Made by a program: the position numbers and the translations under genes. Below the pieces are notes generated by a model. It was not told where the DNA came from and did no database searches. It saw nothing but the letters and a program-made list of their open reading frames with translations. Of a stretch of DNA of 64,000 nucleotides, positions 1 to 64,000 are shown in pieces. The DNA is taken from positions 8,491,943 to 8,555,942 of the forward strand of contig OX387603.1 in the NCBI GenBank assembly GCA_947568835.1. Direction: 5' to 3'. This DNA comes from Protonemura montana (Eukaryota; Arthropoda; Insecta; Plecoptera; Nemouridae). Position 1 is the stretch's first letter. Every line of letters starts with the position of its first letter.

Positions 1-410
1 GGCTCAACCAAATATTCGCCTACGAGCTAAGATTCGGCTAACCACACCAACATAGATGCGGATAACACTCGGCCTACCAAATGGCTGTCAGGATCTAACA
101 TAGAGATCCGAACCCCTCGGGGATCGACCGACCAGGATGACCGGTCTCACTCCGGTACCTCGACATGCTGCACCCAGGGTCTTCTCTTTAACTAAGTATG
201 ACCGAACGAGAACTAGTGTGTACGGCATGTCGACAGCGAACTCTGTTGGGACATCGAATAATAATTGAGCAATTAATCAAATGTCGGTACATCAGTGATC
301 AGTCGGTAACTACAGTGTACCACCACGCCATCTGGTAGCTAATTTTTAACTGTTCCGTAAGGTTAAAATAATTTTTTCATAGTGGCGATAAGAAAAAAAA
401 TGTCTGCTCT
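1..410. other. unassigned sequence at window edge
   Basis: No convincing exon on either strand. The first 250 bases are less AT-rich than the surroundings and full of short words such as cggcta, ccga and cggt, which suggests the end of a dispersed repeat that starts outside the window. I see no terminal repeats or coding frame to name it. Confidence 0.3.
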
Positions 411-414
411 CACC

Positions 415-485
415 ACGGATTAAACGCGGTCCTCCGGCCCGCAGTACCGACAGCCCCACCGCTCGGCCACGGAGACGCATACTAT
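415..485 (-). repeat. tRNA-like element, minus strand
   Basis: The reverse complement contains GTGGCCGAGCGG followed about 30 bases later by a degenerate T-arm-like stretch (GCGTTTAATCC). This resembles the A and B boxes of a Ser/Leu-type tRNA. A clean cloverleaf with 7-bp acceptor pairing is not evident, so it is called a tRNA-derived repeat or pseudo-tRNA rather than a functional tRNA. It lies next to two similar plus-strand elements. Confidence 0.4.
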
Positions 486-777
486 TGTAATAATTTACAT
501 GGATGTATTTTATGATAAGCTAAGAACTATCAAAGTAGCATTGAAAGAATATCGGAAAAATGTACTAGTCCAGAGTGTAATTCCAAATTGCCGGGCGCTC
601 CTGTCGCTTCGCGCTAGTCGCGCCCGCCAATTTTGCAGACAGAGCTACGCTCCATGTTTCTTATGTTTAGGAAATAAACAAACTCAACTGATAACTCTGA
701 TATTCTCGTCCAAAGAAACCAACATCTCGTATTCATGGTTCAGCAACTTAGATTTACTTCTACATTTTCTAAATACT

Positions 778-1015
778 CACCTGCTCTAGTGGTCGAGCGG
801 ATAAAGTCGCACTCGCAATGCAGCGTGGCCCGCGTTCGATTCCAGCCATCAACTTTCTTTTTTTTCTTCGTTATCAGTAGCATGGTCATATACCAGATCA
901 CCATCGAGTGATTACAAAACTCCACTAATAGCGCCGAGTAACAAGGACTTGCCCCTGCACCTTGCCCCTTGCCCCTTGCGCCACACGAAGCACGGCGCTT
1001 ACCACAGAGCTACAC
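778..1015 (+). repeat. tRNA-derived SINE, copy 1 of a direct pair
   Basis: The head is ctgctctagtggtcgagcgg, a tRNA A-box, and about 45 bases on cgttcgattcc is a B-box. A T-rich run and a body follow, including gtgattacaaaactccactaatagcgcc and gacttgcccctgca. The same order of blocks recurs about 394 bases downstream. An RNA polymerase III internal promoter and a tRNA-unrelated body are the marks of a SINE. The copy ends in a short ttgcccc microsatellite. No target-site duplication was found by eye. Confidence 0.5.
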
Positions 1016-1171
1016 TCCGCGGGTCGTCAGTGTGGGAATAAACCAATAAACCAACGCAACTTCTAGCAATATTATACTCGCCAGATGTATCCAATATCTC
1101 TTCTCATTACCAGCATGCTTCTCTTCTTCATAGTTAAGCGATTTATATTTACATTAAAAATTCACAAATGC

Positions 1172-1410
1172 TTATCTGCTCTCGTCGTCAAGCGGTTTAG
1201 GTACCCGATTGCCGTGCGGCGTGGCCCGCGTTCGATTCCTGGCGCTTTAAATTTTTTTTTCTCTGTGGGATGTAGAGTAGGATGGTCAAAGATCTGAATG
1301 CCATCAAGCGATTAGAAAATTCCAGTAACAGCGCCCAGATAAAGGGACTTGCCCCTGCATATTTGCAAATGTTCCCACCAAGCGGCGCAGCGGCGCTCAG
1401 CCACTACATG
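1172..1410 (+). repeat. tRNA-derived SINE, copy 2 of a direct pair
   Basis: Second copy of the element that begins near 778. The head (ctgctctcgtcgtcaagcgg, then gcccgcgttcgattcc), the T-run, and the body words (gcgattagaaaattccagtaacagcgcc, gggacttgcccctgca) occur in the same order and spacing with moderate divergence. The A-box is mutated (gtcgtcaagcgg), so this copy is probably not transcribed. The 35-60 residue open frames inside it are not genes. Confidence 0.5.
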
Positions 1411-1702
1411 AATATGGGCTTTCACCATCTAGCTAGCTCTAGCGTGATAATAACTCGATGGCTGGTCTAAATTGGATTTTGGGTCTAAATATTCCACGGT
1501 AGATTGACTTTCAAAAAGTTCTTCACAGTTTTTCATCTCAAAACATCACTACGTTCATCTTACAACGCAACTCAAATTACGTTCAACTTGTACACCCAAA
1601 GAAAAGTTTACATAAGTGATGTTAAATAAACATATTTATAATTGAGCTTTACTATTTTGTTCAGTTTTGATCATAATTTTTGCAAAAAATTCGCAATTCT
1701 GC

Positions 1703-4700
1703 CTATAAGAATGGTTCAAGGTAGTCCACCATTTTGTTGAGGAAAACCGTGATCAGTAGCTGGCTTTCTGGCGTCGTCTTCAAGTATTGATCCAACTCAG
1801 ATCGATCCGAGACCAGCTTGCGCAGCTGACCTAGGGCAATCTCAAGCTTGTTGGCTAACTTCTTCTGCTCCTGCTCAGGCATGGTGAGCAGGTGTGCCTC
1901 AATCTCTGCTTCGCGAGTGCGCAGCTTGAGCAGCTGGTTGATGACGGCAACGGGCTGAGTAGTGGTTGTGCGCAGGGCTGCGCATTAAAAAAAATTAAAT
2001 TAAATCTGGATACGTTATGGGATGGCAAACTTTTTAATGTCTGGATTATGCACACTGTGCGTGTACGCTTTTTACCAGGTAAAACGGCTGAACATTTTTT
2101 TGTTTGCTTCGTGTTGCTTCGTTCTTTAATAAACAGACGGCCATTTGTTATTTGTTCCCACAAAACCTTTCAAGTTTTTAGAAAAATTTGATACAAAACT
2201 ACAATACTCGAAAAAAAAAATCTACTAACCAAATAAGAAAATCTTTATAAAACACGTAGGGCATATTAGGACGTTCTAGTTAATTTAGATCTAACGTCAA
2301 ATTTTGGAATTACAATGCATTTCAATTGGTGGGGAAACCTCGATAGTGCATTTTTCTAGCATTTACTATATGGAACGATGTACTATCCAGATAATGCATT
2401 ACCGTGACACACTGATCCAGCCAGTTCTAGGAATCCAGTGGGTGGGCGGTGGAGATGTACAAAATGGCTCGAAATTCCACCCAAGCCTGACAGTTGGCCG
2501 AGTGTGGCCTAATTTTAAAAACATTTATGGCTTTTGTAGAGATGTTATAATTTTAGACAAAGAATGCTCAGATGGTAAACTCGCGGGCTTTCGAGCAGTT
2601 GAAAGTTTTATTTTTTATTTTTTTATTAATTCAGGCCGGATCGGTATTTGAAAAGTTCTCGAGTGTCCGGCTGAAGACATTAAACAGGAAACCGAAAGTC
2701 TTAAAAAATAAAAAATTCATGTGGTCACCAAAGTAACAGGTGCAACGGGCAGTAAATTGCTTTGATGTTACTTTACATTTATATATTTGATCAAATTATC
2801 TAATATTAAATATTGACTAACTTTTCATAATTTTTTTTCCAGACCTGATCAAATCAGCGTATAAATTTGCTGTTTTTATTTTATTTTAGCTTAAATGTTT
2901 GCAAATTTTCAAACTAAACAGAATGTAGAAAAAGAATCCGCAAAAAAAATCCAGTAAAAGTTAATGTCAATGTTAATAGAAGGTCCATTTTTACTGCTAA
3001 GAATGCCTGAGAACGAATAAAAAAAAAACCAAAACGCTAAAATCGAGTGCGACGAACACGAACCCGTTTCAGTGGCGGCAGACAAATGCAAGGTAAATAT
3101 TTTCACTCACCGGGCGAGCGCAGAAGATTGAACAACGCGTCCAACGCCTCGATGACTGCGTAGATGCGAGACGTCACAAGATGCCTTCCATGCTGGGACA
3201 GATGATGAAGATGATGACCTCCTTGCGGTGGTCGCGTAGGTGGACGAGGTTCCGTGTGAGGAAGAGGGTTCGGGGAAAGAAAAGGGTTCGTCTGAGGAAG
3301 AGGGTTTACGTAATGAGGAGGCTTTGTGTGATGAGGAGGTCTCGTGGAAAGAGTGGGGGGCGTCGTTGTGGTAGCTAAAGGACCTTGAACCTGCCCGAGA
3401 ACATTTGTGATTTGTCCCGACATGGCAAGGATATCTCCCAAAAGCCCCGTACTGATTGTAGGCTGTAAGTTAGGATCGCCAACAGCCTTGAAAAGATCAG
3501 TGCACAAAGCGATGACCTCGCCCATCAAGCTTTGAAGAGCTGCCACCTGAGCTGCATTCAAATTCAAATCGTCGCCCATGGAAGTAATCGCATTGGCGAC
3601 CGCATTCATTATTGTTATCTTCTGGGCGAGAACTTGCTTGACTTGCTGCATCTGTTCCGGGGTCAGAGTTGGATTCGCGACCACCATATCGATAACGTTC
3701 GGCAACCCGACTGTGAGGAGATTCTGAATATGAGTTCGGATCGCCTCTAGCTGACCCGCCTCTGTTGTCGTCAACGTCGCGGGGTTTGCAGCGTCGATCA
3801 GTGGGCCGAAGAAACCAGCAGCAACTGTCGCTTGTGCTAAAATAGCTGCGAGGACTTGTTGTAATGGAGTCGGTGGAGGTGGAGGTGCAGGGGTGGTCGT
3901 AGCTGTAGCGTCTAAGGTACCGGCCAAAATCAGCAGATTTTGACCAGCAGCGATAGAATTTTTCAGCCTCTGAATGTTTTCTGGAGTTATCGCAGGGTCA
4001 TTATTTGTACTGTAAAATATTTCCAGAAAGATGTAAAAAAAGTTCTCGTTTTCTGTCAAGAAATCGATTAAAACCTGTTGATAGGGCGCGCTTATACCTA
4101 ACAGAGGTAAATAAGTAGTTGATGCCATAATGGCCAAGTCCTGAATTTCTATACCACTAATCAGGAGAACCTGTACATTAAGTATGCCATTCTCGTAAAC
4201 ACAAGTTGCTGGTGTCATTTCTGCGATTAAAGAAGGCAAACTTTCGTTCATCAAGGTTTGATGCAGTTCGGCAATACTTTGCAGTTGATCCAATTGTTCA
4301 GAATCCAGCACATTTGTCTGTGTGAGAGCATTTGCTAGTATCGGTTGAGTAAGTTCTAAGTAGAACTGGTTCATTGTGACGAAGTTTTGAAGTATTTCTG
4401 CTATCTCTACAAAGGGAAAGTCAGCTCTTGGTGCTATCTTTTTATCGGTATTGAGAATCTGTGCAATGAAATTCTTTGATGTTTTTTTCAGGCAGATGAA
4501 GTCGTGACGGGCATGGCAGTTGTCCAAATGGAGGATGCTTCTACCGGATTTTGAAGTCTTTAGAAATCCGCACAGCATGGATGAGTTGAGGACTGTAAAA
4601 TAACAATTAAGGTATGTGATATTTGATTTAAATTGCAAACGCTTGCAATGCACGGGGTATTTTATTACTAGGAACGCTAATACCCTCTCAAAAATTGATG

Positions 4701-7700
4701 GTAGTAGTGTTCTTAATAGAAACAATCACGCTAATTCAGCAAATATTAGTTGTTTACCTGTTATGAATAAATCTGTACGATCAAAGAGCTAAACACTGAC
4801 TTTAAAAGTAATTTCAATGGCAGGACTTTTATTATTAGTACAAAGACTTAAAAATGATGTGGATAAACGCTCTGTATAAGACTGTACACAAACAGAATAA
4901 AGTTTTAAGTCACATTTGAAATTAAAAATAACTTGCAGAATAGGAGTTCTCTAAAAAAAATTAAAGCAATATCAAAGTTTTATGATGTTTAACGTAGACT
5001 TGGATTTTGGCTTATTTTGAATGGTCTTACTTAAGTTAGGAAAAACCAATTTTCCTATTTTAGTAATTCCTATCCAAAGGCTGATTTCTGTTAATAATTC
5101 CGTTATCCTATACATTTTTATTTTTTACTGTCACGGAAACTGCTAAATACACGGCCTAGAATCAAAACAGAAAATAATTAAATAAATCAGAAAAAGTGAA
5201 ATGGTGAGATAGAATGAGGTGTGAATTACAGTAACTTAAAGATTTGGGAAAATTGGAAAAGTGTACACTAATTTAATTTGAGCCGTTTTAGGTTTTTCTG
5301 GTGCTTTTACTAGGGAGCTAAAACCAGCAAGCGATGGGTGGAAAGGAAGCTAGACTGAAAACTGCGTGGCCAAACCGGGATACGAACCCGTAGCCATCCA
5401 ATTACCGGTCGAGTGCTCCACCAAAAGAGGTATCCGGGCACCATATTCCAAATTTCGCGGATAAGGGATCCCTTCAAGGGGAAAGAGATCCTACAAGGGG
5501 AAGACACAACGCTCTGAAGGGATCCCTTAATCCATTCCGTGAAAACGGGAATATGTGTGCCCAAATAGCTCAGTTAAATGAAAAATGTCTTCACTAAGCT
5601 TTCATGGTTTTCCCTGCCTACCTCCGGTCTTCTTCATGTCCACCCAGGGCGAATGCAGCGGGGAGAAGTCAATCATTGCCAAGTTCAGCTGTGCTGAGTT
5701 GTTGAACGTGTAGAGCGAAGCACCGCTGGCTGCGCAAGCCAGCTTCGCATCAGTCCACGTTAGCTTGTGAACGTTAAATTTCAGCTCATTTTGCGGTGCA
5801 GGCTCCCTAAAGGAACAAAAAGTAAAATTTATGTCAAGCTTTTGGCATCAAGATAAAAAAAAAAAAAATTTTCAAAACATGCCAAGCCGTTTGGACCCAG
5901 CGTAATGTTGCTTAACTTCAGTTATCTCACAAGAACCGGTGTTTCCAATATGCCAAACCATTCGGTGTTCACTCATCCAGTACCTGGCTTAGCACAGCGT
6001 AGATTTATTTCGGTGATCTAACGACATCAGGTATTTTCAACACGCCAAACTAGACGATGGTCACTCATGCGGCGGTCACCTGACCCAGCGCAGTGTTGCT
6101 TAACTTCGGTGATCTGATAAGAACCGGTGTTTCCAACACGCCAAAACGTTCTCGGGTTACCCGCACTTAATACCTGACTTAGCACAGTGTTGCTTAACTT
6201 CGGTGAATTAGGAATCATTTCAATAAAATGTATGTCACAGTAAAAAGCAAGCTTTTGTATGAATAAAAGTAGAAAATTCAAAATACATTTGTACATATAT
6301 ATATATGTAAACATATGCTGGACTGTGATTATCAAACTCGAACACAAGCTTGAAAAAAGTATTTATGAATTTATCTTAACCTGCTAAGCTGGAATCTGTG
6401 TGCTTAAAAGGTTCAGTTAATAGAGCACTCGACCGGCTATTGGGACGTCTCGGGTTTGTATCCTGGTTCGGTCGCATATTTTTGTAGCCTAGCTCCTTTT
6501 TCATCCTTCGCTAGCTGGTTAAAGGTCTCTAGTAGAATAACCAGATGAATTAAAAACTCTGAATTAATTACTGTGGTTTGTGGATCTGACCTGTTGAGGG
6601 AGCTCACTCACTTTGCCTTGGTACCTTGGATCAGGTTTGCAAATTTAAGAGCACATCTCACATCTCCCGAGACTCCCGGATAAAATTAATTATGAGTTTG
6701 TTGACCGCAATCTGTAAGCTGGGTTTATTATGAAAAAAAAAACAAGCAGTTAAGCGTTTTGGAAACACCGGTTCTCATAAGATCACATTTGCAGAATAGG
6801 AATTTTACAAGAATAATTTTAAGAAAAATCGCACTTAAATAAATGCAGTTGAATTAAGTTTACTTTTCGTTAGAAGTCATGAGTAGATATAGAAAAGCCA
6901 ATTTTGTATACAATATATTCAATTCCAATTCCTCTGTGCTGAGATCTCAAAAAATTAATTACGAAAAAAAACATCATGAGCTGCTGTTCCCTGGAATTAT
7001 TTCCTTCACCAAACCAAAACAGAAACCGCTAAATACACCGCCTGGGACCCAGATAATAATGATTAAATACCTCTTCACATGTGAAATGTTGAATTTGGTT
7101 TTTGGTCCAAATTTCAGTTACCTGGCGACAGAAGTTTGGCCACATTACCAACACCTGCACGTACCTCAAACCAAGTATACAAATCTACAGTCGAGATTTG
7201 AAATAAATGCATATTTATTTCTGCGCTGATTACAAAATAATCTTGGTCGACCGAGCCAGTTTGTTTAAACTTCGATCTACTCTGTACCATGCACTATTTC
7301 TTTTCAATTTTAATTAAAATATAGATTGTCATCTGTGCATCAAGAAGAATCGACTGGCTTAATAAAAGAATCGAAATTACAAAGATGACAACATTTTATT
7401 CTCTGTCTGCGATTAGATCTTGGAAACACCAATAAAAAACTTTTCTCATAACCAATGGGCATTCTTGAAACCTCAAACAATTTGCATAATATGCTCTTGT
7501 ATCATCGCTGGTTGACAGAGATGATAGTGGCTAGGAGAGTCTTATGGCCTCTTATTCATTGCTACAATTCATTGCTACAACAGCGTTAAGTTGAAGATTT
7601 TGTGAACGGTTTGGCGTGTAAAAAACACTGCTTCTCATACGGTCACCCAAGTTAAGCAACACTGCGCTTGGTCAGGTATTGGATAAATGGCCATCATACA

Positions 7701-8231
7701 CATGGCCAGTTCTGTTTGGAAGCGAGGTAGGGAGGATGAAAAATAGTACAGCAACTTCACTCGTCTTGCTTATCAACCTCTCGACAACATGGATTTGTGG
7801 AGGAATCCTGTTGTTCGAGTTGTACCGTCCTTCGGAAGAGACGCAACGCCGGTGGTCACCTTGGTGCTCTTCGACAGGAGTAGGCTACGTGCCAGTTACG
7901 GGTTTCCCATCTTCCCATCTAGGCTAGGTAAGGTTCATCATCATTCTCACTGTCATTCATTCACCGATGAAATCAGACCAGTACCACAGGGCCTGTTTTC
8001 AAAACAGTGCGTCGCTAAACACAATAATCAATTAATCAATCGAAAGTTTTGTAGCCTTGCTAGCTAACAAAGTACAAACCCTTGATAAGCTTGTAAATTC
8101 TTTTTCTCGGGGGGGCACAATGTTCGGGAGTCCATGATAGAGAATGTCGACGTTTCATTTTTCAGTCCGTTCTCAAAATGCTTTGAGCTTGCAGACGTGA
8201 GACCCAGCACCAAAACCGCCAGCAGTGACAT
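1703..8231 (-). CDS. secreted C-type lectin-like protein with long helical, Pro/Thr/His-rich tail (4 exons)
   Basis: Four minus-strand exons join in phase to 697 residues: 8231-8080, 5806-5622, 4592-3111 and 1977-1703, all with GT-AG junctions. Exon 1 starts at the first Met of a hydrophobic signal peptide (MSLLAVLVLGLTSASS). A C-type lectin-like domain spans residues ~39-149: Cys39, the typical helix TWTDAKLACAASGASL with Cys75, Cys120, Cys138 and Cys146 in DFICLKK. These are the family's usual cysteine positions. The sugar/calcium motifs (EPN or QPD, WND) are absent, with HLDNC in place of WND, so calcium-dependent sugar binding is doubtful. After the lectin fold come ~350 residues of predicted helices, a Pro/Thr/His-rich linker of ~70 residues, and a final helical segment rich in Glu, Lys and Leu. 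I know no named family with this tail. Intron 1 carries 5S- and tRNA-derived SINEs; intron 3 carries a repeat shared with 10.86-11.1 kb. Diverged relatives of its exons lie upstream. Confidence 0.75.
2304..2645. repeat. intronic repeat, also at 10858-11100
   Basis: In intron 3 of the lectin-like gene. Blocks shared in order with 10858-11100 include cctcgatagtgc, gatccagccag/gtccagccagctc, ggtggagatg and attccaccca, followed by gtggcc. In both places the block sits just upstream (in minus-strand gene sense) of a last-exon sequence ending LEPFL or LEPSL. This is best read as intron sequence carried along in a local gene duplication, although a dispersed repeat is also possible. Confidence 0.5.
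4740..5285. other. intron 2 sequence, no feature seen
   Basis: AT-rich intron of the lectin-like gene, between exon 3 and a tRNA-derived SINE. No coding frame, repeat or RNA signature was recognised. Confidence 0.4.
5286..5430 (-). repeat. tRNA-derived SINE, minus strand
   Basis: The reverse complement reads tggtggagcactcgaccggt and then, ~20 bases later, ggttcgtatcccgg, a tRNA-like A-box and B-box with an intervening anticodon-like region. Its tail (gctggttttagctccctag, then gcaccagaaaaacc) recurs after the plus-strand copy at 6398 and in part at 59041-59082 and 10672-10710. Shared head and tail define a SINE family distinct from the 5S-derived one. Confidence 0.6.
5885..6215 (-). repeat. 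tandem array of 5S rRNA-like SINE heads
   Basis: Three to four minus-strand units of about 95 bp each contain the 5S-like words gtgttggaaacaccggttct, gatcaccgaagttaagcaac and a sequence like ctgggtcaggtattgg. The block aaccggtgtttccaa or its variant appears near 5935, 6030 and 6123, giving the period. The words match the 5' half of 5S rRNA (CGGTTCTCGTCCGATCACCG AAGTTAAGCA region), but each unit lacks the 3' half, so these are not 5S genes. They lie in intron 1 of the lectin-like gene. Confidence 0.65.
6398..6545 (+). repeat. tRNA-derived SINE, plus strand
   Basis: The head ggttcagttaatagagcact with cgaccggctattggga, then cgggtttgtatcctggttcg, matches the minus-strand copy at 5286-5430. It is followed by the same tail words (agctcctttttcatccttcg, then ctagctggtt). 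The B-box has drifted. The two copies form an inverted pair about 1 kb apart around the 5S-like array. Confidence 0.55.
6755..6795 (+). repeat. fragment of 5S-derived SINE head
   Basis: A short match to the family head: taagcgttttggaaacaccg followed by gttctcataagatcaca. It is truncated after the 5S-like A-box region. Confidence 0.5.
7610..8045 (+). repeat. 5S rRNA-derived SINE, near full length
   Basis: It begins with a 5S-like head (ctcatacggtcacccaagtt then aagcaacactgcgct, gtcaggtattggataaatgg). The body shared by all copies follows: agttctgttcgg, gcaacttcactcgtcttgct, tcgagttgtaccgtccttcgg and agtaggctacgtgcc. It ends with catcatcattctcactgtca and a terminal cagtgcgtcgctaaacacaa. A 5S promoter fused to an unrelated ~330 bp body is the structure of SINE3-class elements. 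Open frames of 80-90 codons inside it are non-genic. It sits in intron 1 of the lectin-like gene, opposite in strand. Confidence 0.75.
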
Positions 8232-9180
8232 CTGAAAAACTTAGCATCCTTTAAAATTGTCAGAGCTTTGGCTGCTGTTCGAATCTGGTAGATAAAAGTT
8301 CCTTGTACCTTAAATCATAGATACACGCATAGATCGGGCATTAATCGCGCGTTTTTAATTCATTTTAGAAATTAAGTAATTTTTCGTTATACATTAATTT
8401 TAATAACAGTGGAATAAGAAAAAAATTTGCTTTTTATTTAATTTAAAATATAATTTTATTAATGGAGGGAAAAGCTGCCGTATATTGCATATATTATAAA
8501 ACATAAAAACATCAAACATTTAGCATGGAGAAAAATTAACATGAACGATTAAAAACATGACTATTTACAAACGTAAGCTTAAATTAAAACTTAACACGCA
8601 AAGAGAGATTGCAGTTGGTAATATAATTGAAATATTTTAAAACTTTTGGTGGGTAGCTGTTTGATCTAGGTTTTTTCATGTCGATAAAAAAAAATGTCGA
8701 GTTAAAATTTTTCATAATCTCAACAGATATTAACCAGGTTATTTTGAAAGTTTCCTGAAAATGTAATCCAAGTCGTTATGGTCAAGAGCCAAAAAAAAAC
8801 ACCCTGTTACGGAAATAGGCATGCAGCACAGTGTCGACGGGGAGTGTTAGCAATTCTTTATTATCAGAGAAAAAATAATAACTTCTGATGTTACTTACCC
8901 ATAGGTGTCCTGAAGTCATTTCAGACAATTGGTTGAACCAGCAGTTAGTTTGTTTGAAAATTGATAAACAAGTGAAAATATCGAAAACAATCAAAAAGAA
9001 CGAAATGAGCTAAGACCAAAGTTATAAATATGGTCCTTCTGGGAGTCTTGGCATGGAAAGACTGAGAGGAATTCAAGAAAATTTGATGATCAATGGCCAG
9101 AGAGAAACAGCAGAGAAACACGTTTGGCAAGAGAGTTCAACCACTTATTCCATCTTCTTTCTTTATCTGCCATAATAAAC
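8232..9180. other. intergenic, AT-rich, no feature seen
   Basis: Upstream of the lectin-like gene's first coding exon. The promoter and any untranslated first exon should lie here, but I cannot place a TATA box or initiator with confidence. Short open frames on the minus strand at 8.8-9.1 kb look random. Confidence 0.3.
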
Positions 9181-9187
9181 AACCATC

Positions 9188-9250
9188 GATTAAACGTGTT
9201 GGAAACACCGGTTCTCGAGAGGTCACCAAAGTTAAGCAACACGCTATGAC
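9188..9250 (+). repeat. 5S-derived SINE head only
   Basis: aaacgtgttggaaacaccgg, then ttctcgagaggtcaccaaag and ttaagcaacac, are the best-preserved 5S-like words in the window. The match stops at about 9247 and the family body is absent, so this is a truncated copy or a lone head. Confidence 0.6.
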
Positions 9251-9828
9251 GTTTAAGTCAATGCTACATTTCCTGAAACCACTTGGGTAGCTATATCAGC
9301 TGAGAGGACTGCAACCTTCTGCAGCCGTGAGGAAGGATGGTCAGTACATGACAAGACTGGCATCTGCTAGCCGTGCGTGCGACTGAAGTTCTTCCCCAAC
9401 ACGGTGCCATTTTGGACATCCGTCACCACATACATGTATTGCCTATAGAATGCCAGGATCTTGATTCGACTTTTCTTATTTTTGTTGCTAATAAAATATA
9501 TCTACTGATATTTTAAAGCAAGGCGCGTGAATCTAGACCGGAGCGAACGAATAGAAGCACGTCTGACAGATCTTGGGCTGTCAAAGATGGCAGCCAATGT
9601 GCGGTCTACTCTTGTCACTGCTCCTGATCTAGTTGCCAGTACTTACGTGGTCAGTAGACTTCGGTCTGTTTGCCTGTGTGCGCCGGTTCGCTGGACAACA
9701 GGGTGGCTAGTATTGACACAGCGAAAACCTCCGTCCTCAATGTTCTCAATGTTCCCACTAGCCAATGGGAAGAGTCTGACAACCACCATTGCTTGTCCGC
9801 GAAATTCGGGTGTCGTTGAAACACAGTT

Positions 9829-10207
9829 GATTGATTGATTATTGTGTATAACGACGCAACATTTTCACAACAGACCCTGTGGCACTGGTTTAATAGCATC
9901 GGTGACTGAGTGAATGATGATGAACCTAACCTAGCCTAGATGGGAAGATGGGGGACTATCGGAAATCACTAAGGGTACTATCGGCTTAACGTCCCTTCCG
10001 AAGGACGGTGCAACGCGAACAACAGGATTCCTCCACAAATCCATACAGTCGAAAGGTTGATACGTTGCTGTACTAACTTTCGTTCCTTCAACCGCTCTCC
10101 TGAACAGAACTGGTCATGTGCATAATGGTCACCCATTCAATACCTGACTCAGAGGAGTCTTGCTTAACTTCGGTGATCTCACTAGGACCGGTGTTTCCAA
10201 CACGCAA
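9829..10207 (-). repeat. 5S-derived SINE, minus strand
   Basis: The reverse complement has head (gtgttggaaacaccggtcct, agtgagatcaccgaagttaa), the family body (tggccatt variant, cagttctgttcaggagagcg, gtaccgtccttcgg) and tail ending in a degraded cgtcgtt. It is nearly full length but has internal deletions and substitutions around 9960-9990. It abuts head to head the tail of another copy at 10208. Confidence 0.7.
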
Positions 10208-10310
10208 AATCTCATCATCATCATCATCCACTCATTCACTGACTCCATTAGACTAGTGCCACATGACCAGATGTCAAAACAGTGAGTCGTTAAACACAAC
10301 AAGAATTGAA
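10208..10310 (+). repeat. 5S-derived SINE tail, plus strand, fused to inverted copy
   Basis: This starts directly after the inverted copy with catcatcatcatcatccact and runs through cattagactagtgccacatg to gtgagtcgttaaacacaaca, the 3' third of the family. The junction at ~10207 makes a composite inverted structure. Confidence 0.65.
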
Positions 10311-10540
10311 TCAATCAATGAGCTGGTATCAGCTGGTAAGTTCAAGAATAAACCTTCAAACGCAATGGCAGTGTGTTTCACATCATTTCGGTGACTCAGC
10401 AGCAGCAGGTTTGTGTGGGTCCGGTGAGTGAGTGTGTGTGTATGGTGGAGTGGAGAGGGAGGTGGAAAGTTGGAAACTAGAAGCGCTTTTTTTCCTTCCC
10501 GATAGACGTTACGGTTTAATGACATGTCACAATGTTTGCA

Positions 10541-10615
10541 AACACTTTGCAATTCTGCTTGTAAGGATGGTTCAAGGTCGCCCACCATTTTGTTGAGAAA
10601 CATCCTGGCAACAAA
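10541..10615 (-). pseudogene. remnant of a paralogous last exon of the lectin-like gene
   Basis: In minus sense this encodes FLNKMVGDLEPSLQAEL, matching the end of the intact gene's last exon (FLNKMVDYLEPFL then stop). At the DNA level, 10549-10600 matches 1690-1740 closely, including bases beyond the intact gene's stop codon. Here the stop has become CAA, and the upstream part of the exon is missing. It is read as a decayed 3' end of a second gene copy. Confidence 0.55.
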
Positions 10616-10857
10616 AGCTGAGTTAGAATGGGATGTTTAGAAACCAATTCGGACAAACTTGGTTTGTCTGGTTATTCTTCAATGGAGCTGAACCCAGCAA
10701 GCGCTGCTTTCAATATTTCTTTGTCGGTTTTTACAAAACTTTTCAATTTCTGCAAAATTTGGTAAAAGGAATTAGACCTGAAAACTAAAAACCAAAAGAA
10801 ACGTAAACGAGAAACGATCCTGTCCGGAAATAAAAATGATGAAATCGTGATGAAATT

Positions 10858-11100
10858 GGCGGTGTAACCTCGATAGTGCGGTTTTTGAGCAGAGTCTCTC
10901 CTACAAAACGTATTATCAAGGTTCTGCATCACCAGTTTAGGTCCAGCCAGCTCTGGGACCCGGATAGGTAGGCAGTTGAGATGGGAAAAAAAGCCCGATA
11001 TTCCACCCAGGGCCCGAATTCAAGCCCAACATTCGGGCTAGGCGTGGCCCAACTTGAGCGACATTTTGGTCTAAAGCTAAAGTGTATCATTTTCGGGCTG
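10858..11100. repeat. second copy of the intron 3 repeat, interrupted by a LINE
   Basis: Matches 2304-2645 (see there). It ends in repeated cgggct words. The same kind of sequence resumes beyond the LINE at 13641 (tttcgggct), so the LINE at ~11.1-13.6 kb appears to have inserted into this block. The word tttcgggct on both sides could be a target-site duplication, but the word is common locally. Confidence 0.45.
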
Positions 11101-11104
11101 ACGA

Positions 11105-13600
11105 TTTCATTAAAATTTACATTTTTTTAATTTTTTAATTTTATTTTTAATTTATTTATTATTGGTCCAGATTGATTGTTCTACAATATTAGACATGTCA
11201 ATTTTTCTATACATCAAAACAATAAACAATAAAACAACAATATTACTAATCTTCAATTACAAGATTAAGTCACGTGTTTAAAAATTCCTTCACAGAATAA
11301 AAACATTCCTTCATTAAAAAAGCTTTTACTAAAGAAACAAAATCTTTTTGACCTTTTTTTTCTTTCAAGATCACAGGAAGTTTGTTAAAAAGTTTGATGC
11401 CTGTTATAATTGGTCCCTGTACATGATCACAGTTGATCTTGTCAATATTAAAAATTCTACATCCTGCTCTTATATCATGATCATGATTTTTTATCGTAGG
11501 TTTGTACAGATGTTTGTTATTGATAACATACATGATCATACTAAATATATACAAACATGGCAAAGGTAAAATAGAGAATTTAACAAACAACGGCTTACAA
11601 TGGTCCTTATAATATATTCCTGTAGTGGTTGGGTCATAGCTTGCCTTAGCTAAGTTTCTAACTGCACGTTTTTGTAGTGAAAATAGTTTTTTAATTTTGT
11701 GTGAATGTCCCCATAAAGTGATGCCGTACATCAGTCTTGAGTGCACATATGCGTAATAGACAGCTTTCGCTGAATTGAAATCAGACACAGCTAAAATTCT
11801 TTTCACTAAATAACAACCCGAAGCAACTTTTTTTGCAACTAGTTTAATGTGTGCTTCCCAATCGAGTTTATTATCAATAATCAGTCCTAGAAATTTAGTT
11901 TCAGTCTTTACCTGAATACTTCTACCATTAAGATATATTAAAGGGCTCGTTTCGTTATCATCATATGTCTTCTTCCTTTTAAAATTAATCAAAACCGATT
12001 TATTATTGTTAAGCAGTAGTTCGTTTTTAAAACTCCATTCTTCCATTTGCTTAACTGCATTTGAGCAAGTAGAAGCAATTGTATTTATATTGTCGCACAC
12101 AAGGTGTGTAGTGTCGTCAGCAAATGTAGTTATATCGCCATTAGTTATGGTGTTGAACAAATCATTAGTGTAAATTATGAATAATAATGGAGCTACAGTA
12201 CTGCCCTGGGGGATTCCTCTTTCTATTATAGTTTCACTTGATCTAATTGGGCCTAGTTTACTATTTATTTTGACAATTTGCGTCCTATTACTCAGGAAGG
12301 ATCTAATCCAATTATTAGCCATTCCACGAATTCCTAATCGATTAAGTTTTTCAAAGAGCTTATTGTGGTTAACCATATCAAAAGCTTTCGAATAATCATA
12401 AAATATGCCGTAAGCTTGATTTCCCGAGTATGTAGAAGACATAAGTTTATTCACAAATTGAGATATTGCAGTGGAAGTTGAATGGTTTTTACGAAAACCA
12501 TGTTGGCAATCATTTAATAGTTCATGTTGATTTATGAATGACGTTAATCTGGAGCAAAAAGCATTTTCAAAAAATTTAGAAAATACTGATTGGAGTGCTA
12601 GCGGTCTGTAGTTCTCTATCAGTTCTTTATTTCCGCTTTTATACAAAGGGCAGATAATAGACTTCTTCAATACTTCTGGAAACACACCAGTTTCTAATGA
12701 TAAGTTACATATGTAGATTAATGGTTCACACAATAAGACTGCAGCACGTTTTAAAATGTTTGCTGGAATTTCATCGTGACCAGCCGATCTTTTTCTGGTT
12801 ATTTTTTTAAATATTTCGTAATACTCTTTTCTTAGTAATGGAAATAAAAAGATACTCTTTTTATTTATTGTTATTTTATTTTTGTCTTGCAAGCTATTTT
12901 TATAAACGGGAATGTCCTCAAATAATGTCACTAGATTCATGATAGATTCTTTAAAATAGTTATTGAACAATTCCACAATTTCTTTGGTCTTTGTCACACT
13001 ATTTCCCTCATATTTCAAAGAAATTTCATCCCCATTATGGTTTCTTGAATTGTTATTATTTTTACGTATTATTGCCCAAGCAGCCTTTGATTTATTGTCT
13101 GCATTTTGTATTATATTTCTATTGTGTGTATTTATGGCCAAGGTGATTTCTGTCCTATATCTCTTTAATAGTTGTTTATATTTCTCTTTACTCTTAGCAG
13201 ATCCACTATTTCTATGTTTGAGGTATACATTTTTTACTTCAGAACTTAATGTGAGTAATTCTTTGGTATACCACTTTTTTCTGCTCTGTCTATAAGACAA
13301 TTTGATTTTCTTAACGGGGAATGCTACATTGAAACATGTATTAATCTTGAACATAAAAAGGTCAAACGCTGAATTAACATCCTCTAGTTTTATTACAGGC
13401 TCCCAATTGACCTCTTGTAGCTTCATCAAAAATACATCTACCTGACATTCTTTAAAGCATCGTTTATAAACATATGAACTGTCCTCTTGTGATGGCTTTT
13501 CCAATTGCTGATCTTTTATGATAGTAACAACTTGAGCTAAATGATCTGATAGTCCCATGTCAATATTATTCTGTAAAATCACAGTATTTGTATTAGTAAT
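11105..13600 (-). mobile_element. 5'-truncated non-LTR retrotransposon (LINE) with intact RT frame
   Basis: An uninterrupted minus-strand frame, 13582-11270, gives 770 residues. Residues 1-20 keep the end of the APE endonuclease (SDHLAQV), so the rest of that domain is lost by 5' truncation. The RT core follows: NYRPLAL near residue 325, HGFRKNHST, YDYSKAFD near 396, GIPQGSTVAPLLF, and the catalytic FADD near 485. A thumb and C-terminal region follow. The order and motifs are typical of Jockey/CR1-like LINEs, but I cannot fix the clade. The 3' (left) flank at 11105-11160 is a run of A/T consistent with an A-rich tail. The lack of stops over 770 codons points to recent insertion. Because the 5' part is missing, it is not autonomous. 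Confidence 0.85.
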
Positions 13601-13904
13601 AATGATTACTAATAATAATGATAATTATAATGATAATTAACTTTCGGGCTTTTAGGCTGTCGGGGGTTTTCGGGCTCAGTATTATTGCAGTGAACTATTT
13701 CGGGGTGGACTGGATCTAAAAAAAGTTCTAATATTCCTAGTTTGGGCACATAGCCGGGACTTAAACATGGGGGTCGGGTTCGGTCTGCGCTGACAAAAAG
13801 CAATAAATATCAAGTATCTGGTAGTCGAAAATTTGACTTGTCAAAAAATTGGCAGGTAAAAATGGTTACTTTTATGATACAAGAAAACATTTAATTTTAT
13901 TATC

Positions 13905-15300
13905 AAAATGATCAAAGCGGGAGGAATGGCTGGAACAGAATGGCTAGGAAGAGTAATGAGAGCAGCATGGAAAGAAAGTAAAGTACTGAAAGATTAGACA
14001 AAAGGCGAGATTGTAGTGATTTTTGAAAAAGGAGACCGAAAGGAATGCAAGAACTATAGAGGAATCACTCTCATTAATCAGTGTGCAAAGGTATATGAAA
14101 GAATTATGGAAAATAGGCTAAAAAATATAATTTAACCAAATCTACGAGACGAACAATATTAGAAAAAAAGATCAACTGTTCATTTAATATTTACTTTAAG
14201 AAATATAATGGGAAAGAAATGGGAAAAGAGATAGTAGTTATGCATGTCTTTTTACGATTTAGAAAAGACATATGATAATTTATCCAGAGAGAAAGTGTGG
14301 AAATGTCTGATTAGAAAATGAGTTGGAGAGGAGATGTTGAAAATAATTACAAGCTTGTACAGGAATTGTCATAGTAGAGTAAGAATTTTAGAGGGGTATC
14401 CAAAAATGGATACCAATAACGAAGGGATTAAGACAAGGAAGTGTTTTGTCACCTTTGCTGTTCGTGGTGGTAATGGATTAAGTGTTAAGAGAAGTAAAAG
14501 AGGAAGAAAAGGAAACAAATACATGCATTTATGCTGATGATATTGAGAGATGTTGAGAATATTGAGAGATGGGAGAAAATAATGGGGATTTACTGAATGA
14601 AAATAAATCAAAGTAGGAGTGAGGCGGTAGTGATGAAGAGAAGAAAAGGAAATGGAACTAAAATTAAACTTTGAGATAGATAAATAGAAGAAAAAAAAGA
14701 ATTCAAATATTTGGAAAACATGATCAATAAAAATGCAAGAATCGAAACAGAAATAAACAAAAGAATACAACAAGGGGAAAATGTTTACAACAAAGTCAGA
14801 AAACTAATTTGGGACAAAAACTTCCCCAAAAAAATGTAAGGTTCTAAGATGTATTACGAACCCATTTTAATGTATGGGTGTGGATCGTGGAGTTTGAAGG
14901 GAACAGAGGAAAGAAGATGGAAGCAGCGCAGTATTGAGGGTGACGAAGTTGGACAAGATTACAAGCAAAATATTGAGTAAACGAATAAATATAGAGAGAA
15001 TAGATTTTAAAATTGGGAAAGAAAGATTGAAATTGTTTGGAAAAATTATGAGAATGGAGGAAGAAAGATTGCCAAGAGAGATTTTAAGCTTGGAATATGA
15101 GAGAAGGGGAAGAGGAATACCAAGAGAAAGATGGATACAAAAGTATAAGATGATGTGGAGGAAAGAGGTTGGAAATGGAATGAAGAAGAAGAGAAAGAAA
15201 GCTGGCTGGATAAGGAGATATGGAAGAAGTGGGTGAATGAAAAGGAAAATGAAAAAGAGCATGAAGAGGACGAAAAATGGTTTGGCGTAGTCAAACTGTG
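13905..15300 (+). mobile_element. decayed non-LTR retrotransposon, plus strand
   Basis: Translated fragments in shifting frames read AGGMAGTEWLGRVMRAAWKE, KGDRKECKNYRGITLINQCA, an aspartate-containing block like FLDLEKAYD (broken by a frameshift near 14250), LKIITSLYRN, and the terminal block FGKIMRMEEERLPREI with RGIPRERWIQKYK. These are RT and C-terminal motifs of a different LINE lineage from the one just upstream. Several stops and frameshifts (for example after LKD near 13996) show it is dead. The A/G-rich composition gives long spurious minus-strand frames. Confidence 0.7.
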
Positions 15301-15699
15301 GTCTTACTAAATGCCTTAAATTAAACATTTTCTATCTGTTGTAATAAATAGAAGAAAAAAATCGATTTAAAAGAAATCCAATGTTGAATATTTGCATGCT
15401 TTTTAAAAATATTTGTATTTTCAAACATGTTCTGTTTGATTTTTTTTATTAGAACAGCTTTTTATCTTAAAGCTTATTAGATTTGTACCAAAATACTTCT
15501 AGTTTCTATAAACCTAACAGCGTTTTCAGGATCAGAACCCAGCCGATACTGCGTGTCAGCCAATTTAACTCCGACCATATTTTCTTTCCCCGAGATCGAA
15601 GAAAAATAACATCCACAAAACGTGACAACTGCGTTCTACGAAAACGACCTCGTTTTGGTAGCTAACCTTTGACAAAATCAAAGAAAATAATTCTCTCTC

Positions 15700-15790
15700 A
15701 CCGACAGACGGCGAGTTCAGGAGATGGAACAACGTCTCAAGCGCCACGGCGATCCTTGAAAGATTCTTGAAATCACCAGACGCCTTTCAA
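15700..15790 (-). pseudogene. remnant of paralogous exon 3 end of the lectin-like gene
   Basis: The minus strand reads SRIAVALETLFHLLNSPS before a GTGAGA donor. The intact gene has SRIYAVIEALDALFNLLRSP before GTGAGT at the end of its exon 3. The match in sequence, strand and splice phase region shows a duplicated exon end. No intact upstream part of exon 3 was found beside it. Together with 10541-10615 it frames a paralogous intron 3 swollen by two LINEs. Confidence 0.5.
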
Positions 15791-15835
15791 GCGGCGTCGG
15801 ATGATGGTGATTGCAATGCAACACAATACAATTGA

Positions 15836-15925
15836 GTGAGTGTAGTTGAAGAAGAAGATGAACCTAACCTAGCCCAAAAGGGAGGAGAAGAAACCCGGCG
15901 GCGGCACATTGCCTACTCGATTCGT
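15836..15925 (-). repeat. fragment of 5S-derived SINE body
   Basis: gatgaacctaacctagcc, then aagggaggagaagaaacccg and gcctactcgattcg, match the middle-to-3' part of the SINE family in reverse orientation. Confidence 0.5.
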
Positions 15926-15955
15926 TGAGCTCCGAAGGGATGCAGAGAAGGTGCT

Positions 15956-16187
15956 ATGTCCAGCACAGAGGTGACGATGAGTGTCCGCTTCTTTGCATGG
16001 AGAAAACAAGTACTCTGCCACAAAATGTCCAGCACATAGGTGACGGCGAGTGTCCGCTACTTTGCGTGGAGCGAAACGAGCACCCTGTCATGGAATGTCC
16101 AGCACATAGGTGACGGCGAGTGTCCGCTTCTTTGCGTGGAGCAAAACAAGCACCCTATCATGGAATGTCCATCACAGAGGCGACGGA
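15956..16187 (+). repeat. minisatellite, 70-bp unit, ~3.3 copies
   Basis: Units begin with atgtccagcacakaggtgac at 15956, 16025, 16095 and 16165 (partial). Each continues gagtgtccgcttctttgc, tggagcraaac and caccctrtcatgg. Units 2 and 3 are nearly identical; unit 1 is more diverged. The period is 69-70 bp, not a multiple of three, so the short reading frames across it are not a repeated protein. Confidence 0.8.
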
Positions 16188-16384
16188 ATAAAATGGTAAA
16201 ATCTCTCCCCCAACACCCATTAATTTAATTTCCTTTTCATTTACGCATCAATGCCCTGAAGACATTTTGAATATTAAATGTTTTACTATTTGAACAAATA
16301 AATGTATCGATTCTCTTTTTTATTATTTTTTTTTAGCCAGCAGTTAGATAGTTTATATTGCAAGCTCTATTTTGTAGAAAGTTT

Positions 16385-16690
16385 AGAGGGATGGAAGTAA
16401 GTACAGCAACTTCATTCGCCTTGCTTATTAACCTCTCAACAGCATGGCTTTGTGGAGGAATCCTGCTGTTAGAGTTGTACCGTCCTTCGGAAGGAACGTT
16501 AAGCCGGTGGTCCCCTTGGTGCTCTTCGATGGGAGTAGGCTGCGTGCCGGCACCAGGTTTCCCTTCCTCTCTTCTAGCCTAGGTTAGGTTCATCATCCTC
16601 ATCATCATAGTCCACTCATTCATCGACGCCATTAGACCAGTGCCGCATGGCCAGATGTCAAAGCAGTGCGTCGTTAAACATCACAAATAA
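16385..16690 (+). repeat. 5S-derived SINE, 5' truncated
   Basis: Lacks the 5S-like head. The body starts around agtttagagggatggaagta and runs through gtaccgtccttcggaaggaa and ggtgctcttcgatgggagta to cagtgcgtcgttaaacatca. It lies just downstream of the minisatellite and the inverted fragment at 15.84 kb. Confidence 0.65.
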
Positions 16691-17024
16691 AAATATATAA
16701 AAGTAGATTATTGTTTAAAGCAATATCAGAGTGAAATTAAGGTGAATCACAAACTGCGAAATGAGTTAGAGTATTTGCTCGCTGATCCTTGCTCAAGTCA
16801 AAACTATACTTAGGATATTTCTAAAACGTTTACTGAACTCATGTTAAAATAAAGGATATTGGATTCGTTGGCTGTCGAAATAAATTCTCGAAAAGTACAT
16901 GCGCATCTAGGATTTTTTTTTCGATGTCGACATCTATCTTTCGACCGAGAACTACCAAGGTTATCGACTGATAGTTGCCAATAGTAAATGTAGATGGCAA
17001 TCAAGTGCGTTCTCGATCGCCGAG

Positions 17025-17185
17025 ACCAGTGGCGTAACTACCAGCAGAGCAGGTGGGGTGACCGCCCCCGGGCGTATTTTCCTCATAGGGGGGGCCCACG
17101 AGCGAAGGTTCGTGACGCCCGCCAGGATAGAAAAACGCGGGTGCGTGCCGTTCCTCGCGCCGGCCGTCGAACTCGTGCCCACGAC
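17025..17185. repeat. GC-rich block with a transposon-end-like start
   Basis: cagtggcgtaactaccagca begins a block of ~160 GC-rich bases (ccgcccccgggcgtatttt, agggggggcccacgagcg) in an AT-rich setting. CAGTGGCGTA is a common terminus of hAT-like and related DNA transposons. A CCACTG-type end pointing the other way occurs at ~21660 (gacgccactggcta), but only ~9 bases pair, so I do not claim a complete element. Confidence 0.3.
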
Positions 17186-17189
17186 CCAC

Positions 17190-17880
17190 GTTAAATTTAT
17201 TTGTTGTTTGCCAGAAAAATCTATAAGTTAAGAGTTGCATTTCAAGCACTCGTACTTCCTCATTGTGGCTGTGGGACTTGCCTACTCCTGGTAATGGTTA
17301 CATAGTTACTACGTTGCTACTGCCGCTGAGTGTGTAGGCTATACATTCAAAGCTACTGCCTTACTCTTTGTCAGCACAAAATAACGAATTTGCATTTTTT
17401 TTGCGGGTATGGGTAACTTATTTTTCCCAATTGTGGGAAAAAATGCTGTTACACAATACAGTAAGTAGTTTAGTAGTCACTGTTCACTGGGCAGTGGTGG
17501 GCTACGACGGCAGTCACAGTGGGGACATCACGGGGCCCAATAATGGCTTAATTAAATGTGACGATAACAAGAAAGTGAATACACTTCCTAAAATCAGCAG
17601 CTTTATCAAGTGCACTGGTTTAAGTTTTCCAGTATGCAGCGATAGTTTGGGCTTGACAAAAGGAACTTCTAATAACACTGGGGATTTGTCTGACGTGTAC
17701 CACAAGAAAATGTGGTGAGAATAGATTAGATCATACTTATAAAGTGCGGAGGTTAATTAATAATGATCCTCGTTTCAGTTCTTCTCCATCAAATTTGGCG
17801 CAAGTTGTCTTATTTCATTTCCTCCCATATAAAGTTTACTACGTGGTCCCTTGGATCTTAAATCTATCATTCTTTCTTAA
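17190..17880. other. unassigned sequence
   Basis: Non-repetitive at the level I can see. A 116-codon plus frame at 17368-17718 has no recognisable domain and no clear splice context, so I do not call it. Confidence 0.25.
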
Positions 17881-17883
17881 TCT

Positions 17884-18410
17884 GTGGCCACGAAATATTT
17901 CCTGAACAATTTCCTTGTTGACAAGTGTCCATGTCATCCTTCGGGGCATTTTCCGACTTGTACTGAGTCAAAGCAAAGCTTTTCTGCAAGCTACTATGAA
18001 ACAAAATCCAAAACAGGGCTTGGCTGTTCACCTGCACTCGATGTCGCGTATTGTCAATCAAGTTGTGAATATCATTGCAAATTGAATTTGATGAAGCTAT
18101 CTATTAGCTGTCTCAGTACTCGTACGAGACTGAAATATCTGCGTTCTCGTCATGTCGAGACAGCTTAAATTTCCTGAAACGAAGAAAGAATAAATAATCC
18201 AACTGCTCGCAAACATAATCAAGACATCGTTGGTGCCACGAAAAATTTCCTCATTGACAAGGGCCCATGTCGTCCTTCGGTACCTTTTCCGACTTGTACT
18301 GAGTCAAAACGAACCTTTTCTGCTATCCACTATGAAACAAAATCCAAAACGGGGCTTGGCTATTCACTAGATGACACGTATTGTCGATCGCATTGGCTAT
18401 TTGCTGACAG
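17884..18410 (+). repeat. tandem duplication, ~350-bp spacing
   Basis: 17884-18070 and 18235-18410 share in order: tggccacgaaatatttcctg / tgccacgaaaaatttcctc, ttgacaagtgtccatgtc / ttgacaagggcccatgtc, tccgacttgtactgagtcaa (identical), atgaaacaaaatccaaaac (identical) and gggcttggct. Neither copy has a continuous shared reading frame, so this is a non-coding duplicate or two members of an unclassified repeat. Confidence 0.65.
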
Positions 18411-19219
18411 AAAAGAAGACAAGTAGCTGTTTAAATAAAGGGAAGCTACCCCTGGGCAAATAGAATACATGACTGCAAACATATATTGGTCATTTTTCAC
18501 CTAGGTTTTTTCACCTAGATTTTTCACAAAAAATCTTGGTAAATATTTTGCTCACTGATATATCAAACCGACTGCCTCAATATTCCCCAGGCTGTATACA
18601 CAGCTTTCAGGCACTTATGTAGAGGCATAGTGTTTTTTAATAAGCTGCATACATAGGCTTGCAATCAAATGGGTCAAGGTTACCTTTAGTAAGCTTTTGG
18701 AGACCAATCACAAAGGAATATGTGGCTAATTTCAGTTTTTCCTCAGATGATTGCAGATACGCTGCTGAACCATGGCTGTTAACCAACCTGAGAGATCGCC
18801 CAAATGCCAGACTCGGAAGTGCGTCGAGCGCTGTACCGGAGTCCAAAGCAATAGCTTTGAAAAAAATGTTAAAAGCTGGGTTTTTTAAGGATAAGTAAAA
18901 ACGACTAATTTCCCTAATTCATCAAGTGTAAGTTGCAAAACGTCAGGAAAATTTGTTGTTTCTACATGGTATTTAAAAATCTAGCTGTGATTTTTTTTTA
19001 TAATTTCTTAGCTACAATTAGATTGTGGTTGGTTGCGTGGTACTTGGCATTAAAATATGCATTTGTAGTTTCTTTACATTTCTTAGCAATGTATTGGTTT
19101 GGGTTGGTTGTTGGTTGTCTGGCATATTGATAGCAATTAAGAATTATGGAGACTTAAATTTAAGCAAAAATAATAATAATTTAACTTTGGTGATGAGAAT
19201 TTACTACTAATGACGTCCT

Positions 19220-20072
19220 AATTATTCGATGACTGCGTTGGCAATATTGTTGAATGCGTCGGCTTGTCGCTCGTGCTGATCCCGAATGCCGTTGAGGGCC
19301 TTTGCAGTATCCTCGACAGCATTTACTGTGCCTGCCGAGTTCTCGGCAAACGAATCTTAGGTATCGGCTGACAGCGGAGGGGCAAGCTCTAGTGCAGCCT
19401 GAACATTTCTTTTCTTTTTGGCTTCTAAAAATGAAACAAAATGGGTTAAAGTTTAAATTTTCTGTTGTTGCTTTGTTCACACATCAACATTTGTGGGTTA
19501 CTTTTACTGGAAATTTGCATTTGGTTTCTGCAGCTACAGAAGTTAAATTTCTCGTTGTTGAAGCTTAAATAAGAATGAGCACAGGTGTTACATACAATTT
19601 TCCAAGACTTATTAAATTCTTATTTACTTGCTTAAACTACTACATGCTTCTTGTTGCATGCTCTCCGCTATTCCGTCTTCTTCGAACTGAGACAAGACGA
19701 TTAATGTTAATATTTATATTAATATTCATTCATTAGTAAATTCACAAGTTACCACAAATAACGTAGTGCGCTATTCTCACAAATAAAATATATTCACCGG
19801 GGTTAATCGCCCTGCTGCAGTCAGCCAATGCTACTGTCAATTGTTGTGGTGTTATGTCGCTGTTGTCTCCGCTCTCGGGAACACTGACGTTACCCATCAC
19901 CGCTTCCGCTCCCAGGAAGGACAGCAGTTTCTCATCCAGTGTTGTGGGCTGTATATTGTTGGGTATCGGTAGGCCTCCATTGGTAGGTATTGGTAGGCCA
20001 GTACCACAGTTATGGGCTCGAACTCAGGCAGCCTTCTTTCTAGCGGCACATTTTCAGTCCGTCCATGCCTGA
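19220..20072 (-). pseudogene. possible decayed two-exon gene piece
   Basis: The minus strand holds two coding-like blocks. 20072-19799 starts after a TTTCTCAG acceptor and contains NIQPTTLDEKLLSFLGAEAV and DNSDITPQQLTVALADCSRA, then a CCCG|GTGAAT donor. 19420-19220 contains LELAPPLSADT, a stop, then GTVNAVEDTAKALNGIRDQH and FNNIANAVIE before a stop. The helical, Ala/Leu/Asn-rich texture and the TPQQ word recall the tail of the lectin-like protein at 1.7-8.2 kb. An in-frame stop and an apparent frameshift at the start of the first block suggest decay, but a real gene with other splice sites is not excluded. Confidence 0.35.
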
Positions 20073-20561
20073 GAAACAGAGCATTATGTGTTTGTTCTTC
20101 AAGATAAGTTATTTTAAAATAATTTGATCAATAATGGATGGATATCAAAAATTGTGAACATTCATGATTGTAGATTCTTTGGTTAAAGGGTCCAGTAAAG
20201 CTAAAATCAGTTTGTATTTGAATTGTATTGTCAATTTATTGGCATTCTATTATCTATGCTACTATTATATTCATTATAATGCAGATGAATTTCCTGCCTT
20301 TTACTCATCTTCTTAAAACGTGCTTGTAATTATACCACAATTAAACAAAATAACGCGACCCAACTATAACAGCGCAGTTAACTTTCGATTTCAACATGAA
20401 TAGTGCGTTTGACAAGCTCGCGATTTGTTCGGCCGAGAGCTGAGAATTTGGCTGAGTCGGTAAAGTAGTTTTAGCGGCAAACGCCACTCGATCGAATGCT
20501 CAACGATCGACTTGACGGTCTCTCGAACGTTCACTTGTCAATTGGCGTAGCATCCCCACTA

Positions 20562-20645
20562 AGAAGAACTTTTTCAAGCACCGCTGAGGCTGATGGCAAA
20601 GAAATAAGGGCAAGAAATTTTCCTGACGGGTCACTTATACAGGTT
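20562..20645 (+). repeat. 84-bp inverted copy of a coding block at 22.63-22.71 kb
   Basis: The plus strand encodes TFSSTAEADGKEIRARNFPD and GSLIQ. The minus-strand exon at 22549-22789 encodes ASSSTAEAAGKEIRARNFAD and GSLIQ. The DNA is nearly identical over ~84 bp. The match stops exactly where a Penelope-like fragment begins, so this is either a displaced exon piece or part of a repeat. Confidence 0.6.
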
Positions 20646-21335
20646 CTTTCCACATTGACAACTTACTTCATAATTTACGCCTTTACATTCTAATGGAACC
20701 TGACCCTTCACTGGTCTGACCATTGTGCTTATTTTTCTAATGCTGTAAATATCTGATTTTTTGACAATACTTTTATAGTCTTCTCTCCTATCTTTGGTGC
20801 ATATGGCAAAACTGTAATGGATTTGATTTCATCTAAGCTGGTTTCACTAATTCCTTTTTCAATTATTTCAGCGTTAAATCCTTTTTTTTTAACCTGTCAT
20901 TTTTTCAAGTACTCTTCTTATTTCTTTGGTTTACTAACTATTCTGTTAAAAAATTGTCCTACGTGTTTCCTTTTTTCCCGCGTAGTGTTCCTCATCTGTT
21001 AATCTCGCTGATCTAGTCGCTAATGTGTTTAGTACCCCGTGTTTTTGGCTAGGATGATGACATGAATCTGCGAGTAAGACCCTGTTTGTGTTTGTTTTAT
21101 TTCTGTAGACTGTGTGCCCTAATGAGCCATCTTCTTTTCTAACAACCAAAACATCAAGAAAAGCTAAACATCTATTATCTTCTACATCCACAGTGAATTT
21201 TATCCTATCATCCTATTCATGTGTTCTAAAAAGGTATCTAAATTTACCCTCCCATGATACCAAACCAAAAAAAAAATCATCTAGGTACATACCTGAAAGA
21301 GCACCTTTTAGGTTTCAGTTCCGCACTATTTAACT
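20646..21335 (-). mobile_element. Penelope-like retroelement fragment
   Basis: Minus-strand blocks read LAFLDVLVVRKEDGSLGHTV, YRNKTNTNRVLLADSCHHPS, QKHGVLNTLATRSARLTDEE, then EIKSITVLPYAPKIGEK and MVRPVKGQVPLECKGVNYEV with SCQCGKNLYK. This order, the late RT (LDVLV, YRKPTHTN, HHPSQK, L.TL..RA) followed by the start of the GIY-YIG linker region, is characteristic of Penelope-like elements. The frame is broken (for example near 20900-20945 and 21216), and the GIY-YIG nuclease itself is cut off at 20646. It is a dead 3' part. Confidence 0.7.
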
Positions 21336-21687
21336 CTTATTTATTCTTTATTTATTCTTCACTTAGCATTAAAAACCCAGTTTAAATAGTTGTTGAAAAA
21401 ACGTGTGCTACGGTCAGATAGAGTGCCTATAGATGAGGAGAGACGTGGAAAGTTAGTAGATAGATTGGCGAGACTCCGAGAGAAGAGGACCACCCTAGGT
21501 AGTAGGTTGCATTTTCCGACTGTTTTTTTTCCTCAATTAAAAATGAAATAAAGCGATGGAAGTGTAGAATTGCTACAATTATTTCAACAAATGCATGTTG
21601 CGCTGTGATAGTCCCCATTACATGCTCGCACTCATTCTTGGTGCTGTGCTCCTACAACGACGCCACTGGCTACAACTTCAAACAAAT

Positions 21688-22130
21688 GCTTGCATCTTGG
21701 TAACACCGTCGCTCAAGAGACAACCAAAGTTAAGCAACACAGCGCTGAGTCAGATATTGGATGGGTGATCAATGATCATCATGCACATGGTCGGTTCTGT
21801 TCGGGAGAGAGGTTAGTGGGACGAAAGTTAGTACAGCAACTTCCCTCGCCTTGCTTAAAAACCTCGCGATTGCATGGATTTGTAGAGGAATCCTGTTGTT
21901 CGAGTTGTACCGTCCTTCGGAAGGGATGTTAATAGTGGTCCTCTTGATGCTTTCCGACAGGATTAGGCTACATGCTGACATCGGGTCCCCCCTCCTTCCT
22001 CCTAGATAAGGTTAGATTTCTTATCATCCTCATCATCATCATCATCCACTCATTCACCGACGCCAGTAGATCAGTGTCACAGAGCCAGATGTCAAAACAG
22101 TGCGTCGTTAAACACAACAATAATAATATA
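21688..22130 (+). repeat. 5S-derived SINE, near full length
   Basis: The head (ttggtaacaccgtcgctcaa, gacaaccaaagttaagcaac, acagcgctgagtcagatatt, ggatgggtgat) is followed by the complete family body and a tail of catcctcatcatcatcatca then cagtgcgtcgttaaacacaa. An A-rich ataataatataaaaataaaa run follows, consistent with a 3' tail. This is the most complete copy for a family consensus. Confidence 0.75.
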
Positions 22131-22548
22131 AAAATAAAACTAAAACTAAAACTACAGAAGATGTTTATTTAAAAATATAAATTTATTTCTCCAAGGAGAT
22201 ATAATTGAATGGAATATTCGCCTGTAAAGGCGAAAAGATGCATTACCAGCCAAAAAGCAAGACCACTGAGACTAGGTAAAGACAAAGTGTTTGCATACCG
22301 TATCGCCCAATGCGTAAATTAATTTCGTACAGAAAGGCATCTCTCATCAACTTCGTGGTCAGGGCATGGAAAGAAATCTGCATACTGATGGCAAACATAT
22401 CTTATACAATCAGATTGACCAAGCACCGTATACTGCACCCTATAAACTCAATGCCACACTACTATTATATAATATAATATTTCCATCAAATTTCGTTTGG
22501 CCATTATTACCAGAAATTCAGAAATGTTGCCATTCATGTTCGTAAAAT
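22130..22548. other. intergenic, AT-rich, no feature seen
   Basis: Between a SINE and the basic C-terminal exon. Any 3' untranslated region of that exon's gene would lie here. No polyadenylation site is assigned. Confidence 0.3.
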
Positions 22549-22789
22549 TCACCGACATGTACATTTCCACCACGGCTGCTTTTTAGGCTTTGCCAGTGAT
22601 TCCTCTACTTTCCTGCGATATGGTATGTGTGCAACCTGAATAAGTGACCCGTCAGCAAAATTTCTTGCCCGTATTTCTTTGCCAGCAGCCTCAGCGGTGC
22701 TTGAAGATGCTCTTCTTTTCAACTGGTATGCACTCATATTCGCTGGATACGGGTACTCATCAGCTGGCTTTGCCATGTTTTTGCCGCCA
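22549..22789 (-). CDS. terminal exon of an unrecognised basic protein
   Basis: It starts after the acceptor TTTCTTTACAG and is open for 79 codons to a TGA stop. The peptide runs GGKNMAKPADEYPYPANMSA, YQLKRRASSSTAEAAGKEIR, ARNFADGSLIQVAHIPYRRK and ends QPWWKCTCR. It is Lys/Arg-rich with a Cys-X-Cys end. I recognise no family. The entry phase requires two bases from the preceding exon. The only nearby upstream minus-strand exon (26706-26874) leaves one base, so a direct join would shift frame and a missing exon must lie between if they belong together. An inverted 84-bp copy of its middle lies at 20.56 kb, so it could instead be part of a mobile element. Confidence 0.4.
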
Positions 22790-22889
22790 CTGTAAAGAAA
22801 TCTACCGCCAAAGTTTGAGACATATTTTGTATCAACAAAAACTAGTGCTAAGGTTAAATCAAGTAGACATGAGTCTACAAACAATCATA

Positions 22890-25780
22890 TTTAGTATATT
22901 TATAACAATTATTTGTTTTGTAATTATTTGAATTTCATTCAAGCACAGAGCATGTCTGCGCTTTGAAGAAGATTTCAGCAGAGCTGCTAAATTTGTCATA
23001 TTTTTTTACTGTCTGTATGAAAAAAATTAATAAAAACTGGTCAGAGAAGAACTCCGTCTTGCCATAAGACTCATTGCAGTGGAGCGAGATAATTTTTACC
23101 GTTTATAGGCTGTACGCCAATTGAGTAAAATATCTGTGTATAGTCATAAAAAATATCCTCAGAGTCTATAGTTACGGCACTAAAATTACCTCTCTTTTTC
23201 AGCTCACAAAGGCTTGGCCAAATAGCTGCTCTTGGTTATTGAAACTATGTACGCCAAAAGGTGTTTAAAATCTGAAATCAAGTCATGTTTACAAAAACTA
23301 TTCGTCACTATATAAGTTCACAGCGTCAATAATTGATCAATACAACGCTCTAGAGTAATTTGATGTAGTATCTCCTCTCACAGACAAATAGGAGGTTAGG
23401 TTACTTCATTCTGCCCCTACCTGTTATTGATTTGGGTGGCTCAGTTAAGACTCTAAATAAGTCAACAGTTTCTATGTCATGTTGACACAATTTTCCACTG
23501 ATTTTTTATGTATCGCCTATGATTTGTCTTTTTCGCTTGTCAAAATCTAAATTACAATTATCCGTTTCAGGAGCCGCGTCTTACCTCGCGCGCCCTTATC
23601 AAGAAGTTATTCCGGCAAGGCTGTGAAGCGACAAGGCAAGATAAGGTGTTGGGTTCGCGCTGAGCAAACTTCCTTTGATGTAAGATAGCGCGAAACGCAT
23701 CTTTTAACGCCATCATAGGAAATCAATTTAGCCATTTTAAACCTTTTTTCATCTCCAAAGCTTGCGATACGCAGATTATTTTATTACCTATCATGAAAAC
23801 TACCTTAGCAAAACTCAAAACTCGTGCATCCTTAAAATTTGTGTCCCAAATTGGGTTGCATTCTTGATAAGGTAATAGCTTAGGAATGGGGCATCTAAGG
23901 TGTAATCGGAGGTATCTAAGATGAAATGGAAATTAAAATAAACTCTTATAACAATTACAAATTGATTCTCAGTTATTTATTAGTTTACAACTGATGAGTT
24001 CTGTAAATTTGTAACCTAAATTACAGATTTCCTACAGCTTTGTCACACCGTGCTTCACATAACATATGCAATATTGCTCGATTTCAAGTTGTTTAATTAA
24101 TATTATATTTTGCAGCACTAAAATAGCAGTTAAGGTGAGCTACCCTAGGTCGGGGATGTGAACGATGTTTGAAAAGCAGTTCATATGTCAAATTAAAAGC
24201 TGAAATTGATTGTGTGTAATTTCTCTATTGGTCAGACCTATTCGCACGGCTACAGTGCAAATTCACTGTCACGGTAGAGCCGTGCCAGCAGCGAGCTGAA
24301 ACATTATTCAAACGACAGAGTCGTGCAAACAACGCTGTTAAACGCTGTCAACACGACTAAAAGTCAATCTACCGTAGAATATTTGAACCCAATAACCACG
24401 TTCAAATTTCGAACTCAAAATTTTAAATTCAATTTCAAATTATAAAGGACAACGAGGATAACGACTCGAGTGCTCTGTAAGAATTCACAACATTCTCCCT
24501 CTTTACTGGAAGGCAACGTCTGATGAAGGACGCAGGGGCAGAGCTCCCAGTAATTTTGCATAATGCCAGATGTTTGGTAACACCACCGAGACCAACATAC
24601 ACTAAGTGCATGCAATGTGCATAAACTATGCACTATGCATGCACTTTACAAGAAATTAGGTACTTACACCTCAATTACTAAAAAGTAGACAAATGTATAT
24701 TCTTAGTAACAGAAATCTTGTCTGCTGTTTCAGCTGATGGCTGATATGGCTTATCCTATCAGTAGACTAGAGACCATCAATTGATTAAACAAATTCTCAT
24801 GGGAGTAACAGGAATGTCATTGTCATTGGTTGCAATTGAAGCTCGCATTTGAAAAATGAAGTTAAAAAATTGAGGATATTATTCTTGTGAGAAAAATAAA
24901 AGATCATAAACACGTTTTATTTGCTCAGTTTTATTGCGGCTTTATCCTAAAGTCAAACAATCTACATGACAAATTGTCGGAATAAAATACAATTTTAACT
25001 GTAGTAGGTACTGTAACCAACTATTACTTTATAATGCAAGTATCTTTTAATTCATTTCAAAATTTCCACCACCATTTCCCTTATTTTCTATACTCTAGAA
25101 GTTATGTGCATCCTGACCATTTGAACCGTCAGTCAAGTTTCCTTGCCCTCTACGGCAGCAGCCTCCGAGGTAAGACTTGATGGACTTGATGTCACAGTTT
25201 TAAGCCTGCAAAGAAAGGCATTTTTAAAAGTCTGGAAAACCATATTTTGCCTATTTTCAGAATTATTTTCTTCGCTTTGTTTAAATGCAGAGGTCCCATT
25301 TATTTTAGCACGGATAATTTATTTGCATTACATTTTTTTTTTAGTTACCAGAATTGGGAATGGCGATTTATTTCAAATAGCAGTGCGATCACCCAAAAGT
25401 TTTTTTTTCTACTGAACTCAGCTAAATGTTGTCCCTAAGAGTAAATAATGTTTCAATATCTACTTTACTTAGACTTTTTGATAAGTATCACTGTTTTTTA
25501 TAGTTTGAATACTTTCAAATTTGTTTCTTTTATTCATTTACTTGATGCAGTTGCAAATAGTTGAAAGAAAGGTCTCTTCGGAATCTACCAAAATTCCCTC
25601 GAAAAAAGTCTAAAAATTGAATTATTTCTATTCCTCTTCGACCCCTTCCAATAGTTTCTCAAGAAAAACTATTAAATTCTAGTTCGCCTCGTCGTCATGC
25701 CAACTCCTGCCGCATCAAGTTATCGCGCAATGGACGGCGTCGTGCTGGTCTTCGTCGCCGTCGTCTCGGTGCGATGTCTT
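22890..25780. other. unassigned, AT-rich
   Basis: No exon, RNA gene or known repeat identified. Short open frames up to 90 codons (for example 25143-25415) have the composition expected of random AT-rich DNA. Confidence 0.3.
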
Positions 25781-25791
25781 CGTGACTGCAG

Positions 25792-25975
25792 CTGACACCT
25801 CCGAGGCTGGACGTGGTCTACGCTCTCCCGCCTCGAATCTTTTCCCAAATTTGGCCCGCTCTTCGACGGATCCCTAGCTTTGTCGCCGCCTACGCTGACA
25901 GAGCTGTGGCCATCATCTGGACATATTTGTACATGACAATTATTGTAATTTTCACCATAAGGTTCATGGTGCAAG
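25792..25975 (+). CDS. weak candidate exon with one membrane segment
   Basis: Bounded by a pyrimidine-rich CGTGACTGCAG acceptor and a GCAAG|GTAAGA donor. Open for 61 codons: LTPPRLDVVYALPPRIFSQI, WPALRRIPSFVAAYADRAVA, then a hydrophobic stretch IIWTYLYMTIIVIFTIRFMV. The frame is closed immediately upstream, so it needs a spliced 5' partner, which I did not find. The domain is unrecognised. The local GC rise and good splice sites are the only support. Confidence 0.25.
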
Positions 25976-26705
25976 GTAAGATGGAGGGATACTTAACAAT
26001 GTACGACGTGAGCTTGTTTGATTGTTCGTCTCCGGTGCACGAGTTTTGAGACAAAAGGATTTTATAAATAGAGGAAATTATTTAAAACGTTTTTAAAAAT
26101 ACCGTTCGACTTCGAAACGATGAGAAGAATTCTCATGTCACTCGCGCGTCTGCTGCTAAAAACACACACAAAGATGTCCCAGTTTCAGTTGGTTTTTATC
26201 CATCGCCGAAATCTGTTTAGTATATCATTTAAAAATGAGGAAAAACAACGAAAAGTGCACAATAGGTCGTGATGATTCTCACGCAATGCTATTTAGATTG
26301 TTTTAATTTTTTTTTTATTTAGTTCAATAGATTTATGTCATTTTATTACCGTATAATTGTGTTAAAAGTGCAAAAGATGTGGTAGTAAAAAATGTTCGAC
26401 CTCTACCGCAGATTAATTAGCCGGGATATATTATAAATCAATTTACTTATTATACAAAAAATAAAACCTGTGTAAGAAATCCGACTTTTTATTTTTATAT
26501 GACCTTTCTTTTCGTTCTTGTAATTAAAATGTATACCCGCAATGTGCTTATCAGTCTGCATCTCGATAACTCGGGCAGTTTTACTTATACTTTCCTGTGT
26601 AAATCAGAGTTAATATAAAACAGTCTGACAGACAAAATGGTAAAATTTGTGCCGTAATTAAAACGAAAAACTCAGCACTCTCTACGCATAACAAACGCCT
26701 CTCAC

Positions 26706-26874
26706 CTGAAGTCTTCACGATCCTGTTGCTGCTCCCCGACGACGAGAACGACCCTGAAAATGATCTCGACAAACTTCGACTTCGACCACTTCTAGATACA
26801 CTTCGGCATTCGGCGCTCTCTGACAAAACAGCAGCAACAATCGCCAACACTAAAACTTTAGTAAACAGTCCCAT
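26706..26874 (-). CDS. first coding exon of a secreted Ser/Arg-rich peptide or protein
   Basis: ATG at 26874 opens a clear signal peptide (MGLFTKVLVLAIVAAVLSES, cleavage likely near AEC). CRSVSRSGRSRSLSRSFSGS, FSSSGSSNRIVKTS and a CAG|GTGAGA donor at 26706 follow. The exon is 56 codons plus one base. The Ser/Arg dipeptide run is unlike the surrounding DNA and is not a known domain. Downstream exons are not identified; the terminal exon at 22.5-22.8 kb is on the same strand but out of phase for a direct join. Role unknown; secretion is inferred from the leader. Confidence 0.5.
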
Positions 26875-28972
26875 TGTTGGTTCTTTTGTCGCCTTGCTCG
26901 ATATGCCCACCGTTTCTGCAACGACATCACTCTTTATACAAAAGCAAATAAGTAATTCCGAGTAAGCCATCAACGCATATCCAAAACTGCATAATTTCGA
27001 ATTGTTAATGATCCATTGTGGAATAAATTTCAACCGAACTGGTTATATTTAATTTAATTATGATTGAAATATTAATTACCCAGGATAATGCAGGTGTGTC
27101 TTTGTTGCTGACAAGTCTAGCGTTGCGTTTGTGAATCAAGTGTGAGAGGGTCATTATTTCACAAATGTATACCCCAAGAGTGTTGGATTGTGCGTACAAC
27201 GTGTTATTTGCATGTTTTTGAATTGTTTAACCTCTTGGCTTTTATGCGAATACCGTATAGTGTATCTGCGCGGTAGGGAATTTAACAACGTATAAGGCAA
27301 TTCTACGGGTATGTTTTGAAGATTTTTTTCAATTCGGAAGCAGCGACAATATATGCGTGAGTGGAAAATAACAGTGTTGGTTTCGAGCGTACTGTGTAAC
27401 AACGCATCAAAGAAGGAATAGTTATAGGTACCGTCAAGCGAAAATCAGCCAGCCTTTGGCTACAAAACAAACAAAACAAATAATTGGACTCACTAATTTG
27501 ACTATCAATTAGCAAAATAACAAAGTTATTCATATGCTACTTAAAATTCTTTGTAGGTGACCGGTAGATGAAGAAAAGTGTACAAGAAAACACTGATTGC
27601 CATAATAAATCTATCACTCTTTTGATATATACCAGTAACTATAAGAAATTTAAAATTCATAAGGTGCTCTTATGGGAGTGCTTTTTCACAGGAGATTTAA
27701 TCAACCAATCAAAGCTATCGTGAAATTAAAGTATAAATTTATGTCTGTCAGTTTATTTTCTACGGCAGATTTGCGGTTTTGCAAGGTGGTAGCTCAACCA
27801 GTATTATTAGAAACTACATGTCTTATCTGGCGAGGGATAATTAAGTGCAGTGCCTCCTTGGTCGTGTGTAGTGAGCAATTATGACGTGTTGCTGTAGGAA
27901 GGCGGTGGGGCTGGCCGTGCCGTGCCGTGGTGAGTCGAGCCGTGGCTTGCAGAGGGGATCTAGTCGCAATGGGAACCGGGGACTGGAAGGATCGCTAGCT
28001 ACAGACGGTTGCTATAGTGACCTAGGACAACAAACTGACGGCGCGATCTCGATTTCGGACGTTCGGATTTTTGAATATTTGTGAAAGAAATGTAAGTAAA
28101 CGGATTTTTTTTTCTTATTATACAATAAGCGAGGGTTAAGATGGTGTTTTATTAAGTTTTAAAATATTAGGACAAATATTATTTTCCGTTTAGCCTAAGA
28201 CCGAGGAACCTCAAAATTCAAAGAAGTATTTTTGTATAGTCTACGCATAATTATAACCACAATTTCAAGGCTTTCTAGATCTATTGCTACTGCAATGCAA
28301 CCAAATTCACGAAGAGGGCTTTGTCGGTTTTAAAACAAAACTGACTGTTTAGTGGTTCAACTCAAATAAGAATACTACTATAGGGGTAAGAAAATTCAAA
28401 TGAAAAAAATCATGACTGGATTTTGATAACGTTCTTAATAACGATTTTCCGAAAATTCTAATTTTCGAAATCTTAGATATTGACCATTACAGATGTAATA
28501 AAATATGGGTAGTTAAACAAAATGCTATTTCCAATCTCGATGCGCCTAAAACTCACTGAGAATTTGTTGCAACACGGCCGCGACAATTTATTTTCGCAAA
28601 AAAAAAATAAATAAAATGCATGTAAAATGTTTTCTTTTACTATTTTTTTTTTCAATCTGGCATGACTGAACTGATCTGCAAAAAAAATGCACGCAGATTA
28701 TTTCAGTTGCACATTATGCCCATAGCACAGGAACGCCTTCAAACCATTCAATCTATAATAACTACACAATTTTTTTTAAATTTAATAATATAAATAACAT
28801 ACATTTGCTTAAACTGTGTGCACAATTTCCCACAACGTTCATTGGCAAAAGCGAAAACCCCACAACAATAAACAACCATGTTTACCTCTGCAACAAATAC
28901 AAATTGAGATGGATTAATATTTAATAGCATTTTAATCGGCCAATTGAATCTTGAACGCGAGTCGATCGTTCA

Positions 28973-28996
28973 AACACACACACACACAACCACACA
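28973..28996. repeat. CA microsatellite
   Basis: A run of alternating CA, about eight to ten dinucleotides with one interruption. Confidence 0.8.
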
Positions 28997-31900
28997 CCGC
29001 TAGCAGCATGATCGTAGCTAACCGATCGTTACCTTGACTACCCTTGTAATTAGCAGTTAGCACTCCTAAGAGAGAATTGCGATTCGCGCCAATTGACTCC
29101 GACCACTCTCGGGTTAAACGCTTAACCGGCCGTTTAAAACCGTGCACGCAATCCAGTCATAGCCTAACCGTGAGCCTACGTTTAACTGGTTCGATTTTTA
29201 TCGAAGAGACCGTCGTAGCTATTTAAATTCCTTTTGCCTCGGTTTAAATGAAAGACTTTTGTCCGTTTGAGAGGCAATTTAAACTTTAATGATATTGAAT
29301 TAATTGTAGGGGACAGGCAGTAAAAGAATTAAGTGTCTGATGGAGAATAACTTATTATTTTTTTTCACGGCTTTGAAAATAATTATGAGTTAGGTAGAGT
29401 CTAGCGTATCCTGTGCCATCTCGAATTATTTCTTCAGCTCAGGTGTTAGGGAGGGATTGGTAATTAGTACACATGCATCTATTAGAAGAAAGAAACCAAC
29501 GCGCTTTTTCTGGTACTTGTAATTGTTTAGTTGGAAACTGCGTTTTTCCAGTTACATGGTCGACTGCTCTGAAGTATGGACTCCGTCAAGAGTATACAAT
29601 ATTTCCTTAAAGGTGGCCGTTAAACACAGCTTTCAAGTCAACTCGAAAAACAAAATGGAATAAAAACAGCAAAGCAATTATTTACATCTTGTAGCAAAAT
29701 GGATATTTGCTCGAGAAACGTATCAAGCCAAGCAGCAAAGTTCTTTTTGTTTTTGCAACGGCTATCATAGCGACACGATGCAAAAAGCTGGTAAAACATC
29801 AACGAACTAAGTCATTTGATGCGTTTAAAATAGCAGTGTAGAGAGAATTACGAAGCGTGATAACCAAATTTCTGCAATGAAACTTGTAGATTATGCAAAG
29901 AAGACTGCGTCGATTTCAGAAGGCACGAACTTTGTTTCCTTGGCTCGTGTCAAGAATTTTACCTTCGGCGTCGTGAAACGCCTTCGTAGTCTACACACAC
30001 ACATAAACACTTCTTCAATGGAATGGGCAGCAAGACTTAATATCCATTCTTGCATGACGCATTTAGTCGATACGGAACCCACCTCAGCTTCTCGATACCA
30101 GTACATGGGTTGTGGGGTACGAACTAATCCATAACTGACATTATAAACCTGAGGTTGAATTCGTGACGAAATAAATTTGATTTCATTTAGATGCGCTAGA
30201 AACATTTTTTTTTATTTCTATTCCACTAGATATACCGCACAAATGAAGGCATGTCTAAAAATACAAAAAAAAACTGCACCCACCCGCCATAAATTCCATG
30301 ATAATAAATCAGATTTCGATCTTAGATACACCTACCACAAATTGAGTACAAAATCATGTCAGTCTCTCTCAAACTAATCTTCTTCCTGAATCGGTAACAT
30401 GCATAATATCTTTAAACTACGATCTATACCCAACAACGTACCATTGCTTTCCATTTACCAGTTCCGATAACATTTACAAATAATATGTAGGAAAAAGATA
30501 CAGATCTCAAAATGCGAAATTAAATTTTCACACGCATGACAACGTTCGGCGAGCCGGTCTCGTCTTGCTTGGTCGATTTCAGTTCGATTCAAAGTGAAAA
30601 TATCTCCAACAGCCATTCGCGAGAGGATCAGGCAAGCGCTGTTATACAAACACAACAATTGAACTCGCAAAGTTCACATCTCTGTTATTTTCTTGCTGGT
30701 AACAATATCATGGCGGTAATAATCGTTCCTCGCAATGTCAAGGTAGGACGACGGCAAGGCAAAGACAAGAAAGTAGGAAGTGCTGTTCTTGAGTGCAACT
30801 GAGAATTGTCAACGAATGCGACAGCTATAATGGCAACCAGACCATGTGTATACCTATATATGTCATAAAAAGTCATCAGCGTGTCAACTATACCGTTCCT
30901 CGAGCGATTCTTGGACATGGCTTGGCGTGTTTTTCCTTTTTTTTTTTTAACATGGAGTCTTAATTATATTATGATGTTTGTAAATTTGACGGAATCTTGA
31001 CGGAAAATTGTTCGCTGTCATGGATTTTAGATCTGGTAAGGAAATGGAATAATTCAATTGTTCATCCTGTTCGGAACCAGCGCAGCCAAGGCCGAAAGGA
31101 TTGTGAGCAGACATGATATATTTCTGTTCTTGTGGTTCACGTTTCCTTTTCATCAAAATCTTCAAACCGCGCAGCCTAAAAGTTAACGAATTTTATAGAA
31201 AGTGATTACACGAAGCTGCTGGAGTCTTGTGGGCAGGCGTTTTTTGGAATCAGAGTAGGTAATCCCATACGTGGATGTCTGGCATTCTGTGGTATCGGGG
31301 ACCGAAACCATGGCCATTGCCGTTGATTGCCGTTTTCGAAGCCGATATCGTGCCCGGCCGATTTGAATAAGTATACTATAATGTAATGAGGTGGTGTGCC
31401 CGTAGAACTTCGTAAGTATATGGGTAGCAGATAGGAGGTGGACCACCCAAAAAATTAGAAAACTTTTAGAAAAAAATATTCTGGTACACCTATTATGGGC
31501 AAAGTGTACGTGCGATTTGGTGTCTATGGCGGTGTTGCGTGTTTATGAGGTACTAAGAAAGAGATTGGCCGTTTTACGCGCGAATCTCAATGAGATAATT
31601 TTACTTGTTTGTCTGGCGCTAGTTTTATATGGACTCGCATTTAATTAGAGGTATAGAGTTGATTGAATCGCACGGATGGCCACTTACGTGTTGATGAGCC
31701 AATCTACGATCGCGGTGTTTCATTAATCATGTCCAGAAACGGGCCGCTTTGCAGTTTGACAAGTTAGTTTAATAATCGAAAGTTTCGCGCACTGATGCTA
31801 CTTGGTCGGCGATTCACGAAGCGAGTTTAAATATGATCAGCCAATCACAGGTTATTATGGGTTGTTACCACGGTGATAACAAATTAACCTCTAAATTTAT

Positions 31901-33674
31901 ATGGGCTAAGCTTAAACTCTACAGAAATCGAGGAAATGTCATCGGTGGCCAGACTGAACATTAGAAGAAATATGCAGGTCTCTTTCTATAACTTGCGAGG
32001 AGCGAAACAGCTACAGTTTCGATATTTACAATCGTATTACCAGTTAAAATGGCCGACTCACCATTTCTCAGCTTGGTTAATATTTTAAGACAGCTGTTGT
32101 GTGGTCTACCATTTTGACTCGTTGTTCAATTATCCCATGGGCAACGATTTAGTTGATGGCGTCCTTCTCGTCACGGGCTCCAAGTCCCAGTTTCTACATC
32201 ACTTTACCTTGGCTTGGTAAATTTATTACAGTGCATCTCGAATGAAATTTTGTAACGGTTTATGCAACGAATCGAAATTTATTACGTTCTTCGTTTTCAG
32301 GCGAAGCAAAACACATTAATTTTGATAGAAATCCCCATTTTTCTCAATTACACAACGTCGATTTGTTCATCGCCTTCGGTACCAAGGGAGATAATAGGCG
32401 TGCTTGTGAAGCGACAGGGTTAATTATCACAAATCTCTCTACCATTCTGTATTTGCATCGATCCCCCCGAGGGCTAGACAGCACTGAAGATAATCAAAGT
32501 TATAGCCAGCGACTTAAATGATTCGTCTCTCATTCTTTCGCTATCTTTTTTATTGTTTCGAACATCACAATCCCATAATCATTACTTATGTAGAGTAATA
32601 AAGACTAATTGGCTATTTTACCTAGCCGATCCTCGCAATTCTAACCCTGTCGATTTTTAATTCAACTACCGTTTTTTTACAAACAACTAGATCGGCATCG
32701 AAGAGCTTCTTTGGCGGCATCACACAAGTATTTGTATGCAGAACAACTCGACTGCATGCTCCTATGGTTGTTCTATGTCAAAAGCGTTGGATTTATTCCA
32801 CGACCATCCGGCCAGCGTGCTCTCTTGGTTTTATGGGAAACTGGGAGCGAGCAAATTGATTATCAGATCTGCAGATCTGATTATTTATCAGTACAGCCTG
32901 CGTAACACGATGGGACCACGTGATTGTCATGCGTCTGTCGTAGTTTGGCAAAAACAACGTGTTCGAGTCCGTCATCTTTGCGTGTGTTTGACACAACGGC
33001 CATTAATGTGTCATTGGATTGTCACCTGATTCGCTACTGTAAATACCTGCGCAGTAATGCAACGTTCAGCGACACATTCTTGCACGCGATCGGTTTCCTC
33101 GTGCCATTGTTTTTCTGCTGGCGAAAAAGTCGTGGAAAGTTGTCACGGTTTTTTTTTCTCGGTCGTTCTCATGCGGGGATTCAAACTGCTGAAGTGATAG
33201 AGTAACGGCCAGTTTTACTATGTACGGTTAAAAAGATAACAGCCAGTTAGAGGCTCATCACCACGGTAACAGCCGATCAGATACGTAGATTGTTATAATT
33301 ATATTGCTGTGAAGTTATTATTGTAATTCATTTAATACTTCTCATACTTTTAGCATAATAAGATAAAATAAATTCGTAAATTTTGTGCCAGTAACAAACA
33401 TTTGGGTACAAATACCCAAACATACCGATTTCAGAAAAAGTACCTTGTAGCCAAAGATGGCTACAAGAAGACAATGGCTTCTTTACTGGCAAAAATAAAG
33501 GATGTTTCTAGGTGGAGTCATCACCGTCTCGCAGATTACTCACATTTGAGACTGGTTTACGCTCAATTAATCTTTATTGATGCAATTATTAATTGTATAA
33601 TTGTATAATTGTAAGGGTTTGCTATATATAGGGCATCCGCAAGTGCCATCACTTAGCACCTACCGTTACAACGT

Positions 33675-33746
33675 GTTGCCGGCTCGTTTGCTCATCAGAA
33701 AGTTTAACATTAACGCTGGCCCTCTGACTATACCTATGCACTCAAT
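33675..33746 (+). repeat. unclassified ~72-bp dispersed repeat, copy 1
   Basis: Contains gttgccggctcgtttgctca, aagtttaacattaacgctgg, ccctctgacta and atgcactcaa. The same blocks in the same order occur at 57201-57270 (plus) and in reverse at 41438-41510. Flanks differ between copies. Confidence 0.55.
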
Positions 33747-36315
33747 GTCTGGAACTCTACCTCGAGTCGTTTCGTCGCAATGCTATCTGTCTCGAGCCAG
33801 CAATTGCACCGCATAACAATGAGCCGTTTCAATTCCCAAAGCAATATCAAGATGAAAATATCGTATGCCATGTTAACATGTCCCGGTCGCATCGAGCTTG
33901 TAGCTCACGAGCAAGGCACTGAACAACTCACAATTCCACTTGGACAACGAATTACGATAGCATCTTTATCTCGATTCGAAATCCATCCATGCATGAACGA
34001 ATGTGTGTCTGTGTACACTGACAATATGAATGGTTCTGGCGTGGAACTCGCGAACCGTCAACCGGTTCCATCTCAAGTCTGCACGCGACGTGAGAACCGG
34101 AAGACCTCCTGGCTGGCCACTCGGTCGACGGCGACCGTAGATATAAGAAGTGTAACTGTTAAAGCTGGAGGGGATTTGTGCACACAAATATTGTGCGTGC
34201 AGCTGCAATCGAGTCTTCGGACACAATTCGTGATTTTGAGGACCAGCTTTTCTTGATTAGATTTCGGTTTATATGGCGGTGGTTCAGTCACGAGAACTTG
34301 CTAATGCACATAGCATTTTACTACAGAAATCAGAATGTCGAATGGGATAATCTTCAATTACCCAAATGATACAGTTTTTGGAAGTGACTTCAATCGGTAC
34401 TACAGCAATTGAGGGCCAGTTTTTCCAATGTTAAACCTTGGGCGTTGAATTCCAGTCCAATTCCTTTGCTTAGAGAGGGCTCATAATGCAGAAAGTCCGG
34501 CACTGATACGACGGTAGATAAACGTTGTGCACCTACGCCCTTTGTATTACCATTTTGGTGTTCGCAAGGGCGTTATGACATGAATACCCCGTTAAATGCC
34601 AACCACTGCAATTCAGTCTGGCTGCAATAATACGTCAACCTACACATGCCAGATCAAATATGGTCGCAATTATAAATCTTGTTCTGTAAAGCCAAAGGGC
34701 ACATTTTGTTTCACGGTATATTTTCAATGTTGACTGTAGAAATTTGCAACAGGACTCGAGCAAATAAAGCCTACAGAAATGATGTAATTCTAGTGTTTAT
34801 ATTTATACAGTGCCATCCAGCTAGATTTGAATAAAATTGTCTTCTTTCTTCAGGCCAGCGTTTTGCCTGGTCAGTTCCTTGCTAAACCGGCACCACAAGT
34901 TAGCCACAGGGACACTGAGGTACGTCACCTCCAATTAAGAAGGTTGAAAGTCAGGTTGCAGGTGGTTTCTTATCTCTGTGTGTGTATGTGCCTAGTCCAG
35001 TGTTGGGTTACGCAAGCACACGAACTGTCAACGGTTTTTCAGAGAGAGATCTTTTTTAAACGGGGGGTCCTCGCAAAATGCCCCCCCACGGAGTTTAAGC
35101 CGATGAACGGGTTCCGCATTCTGCTCTGCTCGTGTCGCGGGCCGGAGCCATAAGTCTGATCGTGGACCACGAATTTGCATAGCTTTCGTGCGTGTGTTGT
35201 TAAAAAAACAACTGGCAACACAACAGATTCGTTGGCTTGCTCGATTTGGGGCGTTTATCTAAGGTGCCTTAACTTATCAGACGCATCTGGGCCCGAAGCA
35301 GAAATCGTCTTCTCGTGGGTCTATGGGCTAAAAATCGCTCTGGGCTAGAAAGTTTCTACTTCCTTTACAGAAACGTGGATATAGGTCGTGAGAGATCCTC
35401 CTGATCCGATTTTCACGCTATAAACAAATACCTGTGAGTTACAGTCAATAATCACTACTATCAATTTTTAACGATTTATGTTTTTTTACAACGGGCCTTG
35501 TTGGACGTACTATAAATTAGCATTTGTCAACGGTTTTTATATCTCGATCTTGAAGGTATGCTCTCAAAACCCCATTGGTCAAGTAGACACATCGTTCAAT
35601 ATAGTTTCCTTCAGTCGTGACAATTCTACCAATGAATCAACGCCGCTAAACTTCCATTTGATCTAACACAACTCGACAGTTTCTCGACTAGAAAACTCGA
35701 CTATCCAGTTTTTCCAAAGTAGAGTACAGTCGTACAGTGTCGGTCACTTGATCAAATGCATATCTTGCGTTTCAACGTTTACGCCGTTGACGCTTAGGGA
35801 ATAACCACAAAATACACCTCTTCTTGGCAGAGGGTATACAGAAGAAGTTGCGCATCGTGTCGAAGCTCCTTAACCGAGCGAATCAGCCGCAAGAAATAAT
35901 GATAGCACATCTCAACGTCAGATGCTTGATGATGGGCAATTTGATTAGGTTTTTTTAAGCCAGCTGTTTGGGGCTGGCCGATTCTTTGAGAGGTTAGTCG
36001 AGCCATCTTTTGCTTTGGTCGGAAAAACTCGCGAAGCACTTGGCCCAGCGAGCTCGTTAGACTTGTTGAATGCTGGCAGTTCGGACGGGAGCTGACGGCA
36101 CCACCTATATCTGTGATGAACATCAGATCATTTGTTTTTATCAAGTCAGATTTAGAAGTGAACTAATGGCAAGCGAGAGGTGGAAAAAAGCAGAGAGCGA
36201 AATACGTTAAAAGAGTTTCGCTTCTAGCCACTCGTTTTTTTTTTAAATGTTTATGCATGTTTTTTTTTGTGGCAAAATCCAAACAACTGTAATTAAAAAC
36301 CATTCAATTTTGCAG

Positions 36316-36435
36316 AGCGGGCTACCAGGAGGTCGTGATGGCAACCAGAACACGCCACTTCTTTGACAAGCAGGACGACGATGAGCCAGAGCCAAGAGGT
36401 CATCATTAGCCTCACGACAATGACCAACTCTCGCG
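36316..36435 (+). promoter_or_regulatory. 5' leader with upstream ORFs before the GT92 start
   Basis: A TTTTGCAG acceptor at 36315 suggests the leader is spliced to an upstream non-coding exon. A complete 23-codon upstream frame starts at 36338 (MATRTRHFFDKQDDDEPEPR then GHH and stop). A second ATG at 36379 opens a frame that overlaps the main start out of frame. Such arrangements commonly reduce translation of the main frame; whether they act here is inference. Confidence 0.4.
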
Positions 36436-37899
36436 ATGAAGAAACTATGGAAGGCCTATTTCTACGTCGTCTCCGTCATGCTGGTCCTCACCACCCTCGT
36501 ATCGGTCAGCAACGACCGTCGCGTCCACCTTGACGATCCACCGTCGTCCACGCGTCGACGTCGTCCTCCAATACGCAATATAGTCGCCTACTCCACCGAA
36601 AAGCGTCTAGCTCTCCAACGCCACGACGCTGTCAACTGCAGCAACACTCTCTACCCTCCGACGTCCGACCAACTCCACGTCGTCAACGACCACTGGCAAG
36701 TCGTCAACGGAACGTCATTATCAACGTACTCCGCACACCTCGATGACCGCACCGTCAACCACAAGTTCGTGCGCGTCCTCGCGATGTCCGCCGACGACGT
36801 CGACCTGCCCTTATTCTGCCAGATCTGGTTCGACGATGGCTCCAGCAGAGTCGTCGAAGCGGTCGTTGCCGACATGTGGCCGCCGCACTGGGACCCGGAG
36901 CGTTCTAACACGTCGGACCCGGTGATGCTGACGTGCGAATTGGCCGGGGTGGAGAACGCTACGTCGCTGCCGACGGCAGTGTCGATCGGTTCGAGCGCGT
37001 GCGGCGTGCCGTCCACGCTGCTGCCGCTGGACTTGCACGACGCGGACCCTAGGAACGACTTTGCCGTGTGCGTCAAAGGGATGGTCGGTACGGAAGACGT
37101 TTCGCTGCGTCTGGTCGAGTGGCTTGAATTGAACGTGTTGTTAGGTGCCAAACAGTTTTTCGTGTATGTCTACACGGTCCACAGGCGGGTCAGGAAGGTG
37201 CTCGATTTTTACGCTCGCAAAGGGTTGCTGACTTTAGTGGAGTTTTCGTTGCCGCCAGGCCAACCTCATCGTCCTGAAGAAATCGACAGGTTTCTTAAGG
37301 ACCACCGCTGGCAGAAGAGACGAAACGAGTTGATTCCCTATAACGACTGCTACTACAGGAATCTGCGGGCGTCTCGGTTCATTATCCCATTGGATCTCGA
37401 CGAAGTGATCGTTCCCGTAAAAACGACCACGTGGACCAGGATGTTTGGAGAGCTCCAGGACGAGAACCCCGAGGCGATGAGGCAGTACTCGTCGTGGACG
37501 GCTCGGAACGCGTTTTTCTTTGACTTTTTCCCCGAGTCGGGCCAGGAGAAATTGGGACTGCACATGTTGAACCATCGGACGAGAAGTGCCCAGTTCGGGA
37601 GAGGGGAACAGAACGGGAAAAGTTTCATCAGCACCTCGTCGGCGTTGACAGTGTTTAATCACTACACTCTACAGACGCTGACGACGGAGACGTCTCGATT
37701 GCTGGTGCTGGACATAGACGTGGCTCAGTTGAATCATTACAGGGGCGATTGCGATGAAGTATTTATGGATAGATGTGATGAGTTTAGAAGGCAAGCCATA
37801 AGAGACGATATTTTATTGAAATATATGAAAATGTTGAAGTCTAATGTTAGGCAGAGGTTGCGACAGCTTTTCTATAACAGCTCTAGTCATATTTATTGA
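36436..37899 (+). CDS. glycosyltransferase family 92 (DUF23) protein, probable Golgi galactosyltransferase
   Basis: A single uninterrupted 487-codon frame. A short cytoplasmic start (MKKLWKAY) and a hydrophobic signal-anchor (FYVVSVMLVLTTLVSV) give type II Golgi topology. A basic, Ser/Pro-rich stem (STRRRRPP) follows. The catalytic region starts near residue 200 with FAVCVKGMVGTEDVSLRLVE and WLELNVLLGAKQFFVYVY, which are hallmark GT92 blocks. RNELIPYNDCYYRNLRASRF, the metal-binding Asp-Leu-Asp at residues 320-322 (IIPLDLDEVIVP), ARNAFFFDFFPES and HYRGDC near the end follow. Family members such as nematode GALT-1 add beta-1,4-galactose to fucose on N-glycan cores; the exact acceptor here is not known. 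The length fits the family. The 5' half is markedly richer in GC and CG than its surroundings. The nearest gene is 0.4 kb downstream on the same strand. Confidence 0.85.
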   Translation: MKKLWKAYFYVVSVMLVLTTLVSVSNDRRVHLDDPPSSTRRRRPPIRNIVAYSTEKRLALQRHDAVNCSNTLYPPTSDQLHVVNDHWQVVNGTSLSTYSAHLDDRTVNHKFVRVLAMSADDVDLPLFCQIWFDDGSSRVVEAVVADMWPPHWDPERSNTSDPVMLTCELAGVENATSLPTAVSIGSSACGVPSTLLPLDLHDADPRNDFAVCVKGMVGTEDVSLRLVEWLELNVLLGAKQFFVYVYTVHRRVRKVLDFYARKGLLTLVEFSLPPGQPHRPEEIDRFLKDHRWQKRRNELIPYNDCYYRNLRASRFIIPLDLDEVIVPVKTTTWTRMFGELQDENPEAMRQYSSWTARNAFFFDFFPESGQEKLGLHMLNHRTRSAQFGRGEQNGKSFISTSSALTVFNHYTLQTLTTETSRLLVLDIDVAQLNHYRGDCDEVFMDRCDEFRRQAIRDDILLKYMKMLKSNVRQRLRQLFYNSSSHIY

Positions 37900-38211
37900 T
37901 TATATTTAACAAATCAGAGTCGCTCCGCTAGTAGGGATCATAATATGTGTGAACTTTTTAACGTGATTGAAATTGTAAATACAATTGTTTCTGTGACCAA
38001 TGCATTCTAGTGGTAAAATTTTTAACAACTCAACCTGTCAAATGTGTACCTGCTTCGTGGATCCTCATCGCAAAAACAAAATGCGATCACAACTCATTGT
38101 TGCGTAGATGGGTTCGGGTGGGCGGGAAGGGGGGGGGGGGAAACAGCTGTTCTTTTTCGACTGTGACGCTGACATCTTGGCTGTCAATGATAACTCAGCT
38201 CATCCCTATCG

Positions 38212-38217
38212 CTGAAA
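38212..38217 (+). terminator. candidate polyadenylation signal after the GT92 gene
   Basis: An AATAAA hexamer (in ctgaaataaaaaaagc) ~315 bases after the GT92 stop. The next gene starts at 38318, so the spacing fits, but other A-rich sites nearby could also serve. Confidence 0.3.
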
Positions 38218-38317
38218 TAAAAAAAGCTTTAATTTACTTATTCTTAAAAAGTGGCAATTGGGGTTAGTTACACAAATAAACAATCAAAACACAATATAAC
38301 TCAATATAAGTTTTGAA

Positions 38318-40796
38318 ATGGAAACAGCAACAGTTCCAAAATTCATTGAGAAATGTTGCCAATGGTCTTCTCAAATCAACCGAGATGTAAGTAGCATTAT
38401 GGGGGGTTATCTTTAATCTATGTCGTTATGCTCTTTTTTCTTGACTTTCGTCAAGTTTACGATCGAAATCTATGATGGTGAGAAAGCTCACCATCCCATG
38501 GTCGCATTATTATACTGCTACTTTACAGGCGCAAAAATAAGACAATTTTAGTTTCAGCCGCTTCTAACACTATTTTTCTTTTTAACCTATAATTTTGATT
38601 TTGTTTGACGTCGTATAAAATAAGATCACTAACTTAATATGAAATTCAATGTCGACTGCAGCATCGTGACGTCGTAGAAGAGCTCCGCAGAGTTCACTTC
38701 GTCGATGAGGATCGTGAAGAGCAAGAACGACGATTCAAGATGATTGACGATGAAACCTTGGTACTCCTAGACGAGCTACGAACCTGCATAGCATTGGCTT
38801 TGGACGCCAAAAATTGTTCGATTATCACAAGCTTTATCGACAAGATAGTCTGGTCCTGGCAAGATGCAGAATGTTGGATTCGCCACGAGACCAGCGTACT
38901 GAAAACGCAATGCCGTCATGTCTACTCAAGTAACTAAATGTTTTATGCATGAGTTGTCTCTTAAATAGAATTTGTTTAGCGCTTGGTAGTTGGGTAAATT
39001 ATTTGTTGATTACCCGTGTCAATGTTTGCGTTCATCTCGGCGTTTGGCAGGTTATTGTTTGCACGTCTACGCTCAAGAGACTATGAAAAGCATAAGAGGA
39101 ACATACCGGGTCGTATTTGAAATGACCAAAGGTGCAACGACGTGGCATCCGGACTGCATCGAGAATTTTTGTACGAAACGTAATATGGTAAGTAAATAGC
39201 TTAATGCATTTGACAAGTAAACTTTTTGTTGGTTTTTTTCTTGTTGTACATTAGAATATGAACATTTATGCAGGGTATCGGTCAAGATGACTCTCAATTA
39301 TTTTGATTGTGCCAATAATGGCGCTGGTAAATACTAGTGATTTCTTAGCATTAAATTCTAAATTGTATTTGACTTCAGATACTTTTTATAAACACATTCT
39401 CTGCTCAGTTCACTTTCTTTACAATGTCACACACTTGCTGTTTGCTTGCTGCATTTTGGTTTATTGAAAAAAAAAACGCACCTAAAAATAAAATCAACAT
39501 TTTTTTTTTTTAAATACTTTTCTTTGATAACTTTGAAAACAAAAATATACTATCAAGCATAAGAGGTTCAATGGTAGATCAAACTTTTGTTAGCCATGTA
39601 GATGCTGAGATCGCCTGACAGAGCTTCTCAAATCTGCTTGACCACGAGTATATTCTGTTGTTATGATTGCAATTATACACCAAGCTACATTAGAAAGGAT
39701 CCATGATGTAAGTTTTCAACTGAACACAACTATTAAATTAGAAACAAGGCAAAACATAATAAAAGTCGCGTGGTTGTTTTCAGAGCCGTGGTTTGATGTT
39801 TAGATATGCATTTTCGGTTTTGCTCAGTGTTGAATGAAAATGAATTTATCCAGGAGAATGAAGGAGAAAGATGACGAGCCGTGCCTCGTCGAAACGTCGA
39901 GACGTTAGGCCCTTTTTAGGACCAAAAAACTCTTCACCACAGAGCAAAACCGAAAAACATATCTCAACATAATAATATTCGTATTTTAGCTACTGGAGTG
40001 TGTTCTATATCATATCCATTTCAAATTTGCTAGCAATTCTCTTGCAAGTCATTTTGTAAATGAGTAAATAAATCCGTATCGCTGGGGAGAGTGATCAAAT
40101 ACCATGTTTCCTATTCTTTTGAATGAGGAATCAATCCTATCCTATCGCAAATGAGAATCAATTTATACTGAGCAGTGTATTCAAATCTTTCAGATAATTC
40201 CGAAACTAAGCCGACTTCTGCAATGCGACGTCATCCTACAGAACCTCACATTCTTCAAGCGGGCAACTTCTTACCGCGAACACCAGCGGAACGAGATCCA
40301 AGAATTCATCGCCACTCATCTTCAAACTCCTGACTACACCGTCTCTGACCTCCTTCCAACTTCAATCATCTCCAACCCTTTCCATCCTCTCTGCGCTCTG
40401 CTCACCGGCGAGTTGCTTGGTATAGACCCCCTCATCATCATACCGTCTCCCAAACCTCAGCAACCCACAGCACTGGTCTATAAAGAGCCACTGACATACC
40501 AAGAGTTCAAAAACCTACCAGGGCCGGTATCCCATGTCAGCCATTTGCCCAGAGATCGCCCAGAAACACAGTCCTTTGACGGACAGAGTTACGGAGAGGT
40601 CGTCAGCTACGTGAGGACTTGGGGGATGAGGGCCAAGGGACTGAAATTACCGATGAAGAAACGCGGGCCGTACAAGAAAAGAGACAAGCCTCTGGTTGTC
40701 ACCTGCGAACTGGTAAAAGTGCGCGATGCTGCCGAGGCGTTGCAGCCGATCAAGATGCCAAAGCTGCGAGAAAATCTGCTGATGCCGTTGAATTGA
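38318..40796 (+). CDS. uncharacterised 358-residue protein (4 exons)
   Basis: Exons 38318-38386, 38662-38929, 39051-39187 and 40194-40796 have GT-AG junctions and phases 0, 1 and 0, with no stop across 1077 bases. It starts METATVPKFIEKCCQWSSQI. The middle is helical with conserved-looking aromatic and Cys residues (IVWSWQDAECWIRHE, YCLHVYAQETMKSIRGTYRV, ATTWHPDCIENFCTKRN). The last exon is helix-rich, then Pro-rich, and has a basic patch, MKKRGPYKKRDKP, that resembles a nuclear-localisation or AT-hook-like segment without a true GRP core. No signal peptide or membrane segment. I do not recognise the family. The start is the first ATG of an exon with a good GTAAGT donor. It converges with the amidase gene, the two stops being ~200 bp apart. 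Confidence 0.6.
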
Positions 40797-40932
40797 GAGG
40801 GTTCGATGTCACTACAATATTGATTTGTTGGTACAATAAGATAAGGCGCTTAAAAAGTAATATATGTATTTACAAATAGAAACATAAAAAAATAATGTAC
40901 AAACAATTTAGGATGTAATGTCATGACAGAAT

Positions 40933-40938
40933 AATAAA
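40933..40938 (+). terminator. candidate polyadenylation signal of the uncharacterised gene
   Basis: AATAAA ~137 bases after the TGA at 40796, lying just short of the last exon of the convergent amidase gene. Transcripts from the two strands may overlap here. Confidence 0.4.
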
Positions 40939-40993
40939 TAATTGCATCCATGAAGCTGTTTTTTTTTGTTGAGATCGCCGATCGTCCTGCGTC

Positions 40994-43900
40994 TCATAAG
41001 GAAGGAGGCACCCAGCCGCCGAATGCCCGCTCCAGCTCTTGGGCGACGGCAAAGCAGAGTCGGTCTTGGTAAGGCGCCGCCACCACCTATGATGGGGCAA
41101 AGGGTGCAAGTTTGTGAAAAGAGAGGATGACAACTGCCGGAAATAGTATTCAGCAGACGGGACGGTTTGCCGATACTTCTGGGTCTAGTGATTTTATTTG
41201 CAAGATAATCCTTTTTTTTGAGTTTGAATAGTTTTCCAAATTTTTCAGTTGCCTACCGATTTTTCTCAGATAATTATGATTTTTGGCACAATATCCGGAT
41301 TGCTGTATTCCTACAATATTGATTGGTTGATTGACTAACGCCAACCATAGACAATTACATGTTCGAACGAGGTTCTTTTTTAACCAGACGTTAAAAAGTG
41401 TTAAAACCGGGACCTATTTCTGGTGGCACAAATAATAGCATTGAGTTCATTGACAAAGTCAGAGAGCCAGCGTTTAAGTTAAGATTTCTGCTGAGCAAAC
41501 GAGCCGGTAACAATTTTACGTGCCACCCGATGGAGCTTGCGGCCGTCTTTTTTTACAAATCGCTACAATTAAATAATTACGACACAAAATATCGGTATCT
41601 ATGTGTTAATCAATCGCTGAGGTTAGAATTTTTAAAGATTAATTGAGCATAAACCAGCTTAAAATGTGAGTAATCTGCGAGAAATAACGAAATTAAATTT
41701 CTTCACACTTGAAGTTACGGTGATTCTATTTAGTACGATTGTCGGCCATTTTTTGCGAAGACAGTTTATCAAGCGGTATGGTAAAAATCTCTTACTCGAT
41801 GGATCTAATAAAACTTTAAAAACACTTACCTGAACGCCAACAGGCAGACCACGTTTGTTCAACCCCATGGGCACATGGGTGGCCGGAAGCCCCAGCACGT
41901 TGAAGATGCCTGAGTACATCAAACCTACTGTCTTGGTGAAGCTCTCGCCGTGGTGGCACGCGACCTCCGGGTACGTCGGGTAAAGGAAGACGCCGTCGTC
42001 GCTAAGCAGACTCTGCGGAAGGACACCAGCGAAGTAAATGGGGTGGACTCGGTGGTATATACCCGAACTCAAAGTTGACTTGTCTGGCTACATAGTAAAC
42101 ATGTTCAACAATTTGAATAGGGTGATAAGAACTTGGTAATTTGTTTAAAATAAGCATAGAATCTTTGATGCCACAGGCAAGATATGGAAAAGCATAGCGT
42201 CTGTATTATATTGTAGCACAAGAGCCGTACAATGTTTTAAATTTGATGTCGACGGTTCCCATTTCGAGATGGTAATTAAAACTTGAAAGGAGAGGTCGTC
42301 TCTTTTTGGGTCGCGTTGAAGAATGTGTATCGTATATATGTGAACGCCTCACCAGACCTCTAGACTAAAATTTGGGATTATGGCATTAATTATATTCATG
42401 TCGAATAATGATTTACGTTTCTTGCTAACATAGGTACAAACAGGCTGTAACTCTTAAGGTGGGGCAGTTCTTTTGATACCTGCAGAAGAACAATAGGGGC
42501 AGTTGCCTTTCTTACCAAAGTGTTCTTTGTTGTGGGTTTGCTGAATGGAAGCGATTCAAAATATCAATCTGTGCCAATCTGTTATCGTTTAATCTCTGGT
42601 CGGTCATTAATCTGGCCGGACGCCGATAAATTCACGGGCTACGACAGCATCTAGGCGACTGAAACGGCTATTAGCACGATTCAATCGGGAGGATGACTCA
42701 CGCGCGGTCAACGAAACCGGAGAATCAACACTGGTACATTGTCCAACTGTAAATTGCCCGGTAATGAGATAATCAACACACGTGGCGACCTGCACACTAA
42801 TTAAATCGTCCCCGTTTATTCAATAGACAGCAATCAAGGCAAACGATCGTCTTCTATATTTCCAGGAATATTTGCTGCAAATCCATGGCTCAACATTGTC
42901 CTTAAATGACTGGTTGGCTTCTTTTGTTATGGGAAGTCATAGAAAGGAAATAAGTCGGTATTACAGTTTTCAAGGAAGCGTTGCTTTAACACTGGAACCA
43001 TAATACAGCTTCATAATAGACCGTTGGTAATGTTTCACTTCTAGTGGCCTATCCAGGCGGTTATGATTTTATTACTCTTGGCCACATAAGAACCAAGGTA
43101 CGTAAGCCCTGGCAGAGGTGTGGCCAGTATTTCAGGCTTGGGGGTGCGGGGAATATTTTTTAACATTAGCAGTATTTTATTTTTCTGTAAGAGACCTGTC
43201 ATTTCATGTGTTATGACAGATCGAGTCTTCGTTTTGGCATAAACGCCTAAAAACGCGAGGAAAATTTGTATCAAGGTTATATTTTGCAGCAAATCTGCGC
43301 GTTTTAAGCATTCAATTATACATCTTTGGAGATTTTTCAGGCGCTCTACCCTTCCTGTACGAAGAGCAAAAGGGCGACTTACCCGGCCACCACCACCCCC
43401 CCCCCTGGCTACACCACAGTGACTTGACTAGACTGAAGAGGATGAAAATAAGGTAGTTTTATGCCTAGGGAGATGGCCGTGTCCTTCGGCTGGTGTTGCT
43501 GGAATTGCTGGAATTAATAGAGGAAATCACAGAAAACAATGTATAGTAAAAACAAAGGATCCCCTCCAGGTCACAAGGCTCCGTCAGTAGACAGTATAAA
43601 ATCTAAATTTAAAGGATCGTACCAGGAATATCGACTTGAGATGTTCTCGTTTCTTGCCGTACTTTGCGTACTGCTTGGCTGGCAGAAAGTGTGGACTGCT
43701 GACCATGAAGTCGAACGCCAGGGCGTAGTGAGTGAAGTTGGACATCCCCAAAATTGCCTTTCCTAGCTCGCCCGCCATGCTAGGAGGGTTCTGCAATAAC
43801 ATGAATGGACGCCGTCAGACAGGGTACTCCAACGGTGTGGGCGTTTCATGGCATATCTCGTCGCAGGCTATTCGCTCAACAAAACGCATTTTTAATTGTT

Positions 43901-46900
43901 GTAGATAAGTTAGAACATGTATTGCAATTTGGGAACGTAATAAATAATAATCCGCATCAAAGTTATCGAAAAGTACCTACGGATGCGTTGGCAGACCATC
44001 AAAACTGTAATCAAGGGCAAAAATTGATCGACTCCAAATTGCCAACATACACGCATCTCATCTTCGCATACGCCCAAGAGGGAGTCATCCTGCATAGAAG
44101 CCGCTCACCTTTGAGAAGTTCGAGTCAGGTCGATAGTCAAATGGCTTCGGGATGCCCTTCATCTCGAAGAGCGCTGCCAGGGTGATCTCCAGCGAGTCGC
44201 CCATCTCTTTGATTTCAGTCTATAGGAAGTCCAGAAGACAGCGTAAAATTACACCCAAACGCTCTAAATTATTAATTGTGGATGCAAGCCGCTGGCATAT
44301 TATCGTAAGCAGACGCTAACCAGAGAGAATACATGAATACATAGAGAGAATCCTATAAGATGGTACGCTAAATAGTTGTCTTAGAAAATCTCCTCTTCTA
44401 TTATTTGTTTCTTGAAACCATGATAACGACATCGACGTAAATTAATTTCATTTTAAGAAACGGTTTTAGCAAAGTCCGATGAGGTTCTCGTTACCTTTAA
44501 CTACTTTTAGGCGTGAACCGAAACCGTGCCGAAACGATTAAAAAACAGTTCGTCGCAGTTTCAAGACATTGCTACCTCTAGCTCTAGGCGTGGGTGGAAA
44601 GAATTGAAACGTTTGCTCACTCACGCCTTCAAAGTTCAGTCGACTAGTGAAAATGAAATCTAATGCCAGATTGCCAAATTGGATTCTCCAATTCGCTTGG
44701 CCAATTGAGTTCACCTTCTCGACGGGCAAGCCGCATCTGTCTTGTAGGTGATTGGCGGCTTTCTGCACCGCAGTCTTCATATCCCTCGACACTGGCACAG
44801 TTGTCATCGACTTCTCGGCCTCCAGCATATAATATACTCGCAGCGACTTCAGATTCACCTGCACAAGAAAAATTTGCGTTTTTCTGAGTGGTTCACCGTA
44901 TAAATCATAGAAAAATCGATTTTTCTCATGAAAACTTGAATTTAATGTTGTCATTGCTCATTGTGCCCATGAAGGGATTCGGTAACCAGTCGGTGTTGAA
45001 AGCACGTCTACATGGAAAGAAAGCACGAAGAAAAACCTGATAAACTATTATCGCAAATCGAATATTGAAAACTTCAACAGCAACTCGTGCTGATGCTAAA
45101 TCCACTTTTACAAAGAAACAAACCCCTGGATCCACGTTACCAGCTGTTCCTGAGTGTTACCCACCTTGTCCTGAAGACGGAGTGAGTCGGCATGGGGTCC
45201 TGCGAGCACGCGCAAAACGGGTCCCAAATCCTCGGCGTACCGGCCCACGGGCCCGATTGTCAAGAAGTCAGGATAGTGTGGGTCCGGCATGGGTGGGAAG
45301 TGACCCTCGATCGGCGTCATGTCTGCACACACCCGAAGTGACATGGTTAGCATTTATTGAGATGGTTTCCGGACTGGATTTCAACTAGTACTCAACGTTT
45401 ACCATAAAGTATGATATGAAATGACCGTCCAATTTTGCAACGTGACATGAAGGGACCCATCTCATATCAGTGCACTTAGAAAATAGGCAATATTTCATCC
45501 TTAGGGAGTCAACAGCTTGCCGACCGGCATCCGATCATGGATCCGATCGGCAATCGGAAGGTCCCGGTTCGTATCCCAAATCGGTCGCACATCATCAAGC
45601 CTCACTGCCCCACCAGGAATAACAATTTAGTGTGCCAATATTTTTCACTAATGAAGGACGGTCACACTCGCTTCAACCCTGAATATTTATTTCGAAAGAT
45701 AGGAAGGAACAGAAGGATAAAGTCAGGACTGAGGAGACCACTTTGCCTTACTTCCCCGGAATTTTCCTGATAATAGTTTCTAATAACGGAAAGCTACTGT
45801 TAGGTACATCCACAGACACCGTGAATGGCACATAGTCGCATAGATGCTACTTTATCGATGATAAAGAGATTATGTGAGCCAAAAAGGGCGTCGACAGAAT
45901 TGATTGAGCCCACAAGGGTGATCTTGTCCTGGTACTCACGTGGCGTTGGCTTATGCCCAAAAATCCCGTTATAGAGCGCCGGCACGCGAATGGAGCCCGC
46001 CAGATCGGAGGCGATGCCGATCACCGACGCCGCCGAACCCACGAGAGCGCCCTGAGGAAAGTAAATAGCTATTTTGTCGTTGGTAACTCGGCAACACGGA
46101 CATCCTGTCGTTCAAACATCGTAGATCTTTCTTATCGTAAATAATACTAATTGGGGAAACTACAAATTCTAGATAAAGCGAGTACAAATGTAGCACCCAA
46201 GGCCTCCAGGAAATTAACAGGGGCGGGCTAGAATTGTTTGATGCAGAGTGTTAAAGTCCTATATCTTTCCATATACAATGCGTGCAGTTTGAATTACTTC
46301 CGGGAGATAATTTTAAAAAAAGGAATAAGGAAATACCGAATCAGGAAAAGGGAGATGTCTTCAATCACCCCTATCAGTATCTCAAGGTCGATAGCATGTA
46401 AAATTCTTATCCGTTATTATCTACGAAGGGAATATCAGGGAATCCTTATCACTCTTAATGCCAACTGATTTGGGAAGACAAGATTCTATTTCAGAAGAGC
46501 ATGGCAAATCGCCAGCAAGATCTTTATCTGATTCTTGATTATCTCCAGAGGTCAGAATATGAAACTGTTCAGATTTCACTCTCTCGCCTCTCATCCTTGT
46601 AGTAAAAAAATCAATAAAGTCGTAAAATTACGATAAAAAATGTGAATTGGCATCTCTACTTTATTTATAAACAAACGCATTTGCTCGTTAAACGCGAAAC
46701 GTTAGTTTTATGATTTTCCTGAAACTAGTTTTTACTCGTCTATAGCATTAGCAACACATAAGAAGAAAATAAAAAATGACTGTCAGGTCATCAATACCAA
46801 GTAAAGTAGGTAATATATTTCTTTCTACCAAGAAGTGCGTTATTCAACTAAGATAAGTGCAGTAATAAGGCAACGAGGGCATTGACAGTACCACTCCTAT

Positions 46901-49900
46901 CCAGCCCAACGTTTCGACATTTTGTCCTCAACAAAGTAGCAACTGCTTTTCACCCTGGAAATCCCTTTACCTCTCCCCCACTGGATCCGCCCGATGTCCT
47001 GCGCGTATCGTACGGGTTGAGCGTCCTACCGCACAGGTGGTTGTACGTCTCCCAGCTGTAGCACAACTCGGGTGTGTTGGTGACAGCGATGGGGATCGCT
47101 CCAGCGCTTCTCATCCTGGCCACAGCGACCCCGTCGGCCGACGCTCTCACCCCTTTCCGAGACACGGAACCGCCGGTCAACGGCATGCCTGAGGAAGGGA
47201 CAAGAGTATTTTTTAACTGTATAACCCCGTATATCCTTTTTCAATTAGGGATATAGGTGCAGGAAGGTAAAATACCACTTCATGGAGAGGCGTTTTTCCG
47301 GTCAACGGCGTGCCTGGAGTGTAGCATTCCTTTCTATCGTGGGATAATGGAGAGGACATATTTTACCAGGCAGGCTTGGGACGCTCGGGACCCTGAAGAG
47401 GGGTCTTTTCGAGACAATGTACCGGACTTCATGGTAGATTCCTGATCTTCCTGTGTAATGGGCAGGTGTTTCTGAATGACGATTGAATCGGACGGTGTGC
47501 ACATGGATACATTTTTCTACCTCGCAATGACGTGCATGTTTTTAAAGATTACCTTGGAAGGGCCTATACTCGATTTTTTCGCCCGTCTTGCGACGAGCAA
47601 CGTAAAAAAACTCGTTATTCGCATTCTGAGATATTGCAGGGAACCTTGTCAGTATTGCTGCACAAATCATTCTAAAAATTATTTCCCATGCATAGAATCG
47701 GACCTCGGTCAAGAGCAAATTCCGAGATAATGATCAGATTTATTTAATGATTTGTGGGGTTTAACGATGCACTGTTTTGACAACGGGCCCTGTGGCACTA
47801 GTCTAATGGCATCGGTGAATGAGTAGATGATGATGAACCTAACCTAGCATAGAAGGGAGAAGGGGAACCCGGTGTGGCAATTGTAGCCAACTCCTGTCGA
47901 AGGCGATCACCGGCTAGACGTCCCTCCCGAAGGACGGTACAACGCGAACTACAAGATCCCGCCACAAATCCATGGAGCCGAGTGGTTGATGATAAGCAAG
48001 GCAATTGAAGTAACAGTACTAACTTGCATCCCTCCAACCTCTCTCTCGAATAGAACTATGGTCATGTGCATAATAGTCAGCCATCCAATACCAGTCAAAA
48101 AGTGTTGCTTAACCGGAGTTTAAGTCGTATGGTCGGTAGGCTTAATGTTTTTAATAATAAAACCGATTTGGAAATTAAAGATTATGATTTATTTTTTACT
48201 AAAACTGCGTAGATAGTTTGGTCGCGATGTCACAATGAAGCGCAGAAAACAAAAAATGTAAAGCTATTACCGTTTGCTGGTTAGAGGTCGCCAGTTTTTC
48301 TGAATCCATTAAAATGTTAGTTGGTAATTAGGTCACAGTTATTACTGATGACAGTCGATCGTTACAAAGTTTCCCGCCATTTATCGAACTGGTTCTACTG
48401 CTTTCGGTTGAAAAAAAAAACAGCTGTGTCATAACACGGGTCATAATAGGCGTGCCCTAATTTTTCGACGTTTCAAACTATCGGTACCTCGACGCCTCGG
48501 TTGGGTCCCGCACATTTCGATCCGGCGAAGTGAAAGCTACTCTCGTTTCCCTTTCGTAGAGATGAAAGCGATAAATTAACGCTGCTAGTTACGCTTTTAA
48601 ATTGAATGCTTCGAACACCTCTTAATTTCATAGTGAATTAGATGAAAAACATTAAAATCTGTCTTAAATTAAATTCTGTTTCCAACGGTTAATTAATCTG
48701 TCGTCTGTACAGCTAGCAAGTGTGTTTCATAGGTAAACCACATCATAATTTCATAAAATCATAATTTAGTGATCAGCTAAACTCTGGTTTCATATAATCA
48801 CTAAAGTTGGACACATACCTTTATTTAAATTATTCTCTAAACGTAAGGTAAAACAAAGGCAGACCTACAAACCTGGCCTCTCCACGTTGAGCACTAATTA
48901 TCGGACACAGTCTAATAATTAGTGCTAAATTACTGGTAATTTCCTTCTAAATTTTAGAATTTATGCTCCAGTAGTGTTCGAGTTAAATGCATTCCAAGTT
49001 TTGTTGGGGGGGGGGGGGGGGGGGGGCAGGTTTACGCTCACCCACCTAATTGTGTACTTTTGGTCAAATATAGCCTGTTAATAAGTGCCCAATTAGTACT
49101 GTTCACACACAAATACCATTTGTTTTTGTACAAAATAAGCCTTAAATCGATGGCTCCACTTCACACACCTTTGACGCTACAGCTCTCTTTTATCGTGATT
49201 GGTACACCCAGTAACGGCGTCTCCTCCTCCATCTGCTTCTGGGAGCGGCGTCCCGACGCAATCAGGGCGTCGACATCGAGCGCCTCTGCCAGCGCCGACA
49301 CGAGACGACTCTCGACGACGCCGTTTACCACGGGGTTGACAGCCTCTAAGCGGGCGAAATACGCACGAATCACGCTCTCGCTAGACAGCTGGGAAAAGAG
49401 ATAAACAAGAGTAAAAATCGCATTTATTAGACTCTCTGAAGATGATAAGATTATGACATTGCTCTGGCATTATGTTTGAAAAGATAAAAAGTCATAACAT
49501 TTGAGATAACTTTGTTTATAAGAGATCATATTTACCTTGAAGTGTTTATATAGCTATAAGCTAGAATATCATGGACATCAGTAAACTTTTCAAATTTGCG
49601 ATTGGAAGATTTGAAATCTGTCACCACTTATCATACAAACGCAGGCGAACAAATATGGAAGCTGTTTTCTACCATAAAAAAGTGACTACATTAGTTTGAA
49701 TTCAAAAAGCAATGGTAACCCACGCATGGTTTCCAAAAACAGCCATGTGCCCAGTTCTGTTCGGGAGAGAGATAGGAGGGATGAAAGTTATTACAATAAC
49801 TTCACTCGTGTTGCTTATCAACCTTTCGACAGCATAGATTTATGGAGGAATCACGTTGTTCGCGTTGTAACGTCCTTCGGAAGGGACGTTAAGACGGTGG

Positions 49901-50875
49901 TCCCCCTGGTGCTCTTCGATAGGAGTAGGCTACGTGCCGGCACCAGGTTTCCCCTCCTCCCTTGGTTTATCTTCATCCTCATCATCATCCACTCATTCAC
50001 CGACGCCACTAGACCAGTGCCGTAGGGCCCGTTGTCATAACAGTGCGTCGTTAAACACACTCATCAATAAAAAACAGACATCCCAAGAATCTCTGTGAAA
50101 CCAGTGGATTGTTTCTTATTATTCTAAGGCTAGAGGTAAGACGATGCTTTTTGAGTTCGCAGTATTATTAGCGAGGTAGATTTTCACATTAGCGATCAAT
50201 TACTAAAGAACGCAAAGAAATCTAAAGTTTCCCATGATGCTATTGTGAAAATGTGTAATAAAACAAAAAGGTAAACGCACTGTAGCTGCACTGCAGGTAG
50301 GTATGTAGGTAATTTAGCGTGGCGATGTCGTGCCTCGAACAACTCGATTATAACTTTCGTGAGAGTCATGCGGCATTACTGGACTTGTAGATGAGGAATT
50401 AAATGGGAAGGTGGACACTGGGGTGGCGCCCTCTCCCCCAAAAAAACAGGCATGCAGCCGCCACCTAAACTTCGAACCTAAATTCTTCGCATCAACAATG
50501 TTTTCTATTCTTTAGGACCGCAGAAATCATAATTCATATTCACTATGTTCATGCGTGTGTTCAATTGTTGCTAACATGTTTGTTTTAAGTTCAATATTCA
50601 CATTTCAAACAAGCTTGCAAGGTTTTTATCTTCCTGTATGCTTAATTCTGACCGTCTTGAACCGTTCTGAACCGTTCTTGACCGTTCTGACCGTCTCCAC
50701 CAACCTGGCCCGTCCTGATCTTCCTTGCCAGGCTCACAGCACTCTGGAACAGGACGTCGTCTTCGACGGGAGGTACTGTTCTTCGAGGTCCACGGTCTCG
50801 CCACCAGTACAAAGGCAGCAGAAGTAGCGAGATGATTCTCTGGAGGAGTGCGACCAGCCTTACGGTTAGGTCCAT
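40994..50875 (-). CDS. FAAH2: fatty-acid amide hydrolase 2-like serine hydrolase (10 exons)
   Basis: Ten exons, all GT-AG and phase-consistent, give 555 residues: 50875-50705, 49388-49169, 47188-46971, 46051-45940, 45322-45165, 44858-44625, 44219-44109, 43790-43623, 42012-41830 and 41086-40994. The start ATG is in a good context (ACCATGG). Residues ~5-25 (VRLVALLQRIISLLLLPLYW) form an N-terminal membrane anchor, as in FAAH2. The amidase-signature triad is complete: Lys124 in TIKES, Ser199 in GGSSGGEGAL and nucleophile Ser223 in SDLAGSIR. The spacings (75 and 24) equal those of rat FAAH (142, 217, 241). The C-terminal FLYPTYPE, YSGIFNVLGLPATHVPMGLN, VVAAPYQDRL and ERAFGGWV are typical. The family hydrolyses fatty-acid amides such as anandamide and oleamide at membranes; the substrate here is not known. 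Introns carry SINEs and a MITE-like element. Confidence 0.9.
41438..41510 (-). repeat. unclassified ~72-bp dispersed repeat, copy 2 (inverted)
   Basis: The reverse complement has accggctcgtttgctcagca, aaacgctggctctctgactt and atgaactcaa, the same order as 33675-33746. It lies in the last intron of the amidase gene. Confidence 0.55.
43113..43421. mobile_element. possible MITE (short inverted-repeat transposon)
   Basis: The left end cagaggtgtggccag...gggggtg and the right end, in reverse complement, cactgtggtgtagccagggg pair imperfectly over ~18 bases. They enclose ~310 AT-rich bases with no coding frame. The right end has a C-run of nine or more. No 8-bp target duplication is obvious, so family assignment (hAT-like) is tentative. 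Sits in intron 8 of the amidase gene. Confidence 0.35.
45505..45620 (+). repeat. tRNA-derived SINE fragment
   Basis: cagcttgccgaccggcatcc, then ggtcccggttcgtatcccaa and atcggtcgcac, match the head of the elements at 5286 and 6398 in B-box and flanking words. The A-box half is degenerate. It lies in an intron of the amidase gene. Confidence 0.4.
47290..47320. repeat. duplicate of the first bases of amidase exon 3
   Basis: tccggtcaacggcgtgcctg at ~47298-47317 repeats gccggtcaacggcatgcctg at ~47173-47192, which covers the start of exon 3 and its acceptor. In minus sense the duplicate also has a CAG before GCACGCCGTTGACC. It could act as an alternative acceptor or be a chance/template-switch duplication. 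Confidence 0.4.
47756..48122 (-). repeat. 5S-derived SINE, minus strand, head damaged
   Basis: The reverse complement has the family body and tail (agttctattcgagagagagg, gtaccgtccttcgggaggga, cattagactagtgccacagg, cagtgcatcgttaa). The head is reduced to ggttaagcaacacttttt and actggtattggatggc. Intron 2 of the amidase gene. Confidence 0.65.
49006..49026 (+). repeat. poly-G tract
   Basis: About 21 consecutive G on the plus strand (poly-C on the sense strand of the amidase gene), in intron 2, ~140 bp from exon 2. The length may be a sequencing or assembly estimate. Confidence 0.85.
49741..50072 (+). repeat. 5S-derived SINE, 5' truncated
   Basis: Starts within the family at catgtgcccagttctgttcg and is otherwise complete to cagtgcgtcgttaaacacac. 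It lies in intron 1 of the amidase gene, antisense to it. The 109-codon frame through it is not a gene. Confidence 0.7.
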
Positions 50876-50879
50876 GGTA

Positions 50880-52270
50880 ACCCTCACTCGTAGCACCTCC
50901 GTAGAGGTTCACCCTATGTGAGAAATGGGACAGTGATATTCACATGATTTCAAGTATGGAAAAGCTTTCGCTGTGATTATATGCTATATCATTCACACTG
51001 TTCAGTGTTCAATGTGCGTATTATGATTATGTTTATGTATGGATTTAATCATTACCTGCAACTTGCTCATGACCTACACTTAACTCTAGTACAGAAAAAG
51101 AACATTAATGTTTCTCTACATGGAAACGCAAAGAATCAATGATTCTTTAATAAATTGTTTTGTTTCCAAATTGTTAAAAACATACGTTAACAGGTTATCC
51201 CAAAAATGTTTACAATTTAAATTATATGTAATTACAAACTGAAGTTATTATCATTTAAACTGTGTGCATATATTTTGGTACACCAAATATTGATCACACA
51301 CATACGATCGTTATACAAGTGATTCTTGCCATTTGACAATTAGTGTATGTGCTATTATTATTTAACAGTACCTCCGCTGCAGTGTGTATTCCTCCGTTTA
51401 TCAATGTGGAATGGTGCCTATCTCCTTCTCGACGCGTTAGTGATCTCTCCGCGACGCCTCCCACTGCCGAACTGCGTCGCCGGCAACGTCAATCTCCACC
51501 GACAGCGCGTTCTGTGTAACCGAGGTCGCTTGTCAGTCCTATCTCATAAACGTACCGCGATATGTTATGAAGTTCTTGAACTCTACCGCGAGAAGGTTGA
51601 AATGCTAATATATACCAATTCATATTCTCTGTGAATTTATTTTAATTTGCTATGTAATTTATGTGTACTGAGGTGGAATATAACGATTGGTTATGTGCAT
51701 GTGCGAATGGCGTCAAGTCTAGGGATTTCTTTTCGGCGATGTGTCACATCTCGTGGGTGTCACCTAAAGCCACGCGGCGCAGGTTGTGTGAATTTGTATG
51801 ATCAACTGAGCACGGACCGTGCCTTGTTATTTATCAACACTTAACTCGGTGATTACGTAATGACAAATATTGGCAGTGGTGATTTGTAATGATGATTTGC
51901 ATTTAAGAGGCTCGATTACTTTGTTGCTGACGCAAGGAAGTGAGTCTGGCGGAAATAATCTAAGTTTTAATGAGATAACTAGCTTTTATTGAACGATTGA
52001 TTGTTGAACCGAATGGCATATTGTTACAACACCGAAGCAAAGGTGAAATGGCGTAAAAAATGCAGACGAGTAGACATGAAAGCCGGTGTTTTTAGTTCGA
52101 GTTTTCTATAGGTAAGTGCAATTAGATTGGGGTGAATTTTTGAAGGGCAAATAGTAAAAGGAGCGTGTAAGATATGCAATGTAGGAAGTTAAGCCTTGTA
52201 GAAGGTAAATCTTTTAGCAACTCACTCATTCCCAAGACATTTTCAGTAGTACGCCTACTAAAATAACTTG
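50880..52270. other. intergenic, likely amidase upstream region
   Basis: Upstream of the amidase start. A GC-richer patch at 51410-51560 may include promoter or leader sequence of that gene. A 95-codon plus frame there has no recognisable domain. Confidence 0.25.
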
Positions 52271-52359
52271 TTTTGCATTCTCTAACAAAAGATTATTTGA
52301 CGGATAAGAGAGTTAGTGATAACAGCCACCAAGGCAAAAAAATATCAAAAAGTTATCGG

Positions 52360-52660
52360 TTAGACTCTATTGATCAGGCTATCGACCAGGTCCCACTCCC
52401 GGACGCGGTCCCACTACTGCTCGCCACGGGGGCTCTTGGCTGCTGGGTTACCCCCCTGGCCCGATGCGCCCCTCGTTAGCGAACCTGTCTACCCCGGGCT
52501 CCCCCAGGGTAGTCATATTGATGGCGAGCTTAGTGCGGACGCCCAGTCGACATGGGCGACTGACCGACAGAACTCCCGACCTCAAATCAGCCACGATAAC
52601 AAGCCTCCAAGTAGCTGGATTACTGGGAACCGCCACGGACCCCGGCGAAGATTAGAGTAA
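52360..52660. repeat. isolated GC-rich block of unknown nature
   Basis: About 300 bases with a sharp rise in G+C (gggttacccccctggcccga, taccccgggctcccccaggg) between AT-rich flanks. Several overlapping open frames on both strands reflect composition only. Candidates are a captured fragment of a repeat or structural RNA gene, a CpG island, or contamination. No identity is visible. Confidence 0.3.
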
Positions 52661-52661
52661 A

Positions 52662-53476
52662 AATTACGGTATACAAGGTATTCGAAATGGCAAACTGCCA
52701 AACATTTTTAATTTGTAATATTGATGTTTCAGATTAAAGATTTTCTATTCTTTGAGACTTTGTTGAGAAATTCCCGTTTCGTGATGTACAGGATCGATAA
52801 AACGGGAATTTATGTTGATTACATTTAGTACTATTGCTGGCTGGTAGATGGCAGCGCTGAGCCACTGCCAGCCGTGCAAAAGCTGTACGAGATTTGAAAC
52901 TGACGTTTGACCGAACTTGTATCATACATGGTGCGAGTGGCATTTACAGTTGCAGTTACAAGAAGAAAACCATAAAGTCTTTGGCTTTTGCTAACTAGAA
53001 TACGTTATAGAAGGACTGGCGTGCTAAATAAACAAGCTAACTCTTCGCATGTACATAGTAAAGGTGACTGCCTTACCAATTGCTTTGTCAAGCTGGTCTG
53101 AGTGCTTCGTTTATTGAAAAACCAAGTAATTGTTCTTCTAACAAACATTAGATATATCAGATAATTGTTACCTACAAATAATGGTTTTATCAAATACTAA
53201 TTAAATCATCCAAGCAACTAAAACAATGTATACATAAGAATCCATCTCGCCATGACAACAAGACGTTTATATATTCAAATCGTTGGTGGCTGTTGTTTTT
53301 ACAATATATTTTTCGTGATGACTTGTCTTGCCAAATGTGAATTGTAATTTCTAAAAAGGTGACTTTCAATTACCTACCCTTCTTTTACATTCAAAACAGG
53401 TAAGTAAACTGCTTTTCTTATTGTGATAAAATGATTTTTAATTAACTTATGTTACATTTAACAACGAGAATAATCA
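52662..53476. other. downstream flank of the OATP gene
   Basis: AT-rich. The 3' untranslated region of the transporter must lie here in minus sense, but I do not assign a polyadenylation site. No other feature seen. Confidence 0.3.
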
Positions 53477-56400
53477 CTAAAACTGATTTTCATCCGTCGT
53501 CTCGTCTTCCGGCTCGCCGTATAAATCCAGTGTCTTGCCGTAATACCACACGAGGCCGTCGAAGAAAGTGGCGATCGACGTAAAGCCTGCATCAAAACCA
53601 CAATACCCGTGAGTACAGGTAAAAGCTTAGGTAAAAGGACAGTGGTTATTGATCGTATTCCCAAAGGATTTGGGAAAAATTACAAGATTACAAGATAAAC
53701 TGTTTATACCGACATCAATATATTTTTAATTAATTTATATTGTTGTCGCTTTTTGTTGGAATTATATATTTTTTTCTTTGCAACAATATCGATTAAAAAT
53801 TAAAAATTAACTATGTCATATTTACAAGTTTCATTGAAACTATGGCAATGGCAAGAAAATATCAAAGGAGTATCCACAAATTAAAAATGTTGTTGCATAT
53901 TGTTGAAAATTGCCATTAATTTTTCCGCACAACAATGGCTATTTAAACTTTGAAGAGTAATTGGAAATATGTCAATGGAAAAAGAAATAGATGTATTTCT
54001 TCAACTATATGGTAAACTTACTAAACTTTTGATGTGCTGCAATAAGAAAGTAAATAGTATTTATTTTTTATTCCATATTTACGTTACTCAGTAACGGTCA
54101 GTCATATCAAATCTCCAACACGTTTTCAAATATCAAATAGCAAACCTTTCTTGAGAATGGCTTGCCAACCACCATACTCCTTGAGCGATCATCTGTCAAG
54201 TAATCTACTAAGTATACTTCAATATACTTCAATACTTACAAGCGGCGGTGAGATTGATATAAAACCGAAAGTCTTCTTTGTGGTAGAGCCAGCAGTTACC
54301 ACGATTGCTGCACGACTCGTTCCAGACCAGGCAGGTCGAGTCTGGAAGATATAGGGTTACATCACTACTGGTACAAAGGACTTAATTAATCCTTTATTTT
54401 GCAAGCTAGCAACTCGAAATAAAAATGAAATGCTCAGAACCATTGTATGAAAAAAACACTACTGATAATATGTCTTGAATTATGATTCGTTTGACGACGC
54501 ACCTATGATTACTCCGTAAATTATTGGTCCGGGGATGAACGCGAAGAGGCTGATGACCAAGATACCAAGTCCCTGGGCGAACGGCTTGTCTTCAGTGCTC
54601 ACGCATCTGCAATAAGTCATCAATAAGGTGGGATCAATTGGTTGTCGAACAAGTTACTATTCAATAACCGTGCAAAGAGCGCATGTCAAATCAATCGCGG
54701 CATCATAACCAATTATAACCACTTGTCATCCTTTGTGCTTGAAGAATTGACGAAAATAGCAAAGAGGTGAGAGAAGTAGCACAACGGTTTTGGAAACTCA
54801 ATCCCAAGACCTATATCGACAGTGAAAAAGTTAACATATAGGTACATATCCATATGAGTTGTGCATATTTCCTTGGATACTAACGTAATAAAGATGGATT
54901 ATTCGACTATTTCATGAATGTCCGGAGGGGAAGATAAAATAAATAATTATGGTGGTTTGGATTTCTGTTACCAGGTAAAATTAGGTACGAGTGTCAGGGT
55001 GTCGTCACTTGATCTGACATTGATGTCACACTGGAAGAAGCTGAATTGATATTAATTTAATTTTGTTTCTGATGAAACTGAACAGTCTCAATTTTACCTT
55101 CAATACACACATTCAGGTTTAAAAATGCACTGTTGACCGCACCTGTAGTTGACCAGGATGTTTCCAATCTTGCCCGAGGACCCGAGTGCGTGCATGAAGC
55201 ACGTGATCATGATGAACCACAAGAAACTGCGTGCGCAGTCCACCAAGCAAGGTCCCGCCGTCACCGTCGCCGTTTCGGGCCCCTGGCTCAGACCCAGCGC
55301 CAGCGCGGTGCCAGCGCCGCTTGCTGTTGCTGTCGATGGCTCATCCTGCAACGTCGAGCTGGCGAAGCCCTCGGTTACAAACGGCGATTTTGATGGGTGT
55401 TCCAACGGTGGTGTAGAGTCTTCGGCTTCTGTCTTTGTTGCTAAAGTTGATGGCAAGTCGAGTGCCAAACTCGAAACGTTTGACAGATGTAACGATAAAT
55501 CTGAAAATTGTCCACTTGCGTGACTCTCGGACGTTGAAGTCAGATCAAGCACGAAGCTAGAAAGGTTTTCGGTTGTGGCCTCAGAACTGGTTGACCTGTA
55601 TGTTGTGCTGCTGGGGGGAACGCCACGACCAAGCACGATATCGTTTGATGTTTCAATGTCGAGGAATTGGCCGAAATCTAACTTTGATTTAGAGTTGCCG
55701 GGTCGTGGTTCTGCCAGACAGCTGCAGTTGGTAAACGCCTGCAAATATCATACAATATTGATATCGGTTTGCTGCACCCTTGTGGATACTTGGTAAGACT
55801 GGTTAAGACTTGGGATGACTAAGAAAAGACAAAGACCCCTATTTTGGGTATTTTCCGTGAAATGGAATGAAATGAGATGTAAGAGGTAATTTTTTTCAAA
55901 GTCTAACAATGGAATTAATCCTATCTATGTCCCTAAAATAAAATAACAGAAAAGGGGTCCAAGGGGAATATACCTGGGTAGTGCTATTGGCTCCAATACT
56001 GGCGACGCCGCATCCCGCGTGGCATGCCGAGAAGTACGTGTGATGTCGCTCCTCGTGACAGACCGGTGCGTACTTGAGGTTGCAGTTGCAGCCTGTGTTG
56101 CAGGACGTGAGGAGCTCAAGTCTGCAACACCCCGGACAGAATTACAGGCGGTGTCCCGGCGCGACGGTAACTTACACCCCTTGGCAAAGAAATGCAAGGT
56201 TCTACAGTGCTGGTTGCTTGTCTCCTATATTTTTATTATTTTTTTTTTTTTGATTATTTGATTATTATTGTTATTTTAAAAGTTTCTCAATGCGATTTTT
56301 TTTTTGTCAGAAAGGTTCAACTCGATTAGCAAAGAGAGGGGTGGTTAGAGGGATTGGGGGATCAACCACGATAATTGAAATCAAGGCGAAATGTAAATAA

Positions 56401-59400
56401 TATTTTTGCGGATCAGAAAAACGTACATTTTGGGTCGTATGACGAAGGCTCCAAAATGAAATAAACTAAGACTACATGATACATGATTTTATTTTTAAGT
56501 AATATGAAAATTATAGGATAATATTATAGGACAATATTGATGAGAATTTCGATGTCTTATGCCTGTATAGCTCGTTCAGAAATCTGCAGTACTGCAAGGC
56601 ACTCTAAAATAAGGAGACTTTTCAGGTGAATTGTAAACGGTGGCAGCCAAGCAGTGCTGCCAGGTAGGTGCTCAGCGGCATTCGGATGAAATTCTATCTC
56701 AGATATCTTATCTAACATACATATGATATGTATGTAAAATATGAGTGGCTACCAGGCAAGCATGAGCTAAAGAAGGTGTTTTCAGCCCAAGGCAAGTCAA
56801 GCGGAGGCAAGCGGAGACGTCTCGCGACCGACGCGTGTTTTCTCGGAACTCTCGCGGGCAAGGGAGCTTTGTTTTGGTACCGTACCATGCGATTATATAA
56901 TAAAACACTTCTTAAATCGCAAAAAAAAAAAACGCGATTTGCGTGTTTGACAACTACAGTTAAATTGACCAGCGGGTGGATCGTACAAAAAATGATCGCG
57001 AGTGCGGTTAAAATTCACAATAAAGCGACGCTAACTTTTCTCGTTTGTTACCCCAAGGGAATTTGAAAAATAACGATTTACTTAGCACTGAAATTAAAAT
57101 CTAGACACATAATCACGAGCATCCAAGACATCGGGTTAAAATGAATTAGGTTGAACTGTCTTTGCGAAAAATGCCCGCCAAATGAGTCCATTACCATATA
57201 TTGCCGACTCGTTTGCTCAGCATAAAGGTAACATTAACGCTGACCCTCTGACTTTACCTATAAACTCAACGAGTTAATTTCTTCTTATTTTGACATTAAA
57301 CGCTGCGGCACTGGTATGTCGTTAGAGAATGACAGGGTGAAGATAAAGATGTATCCATACGCCTACAACCCCATTCCGTCACGTAGCCTACTCCCACGGT
57401 ACTCGATGGAAACTCAAAGGTACATGTACACCAATCAGAACTTGAATCAGATTTTGATCATGTCCTATACTCCCATAGAAGCGCGGAATTTACATTTTTA
57501 TTAAATATGTAGCGTTGTTAGCACTGGGATAAAAAAGAATCCATATCCCTTTCATTGCTCACCTGCCGTTGGTCATTATGGTTCCCTGGATACCGTTATC
57601 CTTGCAGCCGATATACATGAGCGCGATTTCTCCAAGGATGTATACGATACCGATGACCACGTTCCAGGCTAGCAACTTCCTGGGTGCAGGCTTGTATCGA
57701 GAGATGAACATTCCCGAGATCAGAAAACCGCCGACCATTGCCAAGATACCAGCCACACCTATAAGAGAAGCAGGGATACGTAGGTTAAGCAACATTGCGT
57801 CGCGGCCTGCCACTGGATGGTTGACGGCAACAAAAAACGACCTCGTTCATTTATAACGCGCGCATAGATTAATCTACGCTGGCTGCCATTGGAATTCATC
57901 GACGGCTAATACCTTAGTTAGATATATTTTAGAACTTTTTTGAATCAAACTTCAAAGGATGGGTCCATCAATTATTATTTTATTGATTTCTAACGTTCGC
58001 TAGTGGGGAGAGAGTTCTCTCATGACATCACGATAGCTTGTAGTTTGGTTTGTAGGTTGAGTTACAGTCAGAGATCTTGGTTTGGTCACCACGTCCACGT
58101 CAAGTAGCATGCAGCTTGGTCATGGTATATAATTAATTTCTTGTGATGCCTTTGGCTGGTTTACACTTCAAGAACTTTGCAGAAAGTCTGTATTAGCATG
58201 TCCAAGTAGCCGTGATCGTATAGTGGTTAGTACCCTTCGTTGTGGCCGAAGAAACCCCGGTTCGAATCCGGGTCACGGCAGGACATTTTTTTTAAATAAT
58301 TTTCCTGACTGTATCCTGGCATTGTTCGATATACTATAGGATTTAATCTAATTTTTTTTACGCTTTAGAAAACTGAGTATATAACACAGGTAGATCGTAA
58401 GTTAAGTGCATTGCGAGAAATTGTAAAATGCATTTCAGTTTTAGATTATTTGCAAGAAAGTACAAAAATTTGTATTTGGCGTCAGGAAGATGAATACACT
58501 GACGAATATGTATAATAGGCTAGTATTCAAATGTCGTATATACAAACAATTTATACACAGGTGCACTGCACGACTAAAAATATAATAAGGCAATAGGATT
58601 TTCCAACTAAACTCTATGCCATTTTGAAAAAAAATATCTTTGCATTATCATAAAGCAGCCGTTCTCAGCTGACACCTTAAAACGGCTGCACGAGCAAGTG
58701 AAAGCGACATCACTCTATATCCAAAATGTCAATTAACTTGGCGGTATGATTTGCAGGGATCACTGACCAGCGAATATACTTGCTCCAGCAGCACTTTTCT
58801 GGAATTGAGTCTCCATGTACTTGGTGAGGAAGGTGATGTAGCCAGACGCGCCGAGAATGTAGAACACCGCCGCCACATTATTCAACATCAGCAGCTTGTT
58901 CTTCAGCAGACGGACCAACGCTTTTGTGAACGCTGAAGAATATAAGGAGCACAATCAAGGATACATGTGCACTGGACCAACGGTCTTAGCAGGGGAGCAA
59001 GATCCTTCGTATCCTTCGCGATCCTTAGTACCTACGTAAGTTGGTTTCAGCTCCCTATTGTGGAATCACCAGAAAAACCAAAAACCCTGCTCACATAAAT
59101 GTTTGTACCGTTGTCCTATTTTCTCCTAACGATCTTGAAGATGCAAATTTGACAGCCTGTCTCATTGTCCTCAGCAGAAAATGTCGTCCAGTTTGGTCTT
59201 ATGGGGAAGGGGAGGGGTGACGATAGAAACATTGTTTTTATTTTTAGAGGGAGGCCACTATCAGGGGCGAATGCTTGGTAAAAAATCTGTCATTGATATG
59301 TTAAAAGATGTCACAGCATTTCTACTTTATGAATTGATTGACATAACATTAAGTCTGAACAGTGAACGGTACTACTCACTGTCTTTCGACATCTTGAGCG

Positions 59401-62400
59401 GCGGCTTAGGTGTTAATTCGACAACAAACTTCTCTGGCTCCTCGGACTTTGATGAAGGCAAGAAGTCATCGAGCATATATTTGGTGAGTGGTTGCCGCTC
59501 TTTGACCCGTGTGACGGCTATCTGTCCTTGCACCGACTTGTTCCTCTGTGCCTTGTGCCTCTCGGTCGCTTCTCTGTGGCGAGGGGGCATCTTCTTCGGG
59601 AAGAGCGCGATCAGGAAGGCAAACAGGAACATGGCCAGTCCAAGGATGATCCAGCCTGGAAAAGAAAGATTTAATTTTCTTGGTCTCTTCGAAGCATGAA
59701 TTCTAAACTGGTGAAAAACAATTCCTACAGCAAAATACCTTCTCTTTATTGTAAAAAAAAAGCGAAACATCGCCTTTTATGATAGTTTTTAGACTCATGT
59801 CTACTTGATTTATCCACGGAAGTAGTTTTAACAAAAACTGTTTGAAATGGGTTTTGAATGCTAAGTGAAGAACAACTAAATTTCCCGACGTTGCATAACA
59901 CGTACTAGTTCCTTCTTTAAAGGTTAGAGCAGTCCTGACAATTTTCCGATAGCAAAAGAACCACATAAAATTATTCCCTTGAAGAAGTTGCTAGTACATG
60001 TTACAAAACGTTAGGAAATTTAGTTGTCCTTTACTTAGCATTCAAAACCCAGTTCAAATAGTTTTTGTTAATCGCCTTTTATCCTTCCCTATTCCAATCA
60101 AATTTATTTTGTTGCAACGTTCTTTTCTTTTTACAGAAATAAAAATACACGCAAAGAAAAATTGGGATTTAGTACACAGACAAAATAATAGTCATAAGAA
60201 AAATAAAATTATCCTTAACTAATGTAGATATTTTTGCACAATATGTCACAGGGGAAATTGCAATTAATTACCAAAATTATTAATAATGACATATTTTTAA
60301 TGTTTGATTTTAATTTATTTGGTGCATTGTGGCTCATAGCATCATTAGTGTAGAATAAGATGGTCTGCGAGGCCTCACCCAGCCACCAGGCACCCAGCCA
60401 TCGAGGATCTTTCTTGTCAATGACAGGCGTCAGAGTCGGATCGATGTAAACGCTGAGACAGCCGAAACCGAGGAGGAAACCGAGAGCGGGGCCAACGGAG
60501 CGTAGCGACATTACCATTCCTAGAGCAAGAGAGAGAGAGAGAAGAGAAACATAGTATGTCAATATAAGAGCATTAGAGAGAGAGAGGAGAAACATAGTAC
60601 GTCACTATGAGAGCAAGAGAGAGGGGAAATAATTCAGATAACCGGTTTGAATAGCGATAGTCGCGCTAGTAGGACTTGAACGTTAAAATCACAAGGTTGG
60701 TGTATACGTCCTGATAGCCGTGATCGTATAGTGGTTAGTACCCTTCGTTGTGGCCGAAGAAACCCCGGTTCGAATCCGGGTCACGGCAGGACATTTTTGA
60801 TTTTTGATTTTCACAGATTTGAATTGAGAATGATTTTATCTTTCAGCTTCTTGATTTTTTATTCAATTTGAACAGTATTAAGGCAGTTTTCAGCGATTTT
60901 TGAGAGGTTTTTGACAATGCACAATTAAGTGTGCATGGATACATTTCCTGGTTAGCCAAAAGAGTAAATACATCATATCACGTAGTATTTTTGTGCAGCC
61001 ATATCACGAAAGATTCTGTAGGCCTCTATGCTATTTTATGCCACCCTCCCCACGGCAGATTTATTCGTTTTGTTTTGCACCCTAACTTTAAGAAGGTATG
61101 CAATAAAATACAGAAGAAGTGTTCACTACCATATATACCTATGCCTACGCGCTATCGATCGTTCGTCGTGAAATGTCGTGACAATTTGATGATTAGAAAC
61201 AGCGCCAACAAAGCTTTTTATTGAGGCTATTTTCCATTGAAACAATTGAGACAAACAATTGAAACAAACAAAGAATTGAAACAATTACCATTGTTTACAT
61301 TTATGATAATGATTCTCGTTCCTTTTACGACTAACATTGACCGACGCTTGATTTTAGAACTGACAAATTCAGACAGCATGTCGAACATTGGAATCGTATT
61401 CAACTCAATAAGTTTAAGTTGATATCGTGATGAAATTTCATATGATGCAGCATCGTGAGTAGGTAAGTGCATTTCGGCTCAATGAGGGGTAACCCCGATT
61501 TCCCCTTCGCTCCCTGTTACCCCCGCTGCCTCACCCAACAGACGGCCAATCCCAAACGTTGCTACTCCATAAATCTATGCGAGAAGAAAAAAGTTTAAAA
61601 AGCGTACCAAGCAGCATGGGCGTTTGCACCTTCTTGGTGTTGTCGTCCAAGTAGGTCTGTCCCAGAGCGTAGTAGAGGGTGGTTCCGATGCCTAGTACGA
61701 ATTGCGAGATGAAGATGGTGATGATGGGCACCTTGGAATACGCCTCGGCGTCGCATCTCTCTGTTGGCGGCTTGTCGGAGCAAAGAGCAGTGGCCTCCTC
61801 TGCTGGTGGGGCCACAATTTGGTTAACAAAGATGAAAAAATTAAAAAATAGACTATTTCGTGAGAGTAGATATCATTTCGAAGCTATCTGCTTTACTTTG
61901 TATCGACTGGTGTTTTATGGCAAACATGGATCCTGATTCAAAAAACACATGTGTATTGATAGGTCTTTCTTCAAGCATATGTGGAAGTCAATATTTACCT
62001 CTGAAAAACGTTAGCTATACAGAATTGATTGATTGGACTTCGTTGTCAAATATTGCATTGCATTTTAATCCTAGTTATATTGTTTACGCGATAGAAAGGG
62101 GTGAGTTGGCAACTCAGCTTAGATGGTCAAGTCGAGAAGAGTTGAAATGTTTAAAGCTTACAAACTTAACATGAATACAACATGAACATGAAGTAAAATA
62201 CTTCTAAGTAAAATACAAGTAAACAGTAAGTAAAAAAGTAATAAATCAACCCTTTTGTAAACAATTTCCGCTTACAAAACCGGATATACTGACCAGCGTT
62301 ATAGGTACTGTTTATCATCTTGTAGTCCATGTACTCGACAGTAAGCGAGAGAGCGTCCTCCCCGGCACCGTACATTAGGTGAGGTAGCGCCAGGATTAAG

Positions 62401-63159
62401 CAGCTAAGTGCCGAGAGGGCAACTCCGACCGATATCCAGAGGGGCCGGTTTCCACGTCCTCCGTAGTATGAGAGGTACAGCGACAGCATGATCTGGCTGA
62501 CTTCGTTGCCGCTCATCACTATTCCTGATAGAGTGATTTTATTATAGAGATTTTCTTTGTGTAAATGTAGGTATTGCATGCTTTTCTTATGCCAACAAAA
62601 TTAATGTGATTTTATGCATTGTTCTGGGCACAGTAATTTGAATGCACAGATTTTGGATCACAAAAGCACGAAAACAAAATGTTCATAGCGTTTTTTCGCT
62701 TCTTCTATAGCTTATCTTCTACAAGATTATCTCCATGTAGGAATTCAGTATCTCCAAACAGGTGATATTCTTGGAGTATTTGTCTAACCACTATGAGAAA
62801 CTACCTAAATTATTGAAGAAGTTAGAAAATACACATTATCAAATATTCTGTAAACTTTTCCTCTGAGGCGAATTAAGGTGAGACAGGATCACAGGCAAAA
62901 ACTGTTACCATTTATTTAAAGCTGAGCACTAGTATAAAGTGCAGTGCTATTATAGTCTCAGTGTTCCTATCGACTAACCAGTCGTTTGACTCGTTATCTT
63001 AAACCTCTTCTCCAGCGTGGTGAGCGTTGCCACAAAGTAGATGAACGCCATGGCCTGGATGGTGCCAAGCAGACCGTAGACCACGAGGAACGTGTGGTAG
63101 GTTGCAAAACGCCCCAGCCAGGAGGGTCGGCACGAGCCCAGGCCGCACTCGGAGGCCAT
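53477..63159 (-). CDS. Oatp: organic anion transporting polypeptide (OATP/SLCO), 12 exons
   Basis: Exons 63159-62979, 62524-62294, 61799-61608, 60519-60379, 59655-59380, 58932-58768, 57758-57563, 56121-55974, 55738-55143, 54606-54503, 54341-54240 and 53586-53477 are all GT-AG and in phase, giving 813 residues. Family marks: FLVVYGLLGTIQAMAFIYFV, IVMSGNEVSQIMLSLYLSYY, YYALGQTYLDD, GPALGFLLGFGCLSVYID, DPRWLGAWWLG (OATP signature) and GWIILGLAMF. Others are a Kazal-type extracellular loop (CNTGCNCNLKYAPVCHEE to TNCSC) and the last helices (GILVISLFAFIPGPIIYGVI). Twelve membrane helices are expected, carrying bulky organic anions or steroid conjugates across the plasma membrane; insect Oatp74D imports ecdysone. 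Between TNCSC and GPCLVDC (residues ~518-680) lies a Ser/Thr/Pro-rich insertion of ~160 residues, so the protein is longer than the usual 650-720. The ATG at 63159 is not certain: the frame stays open upstream to an acceptor near 63189, so an earlier coding exon may lie beyond. Confidence 0.9.
57201..57270 (+). repeat. unclassified ~72-bp dispersed repeat, copy 3
   Basis: ttgccgactcgtttgctcag, ggtaacattaacgctgaccc, tctgactttacctataaact. Closest to copy 1. It lies in an intron of the OATP gene, opposite strand. Confidence 0.55.
58209..58280 (+). tRNA. tRNA-His (GTG), copy 1
   Basis: 72 bases. The acceptor GCCGTGA pairs with TCACGGC, discriminator A. The D-arm region is TCGTATAGTGGTTAGTAC, the anticodon stem CTTCG/CGAAG encloses loop TTGTGGC with anticodon GTG, and the T-arm is CCCGGTTCGAATCCGGG. 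All stems pair. No intron. A T-run (ggacatttttttt) just downstream serves as the RNA polymerase III terminator. It lies in an intron of the OATP gene, on the opposite strand. Confidence 0.95.
59025..59095 (-). repeat. tail fragment of the tRNA-derived SINE family
   Basis: ggtttcagctccctattgtg followed by aatcaccagaaaaacca matches, in reverse, the tail of the element at 5286-5430 (ggtttttctggtgc, gggagctaaaacc). The tRNA-like head is not visible. Confidence 0.4.
59827..60073. repeat. large imperfect inverted repeat (foldback)
   Basis: Arms of ~95 bp at 59827-59923 and 59979-60073 are reverse complements at roughly 80-85% identity. The left has ggttttgaatgctaagtgaa, gaacaactaaatttccc and acacgtactagt; the right, reversed, has ggttttgaatgctaagtaaa, ggacaactaaatttcc and acatgtactag. 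The loop is ~55 bp. Pieces of the arm recur at 21353-21400 and 18925-18965. Candidate foldback or MITE element, in an intron of the OATP gene. Confidence 0.6.
60524..60595. repeat. GA microsatellite, duplicated
   Basis: Two gagagagaga runs (60528-60546 and 60573-60587) share the flanks gagaaacatagta and cgtcac/gtcaata, so a ~45 bp unit around the microsatellite is itself duplicated. It abuts the acceptor of OATP exon 4. Confidence 0.65.
60717..60788 (+). tRNA. tRNA-His (GTG), copy 2
   Basis: Identical over all 72 bases, as far as I can read, to the tRNA at 58209-58280, with the same anticodon GTG and fully paired arms. The flanking match is limited to ta before and ggacattttt after, so duplication included only the gene and its terminator, or the flanks have since diverged. 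It lies in a different intron of the OATP gene. Confidence 0.95.
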
Positions 63160-63239
63160 CTCGAGAGGATGGACTACTCTCCTGGGGCTCCTGGGAAGAG
63201 CAGGTGGTGGTGATTAATGTTTAGCATACAATATTCATG

Positions 63240-64000
63240 TTAATAGATCTTTGGTCGAAACGGTGATAAGTACCGATCATGATCAGGGTCAATACAGGTC
63301 AGCCTGCGACAGAATATACTAGTTCAAATACTACCCCCACCTCATGAATTTTTTTTTCAAATGTGACTCTTGTAACAGGATTTGAAAACGCTTATTATAT
63401 CAGCAAAATGTTTCCCAAAATTGTTATAATATGTAAAACAATTCTGATAAAAGCCTGAAAAACAAAGCATCTTGTCACGACGACACATAGCTAAGAAAAT
63501 AGTAAAAAGCAGCGGAGATGATTTGTGAAATGTTTTTAAAAACACATGCCACATGCCACCCAAATACGACCTCTGTCAGAAAATTGACTCTCAAGTTGAC
63601 TTCATTTGATGTTTACTTTTCATATTTCTTCTCCCGTTTTCCCTGGTTTTTTCTCGTTGATTCTACTTTGTATTATCCACGAATCCTTCTCTTGACAAAT
63701 GCGTTGAAAACATTACTCAAACTAGTTCAAGGTTGCTATAAACAAAACTAGCCCATTCCCTCGGCTCTAACCACGTCAACCAACTTTAAGAAATCACAAC
63801 CTTTGCCATTTTTTGATATTTTTGAAGTGTTTTTTTTTGTTTGTTTCGCCTTTCTTATTGTTTAGAATCGATAATGAGTAGGCAATCTAACAAAATGATG
63901 CCAAAGACAATCGCTTGTACGGAAAACATGTGTGTTCGCATCTTATTGTAATGACACAATTGTCAACACCCCGCTAATAAATCTAAAAGGTATAACTAAT
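63240..64000. other. upstream of the OATP first exon, no feature seen
   Basis: AT-rich. An earlier exon and promoter of the transporter could be here or beyond the window. No convincing exon was found; the 60-77 codon frames look random. Confidence 0.3.

Follow-up and report, generated by a model that had tools for sequence, protein, structure and literature searches.

The 64-kb window analysed here (the whole stretch of 64,000 nucleotides) holds several dispersed copies of a repeat together with a cluster of 5S-like sequences in tandem, raising the question of what kind of element these copies represent and how the tandem cluster is related to them.

A 5S-headed SINE family in the window and beyond

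The original prediction placed a single 5S rRNA-derived SINE family at seven or more sites in the window, besides several fragments, each of the seven named sites with a 5S-like head, a common body and a conserved end. A similarity search united all seven sites in one family, but a 5S-like head was found in only four (7601+ and 9822-, and in diverged or partial form 21688+ and 47740-) and not in 16387+, 49741+ or 10211+. In 7/7 copies we see, with changes, the predicted cat/tca run as well as an end resembling cagtgcgtcgttaaacacaa. We list the family members below.

7601..8040, + strand: SINE copy comprising head, body and tail (P-I-X-Y-T); Rfam 5S match of 28 bits at 7601-7721, below the cut-off
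9822..10212, - strand: SINE copy comprising head, tail and a body with small deletions; Rfam 5S match of 30.2 bits at 10099-10218, below the cut-off
10211..10310, + strand: SINE fragment, tail alone, adjoining the head of the 9822..10212 copy
16387..16695, + strand: 5'-truncated SINE copy, body and tail without head
21688..22128, + strand: SINE copy whose head has diverged, followed by body and tail
47740..48135, - strand: SINE copy with part of the head, followed by body and tail
49741..50067, + strand: 5'-truncated SINE copy, body and tail, with a probable target-site duplication (AAAAACAGCCAT / AAAAACAGACAT)
5894..6206, - strand: tandem cluster of 5S-like heads at ~92-96 spacing, with neither body nor tail; an instance of type A head multiplication
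9195..9242, + strand: SINE head fragment
15850..15940, - strand: SINE body fragment
6754..6786, + strand: SINE head fragment of 33 bases, 91% identical to the consensus; short and tentative
57367..57394, - strand: body-like match of 28 bases; tentative, possibly due to chance

Using the 7601 copy as query, we recovered five other long window copies at 71-82% identity (E from 1.2e-62 to 2.7e-77) and the tail piece at 10212 at 75% identity (E = 3.8e-12); compared with the window consensus, the window copies show 84-89% identity. None of the seven is the strongest 5S match of the window, which instead lies in its single tandem-head cluster at 5894-6206 (42.4 bits at 6052-6154, against an Rfam cut-off of 38 bits).

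Next, we searched the 258-Mb genome, whose COX1, with TGA read as Trp and AGA as Ser, appears arthropod-like and so fits the host originally proposed. The family does extend beyond the window: of 4383 candidates, all 40 that were scored are full-length or nearly full-length matches at 95-97% identity, beside which we found 3 short extra pieces. Across 30 young full-length copies, the element measures 438 bp, followed by (AAT)n. Its start, ACCGAAC or a sequence that differs from it by one base, corresponds to 5S +1 in an ungapped alignment, and in 29/30 copies it ends in CACAAA followed by AAT-type repeats, of the form CACAAAT(AAT)n. Target-site duplications of 8-15 bp flank 27/30 of these copies (mismatched-flank controls were mostly 0), bearing out the SINE identity. 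The 29 independent copies average 97.9% identity to their own consensus, from which TTTT is absent. The element is a 5S-headed, SINE3-like non-autonomous retrotransposon of ~438 bp plus (AAT)n.

We also considered whether the family occurs in viral contigs, where a 17-base tail pattern gave 14 matches, 13 of them over those 17 bases alone, and one viral contig dense with open frames (L002) matched over 26 bases at 88%; we took all of these as chance. SINE body patterns had no match in either viral contigs or genome contigs, a collection from which own-genome records may be left out.

The head was compared with the host's own 5S rRNA, as had been proposed, and the resemblance proved far greater than in shuffled sequence, with a score of 123 reached by 0/1000 dinucleotide shuffles (29.5 +/- 6.9, maximum 64). 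Without gaps, 68/92 positions are identical. In the query head, the matches to host 5S are 14/16 in 49-64, 9/15 in 65-79 and 13/13 in 80-92; the majority of the 29 copies carries one further departure from 5S, at position 82, and past position 92 the likeness falls to chance level. The boxes of a type 1 control region (box A, IE and box C) would lie in this part of the head. Since the head appears to have retained the 5S internal control region to a large extent, RNA polymerase III would most likely start at the element's first base.

At its other end, the SINE has a stem-loop followed by AAT-type repeats, a kind of 3' end also carried by LINEs of this genome with ORFs of ~1240-1260 aa, which we take to be of I-clade type. 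Having scored 150 of 1781 candidate reverse-transcriptase places and examined 25 downstream stretches, we found three families with an I-like end and, among those stretches, no LINE end identical to the SINE tail. The best of the three LINE ends compared, L087, aligned to the SINE tail with a score of 31, reached by 2/2000 shuffles (uncorrected for the choice among three), whereas the scores of the other two were reached by 87/2000 (L085) and 972/2000 (L086). The SINE and the L087 LINE share the same stem before GTTAAAC and are alike in the stem plus GTTAAACnCCACAAA. In the SINE RNA, the stem-loop would be followed by GTTAAACaCCACAAAT(AAT)n, an end of the type seen on these LINEs, and insertion probably proceeds by target-primed reverse transcription; the target-site duplications are observed directly, and a LINE of this kind is the putative partner.

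Tandem multiplication of the promoter segment

The more unusual feature of this SINE family, absent from the original prediction, is the tandem multiplication of its promoter-bearing part. Because a 184-base tandem-head query returned 0 candidates, probably through the skipping of common words, tandem units were counted by junction patterns. A 91-bp unit, in which head 49-92 is fused to body 1-47 at the letters AAGTTA that both have in common, accounts for 26,402 junctions genome-wide, and a 92-bp unit consisting of the whole head (1-92) accounts for 2,340; reversed-pattern controls gave 0 in both cases. Segment 49-92 is thus common to both tandem types. Head-body junctions number 35,521 (control 0), which together with the 26,402 implies ~9,100 loci, each holding close to 4 units on average, and places ~0.9% of the genome in 91-bp units, estimates that are rough since the head-body and body-head patterns differ in tolerance.

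Multi-unit elements have the architecture P-(IX)n-Y-T, with a terminal unit that runs to the SINE end, so that tandem units of a SINE part plus a longer terminal unit, a hallmark of squamate SINE-derived satellites (sSats), are found here. Among elements that have their ends, the unit number n goes as high as 13 (L108); the array L110, which lacks them, has 22 units. Many arrays continue into SINE body and tail, and head-only arrays also occur, such as the cluster in the window, L064, L066 and L081. Dispersed and tandem repeats alike go back to this one SINE.

To explain the nearly equal unit lengths, we considered that body segment X might be a decayed second head, and rejected this idea. P scored against X no better than chance (matched or beaten by 627/1000 shuffles), and the score of 5S 93-119 against X was reached by 376/1000.

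In a non-random sample of 215,402 bases (34 segments) made up of the window and the flanks of examined loci, 9/11 elements that contain I as well as Y have a single unit and 2 are multi-unit, and 5 further segments have more than one I but no Y. That sampled elements are mostly single-unit, and that the window's tandem cluster lacks body and tail, were counted against the explanation that we favour below.

Arrays are commoner towards chromosome ends, taking contigs as chromosomes. Among the places listed, 54/58 exact type A arrays lie less than 20% of the contig from an end, where 40% would be expected if evenly spread, compared with 18/40 of the best single copies (p = 5e-7). On one chromosome, C1, the first 2 Mb hold 13/25 multi-unit but 3/39 single-unit places among those listed (p = 1.8e-4). 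The subtelomeric bias characteristic of sSats is therefore seen here among the places listed.

Origin of the multi-unit elements

We consider it probable that these observations reflect a 5S-headed SINE whose control-region segment has been tandemly multiplied both by DNA-level change and by multi-unit retrotransposition, giving a SINE-to-satellite continuum that is commoner distally. A large share of copies have had this segment multiplied as a 91-bp or 92-bp unit. Once an element is inserted, its unit number would shift by changes in the DNA, and RNAs with several units would retrotranspose as well; the two processes together would spread the family along a range that runs from SINE to minisatellite or satellite.

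Evidence for retrotransposition comes from target-site duplications, found round multi-unit elements in 6/22 rows (L053, L072, L111 with 7 units, L114, L118 and L120) and in 1/5 further rows (L127). A clear duplication is absent in 20/27 multi-unit rows, which counts against multi-unit retrotransposition; among these 27 rows, two insertions are each represented twice, in L108 and L109, and L113 has its left flank cut off. L060, L068 and L076 added nothing to this test, having yielded no row that combines body and tail with two I segments, and a duplication at L117 was discarded, as mismatched controls reached the same in 2/21. Evidence for DNA-level change comes from L108 and L109, which share an insertion (left flank 99.4% identical over 355 bases) but differ in unit number at the duplicated loci, with 10 vs 9 and 13 vs 6. 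In 14 arrays with 85 units (L058, of mixed unit types, excluded), unit similarity is higher within arrays than between them (0.963 vs 0.953; 0/5000 permutations), a small effect that nevertheless amounts to the within-array homogenisation expected of an sSat.

The unequal unit numbers of L108 and L109 could also follow if satellite growth occurred at the DNA level only, with single-unit insertions expanding by unequal exchange or slippage and multi-unit RNAs being immobile. Array-private changes in L062 and L064 and an ABAB unit order in L058 (both judged by eye) and a distal bias like that of satellites also fit this account, which we regard as rather unlikely: L118 begins within X, upstream of an I, and is flanked by a 9-base target-site duplication, so that at least two units would have been present in the inserted RNA, an argument that depends on that one duplication. 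At the opposite extreme, one or a few multi-unit master genes would have passed on the tandem part almost entirely by retrotransposition. The target-site duplications round multi-unit elements are consistent with this, as is the recurrence of the same two junctions thousands of times (these being the two patterns searched), and on the body+tail tree the multi-unit labels of the 91-bp type tend to group together (9 changes vs 15.8 in shuffles). That tree of 66 rows has only three starred branches, however, and single- and multi-unit copies are intermixed on it; together with the unequal unit numbers of L108 and L109 at their common insertion, this makes master genes alone an unlikely source.

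Two further accounts would detach the arrays from the SINE. Head-only arrays, in the window and at L064, L066 and L081, might belong to an independent 5S-pseudogene satellite merely resembling the SINE head, and 5S-derived satellites have been described (cited in PMC12692304); array units nevertheless bear the SINE's own departures from 5S (by eye), SINE body lies inside the 91-bp units and many arrays pass into SINE body and tail, leaving this account very improbable. Least credible of all is that inverted array pairs 3-4 kb apart, five of which are among the places listed on C1, are the terminal repeats of a 5S-built DNA transposon: in the 2/5 pairs examined, the shared sequence extends past the arrays into the flanks, and both arms are SINEs that possess body and tail. 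These two pairs look like a duplicated block, and for them we reject a transposon.

As to function, the choice of repeated unit might be due to the 5S internal control region that it holds, segment 49-92 being present in both the 91-bp and the 92-bp type. A retroposed 5S promoter without upstream signals is probably weak, and mouse L1 retrotransposons carry tandem promoter-bearing monomers at their 5' end. By analogy, tandem control regions might raise or rescue Pol III transcription and have been selected as promoter monomers, with satellites as a by-product, a suggestion that we hold to be unlikely. L1 is autonomous and Pol II-transcribed, unlike the Pol III-type SINE described here, and the functional likeness between them is putative.

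Relation to known SINEs and satellites

The original suggestion that, this class being best known from fish, a dense 5S-headed family in an arthropod may be undescribed is not supported in that form: SINE3-1_TC from Tribolium and HaSE3 and others from Lepidoptera have already been described in insects (PMC7245038, PMC10886601, PMC3272025, PMC8010984), the first of them apparently mobilised by the I clade (PMC7245038). According to the descriptions consulted, members of the SINE3 class (SINE3-1_TC, HaSE3, PxSE4/PxSE5 and zebrafish SINE3) share with our element a 5S-derived head, an unrelated body and target-site duplications, and apparently also an internal promoter region and a LINE-like 3' end. 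Those same descriptions set them apart from it in making no mention of tandem multiplication of a promoter segment; the word "tandem" is absent from the PxSE paper, and "tandem repeat" from the HaSE3 paper.

The closest precedent is provided by the squamate sSats, which in snakes have a tandem unit of 67 nt (PMC10702118). As far as they are described there, they show the same choice of unit (the 3' portion of the head, including a promoter box, combined with some of the body), a longer terminal unit running to the SINE end, a subtelomeric preference and variable unit number. They derive from tRNA-related SINEs in vertebrates, whereas the head of the present family comes from 5S rRNA and its host genome is arthropod-like. 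In this family, moreover, some multi-unit elements are flanked by target-site duplications and one appears to have been inserted with more than one unit, for which we saw no counterpart in that account of sSats (PMC10702118). The family thus adds an abundant SINE-to-satellite case in a lineage distant from squamates and in another SINE class, with a unit choice (3' head part with promoter plus body start) and a distal bias like those of snake satellites. Copies range from 1 to >20 units, several with target-site duplications, so that the way in which a transposon gives rise to a satellite can be tested directly.

Satellites with tandem 5S-related sequence in fish, frogs and plants are described as arising from 5S rDNA (cited in PMC12692304), whereas here the route is through a SINE and body sequence is part of the 91-bp unit. 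Finally, dimeric or multimeric SINEs, such as Alu and the Dip/B1 multimers (PMC10702118) and Twin of Culex (cited in PMC8010984), are reported to carry more than one promoter-bearing monomer per element, as do the elements described here. Our family differs from them in that it is mainly the promoter segment that is repeated, in up to 22 units and in near-exact 91/92-bp register.

The 5S rRNA-headed element and its copies

Using the copy at 7601 as a BLAST query, we found five further long copies in the window together with a tail piece and several fragments, and a repeat search of the window was concordant with this result. The original prediction named seven copies, all said to share a 5S-like head; 5S-head sequence is present in four of the seven, while two are 5'-truncated and one consists of tail only. 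A clear target-site duplication was seen at copy 49741 only, as expected for copies that are older. Rfam scored three 5S-like places in the window (cut-off for 5S, 38 bits), the top one falling outside the named copies, inside a tandem head cluster at 5894-6206.

5S-like places in the window (Rfam)
6052-6154, minus strand: 42.4 bits, above the cut-off
10099-10218, minus strand: 30.2 bits, below the cut-off
7601-7721, plus strand: 28.0 bits, below the cut-off

Compared with Drosophila 5S rRNA, seven of nine window head pieces score above all 500 shuffles, the scores of heads 21688 and 47752 being reached by 4 and 31 of 500; one body piece and one tail piece, serving as controls, are at chance level. 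None of the nine heads exceeds all 500 shuffles against human 5S rRNA, where 1 to 118 reach the score. Derivation of the head from 5S rRNA, as originally proposed, is borne out in the host genome (258.5 Mb, 34 contigs; 47 5S matches scored above cut-off): the query head scores 123 against host 5S, a value reached by 0 of 1000 shuffles (29.5 +/- 6.9, maximum 64). Its likeness is strong over segments 17-64 (43/48 identical) and 80-92 (13/13) and weakest over 1-16 (5/16) and 65-79 (9/15), and a majority head built from 29 copies agrees with host 5S at 68 of 92 positions. The likeness ends near position 92, with host 5S 93-119 matching the bases after the SINE head at chance level.

Searching the genome with a 418-base query gave 4383 candidates; the 40 that were scored all proved to be complete or almost complete copies (95-97% identity), and thirty of these were fetched. 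All thirty begin with ACCGAAC or a one-base variant, which puts their start at 5S position 1. CACAAA and AAT-type repeats close 29 of the thirty, and target-site duplications flank 27 of 30, with none found on searching L024, L043 and L051. Two copies (L048 and L049) have common flanks, leaving 29 independent copies whose majority consensus spans 438 bases (mean identity 97.9%) and contains no TTTT. That the element is a SINE is secure.

In the SINE tail, a stem fold lies immediately 5' of GTTAAACACCACAAA, and fetched LINEs with ORFs of about 1240-1260 aa terminate in a stem and, after it, GTTAAACCCCA or a close variant. Of 2000 shuffles, 2 reach the score of the tail aligned with the LINE end in L087, 87 the score with L085 and 972 the score with L086. 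Given the resemblance of stem and end to these LINE 3' ends, and the L087 alignment, we read the SINE partner as a candidate I-type LINE.

Tandem units and how their number changes

Dividing the head into P (1-48) and I (49-92), and the remainder into X (body 1-47), Y (remaining body) and T (tail), copies take the form P(IX)nYT or (PI)nXYT, with segment 49-92 present in both unit types and the X-to-I joint falling on shared letters, AAGTTA. Where an element has its ends, n reaches 13; one array lacking them has 22. Across the genome, with up to three mismatches permitted in each pattern, head-to-head junctions occur 1208 + 1132 times (reversed control, 0), body-to-head junctions 13,245 + 13,157 times (control, 0) and ordinary head-to-body junctions 17,891 + 17,630 times (control, 0). 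Tandem growth of the SINE is secure as an observation.

5S-headed SINEs are already known from insects (PMC7245038, PMC10886601, PMC3272025, PMC8010984), and one of them, SINE3-1_TC, appears to owe its mobility to the I clade (PMC7245038). SINE-derived satellites have been reported in squamates, with a subtelomeric preference and, in snakes, a unit that joins the promoter box-bearing 3' head to a portion of the body; their restriction to squamates is uncertain, per the authors (PMC10702118). We found no arthropod SINE-derived satellite in the titles and abstract openings of open-licence papers on SINE-derived tandem repeats and arthropod 5S SINEs.

Units may arise by change at the DNA level or by retrotransposition of multi-unit elements; for each route the support comes from few loci. 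Stretches L108 and L109 share an insertion, their left flanks being 99.4% identical over 355 bases, their middle parts 94.5% and their right flanks 91.5% over 199, yet their unit numbers are unequal (10 v 9 and 13 v 6), which argues for unit change in situ. Judged by eye, L062 and L064 carry array-private changes and L058 shows ABAB order; units are slightly more similar within (0.963) than between arrays (0.953; 0/5000 permutations). As for retrotransposition, element L118 opens within X, at its base 12, and runs on into I. A single-unit element truncated there would be without I, which means that two or more units were present in the RNA that inserted. A duplication surrounds the whole multi-unit element in 6 of 22 rows (L053, L072, L111, L114, L118, L120); the 22 rows count two insertions twice and include L113, whose left flank is missing, and a duplication at L117 was discarded from the tally. 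Among five additional multi-unit elements, a duplication was found at L127 and none at L128, L129, L025 and L092.

On a body-and-tail tree of 66 rows, multi-unit copies of the 91-bp type are clustered, with 9 changes where shuffles give 15.8, and multi-unit and single copies are intermixed, with 50 of 60 inner branches drawn open; the single copies were mostly picked as best query matches, favouring one young subfamily. PMC3272025 cites the view that 5S promoters, being dependent on upstream signals, are presumably weak or silent once retroposed. In light of this presumed weakness, multiplication of the internal control region merits testing, and we offer a promoter role for it as a hypothesis.

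Array positions along the host contigs

Taking contigs as chromosomes, we found that 93% of 58 exact head-head arrays, among the matches listed, lie within 20% of the contig from an end, where an even spread would put 40% and where 45% of the best 40 single copies lie (p = 5e-7). The arrays were built from 96 of 100 listed head-head places, on contigs C1-C5, the 4 on C11 being dropped. In a like-for-like list over the first 24.7 Mb of C1, the first 2 Mb hold 13 of 25 multi-unit clusters vs. 3 of 39 single clusters among the matches listed (p = 1.8e-4).

Inverted pairs of SINE arrays 3-4 kb apart were also observed on C1, near 8.95, 20.98, 22.42, 23.32 and 26.09 Mb; the two pairs fetched look like a duplicated block, since their flanks are common and the part between is 94.5% identical. 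The right end of C1 (L122, G000:C1:33122342-33122741) reads as a (GGTTT)n array, possibly a TTTGG-type telomere motif, seen at 1 of 6 contig ends inspected.

Other features of the host and the window

At the start of C11 (L018-L022), groups of three 5S genes, with both strands represented, repeat about every 9.5 kb. In L022 one of these genes is adjoined by a histone 3' stem-loop, suggesting linkage of 5S genes to histone repeats. The 15.9-kb contig C34 is probably mitochondrial. Its COX1 looks arthropod-like when TGA is translated as Trp and its two AGA codons as Ser. COX1 at C4:5760925-5762262 scores exactly as the copy at C34:3504-4841, with a further piece at C4:5776811, and is either a nuclear mitochondrial insert or an assembly join.

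Other features of the window
11270-13624, minus strand: 784-residue open frame with reverse transcriptase domain (Pfam RVT_1, E 2.6e-30), part of a LINE
15935-16143: 70-base unit present three times in tandem (repeat search)
52349-52646, minus strand: match to the metazoan SRP RNA gene at 243.8 bits
55100-62600, minus strand: likely organic anion transporter exons (Pfam OATP in 4 open frames)
58209-58280 and 60717-60788, plus strand: two tRNA genes, identical 72 bases

A motif like the 70-base unit comes after the LINE end in L096. The window also contains an inverted pair (5358-5418 and 6423-6483), and the region near 6423-6500 resembles, by eye, a tRNA-related repeat, similar sequence lying to the right of L109.
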